The position numbers were made by a program, and so were the translations under genes. Shown here one piece after another: positions 1 to 64,000 of a stretch of DNA of 64,000 bases. The notes under the pieces were generated by a model. It was not told the origin of the DNA and did no database searches. It saw only the letters and a program-made list of their open reading frames with translations. The stretch comes from Mesostigma viride (taxonomy: Eukaryota; Streptophyta; Mesostigmatophyceae; Mesostigmatales; Mesostigmataceae), in contig RPFO01000076.1 of assembly GCA_009746045.1 (NCBI GenBank), forward strand, positions 362,434-426,433, given 5' to 3'. The number at the start of each line of letters is the position of its first letter. Position 1 is the stretch's first letter.

Positions 1-1109
1 ATAGGTTTTCTCCATTTCTCATGGAATGGTTTTCCCTGTGGCAGATCTGTTTCTTTTCCAGTTCCTTAAAAGAAAGGGCTGGGGGAATGGCAATGGCCAT
101 TAAAGACATCTGTTCAAGCTTCTAGCTGGAGTGGAGGACATTTCAAGCTACTTCAAGGGTCCCTGGCAGGGGATGTGATCCCTAAAGAAAAGAAGGGATT
201 GGAGTTAACGTAAAGGATTTACGTTAGATGGATAGAGATTGTTACGCTCTTTCCAACGGCACCTTGAACGCCTCATTTGGTTAAGGAACGTAAAAGTTAT
301 GACGTTTCCTAGGCTGTGCCGACAGTACCCGGCGCGCCACTGTGGGCGCGTACGGACACAGGATGTACAAGTGTCACTATGATAGTCCGCAGGACGTTGA
401 CAGGACTTGTACAGGACTTGATGGTCAATTGATAGGTAGGCGTGCTGTAGCGCGCCAGGACCTATGAGACAATTGATGCAGAGCAGCGTACGGATAGGTC
501 CACAGGACTAGCCGTATGGACAATTGATAGATCTGCGCGCCAAAGGCGTGCCAGAGTCTGTGTAATCAATTGATTGACAGTTCAGCTGTGACAGTGCAGC
601 TGAATACTTGGACGCGTCCCGAGCAACCTATATGTGTGACTTGGTAGCACCGGGATGCTAGTTCTTGCGTGCACGCTCTCTTGGCACTGCGACCCTGTCG
701 CCTGTGCTGCGTGCAGTCTTGGAAGTGACGTGACTTACGTCTGTGTTCCTTATTCATAATAATAAAGGCAACATTTTCCTGCAAGAACCATGGCGGAATT
801 CTGCACAACCCTCTCTCAACTCATACAGCCCACTTCCACGGCTACGTGGTACGGAACCGTCGACCCACTTTCACGGCTACGTGGTACGCGAACGTCCCAC
901 TTCCACGTGGTGCGGGAACAGCCCACGTACCCGTGAGGCGGTGTACTGTACTGTGTATACACACAAGTGGTCAAGACCAATATTTCACTACACCGCACAT
1001 ACGTATTGTATATAATTCGACATGGCTTTATTATCAAGTATCGTTAACTGCATAAATGCTTACACTACGTGAGCAGCGGTACATATAGCTTGTTTTTCTT
1101 CTTGAAACG
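1..1109. other. No gene recognised; short GC-rich tandem repeats at 829-925
   Basis: No open frame here looks like a protein I know. Around 829-925 the block CCCACTT(C/T)CACGGCTACGTG is repeated in tandem two and a half times, and ACGTGGT-type palindromic words recur. Several AATTGAT words lie between 425 and 580. I see no promoter or RNA gene I could defend. Confidence 0.4.
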
Positions 1110-1400
1110 ATGGATGAAGCGCTTCATCATGGTTCAGAGGCAGATTCGGAGGCTGCTTATGAGGCAGCTTCCGGGGCCTCTACACCGGTGAAGGTCCAGC
1201 CCAGCGTTGATGTTGATTATGAGTTGAACTCCACCCCAGACCTAGCGTGCTCTACATACAAATGATGAGGACATGAGTACCAAGGCATCGCCTTCAGGTC
1301 TTACAGTGATCCAGGAAGAACAACCAGCTTCTGCATCCTTGGCTTCTGAGACTCACAACCGGCAAGGGAATGAAGCGGAGGTCGTTTTGGCAAGAACAGA
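1110..1400 (+). pseudogene. Short acidic ORF remnant, possibly the start of a retroelement gag
   Basis: An ATG at 1110 opens a 51-codon frame (MDEALHHGSEADSEAAYEA...) that ends at TGA 1263-1265. One base out of frame, a Ser/Ala-rich frame continues from 1273 to about 1400. The acidic low-complexity start and its place beside other retroelement pieces fit a gag N-terminus broken by a frameshift. No domain is recognisable, so this is a guess from context. Confidence 0.2.
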
Positions 1401-1401
1401 T

Positions 1402-1534
1402 GTCGCGTACTCGTGCCAAACTCCCTGCACTGACAGTAGCCCACGACCTCGTTGGCCCTCATGAGGTATGGCTGCATGGGTGATCGATGGGCCACATGCT
1501 AGCCTTACCCCACTAGTGCTGCCCACTTTTCTAA
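1402..1534. repeat. Direct repeat, copy 1 of about 130 bp (copy 2 at 2674-2803)
   Basis: The stretch starting GTCGCGTACTCGTGCC and ending CCCACTTTTCT is repeated nearly exactly at 2674-2803, same orientation, about 1.27 kb away. Both copies contain the open frame MSRTRAKLPALTVAHDLVG followed by PHEVWLHG. The sequences flanking the copies differ on both sides. This may be a duplicated retroelement end or a gag fragment. Confidence 0.6.
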
Positions 1535-1574
1535 GACGAGAAGCCAGTGCCAACTGCACTTCTCAAAAAGGTGA

Positions 1575-2670
1575 GACCTGAGAGTGAGGCATGACTAGGT
1601 TAGGCTTCACACTGGGTTCTTTGTTGCAAATATGAAATAACGTTTTTATTACCAATACTCTACCTAACTTGGCAGCTCTGTTTCAGCAATAGCTGGGCTC
1701 AATGAAAGAAAGGAGGGCTGGCCACACTTGCCACGCACCACCATGACCAAGACAGAGTTCAAGGATCCACACAGAGCTACATCCAACGCCCTGGTGGAAA
1801 CACACACACTTATCCCAATGAATGCCTCACACTTACGCAATATCTTGCGTCAGCCTTACCTCGTAGCCACGCTCAGTATCTGATCCTGACGACAACCGCT
1901 TTGTCGTCCATACTGCTTCAATTACACCAAAGCTACTCCGTGGCACTCGGCTTTGGTCAGCACTGAGACCTAAAAGTACACAAAATCCTAAGTTGTTGTC
2001 TGCAACGACTCCCTGTTCCGCATATGAAACATATCATCTAGCACTTTCTCTTTAGACGACAAAATCAACTAGACAACCTGGGTAGGCCAGAAATCCCAGA
2101 CGACAAAATGCCCTTGTCGCAGATCACTCCAGTGTCGACTTGCCGACCCCTGAGCTTGCCAAACAACTATATCACCAACCAAGCATGTACGACAACTAGC
2201 TGGCCCTGACGAGAAAAGCTGCCTCGTCGCATTCACAAAAGCGGCTTGCCAGCCTGCCGAATATCAATGCCAATATTGCACGACATTATCTACCTGCAGC
2301 GGACAGTTCTCGAGATCAATAACGCGCCAGCTTGCGTGCACGTGCATGTTCAGCCTGCACGATAAAGCATAATTGCCAGGCTGGCAGCCTAGCTTGGTCC
2401 GTGTTGTAGTCCAGCAGCCAGTGCGTGCTGCTTGCCAGCGTTGGCACTGACCTCCTGGTGACGCATGTCAGTACCGCTGTCAACTCCCAGTGCATGCTGC
2501 GCGTCGCACTACGGCGCATGCGTTGCTCCCGTAAGGCCCAAATGCCAAAGGCGTAACAACTCGCACACGCGCAATGCCTATATAGCTGCCTCGCCTCGTC
2601 CCCCGGGCCGGCCGCGTGGCGGCCCCGCGTAAAGCCAATACTCGTGCGAATCGGAACGGCGCGCGACAGC
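1575..2670. other. Non-coding stretch with recurrent GACGACAA words
   Basis: I see no credible gene. The word GACGACAA or its inverse TTGTCGTC recurs near 1888-1910, 2057, 2098 and 2190-2225. A TATATAG sequence lies near 2580 in GC-rich context. The minus-strand open frames here are not supported by any recognisable motif. Confidence 0.3.
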
Positions 2671-2673
2671 TGT

Positions 2674-2803
2674 CGCGTACTCGTGCCAAACTCCCTGCAC
2701 TGACAGTAGCCCACGACCTCGTTGGCCCTCATGAGGTATGGCTGCATGGGTGATCGATGGGCCACATGCTAGCCTTACCCCACTAGTGCTGCCCACTTTT
2801 CTC
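2674..2803. repeat. Direct repeat, copy 2 of about 130 bp (copy 1 at 1402-1534)
   Basis: Near-identical to 1402-1534. It ends just before the stop codon of the minus-strand gypsy integrase, so it lies immediately 3' of that gene. Its position would fit the 3' non-coding part or LTR edge of the gypsy element. Confidence 0.55.
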
Positions 2804-2813
2804 CCCCCCCTCG

Positions 2814-3840
2814 CTACCAAGTCCTTTGCTGGGTAGCGAGCAACAAAGTGGCAGTAGCTGCTTGAATCGCATGGTTGGTGAACCCCGCAGCAATGCACAC
2901 AGGGCAAAACCAGGAACCCTCAGGTACCTGAGACAGAGGGGGTTGAAGGCAGTGAAGATGCCAGCCGCAGTTGCAGTGATCACACAGCAACATGACCTCA
3001 GGCTGGTCGACCCGGTGACAAATTTGACACTGCGCATCGCGGATGCGCCTAGCGGTGTGCGGCTGGATGCTCCGTGCCAGGTGGGGCATGGAGCAAGGAG
3101 ACAGGTTCGACACATTGTCAGTGGTCTTACTACCATCCGCACCTTCGAGGACGGCCACCCCCGAAGGCTTAATCTCCACAATGCGAAGGATGGTGGGCCC
3201 GGCCGTGACGTCCAGCGTTTGTTGGGTTTGAGTCCGCAGAAACACATACTGGCCAGGGTGGAACTGCAGCCGCCTGGCCATGTACTTGCCACCCCGTCTC
3301 TGGGCGTACCGCAGTGTGTCGCGGTGCTGCGCAGATCAACAGATTGTTCATCGCGATGGGCATCACCTTCTTAAATGTGGCGGCGCGCGCCACAACCTCC
3401 CGCAGCCACTCATTGGCGTCATCCCATTGAATCGGCTGGGGGTGAGCTTCCTGCACCTCAGAGGGCAACAAGGGTGCCCGACCAAAGAGCAGAAAATAGG
3501 GGGAGAACTGGGCGAGGGATTCTTGTGGGCTCATCCGGTAGGCCATGGCGATCCAGGGGAGTTCCCTATCCCAGGTGGCCACACGTGCTGCTTGCAACGC
3601 CCATTTGCGCAGCGCCTGTTTGACTGTCTGAACCAAACGCTCAGCTAGTCCATTGGCCTGAGGGTGCTCCCGTGACGTGTGCCGATGATCGATGGAGCAG
3701 GAATCCAATAGCTCTTGGAATTCCCCACGAAATTCCCCACCTTGGTCTGAAATTACCTCCGCTGGTGCCCCATACCGAGCAAGAACATCCAGGAAGTAGG
3801 TGGCTGTGGTGGCGGCGTGCTTGTCGGGTTGCCCTACTAG
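2814..3840 (-). pseudogene. Ty3/gypsy-type integrase with C-terminal PHD finger, 5'-truncated and frameshifted
   Basis: Integrase, the enzyme that joins retrotransposon cDNA into the host chromosome. Reading from 3840 leftward, the core shows ISDQGGEFRGEF (second catalytic Asp) and, about 34 residues later, HPQANGLAERL (catalytic Glu). A conserved helical stretch with WDRELPWIAMAYR follows. A frameshift near 3290-3380 separates this from the downstream frame (MARRLQFHPGQYVFLR...). That frame ends in a C4HC3 PHD finger: CQICHR, then LLCDHCNCGWHLHCLQPPL, then SWFCPVC. PHD fingers read histone tails, so a chromatin-targeting role like that of chromodomain integrases is plausible, but it is inferred. 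RT, RNase H and protease are missing. The gene breaks off at a (GGTGGC)n run at 3841. Confidence 0.85.
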
Positions 3841-3870
3841 GGGTGGCGGTGGCGGTGGCGGTGGCGGTGG
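3841..3870. repeat. (GGTGGC)n hexanucleotide run
   Basis: Five uninterrupted GGTGGC-type units mark the point where the gypsy integrase stops being readable and, eight bases later, an LTR of opposite polarity begins. Confidence 0.85.
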
Positions 3871-3877
3871 GGATGGT

Positions 3878-4451
3878 TGTTACGTGGCGTAACTTTTGTT
3901 GTTGTTACGGACGTAAATTAGGTCCTTTGTTGCCTCAGCCATTCCGAAACAGTCCGCTGACTTTCCTAGGCTTACGTGTAGTTAGGACCTTTTGGCCGGT
4001 CGGTACCGGGCCTTGTGACGTGGCAATTGTACAGTATGGTGGTTCGGTGCAGTCGCGCCGCGCTGCGCACTTTAGTAGTGGTCCTTTTATCCTCTGTGTG
4101 AACTTTGTGGACATGCGTTGGTCATGTATGCGAGGGTCGATGTCGGCCCGAGCATACACGCACGTCGGCGATCATTTATGCAGCAGTTGTCCTTCGTGAA
4201 TTGCACCCGGCGTGTGTTATGGATTCGTAACACATATTAGCTAGGGTCATGGTGTAGCAGTGTTTCCTTCGCAGTACCCTGGATTTATTCGGTGTATGGC
4301 GTATTATATTAGAATGTATAAGAATGCATTGAGAACAGAGTCGTCACGTCCCAGGTCTTTCCACAATATAGCTCCTCATCAGTAGGTAACCTCACTAGTT
4401 TAGGTGAAGTCAGGCTAGGCGTTTGGAATAGAGGAGAGCCAGGGCGTAACA
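3878..4451 (+). mobile_element. LTR of a retrotransposon, plus orientation
   Basis: The 574-bp segment begins TGTTACG and ends CGTAACA, a perfect short terminal inverted repeat with the TG...CA ends typical of LTRs. It is followed after one base by a sequence that looks like a primer-binding site. No second copy occurs in the window, so this is either a 5' LTR of a truncated element or a partly deleted copy. Confidence 0.7.
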
Positions 4452-4452
4452 A

Positions 4453-4467
4453 TGGTAGCGGAGATAG
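4453..4467 (+). promoter_or_regulatory. Putative tRNA primer-binding site
   Basis: TGGTAGCGGAGATAG starts two bases after the LTR's terminal CA. It resembles the TGGTATCAGAGC-type sites of plant LTR elements, which pair with the 3' end of initiator Met-tRNA ending in ...TACCA. The match to this organism's tRNA cannot be checked here. Confidence 0.6.
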
Positions 4468-5690
4468 TTTAGGTGGACGCGACGATATTCCCTTGCAACG
4501 GTCACTTTATACGCCAGAGACCTTCCGCGGTCAGGGTAGCGAAGAAGACAACCTCTTGACAGGTAAGGGGCGGGTCGCCTGCAAGCTAGCTGGGTAGTGC
4601 TGCCCGATTCGATACACGCCTTGGCTAGAAGTTAGACCTGCTCGCAGCGGATAAACCCATCACGTAGCTAGCTTCTTTTCCCCCTTGTGTGTGTGTTTCC
4701 TTATAAAAGCGCTGTTTGACGTTAGATAGTTGGGTAGACGGTTCAATAGGGCTGGATAGTGGGACGATTAGTGTCTCTTTAGACTACACCTCTTTTCCGT
4801 GCATGCTGCTGTGTTTTCTTAGATGCTTTGTTGTGCAGAATCTGGAGCCGGATGTTTATTTACCAACGGACGCTGGTTTCAGGCTCGTCCTCGGGATTTC
4901 GGTGCACTTAATGCTGGTTAATGTTGATAATCTAATTCGTTACTCCTCCGTCCCCTCCACGCCCTACCTTTTATTAATTAAGAGCATATTTATCATTGCT
5001 AGCTTAAGTGTTTTTCTTTGTTTCCTTTTTATTTTCTGCTTGACAAGATTTTATTTTATCCTTGATCAGATTTTAGATTATTCTTTCCTTTTCCTTGCTA
5101 AAGTGGTTGCCACTTCCCTTTGTTTTCTTGGTCATGCCCTTTTGATATGATTTTATTTTCTCTTTGATCTGATTTTCTTTTATCCTTGATCTGATTTTAT
5201 TTTAGCCTTGAACAGATATTTATCTTATCCTTGTTCAGATTTTTAACCTTTCCTCGTCCAGTGTATTTTTTTCATTTGCACATCAAACATGTCCTCTCAA
5301 ACGTCTCTTGGTGGGGGTATGTCTCCAACGTTCCCCAGGTGTTAATCCTAGAGTTAATTATATGGTACTCCTCAAGTTTCTCTCCTCAATTTCTCTTCAA
5401 TTGGCTATGGGTAACAGACGTGATTCCTTGGACACTGTCCATCACTTGACTCTCCATCTCAGAGTGCACGTTCTGACAGTACTCCCTCTACTCCGTCCTT
5501 TCACCGTTCACCTATGATTCCTCCTCCTACGTTTGAGGCACGTACTAGGGCTACCGCCCCCGCCTCTGCTATTCCTCCTATTAATTCTGGGAATCTGTGT
5601 CTATCCCCTCTCAGGCTCCTCAGGTGTCGGCCCCTCGTAGTGTACGTAGCCTGGCTAGTTAAGGGGAGGGTCCCATGGAAATGTATCAAA
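4468..5690 (+). pseudogene. Leader and degenerate gag-like region of the LTR element
   Basis: The first 800 bases are non-coding and turn T-rich from about 4980 to 5280. A frame starting at ATG 5288 (MSSQTSLGGGMSPTFPR) stops after 18 codons. Further Ser/Pro/Arg-rich frames continue in other phases to about 5680. This is what a decayed gag start would look like. No protease, RT or integrase follows in this orientation. Confidence 0.35.
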
Positions 5691-6354
5691 ACTGAAGCCC
5701 CCTAATAACTACAGAAATGCAACTGACAACCACTGAATGATGTCTGGGGACCATAAACATGATGTTTGGGCATGCATACCACCACTTGTTGGGGGTACTA
5801 CCCCCAGCCATACACCGGCTATGAGCTAAAAATAGAAAAAAATGCTGTCCGGGGCACATCTTGCCCAGAACAGTGGGAGAACCAGTTGCATGAAAAAAGT
5901 AATACCCATATAAAAATGTCATAAGACATGGTTTCTACCTAATTGGATCAACAAAATCAGCACATCCCTTTGAGTTATTAATTTTTGGGCCCAAAATACG
6001 CTTTTTTAGGCGGGGCGTCCCCATACACACTCATAACACATCAATTTGGCCTAAAAAGTAATAGTCAAATTCCGTCATGACCATAGAAGGCACTGTCAAA
6101 GTTTGGTGGCATTCTGAGCTCAGCTGTAGCAGTTATTAATTTTGGCAGTTGGACACCTGTGCAGACGCTAAGGAAGGCGTTAGTGAGTATTAAGGCACAC
6201 TAACACTTCCTATGCCATCCAAAAGGCTCCTGACCATGCCCAATTCGACCACAATGTACAAGGAGGTGGCTGGGCACGTCATGTGCCCTTGCCTAGCTTA
6301 CCTCGACACGGGCAACCTGTTGCGTGTGTGCACAACGATGAGGCAGGTAGCTCT
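5691..6354. other. No feature recognised
   Basis: A non-coding stretch between the truncated LTR element and the copia-like element. I see no convincing frame, repeat or RNA gene. Confidence 0.4.
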
Positions 6355-6689
6355 AGTTGAGTAACTCTAGAGCCCCAGGATCTGGCTCTAAGTTCCCCAT
6401 GTCCGTCCGCACGCCTTCCGCTAGCGTCCGCTAAGCTGCCGGCTATAATCCGGCGGTCCGATGCGGTCGACCGGTCTAAGGGCGGCACCTGGGGCTGGCG
6501 CCACCTAGGCCCCAGTCCGGGGCCTTATCCGGGTCGGTACGGACAGCTAGCTTGTCCCACGGTTACGGCTAACCGGATAGGCTTTGCTGGCTAAGACATA
6601 AACCAGTGGTTGGCCAGCTCTCTGTGTTCACCTTATCCCAAGCTCAACGTGACCGACCGCCATAGCTTAGCCGGTCGGGGGCTTTAACT
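6355..6689 (+). repeat. 5' LTR of copia-like copy 1
   Basis: It begins AGTTGAGTAACTCTAGAG and ends GGGGGCTTTAACT, so the ends AGTT...AACT are inverted. It is matched by 12967-13315 with a small number of substitutions. The 3' copy carries an extra 13 bases near 13240. The interior has a CCGGCTATAATCCGG palindrome (about 6438) that may include the promoter, which is inferred from its position. Confidence 0.85.
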
Positions 6690-6708
6690 TGTATTCATAA
6701 AAATCCCG

Positions 6709-7890
6709 ATGGCTTCCGGTACTCGGAGCCGCACGGGCGAACACACAGATACGCCAAGTGGCGAGGCCGCAGGCACCGCCCTGCCACGCTTTAGTGCGGA
6801 CGAGGCCACGAGGTTGATGCAAACCCTCGTGGCACAACCTGAACTGGCCAAGCAGTTTAAGCATTTGATGCTTGCTGCTGACGATGCTCTGAATCGCGGG
6901 CCTCTGAAGCAAACGGAGGTGCCCGCTGATCTACCTGCCGACTATACGGCCGGGACGACGCAGCAGATTTTCTGGCTGCTCTCAAGCGTCTGCGCGATGG
7001 ACGCGCGGACAAAGATTCGGAGCTGATTGGCAAGTTCCGTGCAGTATTCTGCAGTACAACCAAGCACCCAAACATTGCCAATCTAGTTCGCATTGCGGAC
7101 GACAACAAACACACCTGGGAAGTTTTTTACAACGGTCTAGATGCCCACTCGTCGCGGTCTAAGGAAGAGGCCGACGAGCAAGCCTTCAACGACTTCGAGG
7201 GCTATGCAGTTAATAAGGCAAATTTGCCCGGGGCTGCACGTGATTTCCAGGTCTTCGTGCACAAGCACAAGCTGCTAGATACTCTCAAGCCCATTTTCCT
7301 GTGCAATCGATTTCTCAAGAAATGCGACCTGTCGTCGGATGTGCATCTGACCATAGCGACGGAACTCAACAAGAAGAGTGCTGTCAGTTTCGACGAGGGC
7401 ATGCTGTATTTGATCTCATGCTTCAAGAGTGCGCAGTCCAAGCCGACTGTCTCGGCCGCTCTGCCATCCCTGCGCAAGGTGGATACCGGCGCGTCTTCTT
7501 CTTCAGGCGCAGAGGCTCCAATTACGCGGTCGGAGCTTACGGCCATCCTGAAAAAGGTCGTCGGCCACGGCAACAACGGGGGCCAGCGAGGGCGCAAGCG
7601 CGGGCATGGTGGCGACGCCAAGCAGGGTGATAATCCCCCGGCCAAGCGGCAGCAGGGGGCGTCTACTGACCGCAAGCAACGCTGTGAGCGCTGCTTCGGA
7701 CGTCGCCATGTCCGGGATGACTGCCGGGTTCGCCCGGACCTGGAGCTCGAGGACAACCTTTGCCGCAAGTGCCACGACGTTCTGCGTGGTCACAGCGTGG
7801 AGGCGTGCAAGGCCAAGCGCATCGTCGTCCACGGCACACGCGAGGAGTGGGCAGAGCGACGGGCAGCACGAAAGTCAGGTGAGAGCACGC
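6709..7890 (+). pseudogene. gag region with zinc-knuckle-like Cys motif, frameshifted
   Basis: Nucleocapsid/structural region. The ATG at 6709, 20 bases after the LTR, opens a frame (MASGTRSRTGEHTDTPSGEA) that stops at 7024-7026. A frameshift near 6950 moves the reading into the frame that runs on through 8828. The middle part is helical. Near 7680-7815 there is a double Cys cluster, CERCFGRRHVRDDC then CRKCHDVLRGHSVEAC, after a basic GRKRGH stretch, as expected of a nucleic-acid-binding gag tail. The cluster is not the canonical CX2CX4HX4C knuckle. Confidence 0.7.
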
Positions 7891-8394
7891 TCAATACCCC
7901 TTCTTTTGCTCCATGCGTCACGCTGAACCGGGCCGTCGTAGAGCCTGACGTCGTTCCTAAAAGCAACGTGACTGCATCCTCTGTCTCATTCCGTGATGTG
8001 CTCACACAATCCGTTGATGCTGCTCTGGCACTGTCGCGCCAGGATCACGTGCTTACTGAGCACGGACCTACAATGCGTGACCTAAGCAATGTGGTGTCTT
8101 CTAGGTCGGGTGTGTACAACGCCGAGCGACCAAGCACTACTGCAGCACCCCAGCTAGATACTGGGGCGGTTGGGCGTATGAGGAATGTTGAGACAGTGCA
8201 AGAGAATGCTGGGCGGGCAGATGTTCTCGGTACAGTACACCACCCTAGTGTGGATCTTCACATTGGCAAGGTGCTCACACGGGCGGCCTTTCGTGCAGCC
8301 TCTGAAGCTGCCCAGTTAGCCAATGTCACTACCCCAGTAGTCACCCCACCTGTTGAGAATCCTGACAATGCCACTGCACCTCAGGCTGTCACCC

Positions 8395-9475
8395 TGAAAC
8401 TGTTAGCATACCAGATGCACCGTGCATACGGGCATGAGGCCCAAGCCGAGGTAGAGGGGGCACACATGTTGGGGGCACCTTTATACAACGAGCTGAAGAA
8501 TGTGCGTGCTCAGTGTCCTGCCTGCATCAAGATCAGGAAGAAGTCGCGTAGGCGGCATGCCAAGACTCCACCCTTGGAGCGAGGGTACCTTGTGGGGGAT
8601 GTCATGCACATGGAAGGGGGGGACACCTATTTCATAGTCAAGGATAGGTTCAGCAAGGTCACCTACATTGAGCCGCTGCCCCACATGTTTGAGGCTGACC
8701 TGCACAGGGCTATCAAGATTAGCCTGCATGGCTTTCTTTCATCCCGTAGTGGAGCTCATGCTAGACCAGCAGTTCCGCTGTGTGCAAGGTTTGCCGGGGA
8801 TGGAGGCTGTGGTCATCGTGGGGCGTGAGGATCACGGCAATATGGGCATGATAGATCGCACTGTAAGCTATGTCAAGACTGTGGCAGCCAAGCGACAGGA
8901 TAACCCACATGGCAAATCCTACGCGGTCAAGACAGCGTGGTGCAAGGAGCTCATGCATGTGTGCAACCATAGGCACGTGCTCGATGTCAAGGGCTTTGGG
9001 CTAGTCACGCCTCGGGGGCTGTCAGCGGGCACCTACTCACCCGAGGTAGTAGAGGCATACCAACAGCATCTACAGGATACCGCCGCCAAGCTGCGGCTCA
9101 AGGATGCCACGCTGCCTGATTTGTCTAGCGCTTTTGAGGTCGGGCAGTTGGTCATGTTCCACAAGGAGAGCTCGCCCAGCGGCAAACGGGGCACCATGCA
9201 GGGGCCTGGGGCCATCACAAAGTTAGACTGGCCGCTGCGGGTCATAGACATCGAGTGGAATGATCGAATGTATAGGGTACCATGGGCATCGGTGGCAGGC
9301 TACATATCAGCAAGGGGATGGCATGGAGAGTGAGCTGGCAGCCAACAGGGCACTGGGGTGGGTAGTGAAGGATAATGCGCCTGTCGTAGCATCTGAGGTG
9401 GTACCCCACGGGTCGCTCCCCATTACAATTCGTTCAAGTGGCCCGCCGGAGCGGCTGTACAATTTTTCCCAGTGA
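8395..9475 (+). pseudogene. Copia-like integrase (zinc-binding and catalytic core), frameshifted
   Basis: Integrase region. The GAG-pre-integrase zinc module is visible as HRAYGHEAQAE (about 8419) and CPACIKIRKKSRRRH (about 8518). The core start reads GDVMHMEGGDTYFIVKDRFS, with Glu where the family usually has the first catalytic Asp (HMD). A frameshift near 8750 leads to MLDQQF (second acid) and GMIDRTVSYVKT (Asp where Glu is usual). The C-terminal part (KRGTMQGPGAITKLDW...) resembles the same region of the second copia-like copy. A further frameshift near 9300 extends a conserved tail to 9475. Confidence 0.75.
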
Positions 9476-10269
9476 GCGCGCTGCCAAGTGTACTTGTGGG
9501 CAAATTTTTAGGTGCCCCGTCACTTCGAGGTACTAAAAATTAGGCTACGGTACGAATTCAGCGAATTTCAGCGAATTTTCAGTCGAACCAAAGGAAGTGA
9601 CGCCAACTACCAAAAAGTTTCCGTTACGAATTTTCAGCCCAACACTCGCGCAAAATGAAGTGACGGCAACTACCAAAAAGTTTCCGTTACGAATTTTCAC
9701 TCCCACACGTTTGCACAAGAGGAAGTGACGGCAACTACCAAAAAGCTTCCGTTACGAATTTTCAGTCCCACACTTCGCGCAAATTTTAGTATAGGGCCTA
9801 TAGGGCTGCACGCAAGCTACCTTTCAAAATTTTGCGCTAGTATGGAACGCATTTCATTCGTCTGGAGGAACGCTGCCCACCAACTACCCCCGTTCAGAAA
9901 GTTCCGCCGAAATTTACTTGAGATTTGGAAATCTGAACGTCCGCGCAAATTTTAGTAGGGCTGCACGCAAGCCACCTTTCAAAATTTTGCGCAAGTATGG
10001 AACGCAATTCATTCGTCCGGAGGAATGCTGCTCGTCAACTGCCCCCGTTCAGAAAGTTGCGCCGAACTTTACTTGAGATTTGGAAATCTGAACGTGCCGT
10101 TGGAGTTTCGCGGGGAAACCCAAGTTCCCCAGTAATTCACCAATGACGCGCTTCGAACACTTGCCTGCTAAAACCTAAGCAGCCGCTCCGGCTGGCCACT
10201 TAAACGAAACTTGATGCAGGGGCAGACACAACTACACCCCCCCCCTCCCCTGGGCCCCAATATGACCCC
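9476..10269. repeat. Tandem repeats between the integrase and protease-RT frames
   Basis: Two kinds of tandem repeat fill this gap. About three units of 62-65 bp (GGAAGTGACGGCAACTACC...) run from 9590 to 9785. Two units of about 165 bp follow from 9776 to 10102 (GCGCAAATTTTAGTA... through ...GGAAATCTGAACGT). In the second copia-like copy integrase and protease are almost contiguous, so this stretch looks like an expansion or insertion specific to copy 1. Confidence 0.75.
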
Positions 10270-12588
10270 GTGGATGGGTGGGATGAGGATGGGGTGGGTT
10301 TGACGGGACCTAGTGCACGTAGTGACTCACCTCCTGTGCTAGCCACGGATAATGTGGGAGGCCCGCCTAGCGTGGCCTCGCCGGAGGGTCAGGGTCCTGC
10401 CCAAGCGCCTCGCCCACCTAGGGACCTGGCTTCAACGGTCACGGCCTTGTGGCGTGCTCAGGCGCTTAAAGCGAAAGCTGCATCAGGGGTGGCTCAGGTC
10501 AAAACTCTCTCACAGGGGGTCAGGCCGGTTAAGTCAGCCTTGTTTCCTACGTGTAGACCGTGGCAGCTGGTGGCTGTGGACACGCAAGCATCCGTGTCTA
10601 TTATCTCTCGTCGGGCGGCCACCCTGTATCCAGTGCTAGAGTCGCCGTACAAATCGGTGACCGACTTTGCAGGCACTTCGGCATATCAAGTTACCGGGAT
10701 GGTGGTGCTGCCGGTGTTGGGCATTGACACGCCGTTTCACGTCGTGGATGGCTACGAGGATGTGGCCTTGCTGGGCGAACCTTTCGTATCATACCCGGGG
10801 TTCTCAGTGTCCGCTGACTTGCTGTCGGTCGCGGGGGTGGGCAGCATCCCGCTTCGCGAGTACCACGCTCCATTGGGGGTGGTGGTAGGGCAGCCCGGCG
10901 TCGTGCGGCGCTTACCGATGGCGGCGTTTTCCACACCGCCGCTCGTCCAGTCCATCATTCAGCCTCAGGATTGGCACCCGCGCAGCTTCGGCCTCCACTC
11001 ACACTCACTGGCGGCGGATAGCCCTGTGACGTGGGAGCAACTTGTCCTGGACTGTCAAGATCCTCTCAAGTTTGCTTTGTGGCGCGACGCGTTCATTCGA
11101 GCCAAGGAGCAGTGGCGAGAGCGCGAGGTCTACCGAGGATTGGAGAGTGTGCCAGCCGGGGCCACGCGGTTGCGGTTGAAGTTCGTGCTCACCTACAAGC
11201 CGGACGAGACCAACTCTTCGGTGGTGTTCCGGGTTAGGCCCGTGGTCACGGAGACGAAGGGGTCCTCCCCGCTGGATGCCAAGGATCTTTATACCCCTGG
11301 GCTCAACCATGTTTCGCATCGGCTACTGACGGTCATCTACTTGGGCAAGCGGAACGCGGGCAAGGACTACGGGATGTGGTGCGGTGACTTTCAGCGGGCA
11401 TTCCTCCACAGCGACGCTGGGGTCGCGCAGCAAACATGGCAAGGCACCCGCTACGTGGTGAAGGTCCCGGTGGTCTGGCAGGATGGCACCATTGGCAGCG
11501 AGTATATCGAGCTGTTGACAGGGGTGGAGGGGCTGCAGAGCTCTCCCATCATCTTCCGCATTTCCGCGGAGGAGGTCTTGCAGAGCTTAGGGGCCACGTA
11601 CCATCGCGCTGATCCTAACTTCTTTGTGGTCCCCACCGGCGTCCCTGGCGAGCCAGCCCTCTTCGTGTGGCATGGCGATGACTTCAAGCTGGTGGCACCT
11701 CGCACATTTGCTACCCAGTTTCTTGCTGCAGTGGCGGCTAAGTTTCCCCTGGGCAGGGCGGTGGATCATGAGGAGGGTAAACCCGTGGTGTTTTGCGGCG
11801 TGCAGTCTACGTTGCAGCGGGATTCGCGTTCTGGCGAATGGGTCATGCACATGCAGGATAGCCGCAACTATGTGGTTGACCTGCTGGCCGACCTCCCGTC
11901 CCCGCTGTTGGCAACCCATGGGCCCTCGGTTAAGGGCAAGCTCGGGTGGTTGGCGGACACGGTGGCACCTGATTTGGCAGTGCTCGCTCGCCTGCCCGAT
12001 GATGTGCTGGAAGGACTAGGGTCCATTCATGTTCGGCGGCAGCTGGCCATGACGCCCGGCATTGTGCTTCGTGGGCTCGATTGCTCACAGCCGGTGCACC
12101 TCGAGATAGTGACGGATGCTAATCTAGAGACGCGCACAGTCAGCCAAGTGCGGGCCCGCATGGGGGCACTGTTCTTTATCAGCAATGAGGGCCAGCCTGG
12201 CATGTTGTTAGATTGGTACTCGCGCTTGCACAGCCGCATTGCCACTAGCCCCAACACGGCTGAATGCCGGGGCATTGTTTCAGCTATCTCACATGGCATG
12301 TGGCTGCGGTACTTGCTGGGTTGGGTATTTGGCTCGTGTGGGTTCACTCTTCACTGGACTAGCACGGTGCACACTGACTCACAAAGTTGTTTGGCCTTCC
12401 TTGACAATCCCTATGCGCGGTCACAGGACGTTGATTACCTCGTACTCGCTGAGGCGGCCTCCTGCGTCACGCGTCTCCAGCACATCGCGGATGAACTCAA
12501 TCCCGCGGATGCACTCACCAAGGAGGCGCGGGAGGCTGCCCCGCAGTACGCAGTGTTGCGCAAGCGCATGACGATGCAACACCCGTGA
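10270..12588 (+). CDS. Copia-like protease, reverse transcriptase and RNase H polyprotein part
   Basis: One open frame of 772 codons. Residues about 100-200 form a retropepsin-like domain: LVAVDTQASVSIIS (DTG-like active site), VTGMVVLPVLGI, and DVALLGEPFVSY. RT follows, with WCGDFQRAFLHS (first catalytic Asp), GVEGLQSSPIIF, and FVWHGDDFKLVA at 11662-11697, where HGDD replaces YVDD. RNase H is at the C-terminus, with IVTDANLE, AECRGIV, VHTDSQSCL and ELNPADALTK carrying the acidic residues. The frame is intact, so this part may still be functional. Its ATG is the first in frame, and whether it is made as a separate protein or by frameshifting from integrase is unknown. Confidence 0.88.
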   Translation: MDGWDEDGVGLTGPSARSDSPPVLATDNVGGPPSVASPEGQGPAQAPRPPRDLASTVTALWRAQALKAKAASGVAQVKTLSQGVRPVKSALFPTCRPWQLVAVDTQASVSIISRRAATLYPVLESPYKSVTDFAGTSAYQVTGMVVLPVLGIDTPFHVVDGYEDVALLGEPFVSYPGFSVSADLLSVAGVGSIPLREYHAPLGVVVGQPGVVRRLPMAAFSTPPLVQSIIQPQDWHPRSFGLHSHSLAADSPVTWEQLVLDCQDPLKFALWRDAFIRAKEQWREREVYRGLESVPAGATRLRLKFVLTYKPDETNSSVVFRVRPVVTETKGSSPLDAKDLYTPGLNHVSHRLLTVIYLGKRNAGKDYGMWCGDFQRAFLHSDAGVAQQTWQGTRYVVKVPVVWQDGTIGSEYIELLTGVEGLQSSPIIFRISAEEVLQSLGATYHRADPNFFVVPTGVPGEPALFVWHGDDFKLVAPRTFATQFLAAVAAKFPLGRAVDHEEGKPVVFCGVQSTLQRDSRSGEWVMHMQDSRNYVVDLLADLPSPLLATHGPSVKGKLGWLADTVAPDLAVLARLPDDVLEGLGSIHVRRQLAMTPGIVLRGLDCSQPVHLEIVTDANLETRTVSQVRARMGALFFISNEGQPGMLLDWYSRLHSRIATSPNTAECRGIVSAISHGMWLRYLLGWVFGSCGFTLHWTSTVHTDSQSCLAFLDNPYARSQDVDYLVLAEAASCVTRLQHIADELNPADALTKEAREAAPQYAVLRKRMTMQHP

Positions 12589-12966
12589 GCCACACAGGGT
12601 TACGGCTCGGGCGCTTTATGAATACAGCCATAACTCACCCTGTGTTGCTAGCATTCACGAGTATCTTGGTGGTAGTTTTTTTTGCTTGTCCTGACCATAC
12701 CCTAGCCACGTTGGACGGTGCCTTGGGCCCGTCGGCGGGTCACTGGTCCTAATAAATGGGTCACCTTTTGTCTGGTGGCATAGTTGTTTTTTTCTCGATA
12801 CTTATTACATCACTATTCATGTGTGATCACAAGGGCGCGGGTCGATACCGTGGTGATTTTGACGGCCTTGAGGCCCCCTTGAGTTCCCTACCTTAGAGGG
12901 TTTTGTATGGTCTGCATTTGATGTAATTATTTTGATAATTAATCAAAGAACAAAAGAGTATGTCGG
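12589..12966. other. 3' non-coding region of copia-like copy 1
   Basis: AT-rich, with no frame. A TGAATACAGCCATAA stretch near 12617 echoes the TATTCATAA just after the 5' LTR on the opposite strand. A purine-rich CAAAGAACAAAAGAG at about 12944 could serve as the polypurine tract before the 3' LTR. Confidence 0.5.
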
Positions 12967-13315
12967 AGTTGAGTAACTCTAGAGCCCTAGGATCTGGCTC
13001 TAAGTTCCCGGCATGTCCGTCCGCACGCCTTCCGCTAGTGTCCGCTAAGCCGCCGGCTATAATCCGGCGGTCCGATGCGGTCGACCGGTCTAAGGGCGGC
13101 GCCTAGGGCCGGCGCCACCTAGGCCCCAGTCCGGGGCCTTATCCGGGTCGGTACGGACAGCTAGCCTGTCCCACGGTTACGGCTAACCGGATAGGCTTTG
13201 CTGGCTAAGACATAAACCAGTGGTTGGCCAGCTCCGACAGCAGTTCTCTGTGTTCACCTTATCCCAAGCTCAACGTGACCGACCGCCATAGCTTAGCCGG
13301 TCGGGGGCTTTAACT
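12967..13315 (+). repeat. 3' LTR of copia-like copy 1
   Basis: Counterpart of 6355-6689, same AGTT...AACT ends, with a 13-base insertion (around CCGACAGCAG) and about a dozen scattered substitutions. The divergence shows that the insertion is not very recent. Confidence 0.85.
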
Positions 13316-13851
13316 CAGCCAACCCCTACCTGGGTGGCTGGGGTACAGGTGCCAGCACAAATTTTTTTTCCTAAAATTATTTTTTCTTTTTGTGCTATAC
13401 GGCGTTGCATTCTCCGCTCAGCAGGTTAGTCATAGATAAAATGAGCATAGCTCACCAAATCCATTTCTGGCCTTGCCTTGCTTTGTATGCATCACCACAA
13501 AACATCAAATTTATTACAATATGTGTGCTAGCTCTATACGGTGGAATAACACAGACATGTCTACCAGATGGCAACACGGCCATCTGTATGCTAGGGTGAG
13601 CACACTATGAGAATGTGCAGGGCCAGCCCACAGCAGCTGTGCCCCTGCTCTACCCACATCGCCTTACATGGCTAACAGCCGAAAATACGTAGGACATGCA
13701 AAAAAGAAAACTTAAAACTACCTAGCTACGGGGGTACTTTGTCCCAACCCAGGTTCACCCTCGGGTTAGTTAAACCATTTCCCCCCTGTCCCCCCACACA
13801 AGGGTGAGGTCAGTTGATAGCTAAAAGACGAGAGATAAAGACAGGAAGACG
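13316..13851. other. No gene recognised; 3' flank of the minus-strand recombinase
   Basis: The stretch lies downstream of both the copia-like 3' LTR (plus) and the recombinase stop (minus). It contains poly-T and poly-C runs and no recognisable repeat end. I could not find a terminal repeat for the recombinase element. Confidence 0.4.
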
Positions 13852-15639
13852 TCAAAACTCGACGCCACCGAAGTGGCGCCGGAAAGCCGCTGGGTCAAAA
13901 CCCAGGGCCTGAGCCCAGAGGGCGGGCGGGATGTCGCGCCCCAGGAGGCTGCGGTGGAGGCCAATATAGCGCGTGACCGAGAGGGCCGAAGCCCACCGGC
14001 CGCGCAGCTGGATGGCCTCCGGCGACTCGCCAGCGATGGCGTCGTGCGTCGCCCCCCCATGCCGGAGGCTGTGAAAAGAAAACATCCCCGGGATGCCCAT
14101 GCGGGCCTGCACAGCCTCCCACTGCTGCCTAGCCTGGCTGTACGTTAAGCCCCGAAAGAGGAGTGCATCCGGGGGCTGGCCAGCCGTCAGGCGTCGCAGG
14201 AGCCACAAAGAAAGTGGATCCCGGACGAGGACGTGCTGGGCCGCCCCCTGCGCAGTTTTGGGGTTGCGCAGCACCAGGGCACCGACCGTGGGCCCTGGCT
14301 CGAGAAGGGGGTGGCCGGGATGAGCCACATCCCGAACCCGCAGCCCTAGCGCCTCGCTAATGCGTAAATACTGCTAGAAAGCAATAATAATCAACGCACT
14401 CAAATGCACCTGTCGACGTGAAACTAGCAACAGGGCAGTGAAATAGCAAAGGCGCCAGGGCATAGGCGGAGGGCTGACAGCCGGAACAAGCCGCTGCCAA
14501 CCTGCTAGCAGGCGGTCCGCCAGTACCCAATTCCGAACAATGTCGGGGTAGTACAGGTGCAGACAGGCCTTGGCGTGCTGGCATAAGGTACGCCCCCGCC
14601 CGCCTCTGGCATGGTAGACAGCAGAAATCCACTCACAGAAAATGGCTTCCGCGTCAGCTGGGTCGACAGGGCCAGGTGGCGCCCACGCCACGTAGACAGC
14701 CGCCGCGCGCCGGTACGCTGGCAAGGTAGACACAGGGTTGACTGTGCCCTCCAAAAGTGCCAAGTCCCGAGGGCGTCGCGCCCCCTCAGGCCCAGGGTTG
14801 GGATGCACGTCACCACACCGGATCAAGTCAGGAATCCAAGCGCCACGCCGACTGGCCTTGTCAGCTGGGTTGTGGTCGGTAGCCACCCAGACCCAGTGGC
14901 TCTGCATGTCGCCAGCCAGTGACAGAGCGCAGTAGCGCCGAACCAGCTGGTTGAGGCGGTAGGAAGACGTCGACCGCCCTCTGACAAACGCCCCCACCAC
15001 AGCACCGGAGTCCACGAGCCGGACGACTCGCTTACCTCGACACGCCTTGGTCCGGCACGACCACTCGACCCCCTGTGTCGCAGCAATTGCCTCCTTGACG
15101 TTGATGTGGTTAGGCTGCCCCCGCCACCGGTAGGACAGTGCCGTACGCCAGTGGCCACTATCCAGCAGGCTGTAGTCCCCCTCCTCCATGCGCTCCAGGT
15201 CCCAGTCCTCCCCAGACGTTAAAGCTGTCGTCCGCCACCCCCGCGCTTCGCGCCGGGTCGCCAGCCGGGCACAATCGGCCCCAGGCAGGTCCCTGTACAC
15301 CACCCCACCGCCGGAGCCGCTCGCATCACTTGCGACGACCCGATCAGAAAGGGGCCGGGCCCTGGCCGCCCTCAAAAAGGGGGCCAGGTCGATCGCCGCC
15401 TGAAGCTCCTGGCGGGCCCCCGCAGGGAGGCGCCACCGGCGTCCAGGCAGGGAGGCGTTCATGGCTGCTAGCAGCCGGTACGTCTCAGACCACACTGAAA
15501 GCATGGGGCGGCACAGCAGATGCATCCACACCCACTTCCCAAGCACAGAACTAAGTTCGCAGTAGTATGTAAACCAGCGATATAAGATTCTACGAGTAGC
15601 AGCGATAACTGCCACCACACGCTCAGGAACAGGCACCAC
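13852..15639 (-). pseudogene. DIRS-like RNase H - 2A-like motif - tyrosine recombinase, 5'-truncated, one in-frame stop
   Basis: Part of a tyrosine-recombinase (DIRS-order) retrotransposon polyprotein. Near the start, LGKWVWMHLLCRPMLSVW is the connection that follows RT in DIRS elements; RT itself is missing. RNase H shows VVASDASGSGGGVV, HINVKEAIA, VRLVDSGAVVGAF and ATDHNPADKASR. A 2A-like GDVHPNPGP follows (14788-14814). The recombinase then has YLRISEALGLRVRD (box I Arg), FSFHSLRHGGAT (HxxR), RGRWAS and VTRYIGLH (nucleophile Tyr). A single TAG at 14374-14376 sits between IIIAF and QYLRIS in the same frame. The gene abuts the second copia-like element at about 15640, so either insertion into it with 5' truncation or a deletion joined them. 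Confidence 0.85.
14788..14814 (-). other. 2A-like ribosome-skipping motif within the DIRS-like polyprotein
   Basis: Codes GDVHPNPGP. The NPGP core with the preceding GDV matches 2A-like motifs known from retrotransposons, with His where the D-x-E consensus has Glu. It lies exactly between RNase H and the recombinase, where co-translational separation would release the recombinase. Activity is inferred. Confidence 0.6.
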
Positions 15640-16815
15640 GTCACCATCTCTTTGGTGAATGACTTGATGACAAATCTGAGCTTCAACCGTGTACTATATG
15701 GGGGAACTTCATTCACAGGCTGACAGCAGTCAAACTGCAACCACTCCTCTAGGGCCTTGGCAAATGCTAGCCTCCAGGCCTCAAACATCAGAGGAGAACT
15801 CATTTCCTGGACTAGCTGATCATAGCTAAGAGGAGAATGAGGAGCCAGTGATCTCTTAGTAATACCAATACTGCTAGGGTGAAGAGCAGCTGGCATCACA
15901 AGACTGGAAGCCACAGGAATCTGATCCTCAGGCCACTGCACATTCCTGATCGCTTTCACAGAGAAAAAATGAAAATTCAGGGCCCTGAAGTTAGTCAGTG
16001 GAATGCTACCCCAACCCTTACGAATAAGGCTATGAGATACAACCGCAACTCCAGGGGTGCAAAGAAAATTCTGACTCAAAATGATAAGGCCATCATAGTC
16101 TTCCAGCACAGTCTAGGAAGGAAACATCTAAAACTATAACTGGCAAGATGATTTCTCCTACCACTTTCAGATGAACCCTGCCACTAAAGTCAGACACCCA
16201 GGAACAGCTAGACTTGCCAATCTGCCGCTGCCCTGTATGCTGAGACCCCATGATGGAGACCTCTGCATTGGTATCTACTTCTAGTGCAGTGCACTCGGAC
16301 TCCCCCAACTGGCTGAGCTTGGACACCCGAGGCTTTTGCTTGGCTTTTTGCATAGCCAGCACCACATCTTTCAGGCCCACACCTCTATGCTTAGTGAGGC
16401 TAGAGGGGACCACATCTGCCTGTTCTAAATCTGGAAAGTTAACCGGTCCAGGGGTCTGGCCAGGACTTACCTGGGGATTACTTCCAGCCGGAACGTGATG
16501 ATCAGGGATGACGTCATGACCAACTGGCAAGGTTGTCACATCAGGAGTTACTGCCTCTGCTTCAGCACCCCTTAGACGTACATGACCACGTCGGACAGAC
16601 GGCGCACATTCTGGGGAGGATCCTCCATCTTCACCCAGCACTTGTGCCCAGCTAGTTCCACCCTGGTCACTACTCCAGGGTGCCAGCTACCACGCTTGCC
16701 TGCAAGCTTGGGCTCTTTCCACACAATTACCCTCTGGCCAACAACAGGTTGCAGAACACTCCAGCCCTTGTCTTTCTGCCTCAACTTGGCAAACTCAAAC
16801 ATAATGTCTCAGTGT
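15640..16815 (-). pseudogene. Copia-like copy 2: integrase C-terminus, protease and start of RT
   Basis: On the minus strand, MFEFAKLRQKDKGWSVLQ and VVGQRVIVWKEPKLAGKRGS (16802-16572) align with the integrase tail of copy 1. One frameshift later, ALEVDTNAEVSIMG is a retropepsin-like active site (about 16280), followed by the domain's LKVVGEIILPV and a second frame with the flap/closing strand region. RT begins with YDQLVQEMSSPLMFEAWRLA and STRLKLRFVIK, matching copy 1's WEQLVLDCQDPLKFALWRDA and ATRLRLKFVLTYK, and is cut at about 15640 by the DIRS-like sequence. The order integrase-protease-RT is the same as in copy 1. Confidence 0.78.
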
Positions 16816-17073
16816 CCAGAGGCCTCAATTGAGGCCTTTTGGCTCAATTGAGGCCTTTTTCACCAAGATCACATGGGGTACGGTATTTTGGCGGGAAGGA
16901 CCGGTCCTATGGGCCGTCCTGCCCCAGTGGCGCGAATCTGGTATATGTGCTGAGCGTCCTGACCCGTTGGGGTCGACAGGGGTCGACGGTTACTGGAAAA
17001 TACGTGAGGTGGAAAAGTACCTATTTTGGCCACTTTCGTGCAACAAGACGACGAATTTTCACGAACGCACGAC

Positions 17074-17205
17074 CATGGCGGCCTCAAGTAAAATAGACCG
17101 TATGGCCACGCCCGTGCATCATTTCGAGCAGTATGGAGCGCGTTGGGCAGATAAATTAACCATGAAGCTAGCCCGACCGCTACATGTGTCAAAAGTCGGT
17201 TTATA
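17074..17205 (+). pseudogene. piggyBac transposase N-terminal remnant
   Basis: MAASSKIDRMATPVHHFEQY followed by GARWADKLTMKLARPLHVSK, then a stop. It aligns with the first 45 residues of the transposase starting at 28962 (MESFRKNDRVSTFARNFNEP, GARRADKWSVQLARRLKVPE). The divergence shows descent from a related autonomous element, not from the copy in this window. Confidence 0.75.
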
Positions 17206-17812
17206 AATTCGTGGGGTCGTTATTTGTGTGCTGAATGCCAGGTTAGTGAAATTCAGATGGGCCGTAGATGGCGTTGATAGTGCGCCTGCCAGCAGGCCGG
17301 TGCTACGATATGCTGGGAAGGAGACTAGCGGAACGGCGGGGGGGATGCTGGGGCAGCCGTGACTAAAGGGGCGCTGGTTATATTCGAGCCTTCTGGCGTG
17401 TATCCGTAGGTAGAGAAGGGGTGTTTTTAGGTAGGAAAAACTGGGTTGCGCACAGCGAGAACGCGCGCGCGCCCGGCTATGGCAGCGCTCGTACGCAAGC
17501 AGCGCTGGCCCGGGCGCTGGCGGCCGTTTTCATGCGTCAGTGGACGATGCATGGAGCTACTGTCCGGCAGGAGGAGCGGCCTGCGCTGGTCCCGGAGAGC
17601 TTAAAAAAGTCGAGTTTGACCAGCGTTCCTGTCGCAGCCACCTCCACTGCCCGCGTTAGTGCGCGCTTCATGATGCCATGTGTCGATGCGTGTGAAAGTT
17701 GAGTGCATCCAGGTGGGAGAAGGTTTATATCATCGTGTGGTTTGTAACGCTGCCAGTTTTTTGTTGTTTACCGGCACCTGGCCGGTGTGACTTCAAGGCA
17801 GGTTATCACGTA

Positions 17813-18308
17813 GTGCTGCGCTCTGCGGATGGGGCCCGTTGTGTAAGCGTGCGTGCTTTCTGTAAGAAGCATGATAGTTCCTGCTGTGCTGCTCATGTCA
17901 CAGGCAAGCCTTGCAAGTGCCAAGAAATGGGTTAGAGGTCCGAGAACTGGGTATGAGTGTCCATTCATCATCTTATATGTTGCCATGCTGTTCATGTGCT
18001 ATCTTAACAGCTACACCTTGTTAGAAAATATCATAAGTGCATAGGTATAGGGGCTTGGTGAGCGAATTTAAGCGCTTTGCAGTTCACAACTGTCATGATA
18101 ATGCATGATCCTTGTGCGTGGTTGCAATAGAGGCTGTGGATTCTTCGTAGTTACGTGCAATACCCATGGCAGGCTATTACTGCCTGCAATGCTTCGCGAC
18201 TGCCCCGGCCTTGCAAGTGGGTGTGTGTGGTCCCTTGGGGAGCATGCCATGCCTTGCCATGCTTACCGGGTCACGGGAAAGCCTTGCAAGACCCGTAAGA
18301 CACGTTAG
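17813..18308 (+). pseudogene. Duplicated piggyBac C-terminal cysteine-rich tail remnants
   Basis: Two separated frames resemble the end of the transposase. One (17813-17937) ends CKKHDSSCCAAHVTGKPCK and the other (about 18190-18308) ends HAYRVTGKPCKTRKTR. The autonomous protein ends CYADHVSGRPRKARKTS. Why two copies of the tail are retained while the catalytic core is gone is not clear. The intervening DNA may hold cis-acting end sequences. Confidence 0.65.
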
Positions 18309-18571
18309 ATGCATAGGAAACTGAGCACTATTGCCTTTTTTATGCATGTATCTATGGTCATGTTATTATTTTTAATGGTGCCGCCGCAGCAACACCCTGT
18401 TTTATTAAATCATAATTAAATAGGTATTGGGGCTGTATGACTGATGTTAAGTGCTGGGAACCCCAAAACAATCATAATAATGGATGTCCTATGCTCATAT
18501 TTGGAATAAAGTTTGTTTGGCTATATGCAACACCCAATATAAAAAAGGCCTCAATTGAGGCCTTTTCCTGG

Positions 18572-19600
18572 ACATTGGGACAATAAGGCTATCTTTCCAG
18601 GCTTGCTCAACCTCAGTAGGGAGCTCCCGAAGATGCAATGATAATGGAGTCACAGGGACCTCTCCAACATACATGGATGCCCTGACATTCAATCTGTCCT
18701 CAACTGACCTCAACCAGGCTGTCTTGATAATAGCTGGACCCAATCTGGGAATCTTCTTCTCCCTCAGTAGAATAGTCTTGAGTTCTCTGATTGTCCTCTC
18801 CACCACGCCTTGACTGCCATGGGACTCCCTGTGTACAACAAATAACACAGGGAGGTCTTCATGCCCCATGCAGCACTCAAATTCTAAATCACACTGCAGC
18901 TGGATCACTGGTTTCATTCTGGATCTGATAGCCTGGAGCCCAGCCACCAAACATGGCTTAGACTTGTCTTGCAACAGCTCCAGCACCTTGTACTTGGTGT
19001 ATCTGTCAACACCAACCAACAAAATCAGTTTCCTGATTTCTTGGATATCACATTGCACATATCCACTGAGGCTGCAACACAGGCTGTCTTACATGAGACT
19101 TCTTAGGCTTGGGAGCAACCAGCCTACAGGAACAAGCCTCAGCAACCTGCTGTACTGCTTAGGTGATGTGCTTTGATCAGCACTATCACTTACAACCATG
19201 CTCCCCATTGCATCATTCAGGCCATCAGCCTCACCCTCCTCCTCTAAAGGAGCCTCCTGCCCTAAGGCAGGACTTCCACCCTCCAACATTGAAGGAGTAC
19301 GCAAACTACCTCCAAGAGCCATGTGGGAACGTTGTTGCCTTGTGGTAACTGCTTTCACCACGGTGACGTGGGAAGACCCAGTCACTACCCCATTGTGTTC
19401 TTCCTCCATGGATGCACCCTCAACCTGTGCAGGGAGACTCTCAACCCGTGCAGGGAGCAAATCAACTTCTTCAGTGCCATCCAGAGTAATGGGGGGGTCA
19501 CTCTTAGCCCCCTCCCTGGCAGACCCTAGCAAGCCCAGGGAAGGCAGAATCCGTCAGGTTGGGTTAAATTAATATACCCACCTCGGTTCACTTGCCAATG
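18572..19600 (-). pseudogene. Copia-like copy 2: pre-integrase and integrase core, frameshifted
   Basis: Minus-strand frames at 19532-19089 (acidic linker) and 19058-18572. A zinc-module end reads CSCRLVAPKPKKSH. The core begins QCDIQEIRKLILLVGVDRYT (first Asp), then IQLQCDLEFECCMG (second Asp) and QGVVERTIRELKTIL (Glu), so all three catalytic acids are present in this copy. The piggyBac-like insertion at 18571 separates it from its C-terminal part. The 5' side is cut at 19636 by a split-direct-repeat element. Confidence 0.75.
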
Positions 19601-19635
19601 CCAAAGAGGGCAATATGACCCTGTTTGCATGGCAG

Positions 19636-21431
19636 AATCGGTGTTCTCTGAACGTAGTTTCTTTATAACAGATGAGAATGAACGCCGCTATGTGAGTGGT
19701 ACTACGGGACGGTGGGCCTTGGGCTGGACCGGTTCCATGAGTTAGAATTAGTTGGCCAGTTTTGTATGGCCATTTCTAGTTCGTTAAGTTAAGTAGCAAT
19801 TAAGTTACTGTTGCTGACGGCTCATGAGGCGAGCCCGGGCTACGCCGCCCTAAAGTGCCAATTGCACGATGTTCTAGGTCTCTTTTTCTTGTAATCGGAT
19901 GTATGGGGTATGGGTATGGCGGATTACAAGAAATTTAATGCTGCCCTAATCGCGTCAGCCTTTTGGCTGGCGGTGGCCGATTAGAGATGGCGCGTGACTG
20001 ACATAGCTTGAACAGTCACGTGACTGTGAAAAAGAAATTAATTACCCTCGTCGGTTTTCTCCCCGCAGCTGGGTTCTTGGCCGACGAGAGACTATAAAAT
20101 ACTTCGCGTTTGCCTGCGCGTGGCACCTGTACGGAACTCTGAAACCATGAGTAAGATTTCCGTGCCACACTGCAGTGCCTACCGCTTTGCTGCGGAATGT
20201 CGCAGCAGGGTTGCAGTTCCTGACTACTGACTGCCGAAGGAAGGGTGGTCGGGTTACTTTCAGTGGGCATTGTGATGGACGACAAGTCTGTCGGCCCTCG
20301 CGTAAGTAGAAAAATATTTACCAGCATCCGCTCTTATGGGTGCGTGAGGTCTCGGGAATGTGGTGGGGACGAATTCCGGAATTATGCAATATTTCGATTC
20401 AGACCGAGACTTAAGGGGCCAGTTTAACAGACGGACCTGGGCCGGGCAGGACCAAATATTTTGGCCGGCCCAGTTGCGCTTGCGCTTTATCGGCCGCTGG
20501 GGTGTGTGATGAGAGCCTGCTCATCAACTAAAACCTGAAATATGGAAAGTTACTCCCCCAGGTGACAACGTTGACAGTAATCGAGATATGGTGGCATCGG
20601 GTGACGTCCTACAAGTTGTCGTCACGTTAGGGCGGCACTGGCCTTTGAGGGAGGTCCGTGGTCGTTAAACGAGGCGTCTTCTTCCTTGTCTTTGCGTGCA
20701 CATTCAACACCCTCTTTTACTGGCCGAGGGTGGAAGGCTGGGGGGGGCCCTGCGAAGGGTTATCGTGCATGAGGCTCGCTACAGCCGCCGGCGATTGTAA
20801 TGGTCGTGACCGTTGCGGCAGGGCAGCCTCGAGAGCCACTGAGCGAAAGTGGTTGGCGGAGCTTTGGAGATAAAGCACCAGGAAAGGGGGGTTGGGTAAC
20901 GAGAACTACAATCAATCATGAAATGGGTGCAGCGTGGCAGGCTCACTCATGGGTTCTGTAATTGCCCACTTATTGTTTTAATCAAATGTTGGTGGATTGG
21001 TAATAGTGGGAATAGAATCGGTGTTCTCTGAACGTAGTTTCTTTATAACAGATGAGAATGAACGCCGCTATGTGAGTGGTACTACGGGACGGTGGGCCTT
21101 GGGCTGGACCGGTTCCATGAGTTAGAATTAGTTGGCCAGTTTTGTATGGCCATTTCTAGTTCGTTAAGTTAAGTAGCAATTAAGTTACTGTTGCTGACGG
21201 CTCATGAGGCGAGCCCGGGCTACGCCGCCCTAAAGTGCCAATTGCACGATGTTCTAGGTCTCTTTTTCTTGTCCCGCCCTCCCTCCCTCTTCTTGTGTTT
21301 GTTTCTAGGGTAACGAGAACTACAATCAATCATGAAATGGGTGCAGCGTGGCAGGCTCACTCATGGGTTCTGTAATTGCCCACTTATTGTTTTAATCAAA
21401 TGTTGGTGGATTGGTAATAGTGGGAATAGAA
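19636..21431 (+). mobile_element. Split-direct-repeat element, family I, copy 1 (non-autonomous)
   Basis: Structure A1 (19638-19892), internal (19893-20893), B1 (20894-21015), A2 (21018-21272), 35-bp spacer, B2 (21308-21429). A1 equals A2 and B1 equals B2, in direct orientation, with B1 and A2 joined through a single AA. This is the split direct repeat layout of PAT/Ngaro-type tyrosine-recombinase retrotransposons. The internal region has no RT or recombinase. It has a TATAAAA sequence (about 20093) and only short frames. An inverted second copy with the same structure lies at 29031-30825. Confidence 0.8.
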
Positions 21432-22235
21432 ATAACATATTACCCTGCGCTGCACCGCAGATCCAGATGCTCCCCACTGGGCACCTACCCGGTTGAAGTG
21501 ATTATCAAATAATCATAACCTTGCTTGCAAGTGCGCCTTCACGCCAGGCTGCACTTCATGCAACAAAGGTATCAACAGTAACTCCACTTGTTGTTGCGTA
21601 TAGCATTAAATTATTTGCGACACTCGCGGGCGACTGCTCACTGGTGAAGCCTTCGCTCCCAACACGCTCAGTTGCTGCATTGAAGACCTTCATTGTCGAT
21701 GGCGACAAATTCTGACAGCCGCTTGCGACATTTGTGCTCTCTCCCGCTCTTGACAGCGCTACAGGGTCAGCTCACTTCCTTAGTGATTTCACTAATTCGG
21801 TAGATTAGTAACTCGATTGTACTAACGATTCGAGATTGCGATCCCGGGTCCGATCGGATACTCGTACTAATCTGTCGAATTTAGGGGGTTTCGACTTCAG
21901 TGACTTCAGTCAGACCCGAGTCATTAGTGGAAGTAACGTACTAACCATTCGCATGATTAGCAAATTGAATGATGTCAGACTAACGAGCCGAATTCATTGT
22001 ACTAATGAAGCGAATTCACACTAAAGAAGCGATTCTGGCATTAACGAAGCGATTCTGGCACTAACGAAGCGAACTCCAGCGTCACTGATGCCAGCCTGTT
22101 GTGCTACATATTGTGCGTCCTTCTGTGCTGCGTGCAGCGATGGCCACCGCAAGCGAGTAGACGTTTTTTTGTGGCTGATAAACAATAATCAAGAGTGTGG
22201 TTGCAATTAATTTGGGCACTGTCGGCAACATAATA
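21432..22235. other. No gene recognised; degenerate ACTAACGAAGCGA-type short repeats
   Basis: From about 21785 to 22075 the words TAACGA, CTAACGAAGCGA and related forms recur (for example GAAGCGATTCTGGCA twice at 22026-22062), suggesting an old short tandem repeat. The stretch leads into the HTH-coding exon. Confidence 0.4.
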
Positions 22236-22720
22236 ATGTCCGACGTAGGGTGGAGGGAAAAATATGCCAATATCGTAAAGGGGGTCAAGGGTTTCCTGGG
22301 ACAGGTAGCCCCTGGTAAGCATGCTGACATTCTGCAGGCGGCAATGGCAGCTGCCGGCAGTGCTGAGCCGGAGCCAGCCGTGCCTGCAGCTGCCATTGCC
22401 ACTGCAGATGCGAACGCCACTGCGCAGGCCGGAAAGGAGGCGTTCACGCCGCACGAGCCTCTCCCCTCCCCAATGAAGCGCAAGCGAACGAAGCACATCT
22501 TTCGCTCTAATGATGAGAAGGTGAAACTGGTGGATGACTTTGTAGCGGTCAAGGACAGCATGCAGGAGCGCGGATTTTTGACGAAGTGGTGCGCAGAGAA
22601 GGACGTTCACCCCAACACCGTCAGGGGGTGGCTGAAGAATCCCGCCAGGGTGCAACAGATGAAGACGGGCAAGAAGACGGCAAAGGCGGTGCCCAGGATG
22701 GTGGAGGGCAAGACAGCCCA
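22236..22720 (+). CDS. Exon encoding a helix-turn-helix protein, probably part of a transposase
   Basis: ATG 22236 opens MSDVGWREKYANIVKGVKGF. An Ala-rich middle and a basic PMKRKRTKHIF follow, then a stretch that reads like a psq/CENP-B-type HTH: KVKLVDDFVAVKDSMQERGF, then LTKWCAEKDVHPNTVRGWLK. HTH domains of this kind sit at the N-terminus of pogo/Tigger transposases and some plant-type ones. CCCA|GTAAGT at 22716-22725 looks like a donor splice site just before the in-frame stop. No downstream exon is recognisable before the minisatellite, so the gene is probably partial. Function beyond DNA binding is not claimed. Confidence 0.5.
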
Positions 22721-22976
22721 GTAAGTCTATAGTGTATACATATGTGTGTTGCCATTTAGTTCTGCACCTGTCTCTGTCAAAATTAGGTGTTTCTGTCCAA
22801 ACGAAGGATGTGAAGCATTCGAAGCATATCTGGCCAGTTGGTTAGCACTTGGTTAGCAGCGTTCTGATTTGTTTCTCACTCGTTTGCCCGATGCATGCAT
22901 ACAGCAGTTAAGTATGGTCTACTAAACCAAAGCATTCATGCCTATCCATGCCAATGTTAATGTGTCTATGCCTGCC
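22721..22976. other. Intron or spacer before the minisatellite
   Basis: An unremarkable sequence between the HTH exon and the tandem repeats. No acceptor site with following coding sequence was recognised. Confidence 0.3.
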
Positions 22977-23882
22977 CCCCCCACACCCACGCACGCATGG
23001 CAGCCCCCCCACACACCCACGCACGCATGGCAGCCCCCCCCCACACCCACGCACGCATGGCAGCCCCCCCACAAACCAACGCACGCATGCAAGGCCCCCC
23101 CCACATGCATGCATGCATGCATGCCAGCCACCCCAAAAAACCACGCACGCATGCCAGCCACCCCACACACTCACGCACGCATGCCAGCCCCCCCCCACAC
23201 GCACGCATGCATGCCAGCCATCCCCCACATGCACGCATGCATGCCAGCCACCCCACGAACCCACGCACGCGCATGCCAGCCCACCCTAAACGCACGCATG
23301 CATGGCAGCTCCCCCCTCACCCCCGCATGCATGCCAGCCCCTCCACACACCCACACGGAGGCATGCCAGCCCCTCCACAAACCCACGCACGCATGCCAGC
23401 CACCCCCACACCCACGCATGCATGGCAGCCCGCCCCGCCCCGCATGCATGCATGGCAGCTCCCCCCAACGGCCACGCACGCATGCCAGCCCCCCCCCACA
23501 CACACGCATGCATGCCAGCCACCCCCTACACCCACGCATGCATGGCAGCCCGCCCCGCCCCACATGCATGCATGGCAGCTCCCCCCACGGCCACGCACGC
23601 ATGCCAGCCCCCCCCCCCCACACGCACGCATGCCAGCCCTCCCACACCACGCACGGATGCCAGCCCCCCCCACACCCACGCACGCATGGCAGCCCCCCCC
23701 ACACCCACTCACGCATGGCAGCCCCCCCACAAACCAACGCATGCATGCAAGCCCCCCCCAAATGCTGCATGCATGCCAGCCACCCCAAAAAACCACGCAC
23801 GCATGCCAGCCACCCCACACACTCACGCACGCATGCCAGCCCCCCCCACACGCACGCATGCATGCCAGCCACCCCCCACATG
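22977..23882. repeat. Minisatellite, about 30-bp units (CACGCACGCATGGCAGCCCC-type)
   Basis: About thirty units of 28-31 bp combining ACGCACGCATG, (C/G)CAGCC and a C-run with CACA. Unit length varies with the C-run, so long frames in all phases on both strands are artefacts. The same unit family, in opposite orientation, forms the array at 42395-43510. Confidence 0.95.
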
Positions 23883-24720
23883 AGATCAAAGTGTAACATT
23901 CTTATCGATTGCCACACAAGGCGTCCCTGCCCCTTATTCTCTTCGTGCAACGGCGTAAGATAGGGATACAAACCACGATGCTTACTGTGCTCAATGTCTT
24001 CCCAACGGCAGCATGCTTATACATTTATTAATTAATTTACCATTGCCACAGTGCCATTACCATGGCCACTATTTGTATCAAGGAGACAACCAGCGCAGGC
24101 TATTTGTATATCAAAGAGAAAACCATATTACTTGTATTAATTAATTTGTCAAGGAGAAAACCATCTACCTACCTAGTTAATCAATTAGTTAATGAAACGT
24201 AGCTATTTATCAACCGGCGGTAGTCATGCGTCCAACGGATTTCAGAATGGTGTTTGACATGAATCACGGCCCACGGGCTTGAAGGTGTCTTCAATAGTAC
24301 CTTCAAAGAACAGCTAGTAGAGGACATGGGGGGCCTAGGACTCTCCGTGATTTGGAACAAGATGATGGACAAGGCCAAGTGGGCCCAGGTCATAGAGGAC
24401 AACGAACCCCCTCCCGTGGGGAAGCGCCCGCGTTTGCAAACATGCGGGAAGCGCGCTAGACAATTCGTCCATCCATCCATCCATCCATCCATCGCGGGGT
24501 TAATGCTCCGTGACTCCCCAACGGGAGCACAAGTCTAATTAATTAATTAATTAATTAATTAATTAATGGTACCAAAGTGGGGATCCATGCCTAGGTCCTC
24601 AAAATTGACTTAGTTGGCTGATGGTGTTTGGCAGGAATGGTGTTTGGCTAATGATAATAAATAGCACACCTTATTTTGTTAACAGGAATGGTGTTTGGCT
24701 AATGATAATAAATAGCACAC
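23883..24720. repeat. Dispersed repeat with ATCC and AATT microsatellites
   Basis: The segment 24463-24567 (CCATCCATC... then GGGGTTAATGCTCC, CCAACGGGAGCACAAG, and (TTAA)n) recurs at 41132-41215. The words AAGGAGACAACCA near 24080 and TCAAGGAGAAAACCA near 24150 recur near 41078. Hence a dispersed repeat family, possibly a non-LTR 3' end. A 36-bp duplication (GGAATGGTGTTTGGCTAATG...) occurs at 24636 and 24685. Confidence 0.6.
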
Positions 24721-24952
24721 CTTATCCACCCACCCACCCACCCACCCACCCACCCACCCACCCACCCACCCACCCACCACCCACCCACCCACCCACCCAC
24801 CCACCCACCCACCCACCCACCCACCCACCCACCCACCCATACAACCACACACAATGCACCAAATTGGTGCATTAGGTATTAGGTATTATACCCACACCCA
24901 CCCGAACACGTGCCCACCCACCCAGGCAAACACGCACGCACGCACGCACACA

Positions 24953-24984
<32 letters not shown>

Positions 24985-25020
24985 CCCACGCACGCACGCA
25001 CGCACGCACGCTCGCTCGCT

Positions 25021-25112
<92 letters not shown>

Positions 25113-25118
25113 CCCACA

Positions 25119-25162
<44 letters not shown>

Positions 25163-25170
25163 CCCAGTGA

Positions 25171-25214
<44 letters not shown>

Positions 25215-25218
25215 CCCA

Positions 25219-25290
<72 letters not shown>

Positions 25291-25293
25291 CCA

Positions 25294-25385
<92 letters not shown>

Positions 25386-26037
25386 GTCATGCCTTCCCTT
25401 CCTCTCCTCCCTCCCTCCCTCCCTCCCTCCCTCCCTCCCTCCCTCCCTCCCTCCCTCCCTCCCTCCCTCCCTCCCTCCCTCCCTCCCTCCCTCCCTCCCT
25501 CCCTCCCTCCCTCCCTCCCTCCCTCCCTCCCTCCCTCCTCCCTCCCTCCCTCCCTCCCTCCCTCCCTCCCTCCCTCCCTCCCTCCCTCCCTCCCTCCTCC
25601 CTCCCTCCCTCCCTCCCTCCCTCCTCCCTCCCTCCCTCCCTCCCTCCCTCCCTCCCTCCCTCCTCCCTCCCTCCCTCCCTCCCTCCCTCCCTCCCTCCCT
25701 CCCTCCCTCCCTCCCTCCCTCCCTCCCTCCCTCCCTCCCTCCCTCCCTCCCTCCCTCCCTCCCTCCCTCCCTCCCTCCCTCCCTCCCTCCCTCCCTCCTC
25801 CCTCCCTCCCTCCCTCCCTCCCTCCCTCCCTCCCTCCCTCCCTCCCTCCCTCCCTCCCTCCTCCCTCCCTCCCTCCCTCCCTCCCTCCCTCCCTCCCTCC
25901 CTCCCTCCCTCCCTCCCTCCCTCCCTCCCTCCCTCCTCCCTCCCTCCCTCCCTCCCTCCCTCCCTCCCTCCCTCCCTCCCTCCCTCCCTCCCTCCCTCCC
26001 TCCCTCCCTCCCTCCCTCCCTCCCTCCCTCCCTCCCC
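24721..26037. repeat. Compound microsatellite (CCCA)n, (CGCA)n, (CTCC)n
   Basis: (CCCA)n runs about 24724-24838, (CGCA)n about 24928-25383 and (CTCC)n about 25403-26035, each with few interruptions. The sharp changes of unit suggest stepwise growth. All long frames here are artefacts. Copy number in an assembly of such DNA is unreliable. Confidence 0.97.
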
Positions 26038-26069
26038 ACCACACCATCCAAGGCTGCCTGCCTCCTGTG

Positions 26070-26170
26070 TGTCTGGGTGGTCCCACGCGGAATGGGGTCA
26101 TTTTTTGCGCATTTTGCAAGAAAAAAACGCTAGTTTCAATCGTCCGATCGCGTTTTTTCGCGCGAATTTG
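26070..26170. repeat. Sequence flanking a tandem array, copy 1 (copy 2 at 43509-43600)
   Basis: GGTGGTCCCACGCGGAATGG, then a T-rich piece and GCAAGAAAAAAACGCTA followed by TTTCAATCGTCCG, is shared with 43509-43600. In both places it lies directly 3' of a long tandem array, although the arrays differ. This points to an element end or a preferred site. Confidence 0.75.
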
Positions 26171-26362
26171 GCGTCCGATCGCGTATTTTCGAGCTAATTT
26201 GGTGTCATAATGCTTAATTCATGTCAATTTGAGCGTACATTCCACATCGAGAGGCTTGAAATTTAGTAAAACATGTCAATCTAAGGGTATATTTCACATG
26301 GAGAGACTCGACAACAACCTAAACTTCGAATCTAAAACAATAGGACGAGCATTGCCAACCAC

Positions 26363-26557
26363 ATGGAGCGCTCATCATTTCCCCTCAACTTTTTTCCTGT
26401 GGGGGAGGACGGAGGGAAGTTGAAGAGGCAATTGTACTGGATGCCGCTAGACTACGCGATAAAGGTGGCAGAGCTGACGGACAGCAAGAGGAGGAAGTCG
26501 AAAACGCAAGAGCAGATTGCGGAAGCGAAATTACGGATAAGGCCCTCAAAAAATTAA
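26363..26557 (+). CDS. Hypothetical basic small ORF
   Basis: MERSSFPLNFFPVGEDGGKL, then KRQLYWMPLDYAIKVAELTD and a Lys/Arg-rich end (64 codons). Not recognised. It could be the last exon of a transposase-related protein, with a helical basic tail, or chance. It lies just outside the piggyBac left end. Confidence 0.2.
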   Translation: MERSSFPLNFFPVGEDGGKLKRQLYWMPLDYAIKVAELTDSKRRKSKTQEQIAEAKLRIRPSKN

Positions 26558-26670
26558 GTGCGACTGACGACCCTCCTATTGGTGTCGTATCCAGACATCT
26601 GCCCATAAAGCATCACGTCTTCTAACTTTGCATACATTGGATTCTCCGGATCCTTGTTGTCTATCTACCT

Positions 26671-26697
26671 GGAAAAAGGCCTCAATTGAGGCCTTTT
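26671..26697. repeat. Palindromic end of the piggyBac element
   Basis: AAAAGGCCTCAA followed by its exact reverse complement gives a perfect 24-bp dyad. It recurs once at the right end of the non-autonomous copy and as a tandem pair at the other end of each element (16820-16856, 30981-31020). It is a likely transposase-binding or terminal hairpin sequence. Confidence 0.8.
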
Positions 26698-26937
26698 TGT
26701 AATTTGGGTGTTGCACGTAATTACAATGAGCCAACAAACTTTATTCCATATATGAGCATAGGCCATCCATTATTATGATTGTTTTGGGGCTCCCAGCCCT
26801 TAACATCAGTAATATCACCCCAATACCTATTAAATTATGACCTCATAAAACAGGGTGTCGCTGCGGCGGCACCATAAATTCAACATGGCCATATAGACAT
26901 GCATGAAAATGGCACTAGTACTGACTTGCCTATGCAT

Positions 26938-28962
26938 CTAAGATGTCTTGCGGGCCTTGCGAGGCCTGCCCGACACGTGGTCAGCATAGCAGGTCCTGCC
27001 ATGCTTGCCTGAGGGTGCACACACGTTGACACGGCGGTGGCTAGCCGCGGTGCACTGCACGCAGTAAAACCATGCCTTGTACTCACACTGGCTGCACCCA
27101 CTTTGGCAGTCCATCTTTTTGAGTGTGTGGCCATCGGGGGCCTCGTCGCCCAGCTCCAGAGTGGCCACAGTGGCCCTGGCCTCCCTAATGCGGTCATTAT
27201 CCACTAGGTCCAGCCCTGCCTCCACGAGGTAGTCCCGGTACGACTTGTTGAAGCCGGGGACAAACTGGCGCATGGCAAAGAAGCCATTGGTGATCAGCAT
27301 TGACAGTGACTCGCTAATCTCGCGTACAACTGAGTCCTTGGTACCCCAGATGTCGGACATTGCGACCCCGCCCTGGCGCAGGGCATTGTGGTGGTCAATC
27401 ACCCCCATGTAGCTGCGGTAGAGCTCGGCCACCTTGGGCTGCGCGGTTGTGATGTTGTGCAGCACACCATCTGAGGTGGTCCAGTTCTTCACCTGGTTCT
27501 TCCCGGGCAGGGTGGTGGAGCAGGATGCCGCCAAGAGCAAGGGCAGCTTGGACTGGTGACCGCATGCAAACATGTTCATGGTTGTGTCGTCGGACAGCGT
27601 GGCTGTCGCGGTGTAGGCCACGTGGTCCCCGCGGCGCTTCAGCCCAGCAAAGAGGGCATCCTTGGGGAAGTTGCGGTGCCCAGTCTTCACGTTCAGCACG
27701 CCATAAAGGCCGTGCTCCCTCAGCGCCACCACCGTCTTCACGCTGCCGAACCACGAGTCAGCGATGACCACCCGGCCCGTGCCGAAGAGGTTCTTCACAA
27801 GGCGAAGTACCACGCCAGTGGAGTTGCCCCACTGTGCATTGAACTCCTTCCCCTTCATGTGCTCTTTGCCCTCCTGCATCTCCATGCCCAGGAGAATCTT
27901 GGAGAAGCCATCACCCACCGTCTTCAGCTCACGCCCGATGGGCTTGGGCTTGCGGGCCACCACCATCAGCCCCGGCATGCCCTTGCCCAGCCAGGTGATC
28001 ATCGACTCGTCGCACACGACCACCGTGCCAGGGGTAATTCGCTCCGCCAGGTGGGCATTGACAGTGTCATACCACCTCCTCACGCCTGCAAAAAGGTCGC
28101 TCTCCGAGCCCTCGTCATGGGCAGGAAAAGCGAAGGTCCAGGAGAGCTTCTCAAAGAGGGCGCGAGTCATGAAGCGACCGAAATTGTAGTCAATGACCTT
28201 GCCCTTCTCCCAGTACGCACGGTAGCCGCCTACGGCAGGATACGCCATCATGAGGCACCGAACGCCGATGAATTGCCAGAAAACTGGCGCCGTCACCGTC
28301 CAATCATCGCCGTACCCCTTCTCCCGGCCAGCGGCAGTCATGGTCTCGCAAAACTGCTCGACCCCCGGCACCATGAAGCGCACAAACGCGCCAGCACTGG
28401 AGGTGGCGGCGTTGGGAAAGCCATTGAGAGACGGCTTGTTAAAGTTGTCCGGGTACAATGCCGAGCGCTCATCAATGCGGACAGTTGCTGGCGTGGTCGA
28501 CCATTGAGGTATAAAGACGGGGGGAGGGTCTGCGCCATCGGCCGTCGTGTATAAGCGCGCCCAGAGCTCGGGCGCGCGCGCGCGCTCATCGTCGGAATCG
28601 GAGTCATCAGGGTCAGAAAACCCCTCCTCCTCATCCCCATCAGACTCCTGCAATATAGCCAGTGCCCGTTCATCGGCGCCTGCCCCAACATCCCCCCCCT
28701 CGGGTCCGCCGGTCGCTGGCCCATTATATGGGAGCAGCAGCCGGGTGGCAATCACATTCTCATCCCCGTCTATGTCCCACCTCACCTTCACGGAACTGTC
28801 ACTAATTACGCTTATCACAGTTCCGTCAATCTGCAAATCCACTTCCGGCACTTTTAGCCGTCGGGCCAGCTGCACGGACCATTTATCTGCACGACGAGCC
28901 CCTGGCTCGTTGAAATTTCGTGCAAAAGTGGACACACGGTCGTTTTTCCTGAACGACTCCAT
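26938..28962 (-). CDS. piggyBac-type transposase (DDE_Tnp_1_7 family)
   Basis: Catalyses cut-and-paste transposition. Intact frame of 674 codons if the ATG at 28962 is used (MESFRKNDRVSTF). The frame is open further upstream, but that part lies in the inserted element, and the relative at 17074 supports this start. An acidic region (DGDEEEGFSDPDDSDSDDER) precedes the core. Catalytic aspartates are visible in VVVCDESMITWLGKG, VVIADSWFGSVKTV and SYMGVIDHHNALRQGG, equivalent to the three Asp of piggyBac. The C-terminus is a cysteine-rich zinc domain with CSQCEYKAWFYCVQC and HGRTCYADHVSGRPRKARK. No disabling change is seen. Confidence 0.92.
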   Translation of the reverse strand: MESFRKNDRVSTFARNFNEPGARRADKWSVQLARRLKVPEVDLQIDGTVISVISDSSVKVRWDIDGDENVIATRLLLPYNGPATGGPEGGDVGAGADERALAILQESDGDEEEGFSDPDDSDSDDERARAPELWARLYTTADGADPPPVFIPQWSTTPATVRIDERSALYPDNFNKPSLNGFPNAATSSAGAFVRFMVPGVEQFCETMTAAGREKGYGDDWTVTAPVFWQFIGVRCLMMAYPAVGGYRAYWEKGKVIDYNFGRFMTRALFEKLSWTFAFPAHDEGSESDLFAGVRRWYDTVNAHLAERITPGTVVVCDESMITWLGKGMPGLMVVARKPKPIGRELKTVGDGFSKILLGMEMQEGKEHMKGKEFNAQWGNSTGVVLRLVKNLFGTGRVVIADSWFGSVKTVVALREHGLYGVLNVKTGHRNFPKDALFAGLKRRGDHVAYTATATLSDDTTMNMFACGHQSKLPLLLAASCSTTLPGKNQVKNWTTSDGVLHNITTAQPKVAELYRSYMGVIDHHNALRQGGVAMSDIWGTKDSVVREISESLSMLITNGFFAMRQFVPGFNKSYRDYLVEAGLDLVDNDRIREARATVATLELGDEAPDGHTLKKMDCQSGCSQCEYKAWFYCVQCTAASHRRVNVCAPSGKHGRTCYADHVSGRPRKARKTS

Positions 28963-29030
28963 GGCCGCACATTCACGAAATTGCACGCTCTCGTTGCGTG
29001 AAAACCACAATTTTTCACAAAAATAGGTAC

Positions 29031-30825
29031 TTCTATTCCCACTATTACCAATCCACCAACATTTGATTAAAACAATAAGTGGGCAATTACAGAACCCATG
29101 AGTGAGCCTGCCACGCTGCACCCATTTCATGATTGATTGTAGTTCTCGTTACCCTAGAAACAAACACAAGAAGAGGGAGGGAGGGCGGGACAAGAAAAAG
29201 AGACCTAGAACATCGTGCAATTGGCACTTTAGGGCGGCGTAGCCCGGGCTCGCCTCATGAGCCGTCAGCAACAGTAACTTAATTGCTACTTAACTTAACG
29301 AACTAGAAATGGCCATACAAAACTGGCCAACTAATTCTAACTCATGGAACCGGTCCAGCCCAAGGCCCACCGTCCCGTAGTACCACTCACATAGCGGCGT
29401 TCATTCTCATCTGTTATAAAGAAACTACGTTCAGAGAACACCGATTCTATTCCCACTATTACCAATCCACCAACATTTGATTAAAACAATAAGTGGGCAA
29501 TTACAGAACCCATGAGTGAGCCTGCCACGCTGCACCCATTTCATGATTGATTGTAGTTCTCGTTACCCAACCCCCCTTTCCTGGTGCTTTATCTCCAAAG
29601 CTCCGCCAACCACTTTCGCTCAGTGGCTCTCGAGGCTGCCCTGCCGCAACGGTCACGACCATTACAATCGCCGGCGGCTGTAGCGAGCCTCATGCACGAT
29701 AACCCTTCGCAGGGCCCCCCCAGCCTTCCACCCTCGGCCAGTAAAAGAGGGTGTTGAATGTGCACGCAAAGACAAGGAAGAAGACGCCTCGTTTAACGAC
29801 CACGGACCTCCCTCAAAGGCCAGTGCCGCCCTAACGTGACGACAACTTGTAGGACGTCACCCGATGCCACCATATCTCGATTACTGTCAACGTTGTCACC
29901 TGGGGGAGTAACTTTCCATATTTCAGGTTTTAGTTGATGAGCAGGCTCTCATCACACACCCCAGCGGCCGATAAAGCGCAAGCGCAACTGGGCCGGCCAA
30001 AATATTTGGTCCTGCCCGGCCCAGGTCCGTCTGTTAAACTGGCCCCTTAAGTCTCGGTCTGAATCGAAATATTGCATAATTCCGGAATTCGTCCCCACCA
30101 CATTCCCGAGACCTCACGCACCCATAAGAGCGGATGCTGGTAAATATTTTTCTACTTACGCGAGGGCCGACAGACTTGTCGTCCATCACAATGCCCACTG
30201 AAAGTAACCCGACCACCCTTCCTTCGGCAGTCAGTAGTCAGGAACTGCAACCCTGCTGCGACATTCCGCAGCAAAGCGGTAGGCACTGCAGCGTGGCACG
30301 GAAATCTTACTCATGGTTTCAGAGTTCCGTACAGGTGCCACGCGCAGGCAAACGCGAAGTATTTTATAGTCTCTCGTCGGCCAAGAACCCAGCTGCGGGG
30401 AGAAAACCGACGAGGGTAATTAATTTCTTTTTCACAGTCACGTGACTGTTCAAGCTATGTCAGTCACGCGCCATCTCTAATCGGCCACCGCCAGCCAAAA
30501 GGCTGACGCGATTAGGGCAGCATTAAATTTCTTGTAATCCGCCATACCCATACCCCATACATCCGATTACAAGAAAAAGAGACCTAGAACATCGTGCAAT
30601 TGGCACTTTAGGGCGGCGTAGCCCGGGCTCGCCTCATGAGCCGTCAGCAACAGTAACTTAATTGCTACTTAACTTAACGAACTAGAAATGGCCATACAAA
30701 ACTGGCCAACTAATTCTAACTCATGGAACCGGTCCAGCCCAAGGCCCACCGTCCCGTAGTACCACTCACATAGCGGCGTTCATTCTCATCTGTTATAAAG
30801 AAACTACGTTCAGAGAACACCGATT
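29031..30825 (-). mobile_element. Split-direct-repeat element, family I, copy 2 (non-autonomous)
   Basis: In element order on the minus strand: A1 30823-30569, internal, B1 29568-29447, A2 29444-29190, spacer, B2 29154-29033. It is essentially the inverse of 19636-21431 over its whole length. It sits in the piggyBac 5' region. The related non-autonomous piggyBac reads GAGGTGGAAAAGTACC at this point. Here GGTGGAAAA is followed by TCGGTG at one end and ATAG joins AAGTACC at the other, so the insertion used an AA core with no other duplication. Confidence 0.82.
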
Positions 30826-31025
30826 TTCCACCTCACATATCTTTTTGTAACCGTCGACCCCTGTCGACCCCAATGGGTCGGGACGCTCAGCACATATACC
30901 AGATTCGCGCCACTGGGGCCGGACGACCCATAGGACCGGTCCTTCCCGCCAAAATGACCGTCCCCAGGTGACCTTGGTGAAAAAGGCCTCAATTGAGCCA
31001 AAAGGCCTCAATTGAGGCCTCTGGG

Positions 31026-31809
31026 TAATTGGACATTGTTCCCTGCCTTCAAAACGGCAGAAGTCCACCCATCAGACCAAAAGGCCTCTCGTGCTCCGAA
31101 GTCTTTTTCCCCGTCCATAGTTGTCTCACTTAATAAGTCTCATTTCCAACGTGGGCTTCTCATCACCCTCATTGCCCGCCCCCTTAGCCTCTCTTCCGCC
31201 CCCTTAGCCTTCCCTCCGGAAGTGTCAGCATGTTGAGCCGCTGGTCCGAAGTCCACCGCCACATTTGCCAAGTGTAGGATCCGCTCCACATCCTCCTTAC
31301 CTGCGCGCATACCAATCAACCCATCAACGAGTGACTAAAATCGAGTTATTAGAAGAAGAGGGATTGCCAAAGTTTGGATATCAAGTGAGGACACAATCCA
31401 CTCGCAGAAATTTTAGATTACCCTTCTTATAATTTACCCTTGCTGTCTTTGCACATGGTGCGGTTCGACCTTCAACCTCTCCTCGCAGATAGACCCGGGC
31501 TGGCATAATCTTACTACGTACTCAAGGCACGGAAAGTCGGAGGGGGCGAAAGTGAAAGTTCCTGCGAGCCGACATGAAGATTCAAGGGTCGGCGGAGGAA
31601 TCGGGAAGTCGTCCGTCAAATACGGTAAGCAGAGATACGGTAAGCAGAGACCTGGAATCGTCTTTTCGACGCACACCAAACCCGAAAAGGAAGGTTGACC
31701 TGCAGTGGATACGTCCGATTTCTGAAATCCTGGACACGGGGGCAACTAGCCAACTACACGAAAACTCACGAAAATCGGTGTCAAATGCCTGGGCAGCAAC
31801 CCAGAAGCC
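31026..31809. other. No gene recognised
   Basis: Spacer between the piggyBac right end and the Harbinger left end. A 13-base duplication (AGATACGGTAAGC, at about 31617 and 31631) is the only local structure noted. Frames on either strand are short and not recognisable. Confidence 0.35.
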
Positions 31810-31812
31810 TTA

Positions 31813-31845
31813 GGCTGAGTCTATACGGATTTTAAGTTAAAACCG
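31813..31845 (+). repeat. Left terminal inverted repeat of the Harbinger element
   Basis: GGCTGAGTCTATACGGATTT then TAAGTTAAAA. It matches the inverse of 40365-40399 with several mismatches and is preceded by TTA. Confidence 0.85.
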
Positions 31846-32241
31846 AACCGGTCATTTTTAGGGTCCGGAGGTAAAATTTTCAGTCTATACGAAACTGAAC
31901 TGACTGGACCGCAAGTAGAGTGGTTCCCGCCAAGTCGAGCCAAGTCGATGACGTGGCGCCAGCTCCGTGCCCGGGCAATCAGGCAATTACAGGCAATTAA
32001 ACCCAAAACACGCACGGCGGGGAAGGGGAAGACCCGCGGTCGGCACTACAATACGCTTCCGTGGACACCTTTTTCAGCGGGGAAAGTGCCTCCGGGCTTC
32101 CGGGGCAAATTCAGCAAGCGCTGCGGAGCTTAGATAGTAAGATTTCGTTTAGGGTTCGTACCGTACAGCCAATCAGTTTGCGCCCGGATCAAATTGTGCT
32201 CTGGGCACTGACGGACTGAACACGAAAATTTCCGGCCAGCC

Positions 32242-33332
32242 ATGGCGGACAATGCCGAAGGAGACGGACCGTTGCTCCCACCCGAAGCGCGAAATCATTG
32301 CGTGCCATGCGGAGTCGCCCATGGGAAAACGCCCAAGTGGACGATGAGAGAAAAAGCGCGTTTCGGGCATGTCCTAATTGACGAAAGCATCAGGGCAGCG
32401 TGGTCCAATCAAGTAGGGGGAGCACGAGGGAAACCCTCGACGACAGGCGGTCATTGACGGCCGGGTTCTGGGAACAAGTTGCCACTCTACACAACGATCC
32501 CGACTTCACGCCTTCTGAGGAGACATTTGATGAATACGCACTCAACCTAGCTGGGGACATTTCTAAGCCTTTGCACACTCGAACCCCGGCATATCTAAAG
32601 GAGCAGTACACCAAGATCAAGTCAGAGCTAACCATTTGCAACGACAACTACGAGCGAAGCGGGCAAAACAATCCTGACAAAAGCGGTTATGTCAAAGGCG
32701 ACCAAAGCCTTCTATACTTCTGGCTGCTCATGGAAAAGTACGCGTTTCTTGAGGTTGTTCTGCGGACTGTCGATGGGGACATCGCGTTCGAGGAGCCGGT
32801 TGGGTGCACCGGTGGCTCCACGAAGGCCGCGGGTAAGATACTCCCGGCATACTATTTATACTTATATATTTTGAGACCCTGCACCTTGGTGTATGCTTGA
32901 GTGTGGCATGGTGTTTGGTTGCCAGTTTCTTTTACCCACCTTGGTGTATGCTTGAGCATGTGTGTCAGCGTGTGCATGTGTGTGTGCTTGTGGGTGTATG
33001 TGCATGTGCGGTCTTCGTATATACAACTAGGGAAGAAGCCCAAGCCGGCTTACAAGAAGCAGATCAACCCAGGAAGTGGGCCGGGGGCAACCTCGAAAGA
33101 GCCAGTGGTGCTTGATGATGACGGGCCGAGCAAGGACGCAGCGGGCTCCTACTTTGCCAAGAAGGAGAGCTTGCTGGACAAGGATGCGGCGAAGCAAGAC
33201 ATGCTCGCCACCGCCGAAGCTCAGAAGATCAAGATCGGCATTTTGAGGGAAACAATGAAGGACATGGGGGACGACCCTGAGTTGTATGCTTTGGCCAGGA
33301 AGAGGTTGTTTGATATGATTAGCACTCTTTAA
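32242..33332 (+). pseudogene. Myb/SANT-like Harbinger accessory protein, two exons, one frameshift
   Basis: The second protein of PIF/Harbinger elements, which binds the element ends and helps import the transposase. From ATG 32242 the frame runs through WTMREKARFGHVLIDESIRA, the start of a Myb-like trihelix, and stops at 32457. A one-base shift near 32410-32450 restores the rest: FWEQVATLHNDPDFTPSEET and later KEQYTKIKSEL. A donor (GCGG|GTAAGAT, 32832/32833) and acceptor (ACAACTAG|GGAAG, 33030/33031) join in phase, giving KAAGKKPKPAYKK. Exon 2 then runs to TAA 33330-33332 with a Lys/Glu-rich helical tail. The shift may be real decay or an assembly error. Confidence 0.7.
32833..33030 (+). other. 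Intron of the Myb-like gene, containing a minisatellite unit
   Basis: GT-AG intron of 198 bases. Positions about 32882-32958 hold CCTTGGTGTATGCTTGAG twice with TGGCATGGTGTTTGGTTGCC between. This is the inverse of the 62-bp unit that forms the array at 36110-36560 within the same transposon. Confidence 0.75.
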
Positions 33333-33735
33333 TCATATGCAGATTGCATGGAATGGCCCCCCCCCTAGCTGGGCATAGCTTGATAGATCATGAGGGTGCA
33401 GGTGCCCTGGTGCACCTAGAGCAAGTGTAGCTTACATTCCCACCCTTGCAAGAAGTAGCCCAGAATGTATTAATTTAAAAGCCATATGCCCCTTCTCAGG
33501 GATAGGTGCTACATGTACTCCCAACGGAGTTATGTTCCTAATTAATGAGTTAATTAATGGAATGGGCCACTTGCTGCAGTGCACGGATTTCACTACAATC
33601 ATTTATGCAATCTTATGCACTATTGTGTGCATGAATGACCTCATGCACCTGCCCTATGGTTTATGCACATGTATGCAAGGGCTGACCCAGGTGGGCCTGC
33701 ATTATCCATAGAACATCATACCATGAGTCTAATTA
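33333..33735. other. Harbinger internal non-coding region
   Basis: A non-coding stretch with an AATTAATGAGTTAATTAATGG palindrome-like stretch at about 33540 and repeated TTATGCAC words (about 33602-33670). No gene is seen. Confidence 0.4.
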
Positions 33736-35733
33736 ATTCGGATTTCTTTGAAAAGAGTTTCTCGAAGTGAGGCGGGGAATAAGGCCGCTCACGGGAGCCG
33801 CCTGGATGGTCGGCTGAACCGGGCGGGTTTGGCAGATGTAACCGGATTTGGCTAATGGCTGGCGACCTGGAATTGTTAGTAGGGGCAGTGGCCCTATTGT
33901 GCTACAATCTCGAAACAATCTTATGCTTAAAGTTTGACAGGGCCGGGTTTGTTGAACCGGTTTGTTGAATGATAATTAGAACCTTTCGGAAAGGGTATTT
34001 GATTGGTTGTTGTTTTTGTGGTACGGTAGGTGTCGCTACATTCTCAGGTTGGCGTGTTAAGTTAAGCTCGGTTGCTGATGTCAGCCCCGTGCTAGGGCAG
34101 TTTGACTACTTTGGCGGCGTAGTGACATTGTTGTGGTCTTTTTTCTTGTAAACGTTGGCTGAGCGCCGACGGCTGAGGCTATGGCGGTACAAGAAGTGCC
34201 TCACCAGCCTTGCGCTCAGCATGGGTGCGGGGCTAAAATTTGTTAACCAAATTTCCGGCATCCATGATCCCTGGCTGCTTAAGGCGGTTGGGATTCATGG
34301 CTGCCATTGGCCCGGAATTAATGTCCGGGTGATCGGGGATTAAATGCGAAGCGGGGGCTGATGCATTATTTAATGGCTGGTTTGTTTGAAAGAAACGGCC
34401 AGCTGGCCGGGTTGGGCAAGGGCTAGCTTGCTTGATGGTTCCGTACCTGGGGATGCTTGCGCCTCGGGTTGGGCTGTCGGCAGGCTGGCCTGCCTTTGAG
34501 TTGTCTCGTACCTGGAAATGCTTGCATTCCGGGTTGGGCTTGGCTTGAGGGCCGCCGCGGCTCGGGGGGGTAAAAAATTTAAGTCACCGTTGTGGGACAC
34601 GGAGCCTCGGCGCAGGAGGCAAGGGCTGAAAACCAACTTGATTTCGTAATCAGTGGTATTTCCACTTTTTTGTACGGAAGGAGTGTTTATGTGCTCGGCA
34701 CTAGGTTGGTTGCTCTTCAAAAAAGTTGTAAACTGGGCGTCGGCTGGAATCAGCGGCGCCAGTCAGCAGCTTTTGCTTTGACTTTGTGTTCCGCGACAGC
34801 ACCCCTTAGCGGACCAGAGAAGAGGTCGGCAACGAGGTCAGCGGGGGCCCCCGAGTGGGGTCAAAAATGCGAGCTGTGTCGATTGACAGTGCATGAATTT
34901 TTGTGCATTCACAGTCGCTGGGAATTAAATCTGTTTTCTGGCAACGGAGAGCGCCCATCGCGACAGGACAGCTTTTGACGGGAAAGGAAATGGTGCTTCT
35001 TTAGCGGACCGGAGGGCCAGGAAGGGGAGGTTGGGTAATCGCGAGCCATGCCTAAGGAGTTCTTAATAGCGGTTCTGTAACCGCTACCTGTCTGTATGCA
35101 TCTACTTATTGTTTTAACAAAGATGCTGGTGACTATGGTGAGCAAACGGGTGTATGAATCGGATTTCTTTGAAAAGAGTTTCTCGAAGTGAGGCGGGGAA
35201 TAAGGCCGCTCACGGGAGCCGCCTGGATGGTCGGCTGAACCGGGCGGGTTTGGCAGATGTAACCGGATTTGGCTAATGGCTGGCGACCTGGAATTGTTAG
35301 TAGGGGCAGTGGCCCTATTGTGCTACAATCTCGAAACAATCTTATGCTTAAAGTTTGACAGGGCCGGGTTTGTTGAACCGGTTTGTTGAATGATAATTAG
35401 AACCTTTCGGAAAGGGTATTTGATTGGTTGTTGTTTTTGTGGTACGGTAGGTGTCGCTACATTCTCAGGTTGGCGTGTTAAGTTAAGCTCGGTTGCTGAT
35501 GTCAGCCCCGTGCTAGGGCAGTTTGACTACTTTGGCGGCGTAGTGACATTGTTGTGGTCTTTTTTCTTGTCCCACCCACCCACCCTCTTTGGTGGCCTGG
35601 TCTGCGCGGGTAATCGCGAGCCATGCCTAAGGAGTTCTTAATAGCGGTTCTGTAACCGCTACCTGTCTGTATGCATCTACTTATTGTTTTAACAAAGATG
35701 CTGGTGACTATGGTGAGCAAACGGGTGTATGAA
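33736..35733 (+). mobile_element. Split-direct-repeat element, family II (non-autonomous)
   Basis: A1 33738-34149, internal 34150-35032, B1 35033-35156, A2 35159-35570, spacer of about 37 bp beginning CCCACCCACCCACC, B2 35608-35731. A1/A2 and B1/B2 are near-identical direct repeats. The arrangement and the joint between B1 and A2 (ATG-AA-TCGG) are as in family I, although the sequence is different. Shared words with the other families: TCGG..TTCT.TGAA at the A end and CTTATTGTTTTAA in B. The internal part has no recognisable protein. Confidence 0.82.
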
Positions 35734-36109
35734 TAATTAATCTTAACATGAGGATTATGCTCCCAAATGCACGCTCGCACACACGATTATTAAATATTTA
35801 ATTAATTCATCCATCTATTCATGCAGCCGGATAGCATGAATATTCTGATAGCATGTATATTGTTTCAATGAAAGTGATCAACCATTTGCGCTTAGTCGAT
35901 GAGCACGAAATGCCAATTGACACTAAGCTACCATTAGTACTTGAGGCACTTGTCTTGAGCTCCAATAGTCATATCACGAAAAGGCACGAGTCAAGTTGCA
36001 TTAATTTTAGTAATTTAAGTTAGACAACTGTGATGACTACCATTGCACATGCATCCTTTTTGACATTACAATAGCGGGATTATGCAGCATTCTCATCCTC
36101 ACCGCTTGT

Positions 36110-36560
36110 TGTGGGTAAAAAAAACTGGCAAGCAAACACCATGCCACACATGGCACACTCGAGCATACACCAAGGTGGGTTAAAAAAAACTTGCAAGCAA
36201 ACACCATGCCACACGAGGCACACTCAAGCATACACCAAGGTGGGTAAAAAAAAACTGGCAAGCAAACACCATGCCACACGAGGCACACTCAAGCATACAC
36301 CAAGGTGGGTAAAAAAAAACTTGCAAGCAAACACCATGCCACACGAGGCACACTCAAGCATACACCAAGGTGGGTAAAAAAAAACTGGCAAGCAAACACC
36401 ATGCCACACGTGGCACACTCGAGCATACACCAAGGTGGGTAAAAAAACTGGCAAGCAAACACCATGCCACACGAGGCACACTCATCAAGCATACACCAAG
36501 GTGGGTAAAAAAACTTGCAAGCCGAAACACCATGCCACACGAGGCACACTCAAGCATAAT
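36110..36560. repeat. Minisatellite of about 62-bp units
   Basis: Seven units of the type ACTGGCAAGCAAACACCATG, CCACACGAGGCACACTCAAG, CATACACCAAGGTGGGT followed by an A-run. A-run length and a few indels vary. It lies between the split-direct-repeat element and the transposase 3' end. A related unit lies in the Myb-like intron. Confidence 0.92.
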
Positions 36561-36691
36561 GGGTTCCTCTAATTACATGTTGCATAGTGGTTTATCTCTT
36601 TATCTCTTACTAAACGTTGACATAGTTTAACTGTTTCAGTTTGGTATCACATGATGAATTTATATTATTAAGTATAAAACCGTTCTTATAC

Positions 36692-39600
36692 CTAAGTACG
36701 CCCCCAAACAGAATGGGGGGGGCGCACCCTTCCTAACTCGGCTATCGCGTGGCATAGCGCATCACGCGTGCTACGGTCCTCGCTAGAGGTTCTTCGTACA
36801 AGTGCACAATCTACGGTAAGAGCGCAATTCCCATTAAAATGGGGCATAGGCCAATCCCCGTGCAATTGGTCTGTTGGAAGCACTTCTGCTCGTATGAACC
36901 CATCATCGATGCACCAGTTATGCACACGCATGAGGGCAGCTAGCAAACGTGTTGCATGTCGTAGGTCACATGTCAATGCACGGTGGAGGATGCCAAAGCG
37001 GTGAATAAGAATCCCAAATGCACGCTCTATGACCTGCCTGCACAAAGAGATGTAATAGTTACATGAGTCCTCCTGGACGCTGAGACCCCTTCCTGGGTAG
37101 GGAGTCACAAGCCAAGGCTTGATGGTGTATGCCTCATCTGCCACTATGTAAAATCCTTCTGGCAGGCCAACACGTTCCAATTCCGTGTGCAAAGAGCTGA
37201 CACGAAATGCGACACTGTCATGGGTACTGCCGCAACATTTGTTGGAGCCATACAGAAAACGACATTCATGTCCCACGTAGCTCCCACAAAAACCAGCATC
37301 TTCATTAAAACAATAAGTGGAAGCATACATGTGACACTAATTGACATGCCCGGAGGCACGCCGTTCAAGGCCCTTCATGAAGTACGTTGCCCTAGAGGCA
37401 ACCAAGACACGGGTGGGTGGGGGGGGAGCAAAGAAAGAGGCCGACAAAACCAGCCAGAGCGGCTTTTAGTCGCAAAACCTCCCTTATCCCTAGCTAACTG
37501 ACGTCATTAAACCCTTATGTTTAGTGGATGCTAGTAAGACGCTAACCGTACAAACCGGGGGTAGAATATCCCGAATCTGCACGGCTAGTATTAAATAATG
37601 CGTAGGTTGTTCTTTTCAGGGGCACTGCACCTCACGCCCCGTTCCGCCCGGGTATAATCAACCCAAGCGCGGAACGCACATTTTATTTAATTCATTTTTC
37701 AACCATGCACTATATTGCATCTACTAATCACAAAAGCTCTAGCCAAACAGCTACGAGTAAACACTACGACCTATAAGCCGCTCATCCAGCGGCCTCTTGT
37801 TCCCGCATTCACGTATAGAAGAAACTCCGTTCAAAGAACCCCGATTCATGTCCCACGTAGCTCCCACAAAAACCAGCATCTTCATTAAAACAATAAGTGG
37901 AAGCATACATGTGACACTAATTGACATGCCCGGAGGCACGCCGTTCAAGGCCCTTCATGAAGTACGTTGCCCAATCACCCCCGCCCTGGCTTTCCCTTGA
38001 AGCCGCACTCCACCTTGCTCGTTGTCACAAGTGACCGCCCTGCCGCAAAACGGGAGCCCCCCCACATCGGGAGGCGTGTGCCCGGCGGCTGTGGATGCAT
38101 GGCCAGGCCCAAAAAGGCCCAGCGCATTTGCACTGCGATTGCGCACGGCCAGCCTATCATGACCCCTCTCGGGGCCCCGAGTCGGTACCGCTATGGCCGT
38201 CTCCCCATAGACCCGGGGTGCTTCGAGAAAAAACGTGGACCTAGCCCAGGCCCCGCCAGCCCGGATGCCCGAGGCCACAGCCCCAGGCACCTGGCTGAAC
38301 GAGAGTCCGTTCAGCCAAGACCGCATTCCCCCCCGAGGTTTCTATGCGTGGGGAAAAAATTTCTAGCTTAGGCGCTTTTCCCATCGCCGTCCCCAGCCCC
38401 AACCACCCCCCCTCGGCGGAAGGCAATTGCAAAGTTTGCTGGCCAGCAGCAATTTCCGAAGAAAAAGCCGCAGGCCGCGGACCGAGACACGGGTCGCCAG
38501 TGCCAGCCATCCGGCTCCAACCCGGGGTGCAAGCATCCCCAGGTACGGAGCACCAGCTCGCGCACTGGGCCGACCAAGCGACAGTTGAGCACCTGTCTCG
38601 GCATCCGGCCCACCAAAGACCCCAAGCTGGGGAAAAGGTGCGGACCGGAGGTAATCATTTTCTTTTCTTTTAGTTAACCGAGCGAGGAACTACGCCTGGC
38701 CGGTTAACAACTGGAAGTCTCACCACTGGCCAAGTGGCCAGTGCAACCAGTGCTTTTGGGATTTTGCTCCGCAGCACCCATAGCTGCGGCTGCCGCCGCA
38801 ACGACAACGAGCAAAGAAAGAGGCCGACAAAACCAGCCAGAGCGGCTTTTAGTCGCAAAACCTCCCTTATCCCTAGCTAACTGACGTCATTAAACCCTTA
38901 TGTTTAGTGGATGCTAGTAAGACGCTAACCGTACAAACCGGGGGTAGAATATCCCGAATCTGCACGGCTAGTATTAAATAATGCGTAGGTTGTTCTTTTC
39001 AGGGGCACTGCACCTCACGCCCCGTTCCGCCCGGGTATAATCAACCCAAGCGCGGAACGCACATTTTATTTAATTCATTTTTCAACCATGCACTATATTG
39101 CATCTACTAATCACAAAAGCTCTAGCCAAACAGCTACGAGTAAACACTACGACCTATAAGCCGCTCATCCAGCGGCCTCTTGTTCCCGCATTCACGTATA
39201 GAAGAAACTCCGTTCAAAGAACCCCGATTTCGAATCGCACACAGCTTGCATGACAAGCGCATAAAACCCCTTACGATTGTAGTACTGCCTGGGGTTCGCT
39301 ACCTCCAACTGTGAGGGTTTTTTTATCTTGATTGCGATACCATCGAGCGCACCAACACAACCATCAACAACTCCCCTGGTCGTCTGGTTGAAACCATCGG
39401 CCAAACGCGACAGTTCGCCCGAATCATCCGTGGTCGGGAATGCCAGGTCGTAGTTCTCGTTGATGAAGTCAACCACTTCCCAGACGGCGTTGTAAAAGGT
39501 TGCTTTGTGGCATTTCACGAGGTCCATGATGTCGATGTGCCTGCACGAAAAGTGTTAACAAACCATCATTACGTACCGATGCCTGGAGCATACAGGAACG

Positions 39601-40064
39601 AATAAAATCTGCTTGACGCAAAGTTATGGATACAATTTTAGTCACATCACTTACCTGCCACCGGCAGCCCATCGCAGAAAACATGCAAGCTTCATCTCGC
39701 ATGTCATTGCAGAACCGCTGCTGTTTTCAGCCTTGACATGATTCGGTTTCAGGCCACTTTCTCGCATCTTGTCAGCCACCTGCATGAACCGGGCGGAGGT
39801 GATCTTGTAGCGCTGCTTGAACTCGGATTCCTTCAAGCTCGCCATCTCGTCCGCGAAGCGGTTGCGAGTGTGCTTCTCATTAGCAGCTCGCGGCAAGCCA
39901 AACCGACTTACGTAGGGCTTGGAAACGTGCACCACGCCTTGAGAGACGTATCTTTTTCCTGTACGCCTTCGCATCATCTTCAAATCCTGCAAATCATTCC
40001 AGTCCTCCCTGTCAATCCTGTCCTCGTCGGGCTTGCGCATAAGGTGGTATGACTGGCGAGACAT
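36692..40064 (-). pseudogene. PIF/Harbinger DDE transposase, split by an insertion
   Basis: Cut-and-paste transposase (DDE_Tnp_4 family). Exon 1 (about 40064-39655, MSRQSYHLMRKPDEDRIDRE) holds the N-terminal helical part, ending CEMKLACFLRWAAGG. A GT-AG intron spans 39654-39541. Exon 2 reads HIDIMDLVKCHKATFYNAVW ... GALDGIAIKIKKP ... YYNRKGFYALVMQAVCDSK, giving the first Asp. Directly after this codon run the split-direct-repeat element at 37265-39229 intervenes. The gene resumes at 37264 with CRFLYGSNKCCGSTHDSVAF, VADEAYTIKPWL (second Asp) and RQVIERAFGILIHRFG (Glu), and stops at 36692. Without the insertion the frame joins exactly. A frame also extends upstream to 40136. Confidence 0.88.
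37265..39229 (-). mobile_element. Split-direct-repeat element, family III, copy 1, inside the Harbinger transposase
   Basis: Minus-strand order: A1 39227-38809, internal, B1 37972-37847, A2 37844-37426, spacer with CCCACCC inverse, B2 37392-37267. The transposase frame is GATTCGAAAT before and GTCGTTTTCTG after. Excising the element restores CDSKCRFLY, with only AAT shared between the element ends and the target. Near-identical to the element at 53879-55841, so family III moved fairly recently. Confidence 0.85.
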
Positions 40065-40364
40065 AATGGCCGAGTGTTTTCGTGCTTTAAATCCGCAACT
40101 GAAATGGTCGGAATTACCAACTGCAATGGCGCACACAGCTATGGCAACCAGCCTTCACGTCGGCAGTAGCAGCCCGACCACCCGGGTTTTCCCGCCAATT
40201 ATTCCTTTTTAACTTTTAACTCCGAAAAAAAAATAACAGGGGTCCGTGGCCAAGCCCGTCTGGAGTTATTTTTTATCTCCGGTGAGTTAAAACCGCAAGT
40301 TATTTTTCACCGTTGGATGAAAACCGTCCCTCAATCTCACCGTCCATTTTTTCCCGCCACTTTT

Positions 40365-40399
40365 AACTCCGCGAAGTTAAATCCCGTATAGACTGGCCC
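40365..40399 (-). repeat. Right terminal inverted repeat of the Harbinger element
   Basis: The inverse begins GGGCCAGTCTATACGGGATT and is followed on the plus strand by TTA. The adjacent subterminal DNA (40190-40380) has several AACTCCG/AGTTAAA repeats in both orientations, typical of transposase-binding subterminal regions. Confidence 0.85.
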
Positions 40400-40499
40400 T
40401 TACGGCTTGATCAGGCAATTTTTTTTTTTTGGAGAGTATATCGAGACAAATGAAAAAGACAATCCGAGCGTTATCCGTTCCTCGCTGCCAGATTCTACT

Positions 40500-41060
40500 G
40501 GATTCCATGCGCTGACTCGCGTTGACCAAGCTTTATTCTTTGGGTTATCGGCTTCCCAACTTTCCGTGTACTAGACCGGGCCTAAGCCTAAACATAGTAC
40601 TGCTGGTTGTCTCCTTGATAGTACCACTGATACTAAATATATCCGGCCCTCGGCCACTACAGATTCTCTGCTGCCCATGTGCGGCGTGAGACACAACAAC
40701 AACAACAACAACAAGCCTAAACAGTACGGCGTCCAGGTCCGCGCCGACCCAGGGGCCCGCTAGCCCTCCAGGTCCACGCAGTCCTCCCGGAGCCGCGGGC
40801 AACACTCCTTAAAAGAACTTCCGCAGGTACTTACTTACTCCTTAAAGAAGCCGGCGGTAAGGGTCCCCAAGGCCCCGAACTCCAAGACGAAGGGCACCAC
40901 ATGGTGGTGCCCGCCGTCGCCATAGGCCGTAGGCTTGGCCCGCTCAACCCGATCCGCCGGGTAGCCCGGCCGCCGCCTGGGATGCACCAACTGAACCATG
41001 CGCACATGGCTAAGAGCCAAGGGGCGAGCCACAGAAACGTCAATGAGCAAGTGCCGGCTG
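40500..41060 (-). pseudogene. 3' end of a non-LTR (LINE-like) retrotransposon
   Basis: The minus-strand frame 41050-40835 reads VARPLALSHVRMVQLVHPRR, then KPTAYGDGGHHHVVPFVLEF and GALGTLTAGFFKE before the stop. This resembles the conserved tail just C-terminal to the RT of algal/protist LINEs (a K..Y....F.PF..E..G pattern), an assignment made from memory of such tails. Downstream is a 3' region with (TTG)n on the minus strand (40687-40712). The upstream RT is absent, consistent with 5' truncation. Confidence 0.5.
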
Positions 41061-41131
41061 TCTTATATATTTGATACATTAAGGAGACAACCACATGGCA
41101 GCAAGTATCACGGTTTTCCATATACACCGTT

Positions 41132-41215
41132 TCCATCCATCCATCGATCCATCGGGGTTAATGCTCCGCGACTCCCCAACGGGAGCACAAGTCTAATTAA
41201 TTAATTAATTAGTAT
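41132..41215. repeat. Dispersed repeat copy (also at 24463-24567)
   Basis: CCATCCATC, GGGGTTAATGCTCCGCGACT, CCCCAACGGGAGCACAAG, then TCTAATTAATTAATT. Same order as the copy at 24.5 kb, with short microsatellites at both edges. Confidence 0.75.
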
Positions 41216-41271
41216 ACAACGTTTCCCGTTCATCACAACCCTCAAACTTCTACTTCTGGACTCGCCAAATC

Positions 41272-41618
41272 AATCAACGAGCGTCGCCCATAAAAAAGCA
41301 CGACAAGGTATGACACTCCCAACATCCGACTTCAACTGTAAAATGCACGATTCGGCAATCTTCAAAACATGAAAAATGTCGTCCTCCTTGACACTGTTCC
41401 CGATTAGGGATCACGCTATGGCTTCCAACATCGCAATGTGGTCCAGCCAGTTATCTGTCTAAGCTACACTCTCGCACAACTTAATTTGCACGCCGACGGC
41501 ACCCGCACCCGCCATCTCAACACATAGCAAGCACTTAGTATGGCAAGCGGATTATGGCCTTATCCACTTCATAGCCCGCCTCACCCTTCAAAAGTTTCAT
41601 TACCGTCAATGTCTCGGG
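41272..41618 (-). pseudogene. Truncated, inverted paralogue of exon 2 of the long gene at 56-64 kb
   Basis: Minus strand: GTGCAG|CCCGAGACATTGAC begins like the acceptor and exon TCTGCAG|CCCTCCACGG at 57628. Further on, DDIFHVLKIAESCILQLKSD and VGSVIPCRAFLWATLVD match DDMYEVLKIAQSCILNLKED and VGRYFPRRALIWSTLFD. Several stops and a frameshift make it a pseudogene, and homology ends near 41272. The dyad array starting at 41816 lies in the position of the intron preceding this exon, as a dyad does at 57537 in the other copy. Confidence 0.7.
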
Positions 41619-41815
41619 CTGCACATAACACCGACGACAAAAAAACAGCCACGCATACCGTCGTCAAGCACCTGTAGTCCTAGTAAGTAAGTACTACGAC
41701 GCGTCGCTCGAAAACATTTACAAAAAATGATGCAAAGCAACGGAGGCATTTCGAAAGTATTCGACGAATCAAGTACCCCCGCACAAAAGCATGTTTCACA
41801 ACCTCGAATTGGGGA

Positions 41816-42392
41816 GGGGTCTCGCTGCAGCTAGACCCTTCCGTGAACGCAAAAAATAAACATCAAATAACTGGAAGGTCTTCCTGCAACTAGACCCCTC
41901 AAATCATACAAAGATGAAACATTGAAGTTGGGAGGGGTCTAGCTGCAGCTAGACCCTTACAGGAATGCGAAAAAACAACCAATAATTGGGAGGGTCTACC
42001 TGCAGCTAGACCCTTACATGCAATAAAAAAGGATGAAACCTGGGAAGTTGGGAGGGGTCTAGCTGCAGCTAGACCCTTACAGGAATGCGAAAAAACAACC
42101 AATAATTGGGAGGGTCTACCTGCAGCTAGACCCTTACATGCAATAAAAAAGGATGAAACCTGGGAAGTTGGGAGGGGTCTAGCTGCAGCTAGACCCTTAC
42201 AGGAATGCGAAAAAACAACCAATAATTGGGAGGGTCTACCTGCAGCTAGACCCTTACATGCAATAAAAAAGGATGAAACCTGGGATTCAAGTTGGGAGGG
42301 GTCTACTAGCTGCAGCTAGACCCTTACAGGAATTCGAGAACTTTATCACAAAAAATGAGTGACAGCGTCTCTCTGCAGAGAGACCCTTGCCA
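41816..42392. repeat. Array of GGGTCT...AGACCC dyads
   Basis: Ten dyads, most of the form GGGTCTAGCTGC joined to its inverse, at about 41816, 41877 (degenerate), 41935, 41989, 42055, 42109, 42175, 42229, 42297 and 42367. Between 41935 and 42290 they form a tandem repeat of about 120 bp holding two dyads per unit. All have a CTGCAG centre, so each can form a hairpin. Confidence 0.93.
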
Positions 42393-42394
42393 AA

Positions 42395-43512
42395 CATGCA
42401 AGGACTGGCGTGGGTGTGCTGGGTGGGATGCGTGGGTGTGGTGGGTGGCTGGCATGCGTGCGTGGGTGTGGTGGTGGGCTAGCATGTGTGCGTGGGTGTG
42501 GTGGGTGGCTGGCATGCGTGCGTGGGTGTGGTGGGTGGCTGGCATGCGTGCGTGGGTGTGGTGGGTGGCTGGCATGCGTGCATGGGTGTGATGGGTGGCT
42601 GGCATGCGTGCGTGGGTGTGGTGGGTGGCTGGCAGGCCTGCGTGCGTGGGTGTGGTGGGTGGCTGGCATGCGTGCATGGGTGTGATGGGTGGCTGGCATG
42701 CGTGCGTGGGTGTGGTGGGTGGCTGGCATGCGTGCATGGGTGTGATGGGTGGCTGGCATGCGTGCGTGGGTGTGATGGGTGGCTGGCATGCGTGCGTGGG
42801 TGTGGTGGGTGGCTGGCATGCGTGCGTGAATGTGGTGGTGGGCTAGCATGCACGCGTGGATATGTGGTGGGCTGGCCTGCGTGCGTGGGTGTCTGGGGTG
42901 GCTGGCATGCGTGCGTGGGTGTGGTGGGTGGCTGGCATGCGTGCGTGAATGTGGTGGAGGGCTAGCATGCGTGCGTGGGTGTGGTGGATGGCTGGCATGC
43001 GTGCGTGGGTGTGGTGAATGGCTGGCATGCATGTGTGGGTGTGGTGGTGGGCTAGCATACGTGCGTGGGTGTCGCGGGTGGCTTGCTTGCGTGCATGGGT
43101 GTGGTGGGTGGCATGCCTGCGTGCGTGGGTGTAGTGGATGGCTGCCATGCGTGCGTGGGTGTGGTGGATGCGTGCATGGGTGTGGTGGGTGGCTAGCATG
43201 CGTGCGTGGGTGTGGTGGATGCGTGGCATGCCTGTGTGGGTGTGGTGGTGGGCTGGCATGCGTGCGTGTGGTGGTGGGCTGGCATGCATGCGTGGGGTGT
43301 GTGTGGTGGCTGGCAGGCCTGCGTGCGTGGGTGTGGTGGTGGATGCATGGCATGCGTGCGTGGGTGTGGTGGATGGCTGGCATGCGTGCGTGGGTGTGGT
43401 GGTGGGCTGGCATGCGTGAGTGGGTGTGTTGGATGGGTAGCATGCGTGCGTGGGTGTGGTGGGTGGCTGGCATGCGTGCGTTGGTGTGGTGGGTGGCTGG
43501 CATGCGTGCGGG
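42395..43512. repeat. Minisatellite, about 30-bp units (GGCTGGCATGCGTGCGTGGG-type)
   Basis: About 37 units. Inverse of the unit family at 22977-23882, but with GTGGTGGGTGGCTGG in place of C-runs. Long frames in all phases on both strands are artefacts of the repeat. It ends directly at the shared flank 43509-43600. Confidence 0.95.
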
Positions 43513-43600
43513 GTGGTCCCACGCGGAATGGGGTAGATTTTTGCAAGAAAAAAACGCTAATTTCAATCGTCCGAAAACCGGACATTGCGCCGAAATTCTT
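43509..43600. repeat. Sequence flanking a tandem array, copy 2 (copy 1 at 26070-26170)
   Basis: GGTGGTCCCACGCGGAATGG and GCAAGAAAAAAACGCTAATT, TTCAATCGTCCG, as at 26.1 kb. The following 150 bases are rich in GCCGAAATT / GCGAATTTT words. Confidence 0.75.
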
Positions 43601-43958
43601 GCCGAAAATTTGGCAGCCGAGCGAATTTTTCGCCCGACGGACTTTGCGCCGAAATTTTGTGTCTGCCGTGCTTCGAACTCAACCGACTCCTGCTGTTGCG
43701 TGCACTTTGTCCGATGCCTGCAGGCCACGCACGAATTTTGCGACCGAAATATGACGACTAGACAAGTTTATCGACGACCTACATCGATCTATTGCCACTT
43801 TTGAAGTCCTTGGCTTGCTAGCAGCTATTGATTATCAATGCCGGGAACAAAATTGCCGAAAGTTTTTATTGAATCAGTACATATATGTGCACATGTCCGT
43901 AATTTTATCATTCGCAATTTTGACATTGTCGGAGTATTTGACAACTTAGGCATTGCGC

Positions 43959-44561
43959 CTAGAAAAAGGTGCCCCATCCGTCGATGTCAAAATCGCCGAA
44001 GGAGTACACTCCCTGGTACTGGTCTCCCCTGTAGTTGGGAGGCTCGCCTGTATACATTTTGGTGTTCCACTTGGCCCCGCCGTTCTCCGCAGCAGCCAGG
44101 AACTCCTGCTGGGCCTCGGCCCTCAGGCGCATCATTGATACATTGGGAGAGCCCGGAATTTCCGTGCTCTCCACCACCACTCTCGCCTGATTGTCAGGCA
44201 CGCATTGGTAAGCAGGGTTCAAATCTGAATCGGGTGGCACCAGATCGATCATGCCATTGCCGAACGCAATGACACCTGCACCCCACTGTGCAGAAGGTCC
44301 GAGCAACTCTACATCAATTCTGATGTTTGCAGCGTGCTCATTTTTGTCGACCATCACATAGGTATGCTGAGAACCGAAAATATTGCTCTGCTCCATTTGT
44401 GACAGTGTTAAATTTCGGCAAGGTTGGCTGCTTGCAATCGACAGGAAATTGGTGACCCCGACAGCCAGACGCGCAAGGGTTATAACTGCAGGTAGAACCC
44501 AAAATTTGTCGATAAGGAGTAATGGAAGGGCACGACCACCAGTCACTAGTATTCGCTTCAC
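43959..44561 (-). CDS. Hypothetical protein
   Basis: A minus-strand frame of 200 codons. The part from MEQSNIFGSQHTYVMVDKNE onward (about 44398 down) looks like real coding sequence: mixed polar and hydrophobic strands, QWGAGVIAFGNGMIDLVPPD, Cys/Pro-poor, ending DFDIDGWGTFF. The N-terminal part overlaps a Cys-rich frame (SYNPCASGCRGHQFPVDC) in another phase, so a frameshift or an intron probably lies near 44410. No family is recognised. It is adjacent to the dyad-bearing region but contains no dyad. Confidence 0.4.
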   Translation of the reverse strand: MKRILVTGGRALPLLLIDKFWVLPAVITLARLAVGVTNFLSIASSQPCRNLTLSQMEQSNIFGSQHTYVMVDKNEHAANIRIDVELLGPSAQWGAGVIAFGNGMIDLVPPDSDLNPAYQCVPDNQARVVVESTEIPGSPNVSMMRLRAEAQQEFLAAAENGGAKWNTKMYTGEPPNYRGDQYQGVYSFGDFDIDGWGTFF

Positions 44562-44564
44562 CGG

Positions 44565-44705
44565 ACACCTTTTTCAGCTTCCGGATAAAATTCAGCAAGA
44601 GCAGCGGCGATTAGATACTAAATATTGCGTTATTGGTTCGTACCGTACCCAGACAAAAATTGTACTAGTGACGCAATTGTACTAGGCGGAATGACAACTG
44701 CGCCC
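44565..44705. repeat. Fragment resembling the Harbinger subterminal region
   Basis: GGACACCTTTTTCAGC, AAATTCAGCAAG, GGTTCGTACCGTACC and TGCGCCCGG occur in the same order as at 32063-32190 inside the Harbinger element. Probably a decayed relative of that element. No terminal repeat is seen here. Confidence 0.6.
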
Positions 44706-44717
44706 GGCAAATAAGTA

Positions 44718-44929
44718 TTTATTGCTCCAACCCCACACCTAACTTGTTCCGGAGCTGTTCGAAGCGAAGAGCAATGGAGGGATCGGACCCGAGCCAGATT
44801 TGAGTGCGGAACATGATGGCTGGCCTACCTCACTCCGAACATTAAGGTGGACCCGGGTTCGAATCCTGTCAGTGCTATTCGCTTCGAACAGTTCCGGAAC
44901 GATTTTTTTTGTGGGGGTGGAGCAATAAA
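44718..44929. mobile_element. Short inverted-repeat element (MITE) of 212 bp with a pol III B-box-like word
   Basis: About 50 bases at each end are inverted: TTTATTGCTCCAACCCCACA ... TGTTCGAAGCGAA on the left against the inverse of TTCGCTTCGAACAGTTCC ... GGTGGAGCAATAAA on the right. The centre holds GGGTTCGAATCC, a good match to the tRNA T-loop/B box, but no cloverleaf could be drawn. No clear target duplication. Confidence 0.75.
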
Positions 44930-45206
44930 TTCTCGACATGCAGAAACAAATGTCGAATAGATTGTGCAAAAAAATATCGAAATCCTTATCATTATTTAAA
45001 TATACAGCATAAAATTATGTTGCAGTAAAAAATAACTGTTAATTGAAGGCCGCAAAAAATTATCAACTTGACCTCAGAAAGATCTCGAAAAATATATACA
45101 ATATATGCGGCCACCTTTTTACACCCTACTGAAGCCCCACTCTAAAGATATAATACGAGCCGAAACTAGGGCGTCGTCTACCCGCAGCGAGACCCCAATT
45201 TCTTGT
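44930..45206. other. AT-rich spacer with one dyad
   Basis: No gene. A dyad variant (GTCTACCCGCAGCGAGACCC) lies at 45176-45195, just past the stop codon of the DDE-like gene. Confidence 0.5.
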
Positions 45207-48200
45207 TTAAGTCGGTGCCGGCCCCTCCGGGGCTTCATCCTTGATCACCAGCGCAGTAAGCCACTTGTCGAGCTCCTTGCTCATCCTGATGTCGGCACAC
45301 ATTCCGTCGCTGCGCACGCGTGCTTCTAGCCGGAGAGCCGGAGCGACGCAGAGATAGCAATTCACAAGCTCGGGCTGGCGTGACGGTGGCCAATCCTCAA
45401 CGTTGAGCGTGAAATGCAGGGGGTCATGCTTATCCCGCTTCCAAATCCGAACGGGAAGAATGCCGTTCCCGGCGAGGAACAGCTCCTTCTCCCGTCCGTT
45501 CCGGCCCTCGACCCACCTCTCGAAGTTCTCGTCTAACACGATCGGCCCGGCTTCGCTTACAACCTCAGCCAACCAGAACGGGTGGATGGGATCGTGATCC
45601 GTGTCCTTGTCCGATGGAACTGCCACATAGTCGTGGAGTCTCATCTGCCGGCCCATCGCCTCCCGCTTGTCCTTCAGCTGCTCCCCCCGCGTCACCATGC
45701 GAACCGGAGGGTTGGGCTGGCTCGGTGGCAGCAAACGGACAGTTTTCATCGAGCTTCCTGCATCATTGAACTCGATGATAAACGACCACTCGCTTAGACA
45801 TCCCTCAAACCGCCCAGCCAAACAGGGCGGACAGTAGCAGGAATAGCGCCTAATCATCAAAAGGCCAGGGTCGGACTTGTCCAGTCGCCACCAATGCGCC
45901 TTCTTGATGCCAGGCACCTCCTCCACCTCCGCGCGTCGGCCGGACTCGACGTCCTGTCATCAAATAGTTAGGCAAAAAGAATACCGTTCAAGTTAGCAAA
46001 ATTGACCAAAAATCAATAAAACAGGGTATAGCTGCAGAGAGACCCCTTACAAAAAAAAAATTAACGACAAGACATCAAGTGATCAAAATTCGACACAGGG
46101 TATAGCTGCAGAGAGACCCCATTCGAATCATAATAACAACGTACGACAAGATATTAAGTGATCGAAATTCGACACAGGGTATAGCTGCAGAGAGACCCCA
46201 TTCGAATCATAATAACAACGTACGACAAGATATCAAGTGATCGAAATTCGACACAGGGTATAGCTGCAGAGAGACCCCTTCATACCGATAGAACAAGCGA
46301 AATTTCATACCTAAAAGAAAAGCAACCCATTGACAGTATATAGGGTCTCTCTGCAGAGATACCTTTATTGGGTTTGAATTTTTATAGAACAGCGGCAGTT
46401 GACGTCTTAAAACCTGAAATAACACACAATTCCGTACCGGGGGTAAAAGGAAGAAGTGGCGAGTGACGTTCTCGGCCCGCGCGCGGGCCGACTCCCTGCT
46501 CGATGTCTTGCCGCCCTGCCAGTTCTGGTTCAAGTAGGCGACTAGCTGGTGGGTCTCAAGTATGTGCTGGTTTTCGGGAATCCTCTGCATTTCCCTCAAG
46601 ACGCACTTGCACTTCGCTCCTTGACCATCCACCTCCCCCTTCCCATGCTGCTCCCCCATGTAGTGGAACTCAAAGGCCTGCAGGTCGGGATCCCCCATGA
46701 GCAGACCGTTAATCTGGTTAATCACGTACCTGGACTTAAACTGCACCGCGCAGTTGTCCGAGCACATGTACAGGTTTCGCACCTCTACCCCTACTTCTAC
46801 CCGCAGGGTTTCCAGAATCTTGCGAAGAGCGTATACGAGTGCGCGCTCGCCCCGCTTGATACTGGAATCCCCCAGGAAAAAGAAGACGCGCTTTTCCAGC
46901 TCGCCGTTGAGCCGATAACGCACGATCATGGGCATCAGGATGTGGCTGCGCTTGTGGAAGTACTGCGACTGCAGTTGGACGTAGCTGCTGTTCTCGTAGT
47001 TCTCGGCCCAGTCGCCGTGCACGAGCACGTCCCCCTCTCTCAGATTCTTCTCCCGATCCTTGATTGTATCCGCCTGCGACCAGGCCGTAAAGCAGTGCAC
47101 GGTGAACTTGTCCCACCTCTTAAGAATCTCGTCCCGCAGCTCAGCTGGGGTGGACCTCATTTGGACTTGCTCGGGCCGCTTCACCTTCTTCGCCGCCCTG
47201 CCATCGGTCTCGCCCTGTTTCGCAAAGGTCCGCAGACAGTTTCGATTTGCAATAAAATCGCATTTCGATCAGATAACTGCAACTCACAAAGGGTCTCGCT
47301 GCAGCTATAGGTCACAAAAAAAAAAGTCAACAACATTTAACGGAGAAATAAATCGAAACCTACTCACCCTCACCCTCGGGTCACAGTCTGCTCCACCATC
47401 TCGAACTTGAACCAATTCAGAATCTCCGTGGAATTCTTGTCCCGATCACACTGCACCCAGTTATTATGGATGCCGCATGATTCCTCAGGACAGAACCCCT
47501 CCACACACGCCATCTTCAGTATGCGGTGAACCCTCTCCGTCCTCGGCACCCCATCTTCGTCCTCCACCAGCCTCTCAGAAATGTCGAGGTCTTCCAGGTC
47601 CCGTCCCCGCCATTCATCTTCCCCCTCCCCCTCTTCCATCCCCCCGCCCATTCCGCCCCCTTCACGCAGCCCGTTATCCCTGCCGTCAGTCTCGGCGGAC
47701 ACCGGGCAGTGAAAGTGCTTGATCCAGTCCGTCGAGTGAATGGCTTTCCACATTCCGCAAGTACCGTCCGGCTGTCTGTACTTGGAGCATCCCGCACACT
47801 CCGCGCCACACTTGCAGTTCTTGCCGTGGTTCGCATTGCAGTGCTTGGTCCACGCCCCCATGGCCGACTGCATGGTGACGTGCTTCTCACACGCGCACAG
47901 GTTCCTCTCCTTCCACTTGCCCTTGATGCAATCGGGCGCGTATTTGCAGAAGGTCGTGTAGCCCACGTGAATGCCCACGTCCTTATCATACTGGTTACTC
48001 CTTTTGTTCCAGTACGCATGCTTTTCGAGAAAGTGATTGTACATGTCCTCCTTGGAGGTCATGTAATAGCGCGCTCCCTCAACGGCGACGAGCACCCCGC
48101 GATTGCCATGACCCTCCCTGCTGTAAGTGCGCTTGACATCCTTCATCTGGGAGGAGGCGCGCGACTCATCATCGTGCATCCACGCGTCCACTATCGCGTC

Positions 48201-49291
48201 AATCACGAATTGCGGCAAAGGGCGCCCCTTGCGAGCCTGCGCGTGTCTGAGGTAGTCCAACTTCTGCTGCCTTCGTATCGCGCGAATTCCGCGAATCTTC
48301 TTGGCGTCCATCCCCGTCAGGTTCTCCAACTCCGCGGCCGAAAACTCCTTCTCCAAGTCGTCACCACAGTAAAGCGTGGACATCAGCACCATCCTGACGT
48401 CTCTGTCTGCGTCGCTTTTGGTCAGACCATCAAAAAAGCCGTTAATCCGAGCCACCCAGAACCTGTTCAGTTCTGCCATCCGCTCCTGATTGTAAAGCTT
48501 TTTCGCCTCCTCATGATACTTCCCGTGACCTAGTTCAGCGGCCCTAGAGTTAAAGCCAGCAATCATCTGGTCGAAAGCCGGCCCCCGCCCCTCGGGTTTT
48601 GTCATCGCCTGAGCCGCTTCAAACGCCTGGTCAGCGAAATATTCCCCAATAACCCTCTTTGATTTCGAGTATTCTCCCGGCCGCTTGACTTCCTTGGCTT
48701 CAGGCTGCGCTGGATTCTGGTTCTCATCTCCGAAAACCCTTTTTGCGCCAGTTGACTGCTTCGTCCCGGTGTTCAACTTAATTGCACTGAATCCTGGACG
48801 ACCGGACGCAAGGGCGAAAACTCCCACCCGTTCGCGTGCTGCATGCCATGACGACCGGCACAACGAAATCCATGCAAATCGAGTATCGTTGGGAAAAGCG
48901 ACAATTACAGACAAAGTTCGAAAGTGTATCATTTTTTACCACGATTGGGGTCTAGCTGCAGCTAGACCCTTAGAGGGGCTTTTTCCGTTAGACGAAAAGA
49001 TTACCTGATGTGGTGAACTTAGCATACCCCGACCAAGATTGGGGTCTCGCTGCAGCTAGACCCTTCATTGCGGCGTGCGATTGTTAAATCACAGACTTCT
49101 GATTCATTAATTTTATAGCAACCATAAAGAGGGTCTAGCTGCAGCGAGACCCTTGAATTTAAGCTATTGCTTGTGGTTATAAATGGTCTAGCTGCAGAGA
49201 GACCCCAATAAGGACGAAAAGATTTCAGGTTTTCCTCACCTTCGCGGCTCATTCTCTTATTAGTTCTCCCAGAACACTCAGATACCTGCAT
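45207..49291 (-). CDS. Four-exon gene for a DDE-like nuclease/transposase of unassigned superfamily
   Basis: Exons on the minus strand: 49291-49240 (MQVSECSGRTNKRMSRE), 48838 to about 47372, 47214-46438, 45953-45207. Junctions 1 and 3 join in phase. The end of exon 2 is uncertain. Exon 2 is Lys/Arg-rich with a Cys/His cluster (LCACEKHVTMQ, HCNANHGKNCKCGAECAGC). Exon 3 has VLVHGDWAENY, MCSDNCAVQFKSRY and HYMGEQHGKGEVDGQGAK, a D...D...(E/D) pattern. It resembles a widespread, poorly characterised family in animals and algae (DFAENY, SDG..QYK, HGKG..DG..), as I recall it. Exon 4 has SCYCPPCLAGRFEGC, which may bind zinc. All three introns contain dyads. An uninterrupted catalytic exon suggests function. 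Mobility is inferred. Confidence 0.65.
46019..46366. repeat. Tandem dyads in intron 3 of the DDE-like gene
   Basis: Four tandem copies (about 46024, 46098, 46176, 46255) of a 78-bp unit containing GGGTATAGCTGCAGAGAGAC, with GTACGACAAGATATCAAGTG between, and a fifth dyad at 46343. The left arms are changed (GGGTAT), so these form imperfect hairpins. They fill most of the 484-base intron. Confidence 0.9.
48939..49208. repeat. Four dyads in intron 1 of the DDE-like gene
   Basis: At about 48946, 49040, 49129 and 49185, spaced 55-95 bases apart, with arms GGGTCTAGCTGC / GGGTCTCGCTGC and their inverses or with GAGAGACCCC on one side. Intron 2 holds one more at 47288-47311. Confidence 0.9.
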
Positions 49292-49640
49292 GGCGAGAAT
49301 AACAAAAATAACACAGTAGCATTGATAAAATTGTTTATCAGAAAATATATATACTAATTACAGTATATTTTGCAAAAGATTTTATAATATATTGTGAATA
49401 GCATGGTTAAATTCCACATACTTTAATAATATGGTATGTTAAAGTATATAGAATCATTATTTAGTAAATGATTTACAAGAAAAAGTGGTATAGACTATTA
49501 TTATTATATAGTTCGGCAATCTATGATAGTAAGACATACCGGATGTCAGGTTTATCAGCGGCCTCCAGGGCTATAGCGTCTCGCTGCAGCGTGACCGTTT
49601 GGTGCTATGACTGATTTCAGTAGATGTGCAGAAAAAAATT
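49292..49640. other. Very AT-rich spacer with one dyad
   Basis: A run of TATA/ATTT-rich DNA lies upstream of the DDE-like gene's first exon, where its promoter would be. A dyad variant (GCGTCTCGCTGCAGCGTGAC) lies near 49577. No specific promoter element can be defended. Confidence 0.4.
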
Positions 49641-49647
49641 TATTTCC

Positions 49648-49718
49648 ATGACCACACCAGGAATCGAACCCAGAACCTCATTGTACATTTCTGCATGGTA
49701 ACGATGTCAGCCAAACAT
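49648..49718 (-). other. tRNA-like fragment
   Basis: On the minus strand, GGTTCTGGGTTCGATTCCTG resembles a tRNA T-arm with B box, with GGCTGACATCGTTACC about 30 bases upstream where an A box might be. The T stem needs G-U pairs and I could not fold acceptor and anticodon arms. It is probably a tRNA-derived repeat or pseudogene, not a working tRNA. Confidence 0.3.
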
Positions 49719-49990
49719 CCGAATGTTCCCAGGTAAATGGGCTGGAGGTCGTCTCTTTTTATACCTGCGGCCACAAGCACGGGTGACGGCATATTGGATG
49801 TCGTCCAATCCGCTAGCTTGGTTCCAAAAGATGGGATCGAGCTTTTGCACCAGCGCCGCGCTTCCAGTTTTCAGTTCCGTGGGGAGGAACGAGGATGCCA
49901 CGTTTCCAATTTTTTCAATACCGTTCAGCCCTGTGACGCCGCGTCCGGTTTGCGAATTGCGACCGTCCCATCGCCCATCGAAAAAGAAGC
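49707..49990 (-). CDS. Hypothetical exon
   Basis: Minus-strand frame FFFDGRWDGRNSQTGRGVTG, then NGIEKIGNVASSFLPTELKT, LVQKLDPIFWNQASGLDDIQ, and a basic end GRRYKKRRPPAH. It has the look of coding sequence, with Trp/Phe/Asp at regular spacing, but no family is recognised. A half dyad at about 49992-50011 lies at its upstream edge, so it may be an exon bounded by a dyad-bearing intron. Confidence 0.35.
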
Positions 49991-50029
49991 GCAGCCGCAG
50001 AGAGACCCCATAGCTAATAGTAACCAGCT

Positions 50030-50756
50030 GCAACCGTTTGCATGCTACCTGCTTTTTTACAACATCGCTTTGCTACCTGTGCATAACGAAAGGAAATCGG
50101 TCTTCAAGCAATTAAGGCAATCGGTCTTCATTTTCCCGCATAAAGAAAAAAGGTGAGCTTTTGCCGCATCGTGGATGGTAGGCTGACAAACTGTTCTATC
50201 AAAAACGGCAACTAAACAGCGCATGCACGCCGACGACACAGTTAGCCAGCTGGGCGAAGACATGTCCTTGCTGCCATCGCAAGAAACTCTATGTTGCAGC
50301 AAGAGTGATAAAAATGTCTGGCTTCCTTCTTTTCGTTGCTAGCTAAACCCTGCAGACATCTCGGTAGAGTCAGCTAAGCCGATCCTAATCCACATCTGGC
50401 ATCCATCCCTTTAGTCTAGTTGCCATGGAGCGTTTCTTGGTCTCGCACATGTCGATCATGGTGGTGCTAGGCTTTCACTTGGGTCACCCTTTCCATGTTT
50501 GCTATGCCTTTGGTCTGGTTAGGTTATAGGTGTAGATGTGCACATACTGCATTTGCTGCGTTTCTAATCGGTGCTCCTGTTTGATGCTTTTTTTCCCCTT
50601 CATATCGTTTCGACGTTTGCATGCTACCTGCCGGATTATAACATCGGACGTTGCTACCTGCCTGCATAACGATAGTTTGCAAGAAATCTTCATTTTGCCG
50701 AAACACAAAAAAAGGTGATCTTTTGCCGCAACGTGGATGGTAGGCTGACTAAAATT
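50030..50756. repeat. Imperfect direct repeats flanking a spacer
   Basis: 50033-50185 and 50613-50748 share GTTTGCATGCTACCTGC, CATAACGA, TTCAAG/GCAAG...TCTTCATTTT and TTTTGCCGCA(T/A)CGTGGATGG TAGGCTGAC. The second copy runs directly into the minisatellite. The spacer between them has no gene. Confidence 0.75.
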
Positions 50757-52835
50757 GTGCTGCTACGTATCAATACATGTGGGGGGGTGCTGCTACGTAT
50801 CAATACATGTGGGGGGTGCTGCTACGTATCAATACATGTGGGGGGTGCTGCTACGTATCAATACATGTGGGGGGGTGCTGCTACGTATCAATACATGTGG
50901 GGGGGTGCTGCTACGTATCAATACATGTGGGGGGGTGCTGCTACGTATCAATACATGTGGGGGGGTGCTGCTACGTATCAATACATGTGGGGGGGTGCTG
51001 CTACGTATCAATACATGTGGGGGGGTGCTGCTACGTATCAATACATGTGGGGGGTGCTGCTACGTATCAATACATGTGGGGGGTGCTGCTACGTATCAAT
51101 ACATGTGGGGGGGTGCTGCTACGTATCAATACATGTGGGGGGGTGCTGCTACGTATCAATACATGTGGGGGGTGCTGCTACGTATCAATACATGTGGGGG
51201 GGTGCTGCTACGTATCAATACATGTGGGGGGTGCTGCTACGTATCAATACATGTGGGGGGGTGCTGCTACGTATCAATACATGTGGGGGGGTGCTGCTAC
51301 GTATCAATACATGTGGGGGGTGCTGCTACGTATCAATACATGTGGGGGGTGCTGCTACGTATCAATACATGTGGGGGGGTGCTGCTACGTATCAATACAT
51401 GTGGGGGGGTGCTGCTACGTATCAATACATGTGGGGGGGTGCTGCTACGTATCAATACATGTGGGGGGTGCTGCTACGTATCAATACATGTGGGGGGTGC
51501 TGCTACGTATCAATACATGTGGGGGGGTGCTGCTACGTATCAATACATGTGGGGGGGGCTGCTACGTATCAATACATGTGGGGGGTGCTGCTACGTATCA
51601 ATACATGTGGGGGGGTGCTGCTACGTATCAATACATGTGGGGGGGTGCTGCTACGTATCAATACATGTGGGGGGGTGCTGCTACGTATCAATACATGTGG
51701 GGGGGGCTGCTACGTATCAATACATGTGGGGGGTGCTGCTACGTATCAATACATGTGGGGGGTGCTGCTACGTATCAATACATGTGGGGGGGTGCTGCTA
51801 CGTATCAATACATGTGGGGGGGTGCTGCTACGTATCAATACATGTGGGGGGGTGCTGCTACGTATCAATACATGTGGGGGGGTGCTGCTACGTATCAATA
51901 CATGTGGGGGGGTGCTGCTACGTATCAATACATGTGGGGGGGTGCTGCTACGTATCAATACATGTGGGGGGTGCTGCTACGTATCAATACATGTGGGGGG
52001 TGCTGCTACGTATCAATACATGTGGGGGGGCTGCTACGTATCAATACATGTGGGGGGTGCTGCTACGTATCAATACATGTGGGGGGGTGCTGCTACGTAT
52101 CAATACATGTGGGGGGTGCTGCTACGTATCAATACATGTGGGGGGTGCTGCTACGTATCAATACATGTGGGGGGGTGCTGCTACGTATCAATACATGTGG
52201 GGGGGTGCTGCTACGTATCAATACATGTGGGGGGGTGCTGCTACGTATCAATACATGTGGGGGGGTGCTGCTACGTATCAATACATGTGGGGGGTGCTGC
52301 TACGTATCAATACATGTGGGGGGGTGCTGCTACGTATCAATACATGTGGGGGGTGCTGCTACGTATCAATACATGTGGGGGGTGCTGCTACGTATCAATA
52401 CATGTGGGGGGTGCTGCTACGTATCAATACATGTGGGGGGGTGCTGCTACGTATCAATACATGTGGGGGGGGCTGCTACGTATCAATACATGTGGGGGGG
52501 GCTGCTACGTATCAATACATGTGGGGGGGGTGCTACGTATCAATACATGTGGGGGGTGCTGCTACGTATCAATACATGTGGGGGGGGCTGCTACGTATCA
52601 ATACATGTGGGGGGTGCTGCTACGTATCAATACATGTGGGGGGGGATGCTACGTATCAATACATGTGGGGGTGCTGCTACGTATCAATACATGTGGGGGG
52701 CTGCTGCTACGTATCAATACATGTGGGGGGGTGCTGCTACGTATCAATATATGTGGGGGGTGATGCTACGTATCAATACATGTGGGGGGGTGATGCTACG
52801 TACGTATCAATACATGTGGGGGGTGATGCTACGTA
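50757..52835. repeat. Minisatellite, 28-30-bp units with TACGTATCAATACATG and a G-run
   Basis: About 72 units of TGCTGCTACGTATCAATACA followed by TGT and six to eight G. Only the G-run length varies among most units, with a few GCTGCT/GATGCT variants at the right end. The words TACGTA and ACATGT are palindromic. Frames in all three phases are artefacts. G-runs every 28 bases could form quadruplexes. Confidence 0.97.
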
Positions 52836-53740
52836 TCATTTATTTATTCATGCCATCACCCCCCCACATTTAATTATTAATGCCAGCACCCCCAACATTC
52901 ATTTATTCATGCCATCACACCCCCACATTCTTTTATTCATGGCAGCACCCCCCACATTTATTTATTCATGCCATCACCCCCCACATTTAATGATTAATGC
53001 CAGCACCCCCCAACATTCATTTATTCATGCCATCACACCCCCACATTCTTTTATTCATGGCAGCACCCCCCCACATTTATTTATTCATGCCATCACCCCC
53101 CCACATTCTTTTATTCATGGCAGCACCCCCAACATTCATTTATTCATGCCATCACCCCCCCACATTTAATTATTAATGCCAGCACCCCCCAACATTCATT
53201 TATTCATGCCATCACACCCCACATTCTTTTATTCATGGCAGCACCCCCCCACATTTATTTATTCATGCCATCACCCCCCACATTCTTTTATTCATGGCAG
53301 CACCCCCCACATTTATTTATTCATGCCATCACCCCCCCACATTCTTTTATTCATGGCAGCACCCCCCACATTTATTTATTCATGCCATCACCCCCCACAT
53401 TTAATTATTAATGCCAGCACCCCCCAACATTCATTTATTCATGCCATCACACCCCCACATTCTTTTATTCATGGCAGCACCCCCCCACATTTATTTATTC
53501 ATGCCATCACCCCCCCACATTTAATTATTAATGCCAGCACCCCCCAACATTCATTTATTCATGCCATCACACCCCCACATTCTTTTATTCATGGCAGCAC
53601 CCCCCCACATTTATTTATTCATGCCATCACCCCCCCACATTTAATTATTAATGCCAGCACCCCCCCACATGCATGTATACATAGCATCCCCCCCACATGT
53701 ATTTATACGTAGCTTCCCCCCCCCACATGTATTGATACGT
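52836..53740. repeat. Minisatellite of about 30-bp units (ATTCATGCCATCACCCCCCC-type)
   Basis: Units alternate ATTTATTTATTCATGCCATC, TTAATTATTAATGCCAGC, ATTCTTTTATTCATGGCAGC and C-runs with ACA, forming a higher-order repeat. At 53665-53740 it ends in two or three units that are the inverse of the preceding minisatellite (CCCCCACATGTATTGATACG). Confidence 0.95.
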
Positions 53741-56175
53741 GGTCGTAAGGGTCTCGCTGCGGGTAGACCCTCGGAATTTTGTTTTTGTATTGACGTAAGG
53801 GTCTCACTGCAGCGAGACCCCAAGGAATGTCAATTTTTCATGTTTTCATGATGGGGGGGTCTTTCTTTTCTCACCCTTAATCGGGGTTCTTTGAACGGAG
53901 TTTCTTCTATACGTGAATGCGGGAACAAGAGGCCGCTGGATGAGCGGCTTATAGGTCGCAGTGTTTACTCGTAGCTGTTTGGCTAGAGCTTTTGTGATTA
54001 GTAGATGCAATATAGTGCATGGTTGAAAAATGAATTAAATAAAATGTGCGTTCCGCGCTTGGGTTGATTATACCCGGGCGGAACGGGGCGTGAGGTGCAG
54101 TGCCCCTGAAAAGAACAACCTACGCATTATTTAATACTAGCCGTGCAGATTCGGGATATTCTACCCCCGGTCTGTACGGTTAGCGTCTTACTAGCATCCA
54201 CTAAACATAAGGGTTTAATGACGTCAGTTAGCTAGGGATAAGGGAGGTTTTGCGACTAAAAGCCGCTCTGGCTGGTTTTGTCGGCCTCTTTCTTTGCTCG
54301 TTGTCGTTGCGGCGGCAGCCGCAGCTATGGGTGCTGCGGAGCAAAATCCCAAAAGCACTGGTTGCACTGGCCACTTGGCCAGTGGTGAGACTTCCAGTTG
54401 TTAACCGGCCAGGCGTAGTTCCTCGCCCGGTTAACTAAAAGAAAAGAAAAAGATTACCTCCGGTCCGCACCTTTTCCCCAGCTTGGGGTCTTTGGTGGGC
54501 CGGATGCCGTGACAGGTGCTCAACTGTCGCTTGGTCGGCCCAGTGCGCGAGCTGGTGCTCCGTACCTGGGGATGCTTGCACCCCGGGTTGGAGCCGGATG
54601 GCTGGCACTGGCGACCCGTGTCTCGGTCCGCGGCCTGCGGCTTTTTCTTCGGAAATTGCTGCTGGCCAGCAAACTTTGCAATTGCCTTCCGCCGAGGGGG
54701 GGTGGTTGGGGCTGGGGACGGCGATGGGAAAAGCGTCTAAGCTAGAAATTTTTTCCCCACGCATAGAAACCTCGGGGGGAATGCGGTCTTGGCTGAACGG
54801 ACTCTCGTTCAGCCAGGTGCCTGGGGCTGTGGCCTCGGGCATCCGGGCTGGCGGGGCCTGGGCTAGGTCCACGTTTTTTCTCGAAGCACCCCGGGTCTAT
54901 GGGGAGACGGCCATAGCGGTACCGACTCGGGGCCCCGAGAGGGGTCATGATAGGCTGGCCGTGCGCAATCGCAGTGCAAATGCGCTGGGCCTTTTTGGGC
55001 CTGGCCATGCATCCACAGCCGCCGGGCACACGCCTCCCGATGTGGGGGGGCTCCCGTTTTGCGGCAGGGCGGTCACTTGTGACAACGAGCAAGGTGGAGT
55101 GCGGCTTCAAGGGAAAGCCAGGGCGGGGGTGATTGGGCAACGTACTTCATGAAGGGCCTTGAACGGCGTGCCTCCGGGCATGTCAATTAGTGTCACATGT
55201 ATGCTTCCACTTATTGTTTTAATGAAGATGCTGGTTTTTGTGGGAGCTACGTGGGACATGAATCGGGGTTCTTTGAACGGAGTTTCTTCTATACGTGAAT
55301 GCGGGAACAAGAGGCCGCTGGATGAGCGGCTTATAGGTCGCAGTGTTTACTCGTAGCTGTTTGGCTAGAGCTTTTGTGATTAGTAGATGCAATATAGTGC
55401 ATGGTTGAAAAATGAATTAAATAAAATGTGCGTTCCGCGCTTGGGTTGATTATACCCGGGCGGAACGGGGCGTGAGGTGCAGTGCCCCTGAAAAGAACAA
55501 CCTACGCATTATTTAATACTAGCCGTGCAGATTCGGGATATTCTACCCCGGTCTGTACGGTTAGCGTCTTACTAGCATCCACTAAACATAAGGGTTTAAT
55601 GACGTCAGTTAGCTAGGGATAAGGGAGGTTTTGCGACTAAAAGCCGCTCTGGCTGGTTTTGTCGGCCTCTTTCTTTGCTCCCCACCCACCCACCCTTGTC
55701 TTGGTTGCCTCTAGGGCAACGTACTTCATGAAGGGCCTTGAACGGCGTGCCTCCGGGCATGTCAATTAGTGTCACATGTATGCTTCCACTTATTGTTTTA
55801 ATGAAGATGCTGGTTTTTGTGGGAGCTACGTGGGACATGAAAATGATTTGTGTTTGTATCGGTGTTAGGGTCTCGCTGCAGCGAGACCCCTACGAATGTC
55901 GACTTTTAATGTTTGCAAGATGGGAGGGGGCTTTCTTCGCTCACCCTAAAAATGATTTGTTTTTGTTTGACGTTAGGGTCTCGCTGCAGCGAGACCCCAA
56001 GGAATGTATACTTTTTTATGTTTGCATGATGGGAGGTTGCTTGTTTTCGCTCACCCTAAAAATGATTTGTTTTTGCTTGAAGTGAGGGTCTCGCTGCAGC
56101 GAGACGCCAAAGTTTTGCATTAAACTAAATGTCCCTTTTAGAATCCACGAAAGGGTCTAGCTGCAGCGAGACCCT
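53741..56175. repeat. Dyad-bearing tandem repeat of about 115 bp, interrupted by a split-direct-repeat element
   Basis: Dyads at about 53745, 53798, 55866, 55974, 56086 and 56152. Three units share the order dyad, GGAATGT..., TTTTTATGTTTGCATGATGG, CTTTCTTCGCTCACCC and TAAAAATGATTTGTTTTTG. The element at 53879-55841 splits one unit between CTCACCCTT and AATGATTTG. The intact dyads here are the best formed of the window (GGGTCTCGCTGC plus inverse). Confidence 0.92.
53879..55841 (+). mobile_element. Split-direct-repeat element, family III, copy 2
   Basis: A1 53881-54299, internal 54300-55134, B1 55135-55260, A2 55263-55680, spacer CCCACCCACCCACCCTTGTC and on, B2 55714-55839. Near-identical to 37265-39229, with a few substitutions such as CGGTCTGTACGG. 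Neighbouring tandem units read CTCACCCTAAAAATG at the target. Here CTCACCCTT-AA-TCGGGG and GACATG-AA-AATG frame the element, so the joint is again AA. The internal region has a 184-codon frame (54598-55152) running into B1, which I regard as chance. Confidence 0.88.
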
Positions 56176-56251
56176 CCCCATCGTTTTTCTGCCGGCGATT
56201 CAGATTCTGAATGACATTTGTGAAACTTGCTTTTTTGATATTGTTCTGCAG

Positions 56252-59200
56252 ATGTCGTCCTCCTATTCCGATTCTGTCAAGGCCACTCCCGTTTCACCCA
56301 AGATGACGTCGAACACCTCGCCGGACCGAACGGCAACGGAGGCGTTTCCTCCGTTGCAGTTCGGTCCCGTAAATGCTCTGCGAGGTCCCCCCCACCGAGT
56401 CCCCTCGCCCTCCAAGTCCAACTTGCCCCCCAGCGAGTTGGACAGAATTATACCCCCCAACCCTCTCGCTGCTGCGTCTCGCGCTCCGTCCCGCTCTCCG
56501 CCCCGTAAGTCTCCATCGCCGCCCCCAAGTCGGCCGGAGCTACTGCGTCCCGCTCGCCGCCCCGCAAGTCCCCCAAGTCCCCCGCAACTGCGACCCGTTC
56601 GCCGAACCGCAAGTCCCCCTCTCCGCCCAAAGTTCCCCCCGCTACCGCGTCCCGCTCTCCTTCTCGCAAGTCCCCCTCGCCGTCAACCAAGAACCCCGCA
56701 ACTGCGTCCCGCTCGCCGTCCCGCTCTCCTTCCCCCAAGTCCCGCTCGCCGCCACCCAAGTCCCCCGCTTCTGCGTCCCGCTCGCCGTCCCCCAAGCATT
56801 CCAGTTCTAAGCGTAAGCCTGCGGCCGAGTGGGTAGAGGAAGACGACCGCACCAAAGAGCTCAGGAAGCTGAGGAAGTCTATCAGTGAGCTTGTTGAGGA
56901 GGACGAGCGCGATCAGACTAACGGGAGGCCTGAAGACCCGGAATCGCCGGTTCGGGAGTCGCGTCAGAAGCGGTTGTCCGATTTGTTAGCAATGGCCGCA
57001 AGCTTTGCTGACGAATACGCGGCTCTCGACAAGAAGGACAAGGAGAAGGAGAAGGCGGAGAGGGAGGCCATCGAGAAGGCGGAGAGGGAGAGGGTGGAGA
57101 GGGAGGAGAAGGAGAGGCTGGAGAAGGCGGAGAGGGAGGAGGAGGAGAGGGAGTACAAGGAGAAAAAGGCTGCCCAGGAGAAGGAGCACAGGATCCTGGT
57201 GGCGAAGCAGAAGGAGGAGGCGAAGAAGAAGACGGAGGCGGCAGCGAAGGAATTCTTGCGGAGGAGGCCGCTCTTTTTTTGCAGATGCGACAGGAGAGGA
57301 TGAAGGCGGAAGAGGCCGCGAGGAAGATGGAGGAGGAGGCTGCGAGGAAGGAGGAGGAGGCTGCGAAGGCAGTTGAGGGGGAGAAGGACGAGAACGGGAG
57401 CCCACCCCTTCTTCACGAAGGATTTTCAGTCGATTATCAGGTATGTTTATTAATGTGAGACGTACATTTTTCAGATGGCTTGAACGGCGTGTGTGTATCG
57501 TAGAAAGGGTGGGATTTTATGTCATACATTGATCGTAAGGGTCTAGCTGCGGAGAGACGTTGACCTAGGAGTTAAGGTTGTTGACGACGACGATGTGTGG
57601 CCTTTTTTTTACTCTTGTTGTCTGCAGCCCTCCACGGTGGCCATTCTGAAACAGTACCTGGCTCAGGCTGAGTCTGAGTCTGGGGTGAGTCGTAAAGCCG
57701 AAAAGGGCTTGAGAGGCTTGATCCGCTTTCTTTCGGCCGAGATAGGTTTGCAGAGAAGTCCGGTGTCGTCGTGGACCGTCCGGAGTCGGCACACATAATT
57801 TGGAAGAACGACCGCTGGGCCAGCTTGCATTGTTCGAGCCACACTGCGAGCCATTCATGGGAAGAGGGTCGTTGGTGACGACATGTATGAGGTTTTGAAG
57901 ATCGCGCAGTCGTGCATCCTTAATCTGAAGGAGGATGTCGGACGTTACTTTCCCCGTCGTGCTTTAATATGGTCGACGCTCTTTGATGAGGTTGAAAAGT
58001 TCGAGGTCCACATTGGCTTCACATGCATCGAGGCTTCCTATATGGAAACCTTGAAAACCACTGCGTTGCATCAGCTCTTTAAACTCATGACTGGAGATAT
58101 GAGAGCGGATTCGAGGGCTTCACTGTCGGAAGATGAAGTGTTTGATATTGTCAGGCAAGGATTTGTTGACACGTCCAACAGTGACTTATCGTAATTGTGC
58201 CGGGAAGAATGAATGACGTAGGAGGATTGGAGGAGCGCGCACATGAAGTGATCGCGCATTTGGACATGGCAAGAGACCACTTACTGCAATCTTTTGTTAA
58301 GTGGCGGACTGACTTTCTTGTAGCCCGGACGCCAGCCTTTCGCGGGAAGCGGTCGCTTTCTTTTTGGATTGGGCTGGACAGGTGATCCAAAGTTTCCGGC
58401 ACCGGGAGGACTTCCATGTTATTCAGACATATAAGCCATACCGGGAATCGTCCAGGAATGGTTGGATCAAATCTCGTTGGTTGATTGTCTCCAGAGTATC
58501 CGAACCAAGACAGACACGGAGTGGTCTGATTTAGAGGCGGGAGGCCATTGGCAGTCCCTCGAGTTGTTCTTCGAGGCGGAATTGAGGCGGCAACTGGAAA
58601 AGGAGAGAGCCCATCAAGTGCCGATATGGCCTTTGGGGAAGATTTTGAGGAGGTGGAAGTTCTACGTTTCGGTACGTTAACTTGCCGATATCGTTTATCG
58701 ATTTGGGTTGTTTCCATTCCCTGAATAGGGCTCTATATGCTGACCAACCTTCATGGTTTGTCCTGTCATATCATGCAGGGGGGCTCCATGCCAGGGGACG
58801 TATCGGAGGATTTACCTAATTTGTCAGACTTGGTTGATAAGGTGGGTGCTTGTCCGTCGAGTTTCCACGAGCATCTTACATGGGGTCTAGCTGCAGGTAG
58901 ACCCTCACCCTTTTATTGAGACTGACATGTTCGGCTAATTTCAACGGTGCCCCCAACCAATCTGTTGTCTTTTTTCAGGGGGCGGCTGCGGCGATGGCTG
59001 TTGACAGTGCTGGTATTTGGTCTGGACTCGAGATGGAAATGGTAAGCATTAAACGATATCCGGATGTCTGCATTTCGCCTGAAGTTTTAGTGAGCGCATT
59101 ATGCGAAATATACAAATATCGACTAATTTTGATTTCCAATGAGCTGTCGTATTCGGTGTTGACAGGCGGGGGGTTTGGCCTCAGCAGGCGCTGCCGGAGA

Positions 59201-62200
59201 GGAAGAAAACGCTGGAGGAGATGAGGATGGGGGGGATGAAAACGCTGGAGGAGATGAGGATGGGGGAGACGCTGAGGGAGAAGTGGCTGTGCAGGTACGT
59301 TCATCCGCCGCGAGTTCGTGTGATTTTTTTCGTGCTGAGGGGTATCTCCGCAGAGAGACGATGGTGCAACAATCGAACTGAGGTCAAGTCCCTTCTTGTT
59401 CGTTTTTTTTTGTCATGCAGGCGGGGGCTGTCGCTGGGGGTACTGCGGGGGGGAAGGCGGCGAAGCCTCCATTGACTGAGCATGAAAGGGAAAAGCTGGA
59501 TTCCCGCAAGAAGGTTGCGAAGGATCATATTATTGCTGTTGGCCTGATCATGCTTAAGTCTCCGCCCGATGGCGTCGATTCGGAGGGACCTGCGGGGTCC
59601 GAGTTTCGCAAGTACCTGACACGACTTGAGGCGGAAGTCGATGCCGATTTCGATACGGAGGTGTTGGGTGACGCTACCTTTAAGAGTGAATTGGCATATG
59701 AATTCGCAAATCTGGTGAAGTCGAAAGCCACCAAGAATTTCAAGTGGCAGCCTAAGGAGTACTCAGAGGCAAAGGTTGACAAGATCGAGAAATTCATGAA
59801 GGCTGATTTTCGTCGTCGGGCCGCTGAGGGAAAAAGGGCGCTGAATGCGGTGGCAAAGGCCAACAGTAAGAAGAACGCGGAGGCGAAGGCGGCGGAGAAG
59901 GAGGCGAAGAAGGCGGAGAAGGAGAAGGCTAAGGAGGCCAAGAAGCAGCAGAAAACTGGACAGGTACGATTGTTGTGAAAATTTAGACCTCTCGCTGCGG
60001 GTAGACGCTGACCGGCTGCGGGACTTGGTGTTTAGTGTCAGTAAGGTACTATTCCAACAGAACTTTGTTCGTCCCTGAACAGGATGTCGTGGTCGGCCTA
60101 AAGATTACTGACTTGAGCAAATCCTGCGGTCCTTTTCGATTTTTTACTTCAGGATGACGGGGGGGACGAAGACGCCACGGTGGAGAAGAAGTTACCTGGT
60201 CATGACGCCGTGTTCGCGCTGGTGAAGGATATGCTCAAGTACTGCTCGAGTAGGCGGATGGCGGACGTCGATGACCTGCCAAACTGGCCCGAGTTCTCCC
60301 CCTTTCTTGAGCTGCTCCGGTCACTCAACAAGCTTTTTAAGGAGGGGGTGCTCACGAGCAGTGGGAACCCGGACACCGACCCTATCATTGAAAGCTGGAA
60401 GCCTTCGAAAAAGGTCGACTCGAACAAGGAGGTCAGGGACCAGAACATCCGGAAGGCCAATACTCTCAGGGAAACGCGTTGGATTCGGCCGGCCGATTTT
60501 AAGCAGACCGGATGTTTCAGTATGCGGATCCAGACGGTCAACGCGCTTATTTTGCCAGAGGCTTTGAGGCAGCGGCGTTTAAACCTTGAAACCATTAAGG
60601 AGAACGCCGCATTCTCCTCAATGCGCGGGACAACGCCTTGCACTTCAAGGTTGTTGTCCCGGTCTGGCAGTTCCCTTTCCAGGCGCTTGCCGAATCTCAA
60701 CCTGACCTTTCGACAAGCAAATCTTGTGCATGCCGGATTTCGTCAAGTGGCTGAAGCATCACCACGGCGCCAAGATTGACGCGGAGGATGTGGGGTCCAG
60801 GTACTTCCGGCCCCTTTCGGATACTGAAGTCGACGTGTGGCTTAACACGGAGTCCACCACCTCTTTCCTCGCGAGAGGACTTGAGTGGCGTACCTACGCC
60901 AGGTGGACGAGGTGGAAGCAGTTTTGCCTCAGGAGATCGAGGGCAGTCGGCAAGTTTTCAACCTGCTGTGCAATACTGCGATGAAGTCCTACGATCCGAA
61001 ATTTTTTGAGGAACGGGTACCGGTACCGTATCTGGTTCTCCGGTACGCGGTGGTGGATGGGAACCACTACTTTAAGGGGTTAAAGTCGTTTCTCAGGGGG
61101 CCGGATGGCGGGTGGGGAGAGGTTCGGGCAATGATGTGCGAGGGTGGGGCGGAGTCCAATTTCGCAAATACTCCTAAGGAGGCGGAGCACGCTTCCAGGA
61201 CCTGTTGCGGAAATTCCGTGGTGGTTACATGGGTACGAACGTCATTCTTCTCAAGGGTGGCGACCTGCTCCCGTCGTGGAGTGAGCGAAATCTACCTAAG
61301 GCAAAAGAAGATGTAAGCTATCTATTTTGGCAGGGTCTAGCTGCGGGTAGACCCTCGGAATTTTCGTGGTTGTTTTTTGTGTGCGCTTCAAGTTTTTTGC
61401 GAGGGTCTCGCTGCAGCTAGACCCTCTCCTTTTTTTTGTTGGAATTTTCGTTGCGTATTGTCGGCCGTTTCTTTTTCGAATTTTGTTAGGGTCTATCCGC
61501 AGCTATACCCCTCGCCTTTTATGACTGAGTTTTGTCGTTGCTCGCTCGATGTTAATTGATGTCGCAGGCGGTGCTGACCGGCAAGCTGGAGAAGCTGTTC
61601 GACATCGCCAAGGGGGCGAATTCGGAGGACTTAGCCGTGGCGGATCGTACGCTGGGCCAGGCGTTGCTTGACGTGTGGAACTACAACAAGCTATATCTAT
61701 ACGGCAAAGTCACGCGTGGGAAGGGCCACTATATTGCGGATGGCCACTACACCAATCTGCTCACGTACATCCTCCCGGCTATGCGGCAAGCGGGGGGAAG
61801 GGAAGGGAATGTGGAGCCGGCAGCGGTGGATGTACACGAGGAGGAAGCAGAAGGAAAGAAAAAGCCGGCCCACAGCATTGCTTCAGTGCATTCCGCTTAC
61901 AGTCGCACGCTGGCCAACACGTTTCTCCGTCTGACACAGGAGCAGACTGATGATCCTGCCTCAACGAAACCCGCGCCTGAGGAGGTGATGATGCAAAGGT
62001 GCAAATTCGCCAATGCAGAGGGGGAGAAGAAAGGCCAGAAGGTCTCTTGGACTTCTTTCAGGAACTTGGCCAGCCTTCCTATGATGGACGCCGTGATCGA
62101 TTGCATCATGAGCTGCCAGGTTGGACCGGAAAAGCTCACCAAGTTGGTGGAGATCGCCAAGGATGTGCTGGAGTGCCTGCGGCTGACCATTTGCGCCAGA

Positions 62201-62734
62201 TTCAAGGAGGATGAGACGCTGGAAGCGCAATGCAAGGACGCAAATGGCAAGGAGTTTGTGGCGTCTCATATTTTCGAACTCGTCTTCAATCTCCATCCTC
62301 TCGCTCGGCCGGTCGGCAGGAAGGAGATTGTGGCCAGATACCGGGAATTTTGGGATGTGGCCGTCATCATAACGAGGAACATCGCCTACCTTCTTAAAGC
62401 CAAAAAACACGCCGCACATCTGAGGATTCCGAGAAAGGATATCAGTAATGGCAAGATCGACTTTCAGGAGATTCTGCTAAAAGAGAGCGAGGACAAGACG
62501 GTGGGTTTGGCACTTTTGCTCCGGAAGCGTTCAGGAAGTACGCTCCAAAAGTTGGATTACTCGAAGGGGGGTGAAGGAGGCGGCGATGAAGGGGCCGGTG
62601 AAGGGGCTGGAGAAGGGGAAGGGGAAGGGGAAGGAGACGGAGGCGAAGAGGAGGAGGAGGAGTGGGACGTGAAGTATGAGTGGCAGAGTGTGGACTGGGG
62701 CCGTCGCCGGGTCTGGTTTTGCTGTCAGGCCTAG
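56252..62734 (+). CDS. Long multi-exon gene, unknown nuclear-type protein with SR-rich, coiled-coil and acidic parts
   Basis: Exons by GT-AG sites: 56252-57439, 57628-58671, 58779-58841, 58979-59041, 59166-59294, 59421-59963, 60153-61312, 61568-62734. Exon 1 encodes RS/SP repeats (SPSRSPSPKSRSPPPKSPAS), EWVEEDDRTKELRKLRKSI and a Glu/Lys/Arg coiled coil. Later exons are helical: DMYEVLKIAQSCILNLKEDV; KDHIIAVGLIMLKSPPDGVD; LTGKLEKLFDIAKGANSEDL. A Gly/Glu tail ends exon 8. Frameshifts near 56520, 57250, 57790, 57830, 58190, 58370, 58510, 60610 and 60940 mean it is decayed or the assembly has indels. Five of seven introns hold a dyad. The ATG follows TTCTGCAG, itself acceptor-like, so earlier exons may exist. 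No family is recognised. Confidence 0.55.
57537..57560. repeat. Dyad in intron 1 of the long gene
   Basis: GGGTCTAGCTGCGGAGAGAC, a degenerate copy about 100 bases after the donor site. It occupies the position of the dyad array that precedes the truncated paralogous exon near 41.6 kb. Confidence 0.8.
58883..58907. repeat. Dyad in intron 3 of the long gene
   Basis: GGGTCTAGCTGCAGGTAGAC followed by CCT. It lies between the two 63-base exons. Similar degenerate dyads sit in the next introns at about 59340 (TATCTCCGCAGAGAGAC) and 59985 (CTCTCGCTGCGGGTAGAC). Confidence 0.8.
61333..61510. repeat. Three dyads in the intron before exon 8 of the long gene
   Basis: About 61334 (GGGTCTAGCTGCGGGTAGAC), 61402 (GGGTCTCGCTGCAGCTAGAC) and 61487 (GGGTCTATCCGCAGCTATAC). 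The first starts 22 bases after the donor GTAAGC at 61313. Confidence 0.88.
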
Positions 62735-64000
62735 ACGGTGATGATGATGACAAGTCGCTCGTCAAGCAGGTGGCAGGCGAGGTTGCCTCAGCTTCAGCCC
62801 GCCCCTTTCCCTTGGGCAGGTCCCTTCCGTGCCTGAGCCTGCTGAACTTGGCGAACATTTGGGGTGATAAGTGGAGTAACTTTCAGAGAGGTGGTGGGCG
62901 TTCGGTCCTTGCCCGACAGCTTCGTCCATTCCCCAACCGGGCGGGATGTACGATAATGTGCTGAAGGCTTGCGCCCACGACTTTTTCTCCAGGTTCGAAC
63001 CGATGGTGATCGTGTTTGGTACCGAGACGGAGATTAAGGGGTTTCAAGAGATAGTGGAAAGGATCGGGAAAGGGAGTGAATTGTGGGAGCGGCTTGAACA
63101 GGGGGAAGGTGATGGGGGCCTAGGCTCGGAAGGGCGAAGAAGCGAAAAGCTTCCCACGAAGCTGGGGGATCGTCCGCCGTGGTGGAGAGGGATGACCAAC
63201 AGTTGTTGGAGGGAGGGGATGGAGGGGATGGAGGTCCGGCAGGAGGGTCTAACCGCGGAGAGACCCCCGTCGAGGTCAGAACGCAGCAGGCCGAACAGAG
63301 GACGGGGCCTGAAGGTGATTCGGATCCGCCTGCGGCGAAGAAGCCCGCTTCTCAAGTGACTCGACGGGCAGTCGTGTCACTTGTTGAGGATGATGGAGGT
63401 GGGCCTTCCAAGCCTGCCGCGTCGCAGCCCGTTTTTCAGGTTCCGAAGAAGCAGCTTCGGGTTCCCCCGGCGACTCTGCCCACCCCGGCGCCTCTGCCCA
63501 GTTCTCAGGTACCGAAGAAGCAGCTTCGGGTTCCCCCGCCGACTCTGGCCATTTCTCAGGTACCGAAGAAGCAGCTTCGTAAGCCAGTTGTGGCAGTGGC
63601 TGATTCGGACGACGATGCTGAGGAGGAGGAGGAGGAGGAGGACGACGATGCTGAGGAGGAGGAGGAGGAGGAGGAGGAGGAGGAGGAGGAGCAGCACGTT
63701 GCTACCAAGAAATCCGCCAAGGGTGGGAAGGCTGCGGAGCACGTTGCTTCCAAGAAATCGGCCAAGGTGGGAAGCCTCCCAAGCCTGCCCTGCCTCAGAA
63801 ACGGCGTCGAAAAGCAGTTGTGCTTTCAGATTCGGACGATGAGGAGGAGAAGGAGGAGGAGGATGGCGGCGGAGAGGAGGAGGACGGGGGAAAGGAGCGC
63901 GTTGCTTCCAAGAAGTTACCCAAGACCGCGAAGACTGCCAAGGTTGCCGAGCCCGCCAAACCCGCCCCGGCGCCTGCCCCCCACCCCAGAGGGTCTACCT
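62735..64000 (+). CDS. Continuation of the long gene or a following gene: acidic / lysine-rich repeat protein, open at the window end
   Basis: Frames LDGDDDDKSLVKQ (about 62727) and MYDNVLKACAHDFFSRFEPM (62946) are followed from about 63308 by EGDSDPPAAKKPASQVTRRA and three copies of QVPKKQLRVPP-type repeats. Twice there is a module of (V)VxDSDD, a long Glu tract, then HVASKKSAK / RVASKKLPK; KRRRK may be a nuclear localisation signal. A one-base shift near 63770 separates the two modules. Acidic tracts alternating with SKK motifs resemble histone-binding or nucleolar proteins in composition only. A dyad variant (GGGTCTAACCGCGGAGAGAC) at about 63244 suggests one intron. The start of another dyad ends the window. 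Confidence 0.4.

Follow-up and report, generated by a model that had tools for sequence, protein, structure and literature searches.

Mesostigma viride, which represents one of the earliest-diverging streptophyte lineages, carries a DNA transposon of about 20.6 kb with terminal inverted repeats (TIRs), one copy of which lies in the 64,000-nucleotide stretch analyzed here (C998:362434-426433 of the 440-Mb assembly, hereafter the window). As a whole, the data are best explained by a giant TIR transposon that was recently mobile, in which protein A would be the transposase and numerous internal palindromes would be binding sites for an element-encoded protein, a reading to which we assign a probability of roughly 0.8. 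TIR DNA transposons are a known kind of element; those above 20 kb that carry genes beyond the transposase are unusual. A first-pass annotation had already proposed a large transposon with two genes and a dispersed dyad, and the units of about 20 kb, the termini and the target duplications described below bear this out, except that the start it placed at 41,272 has to be moved to 43,511. The features of the window are as follows.

26075..26658, minus strand: right end of the E80-type element (99.5%), TIR at 26,075
31036..31806, minus strand: middle piece of the E80-type element (97.3%)
40400..43510, minus strand: E80-type piece hosting the nested insertion (91.9% to E80 positions 5856-8976)
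41273..41447, minus strand: diverged gene B relic within the E80-type element, a nucleotide match to gene B
43507..43510, no strand: 4-bp target duplication TGCG; right side in C85 also TGCG
43511..64000, plus strand: family-1 transposon copy from its left end, continuing past the window end
43511..43574, plus strand: left TIR of the family-1 window copy, GGGTGGTCCCACGCGGAATGGGGT...
43959..44396, minus strand: ORF C, about 145 aa from the first ATG (MEQSNIFGSQHTYV...), third conserved ORF
44478..45195, no strand: pair of weaker dyads, each with 3 mismatches, at 44,478 and 45,174
45207..45953, minus strand: gene A exon 4 (model)
46024..46364, no strand: five dyads within intron 3 of gene A
46438..47197, minus strand: gene A exon 3, RNase H/DDE-like core (DWAENY ... 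SDNCAVQFKSR ... GEQHGKGEVDGQG)
47291..47312, no strand: one dyad with 4 mismatches, within intron 2 of gene A
47374..48838, minus strand: gene A exon 2 (model), conserved Cys/His residues
48948..49205, no strand: four dyads within intron 1 of gene A
49240..49252, minus strand: gene A exon 1 (model; MSREA...)
50757..53733, plus strand: central minisatellite of 30-bp period, between the divergent genes A and B
53749..56174, no strand: array of dyads on the 5' side of gene B, at 53,749, 53,799, 55,868, 55,976, 56,086 and 56,153, split by a 2-kb passenger
53879..55841, minus strand: this passenger insertion, not part of the element (99.4% to 37,265-39,229, inverted)
56252..64000, plus strand: gene B, large, multi-exon, no family match; runs off the window, frame broken here
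57539..63266, no strand: dyads within gene B, in introns at 57,539, 58,883, 59,340, 61,333, 61,403 and 61,489, and outside the modelled introns at 63,245

Alignment of the window copy with four others places the left boundary at 43,511 in all five, and the right ends of the four copies with two known ends carry the inverted form of GGGTGGTCCCACGCGGAATGGGGT. The shortest of these two-ended copies, C1a (C1:7872255-7892912, 20,658 bp), matches itself exactly over the first 24 bp of its ends, and 64 bp on its left align, with gaps, to 73 bp on its right. The window copy is collinear with C1a, which puts its right end about 1.0 kb past position 64,000. Most long blocks aligned between C1a and the other copies show 96-99% identity; some, including those that contain the repetitive centre, show 92.8-95.5%, and a few short blocks 83-86%. 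The element looks young, since exon 3 of gene A is 100% identical at five of the scored loci, including that of the window.

Genome-wide, the 20-bp core of the TIR has 386 exact matches, as compared with none for the reversed control. Twenty TIR pairs were hand-picked from the 100 of these 386 places that were listed, and 17 of them are flanked by identical 4-bp sequences, a situation found in only 2 of 380 cross-paired flanks. No pair fits a duplication of 3, 5, 6 or 8 bp and one fits 7 bp; the 4-bp sequences of this set vary in composition, and many are rich in GC. Among the long two-ended copies, three show by eye duplications of CTAA, GCCA and AGGG; the fourth sits within a run of G. Terminal inverted repeats and a target duplication of fixed length, two of the features used to assign an element to the TIR (class II) DNA transposons, were both found; the third, a DDE/D transposase of RNase H fold, may be represented by protein A. 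The common ends and duplications which the first-pass annotation had suggested looking for are present among the copies.

Genes and a second family

Gene A was modelled with four exons starting at 49,252 and ending at 45,207, encoding an RNase H/DDE-like protein of 994 aa; the DDE-like gene announced at 45207-49291 is real and shares this end. An annotated relative, P0001, is 98% identical, splices intron 2 differently from our model and has 12 residues ahead of MSREARERV, its start lying a few codons further upstream than modelled. Contrary to the possibility that both genes are single-copy, gene A is present many times: its exon 3 gave at least 130 matches at at least 123 loci, 100 of the 130 with at least 98% identity; the number of loci is a lower bound, because 123 of 989 candidates were scored. 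Thirty-two of these loci lie on contigs with listed TIRs, and 25 of them have an exact TIR within 4 kb on the expected side, 16 at a distance of 2,700-2,710 bp. Among the seven others, five have a TIR at 5-39 kb, and for the remaining two no suitable one is listed on the contig. We infer with fair confidence an RNase H/DDE transposase in protein A, which would cut at the GGGTGGTCCCAC termini and insert the element with a 4-bp stagger.

The long gene reported from 56,252 onward (gene B) is indeed a multi-exon gene, with a frame that is broken in the window copy. The earlier gene list stands for A and B and is to be extended by ORF C, which it missed.

Young copies of gene A gave no signal of purifying selection, with 13 synonymous and 33 non-synonymous codon changes across four family-1 copies, each of which has gaps, and constraint was for this reason tested between families instead. 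A second family is marked by P0002, a protein 60% identical to A with at least 45 matches in the genome (45 of 1,622 candidates were scored and all 45 matched). The family-2 copy that was read end to end, C1:2457890-2478263, comprises 20,374 bp, has the gene order of family 1 and possesses its own 30-bp minisatellite. Its TIR, GGCCGGGCCCACTTCGAATGTTCCG, can be aligned to that of family 1 and shares, by eye, 14 of the first 23 bases; its flanks TAGT and TAAT represent a near duplication. Between the families, gene A shows a dS of 1.08 and a dN of 0.30, and two pieces of gene B a dS of 2.4-3.1, which is near saturation, and a dN of 0.32-0.34. The other three B pieces share 28%, 40% and 56% of their amino acids, and the open frame around ORF C 53%. 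These comparisons indicate that all three genes have evolved under constraint from one family to the other, even if individual copies are drifting at present.

Dispersed palindromes

The palindrome of family 1 reads GGGTCT(A/C)GCTGCAGC(T/G)AGACCC. Its exact half-site GGGTCTMGCTGC occurs 34 times in the window, always between 41,817 and 61,424, as compared with a mean of 0.04 and a maximum of 1 in 100 shuffles. With up to 4 mismatches, 36 of the 22-bp dyads GGGTCTNNCTGCAGNNAGACCC were found, none of them before 41.8 kb, in line with the at least 30 copies from 41.8 kb on and none earlier that had been noted at first; at 5 mismatches, chance-level matches appear, including 4 before 41 kb. The half-site is present 4,142 times genome-wide, the reversed pattern 52 times, and many of the first 100 places listed form clusters with the spacing seen in the window. 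On C1, where all places were listed, an exact TIR stands no more than 25 kb from nine of the 11 dyad clusters (at random, a mean of 0.43 and at most 4) and no more than 1 kb from seven of them (at random, a mean of 0.026 and at most 1). The dyad is thus linked to the element and not scattered without linkage to it. The full dyad had no match in viral contigs and prokaryotic genome contigs.

Palindromes occupy all three introns of gene A and four of the seven modelled introns of gene B, or five if a 5-mismatch site is counted, and stand upstream of both genes as well. Of the two weaker dyads, that at 44,478 precedes the first ATG of ORF C on its 5' side, and that at 45,174 is 3' of gene A. A 586-bp miniature derivative (C1:7893012-7893597) has kept both ends and two exact dyads. 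More such miniatures are suggested by eight half-site pairs spaced 225-227 bp apart among the 100 listed places; the 586-bp one, the miniature that was read, is included in this count. The second family displays a palindrome of its own, GGGTCGC(G/T)CTGCAGAGTGACCC (pattern derived by eye), with 33 sites at up to 5 mismatches, as against zero in five mononucleotide shuffles. At up to 2 mismatches, the family-1 copy contains 19 sites of its own type and none of the other, the family-2 copy 7 and 2. By eye, the palindromes stand at similar places along the elements of both families, their sequence having shifted as a set; this shared layout with a family-specific variant suggests DNA sites that co-evolve with a cognate protein. 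More tentatively than for the transposase, we infer that the palindromes are DNA binding sites for a protein encoded by the element.

Binding of a host transcription or silencing factor, whose sites the element merely collects, would fit the dyad arrays that, by eye, lie close to the 5' end of either gene, A or B, in both families. We regard this as unlikely, since a common host factor does not predict dyads that differ throughout family 2 (19/0 versus 7/2 sites of own and other type), nor does it sit well with the TIR linkage of 9 of the 11 C1 clusters. It is about equally improbable that the palindromes are functionless selfish short repeats spread by gene conversion or unequal exchange. Several of them do form tandem arrays (unit length 57-120 bp), and unequal exchange is able to homogenise such arrays, whereas the dispersed copies have only the 22-bp core in common: across nine C1a clusters (36 pairs), this core is 78% identical and the flanks are at chance level (25-27%). 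Moreover, two dyads persisted in the 586-bp derivative, which retained little else. Less probable still is a function as RNA hairpins in introns and leaders, affecting splicing or RNA stability. Most dyads are found in introns or gene starts and their sequence could form a short stem, but the variable opposite positions of 16 distinct family-1 dyads are Watson-Crick paired in 9 of 16 cases against 7.6 expected, and in 6 of 16 against 6.75. This lack of covariation argues for DNA half-sites, and the miniature, too short for gene A or B, still retains its two dyads.

Coming back to DNA sites read by a protein of the element, we propose that protein A would act at the TIRs and insert the element with a 4-bp stagger, while the palindromes, repeated through introns and gene starts, would recruit an element-encoded protein. 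The first candidate for this reader is B, favored as the second large conserved gene, and the second is C. Once bound, the protein might coat or compact the 20-kb element so that its distant ends come close to each other, and/or regulate its promoters, a role modelled on TNPA at the subterminal repeats of En/Spm. By drift, each lineage would have arrived at a palindrome of its own, presumably in step with the cognate protein. The most far-reaching version, a new superfamily of giant transposons in which a dedicated protein reads dozens of internal palindromes over 20 kb and a co-evolving, lineage-specific address keeps the families separate, is conceivable, but we would lean against it. Family-specific dispersed palindromes make it possible to ask by experiment how cut-and-paste transposition copes with ends separated by 20 kb, and whether related transposons are kept independent by a site repertoire particular to each element.

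Insertion into an older element

A further group of TIR pairs has a spacing of 10,285-10,286 bp in at least four cases among the listed places (C36, C80, C280 and C335). The member that was read, E80 (C80:300151-310464), has family-1 TIRs, two arrays of dyads and two minisatellites of 30-bp period; of the genes it holds only relics, of A (35% aa identity, E 6e-4) and of B (41%, 55% and 59%, one piece inverted). Window positions 26,075-43,510 represent an inverted, interrupted member of this 10.3-kb type in three pieces, the last of which (40400..43510) holds the dyads at 41,817-42,386 and a minisatellite at 42,429-43,510. The E80-type element is non-autonomous, diverged and older than the copy nested in it.

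The inverted second copy of the long gene described at 41272-41618 is indeed an inverted partial relative, although a diverged relic whose end at 41,618 was not reproduced: positions 41,273-41,447 match 57,987-57,814 with 69.7% nucleotide identity, and 43 residues agree at 58%. The relic derives from another lineage and is no copy of gene B of the family-1 element. As 26,075-43,510 is of the E80 type, the relic and the dyads at 41.8-42.4 kb, which had been counted as part of the new element, belong to its older host. The 20-kb element inserted into the minisatellite of this E80-type element. A copy on C85 has a 40-bp left flank identical to that of the window copy, and its right end is followed by TGCG and then minisatellite, from which the target duplication TGCG of the window copy was derived; C85 and the window may be one insertion assembled twice. 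Many segmental duplications are reported for the published Mesostigma viride genome (PMC6947507), but that the whole block is such a duplication or a host gene cluster and no transposon is hardly credible given the precise inverted termini with differing flanks, the 4-bp duplications (17/20 versus 2/380) and the insertion in a minisatellite with TGCG on either side.

Relation to known transposons

According to PMC2613891, En/Spm (CACTA) elements such as the 20.5-kb soybean Tgmt* encode a transposase and a second, divergent DNA-binding product, TNPA acts on the subterminal repeats, and the many short repeats, arranged in inverted pairs, diverge between families together with the second proteins. 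The Mesostigma element resembles En/Spm in its large size, in combining a putative transposase with a second protein and in short inverted-pair repeats that diverge by family. It differs in its GGG... termini (GGGTGGTCCC) instead of CACTA, a duplication of 4 instead of 3 bp, a protein A without Pfam transposase domain, three genes with A and B divergent, and repeats distributed through the whole element instead of its subterminal regions. Sola2 is, according to PMC3627910, a DNA transposon with TIRs and AT-rich 4-bp target duplications; compared by these features only, the 4-bp duplication and TIRs are shared, whereas the Mesostigma duplications are mixed and often GC-rich. The protein searches described below showed no sequence link to Sola, to which A may still belong. 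PMC10045372 and PMC6431247 give 4-bp duplications for Ginger1 and piggyBac and 4-5 bp for Ginger2, and describe Polintons as large, so that the likeness is one of duplication length for the former three and of size for the latter.

No retroviral-type integrase or DNA polymerase B family, as relevant to Ginger and Polinton, was detected by Pfam in the scanned pieces of A, P0001, P0002, B and C. The target duplication of piggyBac is TTAA, which is absent from the 20 TIR pairs, and DDE_Tnp_1_7 was not reported for A. One other protein of the window, at 26938-29130, contains DDE_Tnp_1_7. Harbinger/PIF transposases have a DDE_Tnp_4 domain; none was found in the exons of A, and 0 of the 20 pairs fit a 3-bp duplication. 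Among the defining features tested, the element shares, beyond TIRs, only the duplication length with piggyBac, Ginger and Sola. A may still belong to a known transposase family outside the VIA list.

Pfam scans covered ORF C, exons 2-4 of A, the larger pieces of gene B and the proteins P0001 and P0002 (E up to 0.1, then up to 1). P0002 reached 12.3 bits against DUF7869 (PF25273) over the region of the second Asp, with a cut-off of 26 and an E value of 0.12. The kinship of A with DUF7869 that this weak match raised is not supported: profile comparison with a resident DUF7869 protein finds nothing, and no known gene A locus is among the DUF7869 genome matches (150 scored of 275 candidates). Both are multi-copy, and one DUF7869 element was seen to be bounded by inverted repeats as well, yet with the terminus GAGGGGATTCAT.

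Under the Repbase rule, as given in PMC4455052, a superfamily comprises transposases that do not converge with others in iterated searches. Sequence searches of Phrogs, NCBIfam, Pfam and PDB gave no convincing or above-cut-off match, no relative was found for protein A in viral contigs or for P0002 in phages, and word-seeded searches found no relative of A outside Mesostigma. For gene B, none of 7,999 scored candidates from 5.8 billion proteins reaches E 1, a result of little weight for relatives in other organisms, given that not even the annotation of Mesostigma itself yielded a match; ORF C matched no family in the Pfam scan, the one search made with it. Judged from these searches, A, B and C match no catalogued protein family, and the element, its transposase candidate and both companion proteins included, may add a superfamily and is regarded as a candidate for one. 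We found no description of it in Mesostigma in the open-licence PMC literature searched.

A profile search of the same 5.8 billion proteins for A (7,997 candidates scored) returned only two proteins, both from the Mesvir1 annotation of Mesostigma viride. The Mesvir1 set lists these two among its ordinary predicted proteins, and gene counts of the species may therefore include the element.

Minisatellites of the three element lineages

Minisatellites with a 30-bp period were found between genes or relics in all three lineages, namely the family-1 transposon, the related family 2 and the older non-autonomous element E80:

50757-53706 of the window, family-1 minisatellite
9343-11915 of the family-2 copy C1:2457890-2478263, family-2 minisatellite
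2793-3874 and 5850-6969 of E80 (C80:300151-310464), E80 minisatellites

Their units differ among the lineages with partial similarity, and TGCCAGCACC occurs in the units of two of them.

Inserted units and nested elements

The array of 22-bp palindromic dyads 5' of gene B, the large multi-exon gene, is split by one copy of a 1.96-kb unit, which the window holds twice, the copies being inverted relative to each other (53879-55841 and 37265-39229, 99.4 % identity). This unit has 421-bp direct repeats and overlaps a Harbinger-type transposase ORF at its start.

Nested in one transposon copy on contig C2, a DUF7869 (PF25273) element was observed at L021:5994-8249 (C2:4787993-4790248), featuring the inverted termini GAGGGGATTCAT.... 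We found no use of the name DUF7869 in the open-licence PMC papers searched; the M. viride genome holds at least 150 PF25273 matches (150 scored of 275 candidates).

A 730-aa open frame at 26938-29130, piggyBac-like by its DDE_Tnp_1_7 match in the Pfam scan (E 3e-33), has a segment of the interrupted E80-type element on either side.

Other repeats in the window

The 1.8-kb inverted duplicate (19636-21434 versus 29028-30825, 99.8 % identity) is a young repeat; within each copy there are direct repeats 257-259 bp and 124 bp long. Near the 3' side of the RNase H/DDE-like gene A, a self-inverted repeat of about 73 % identity was detected at 44714-44933.
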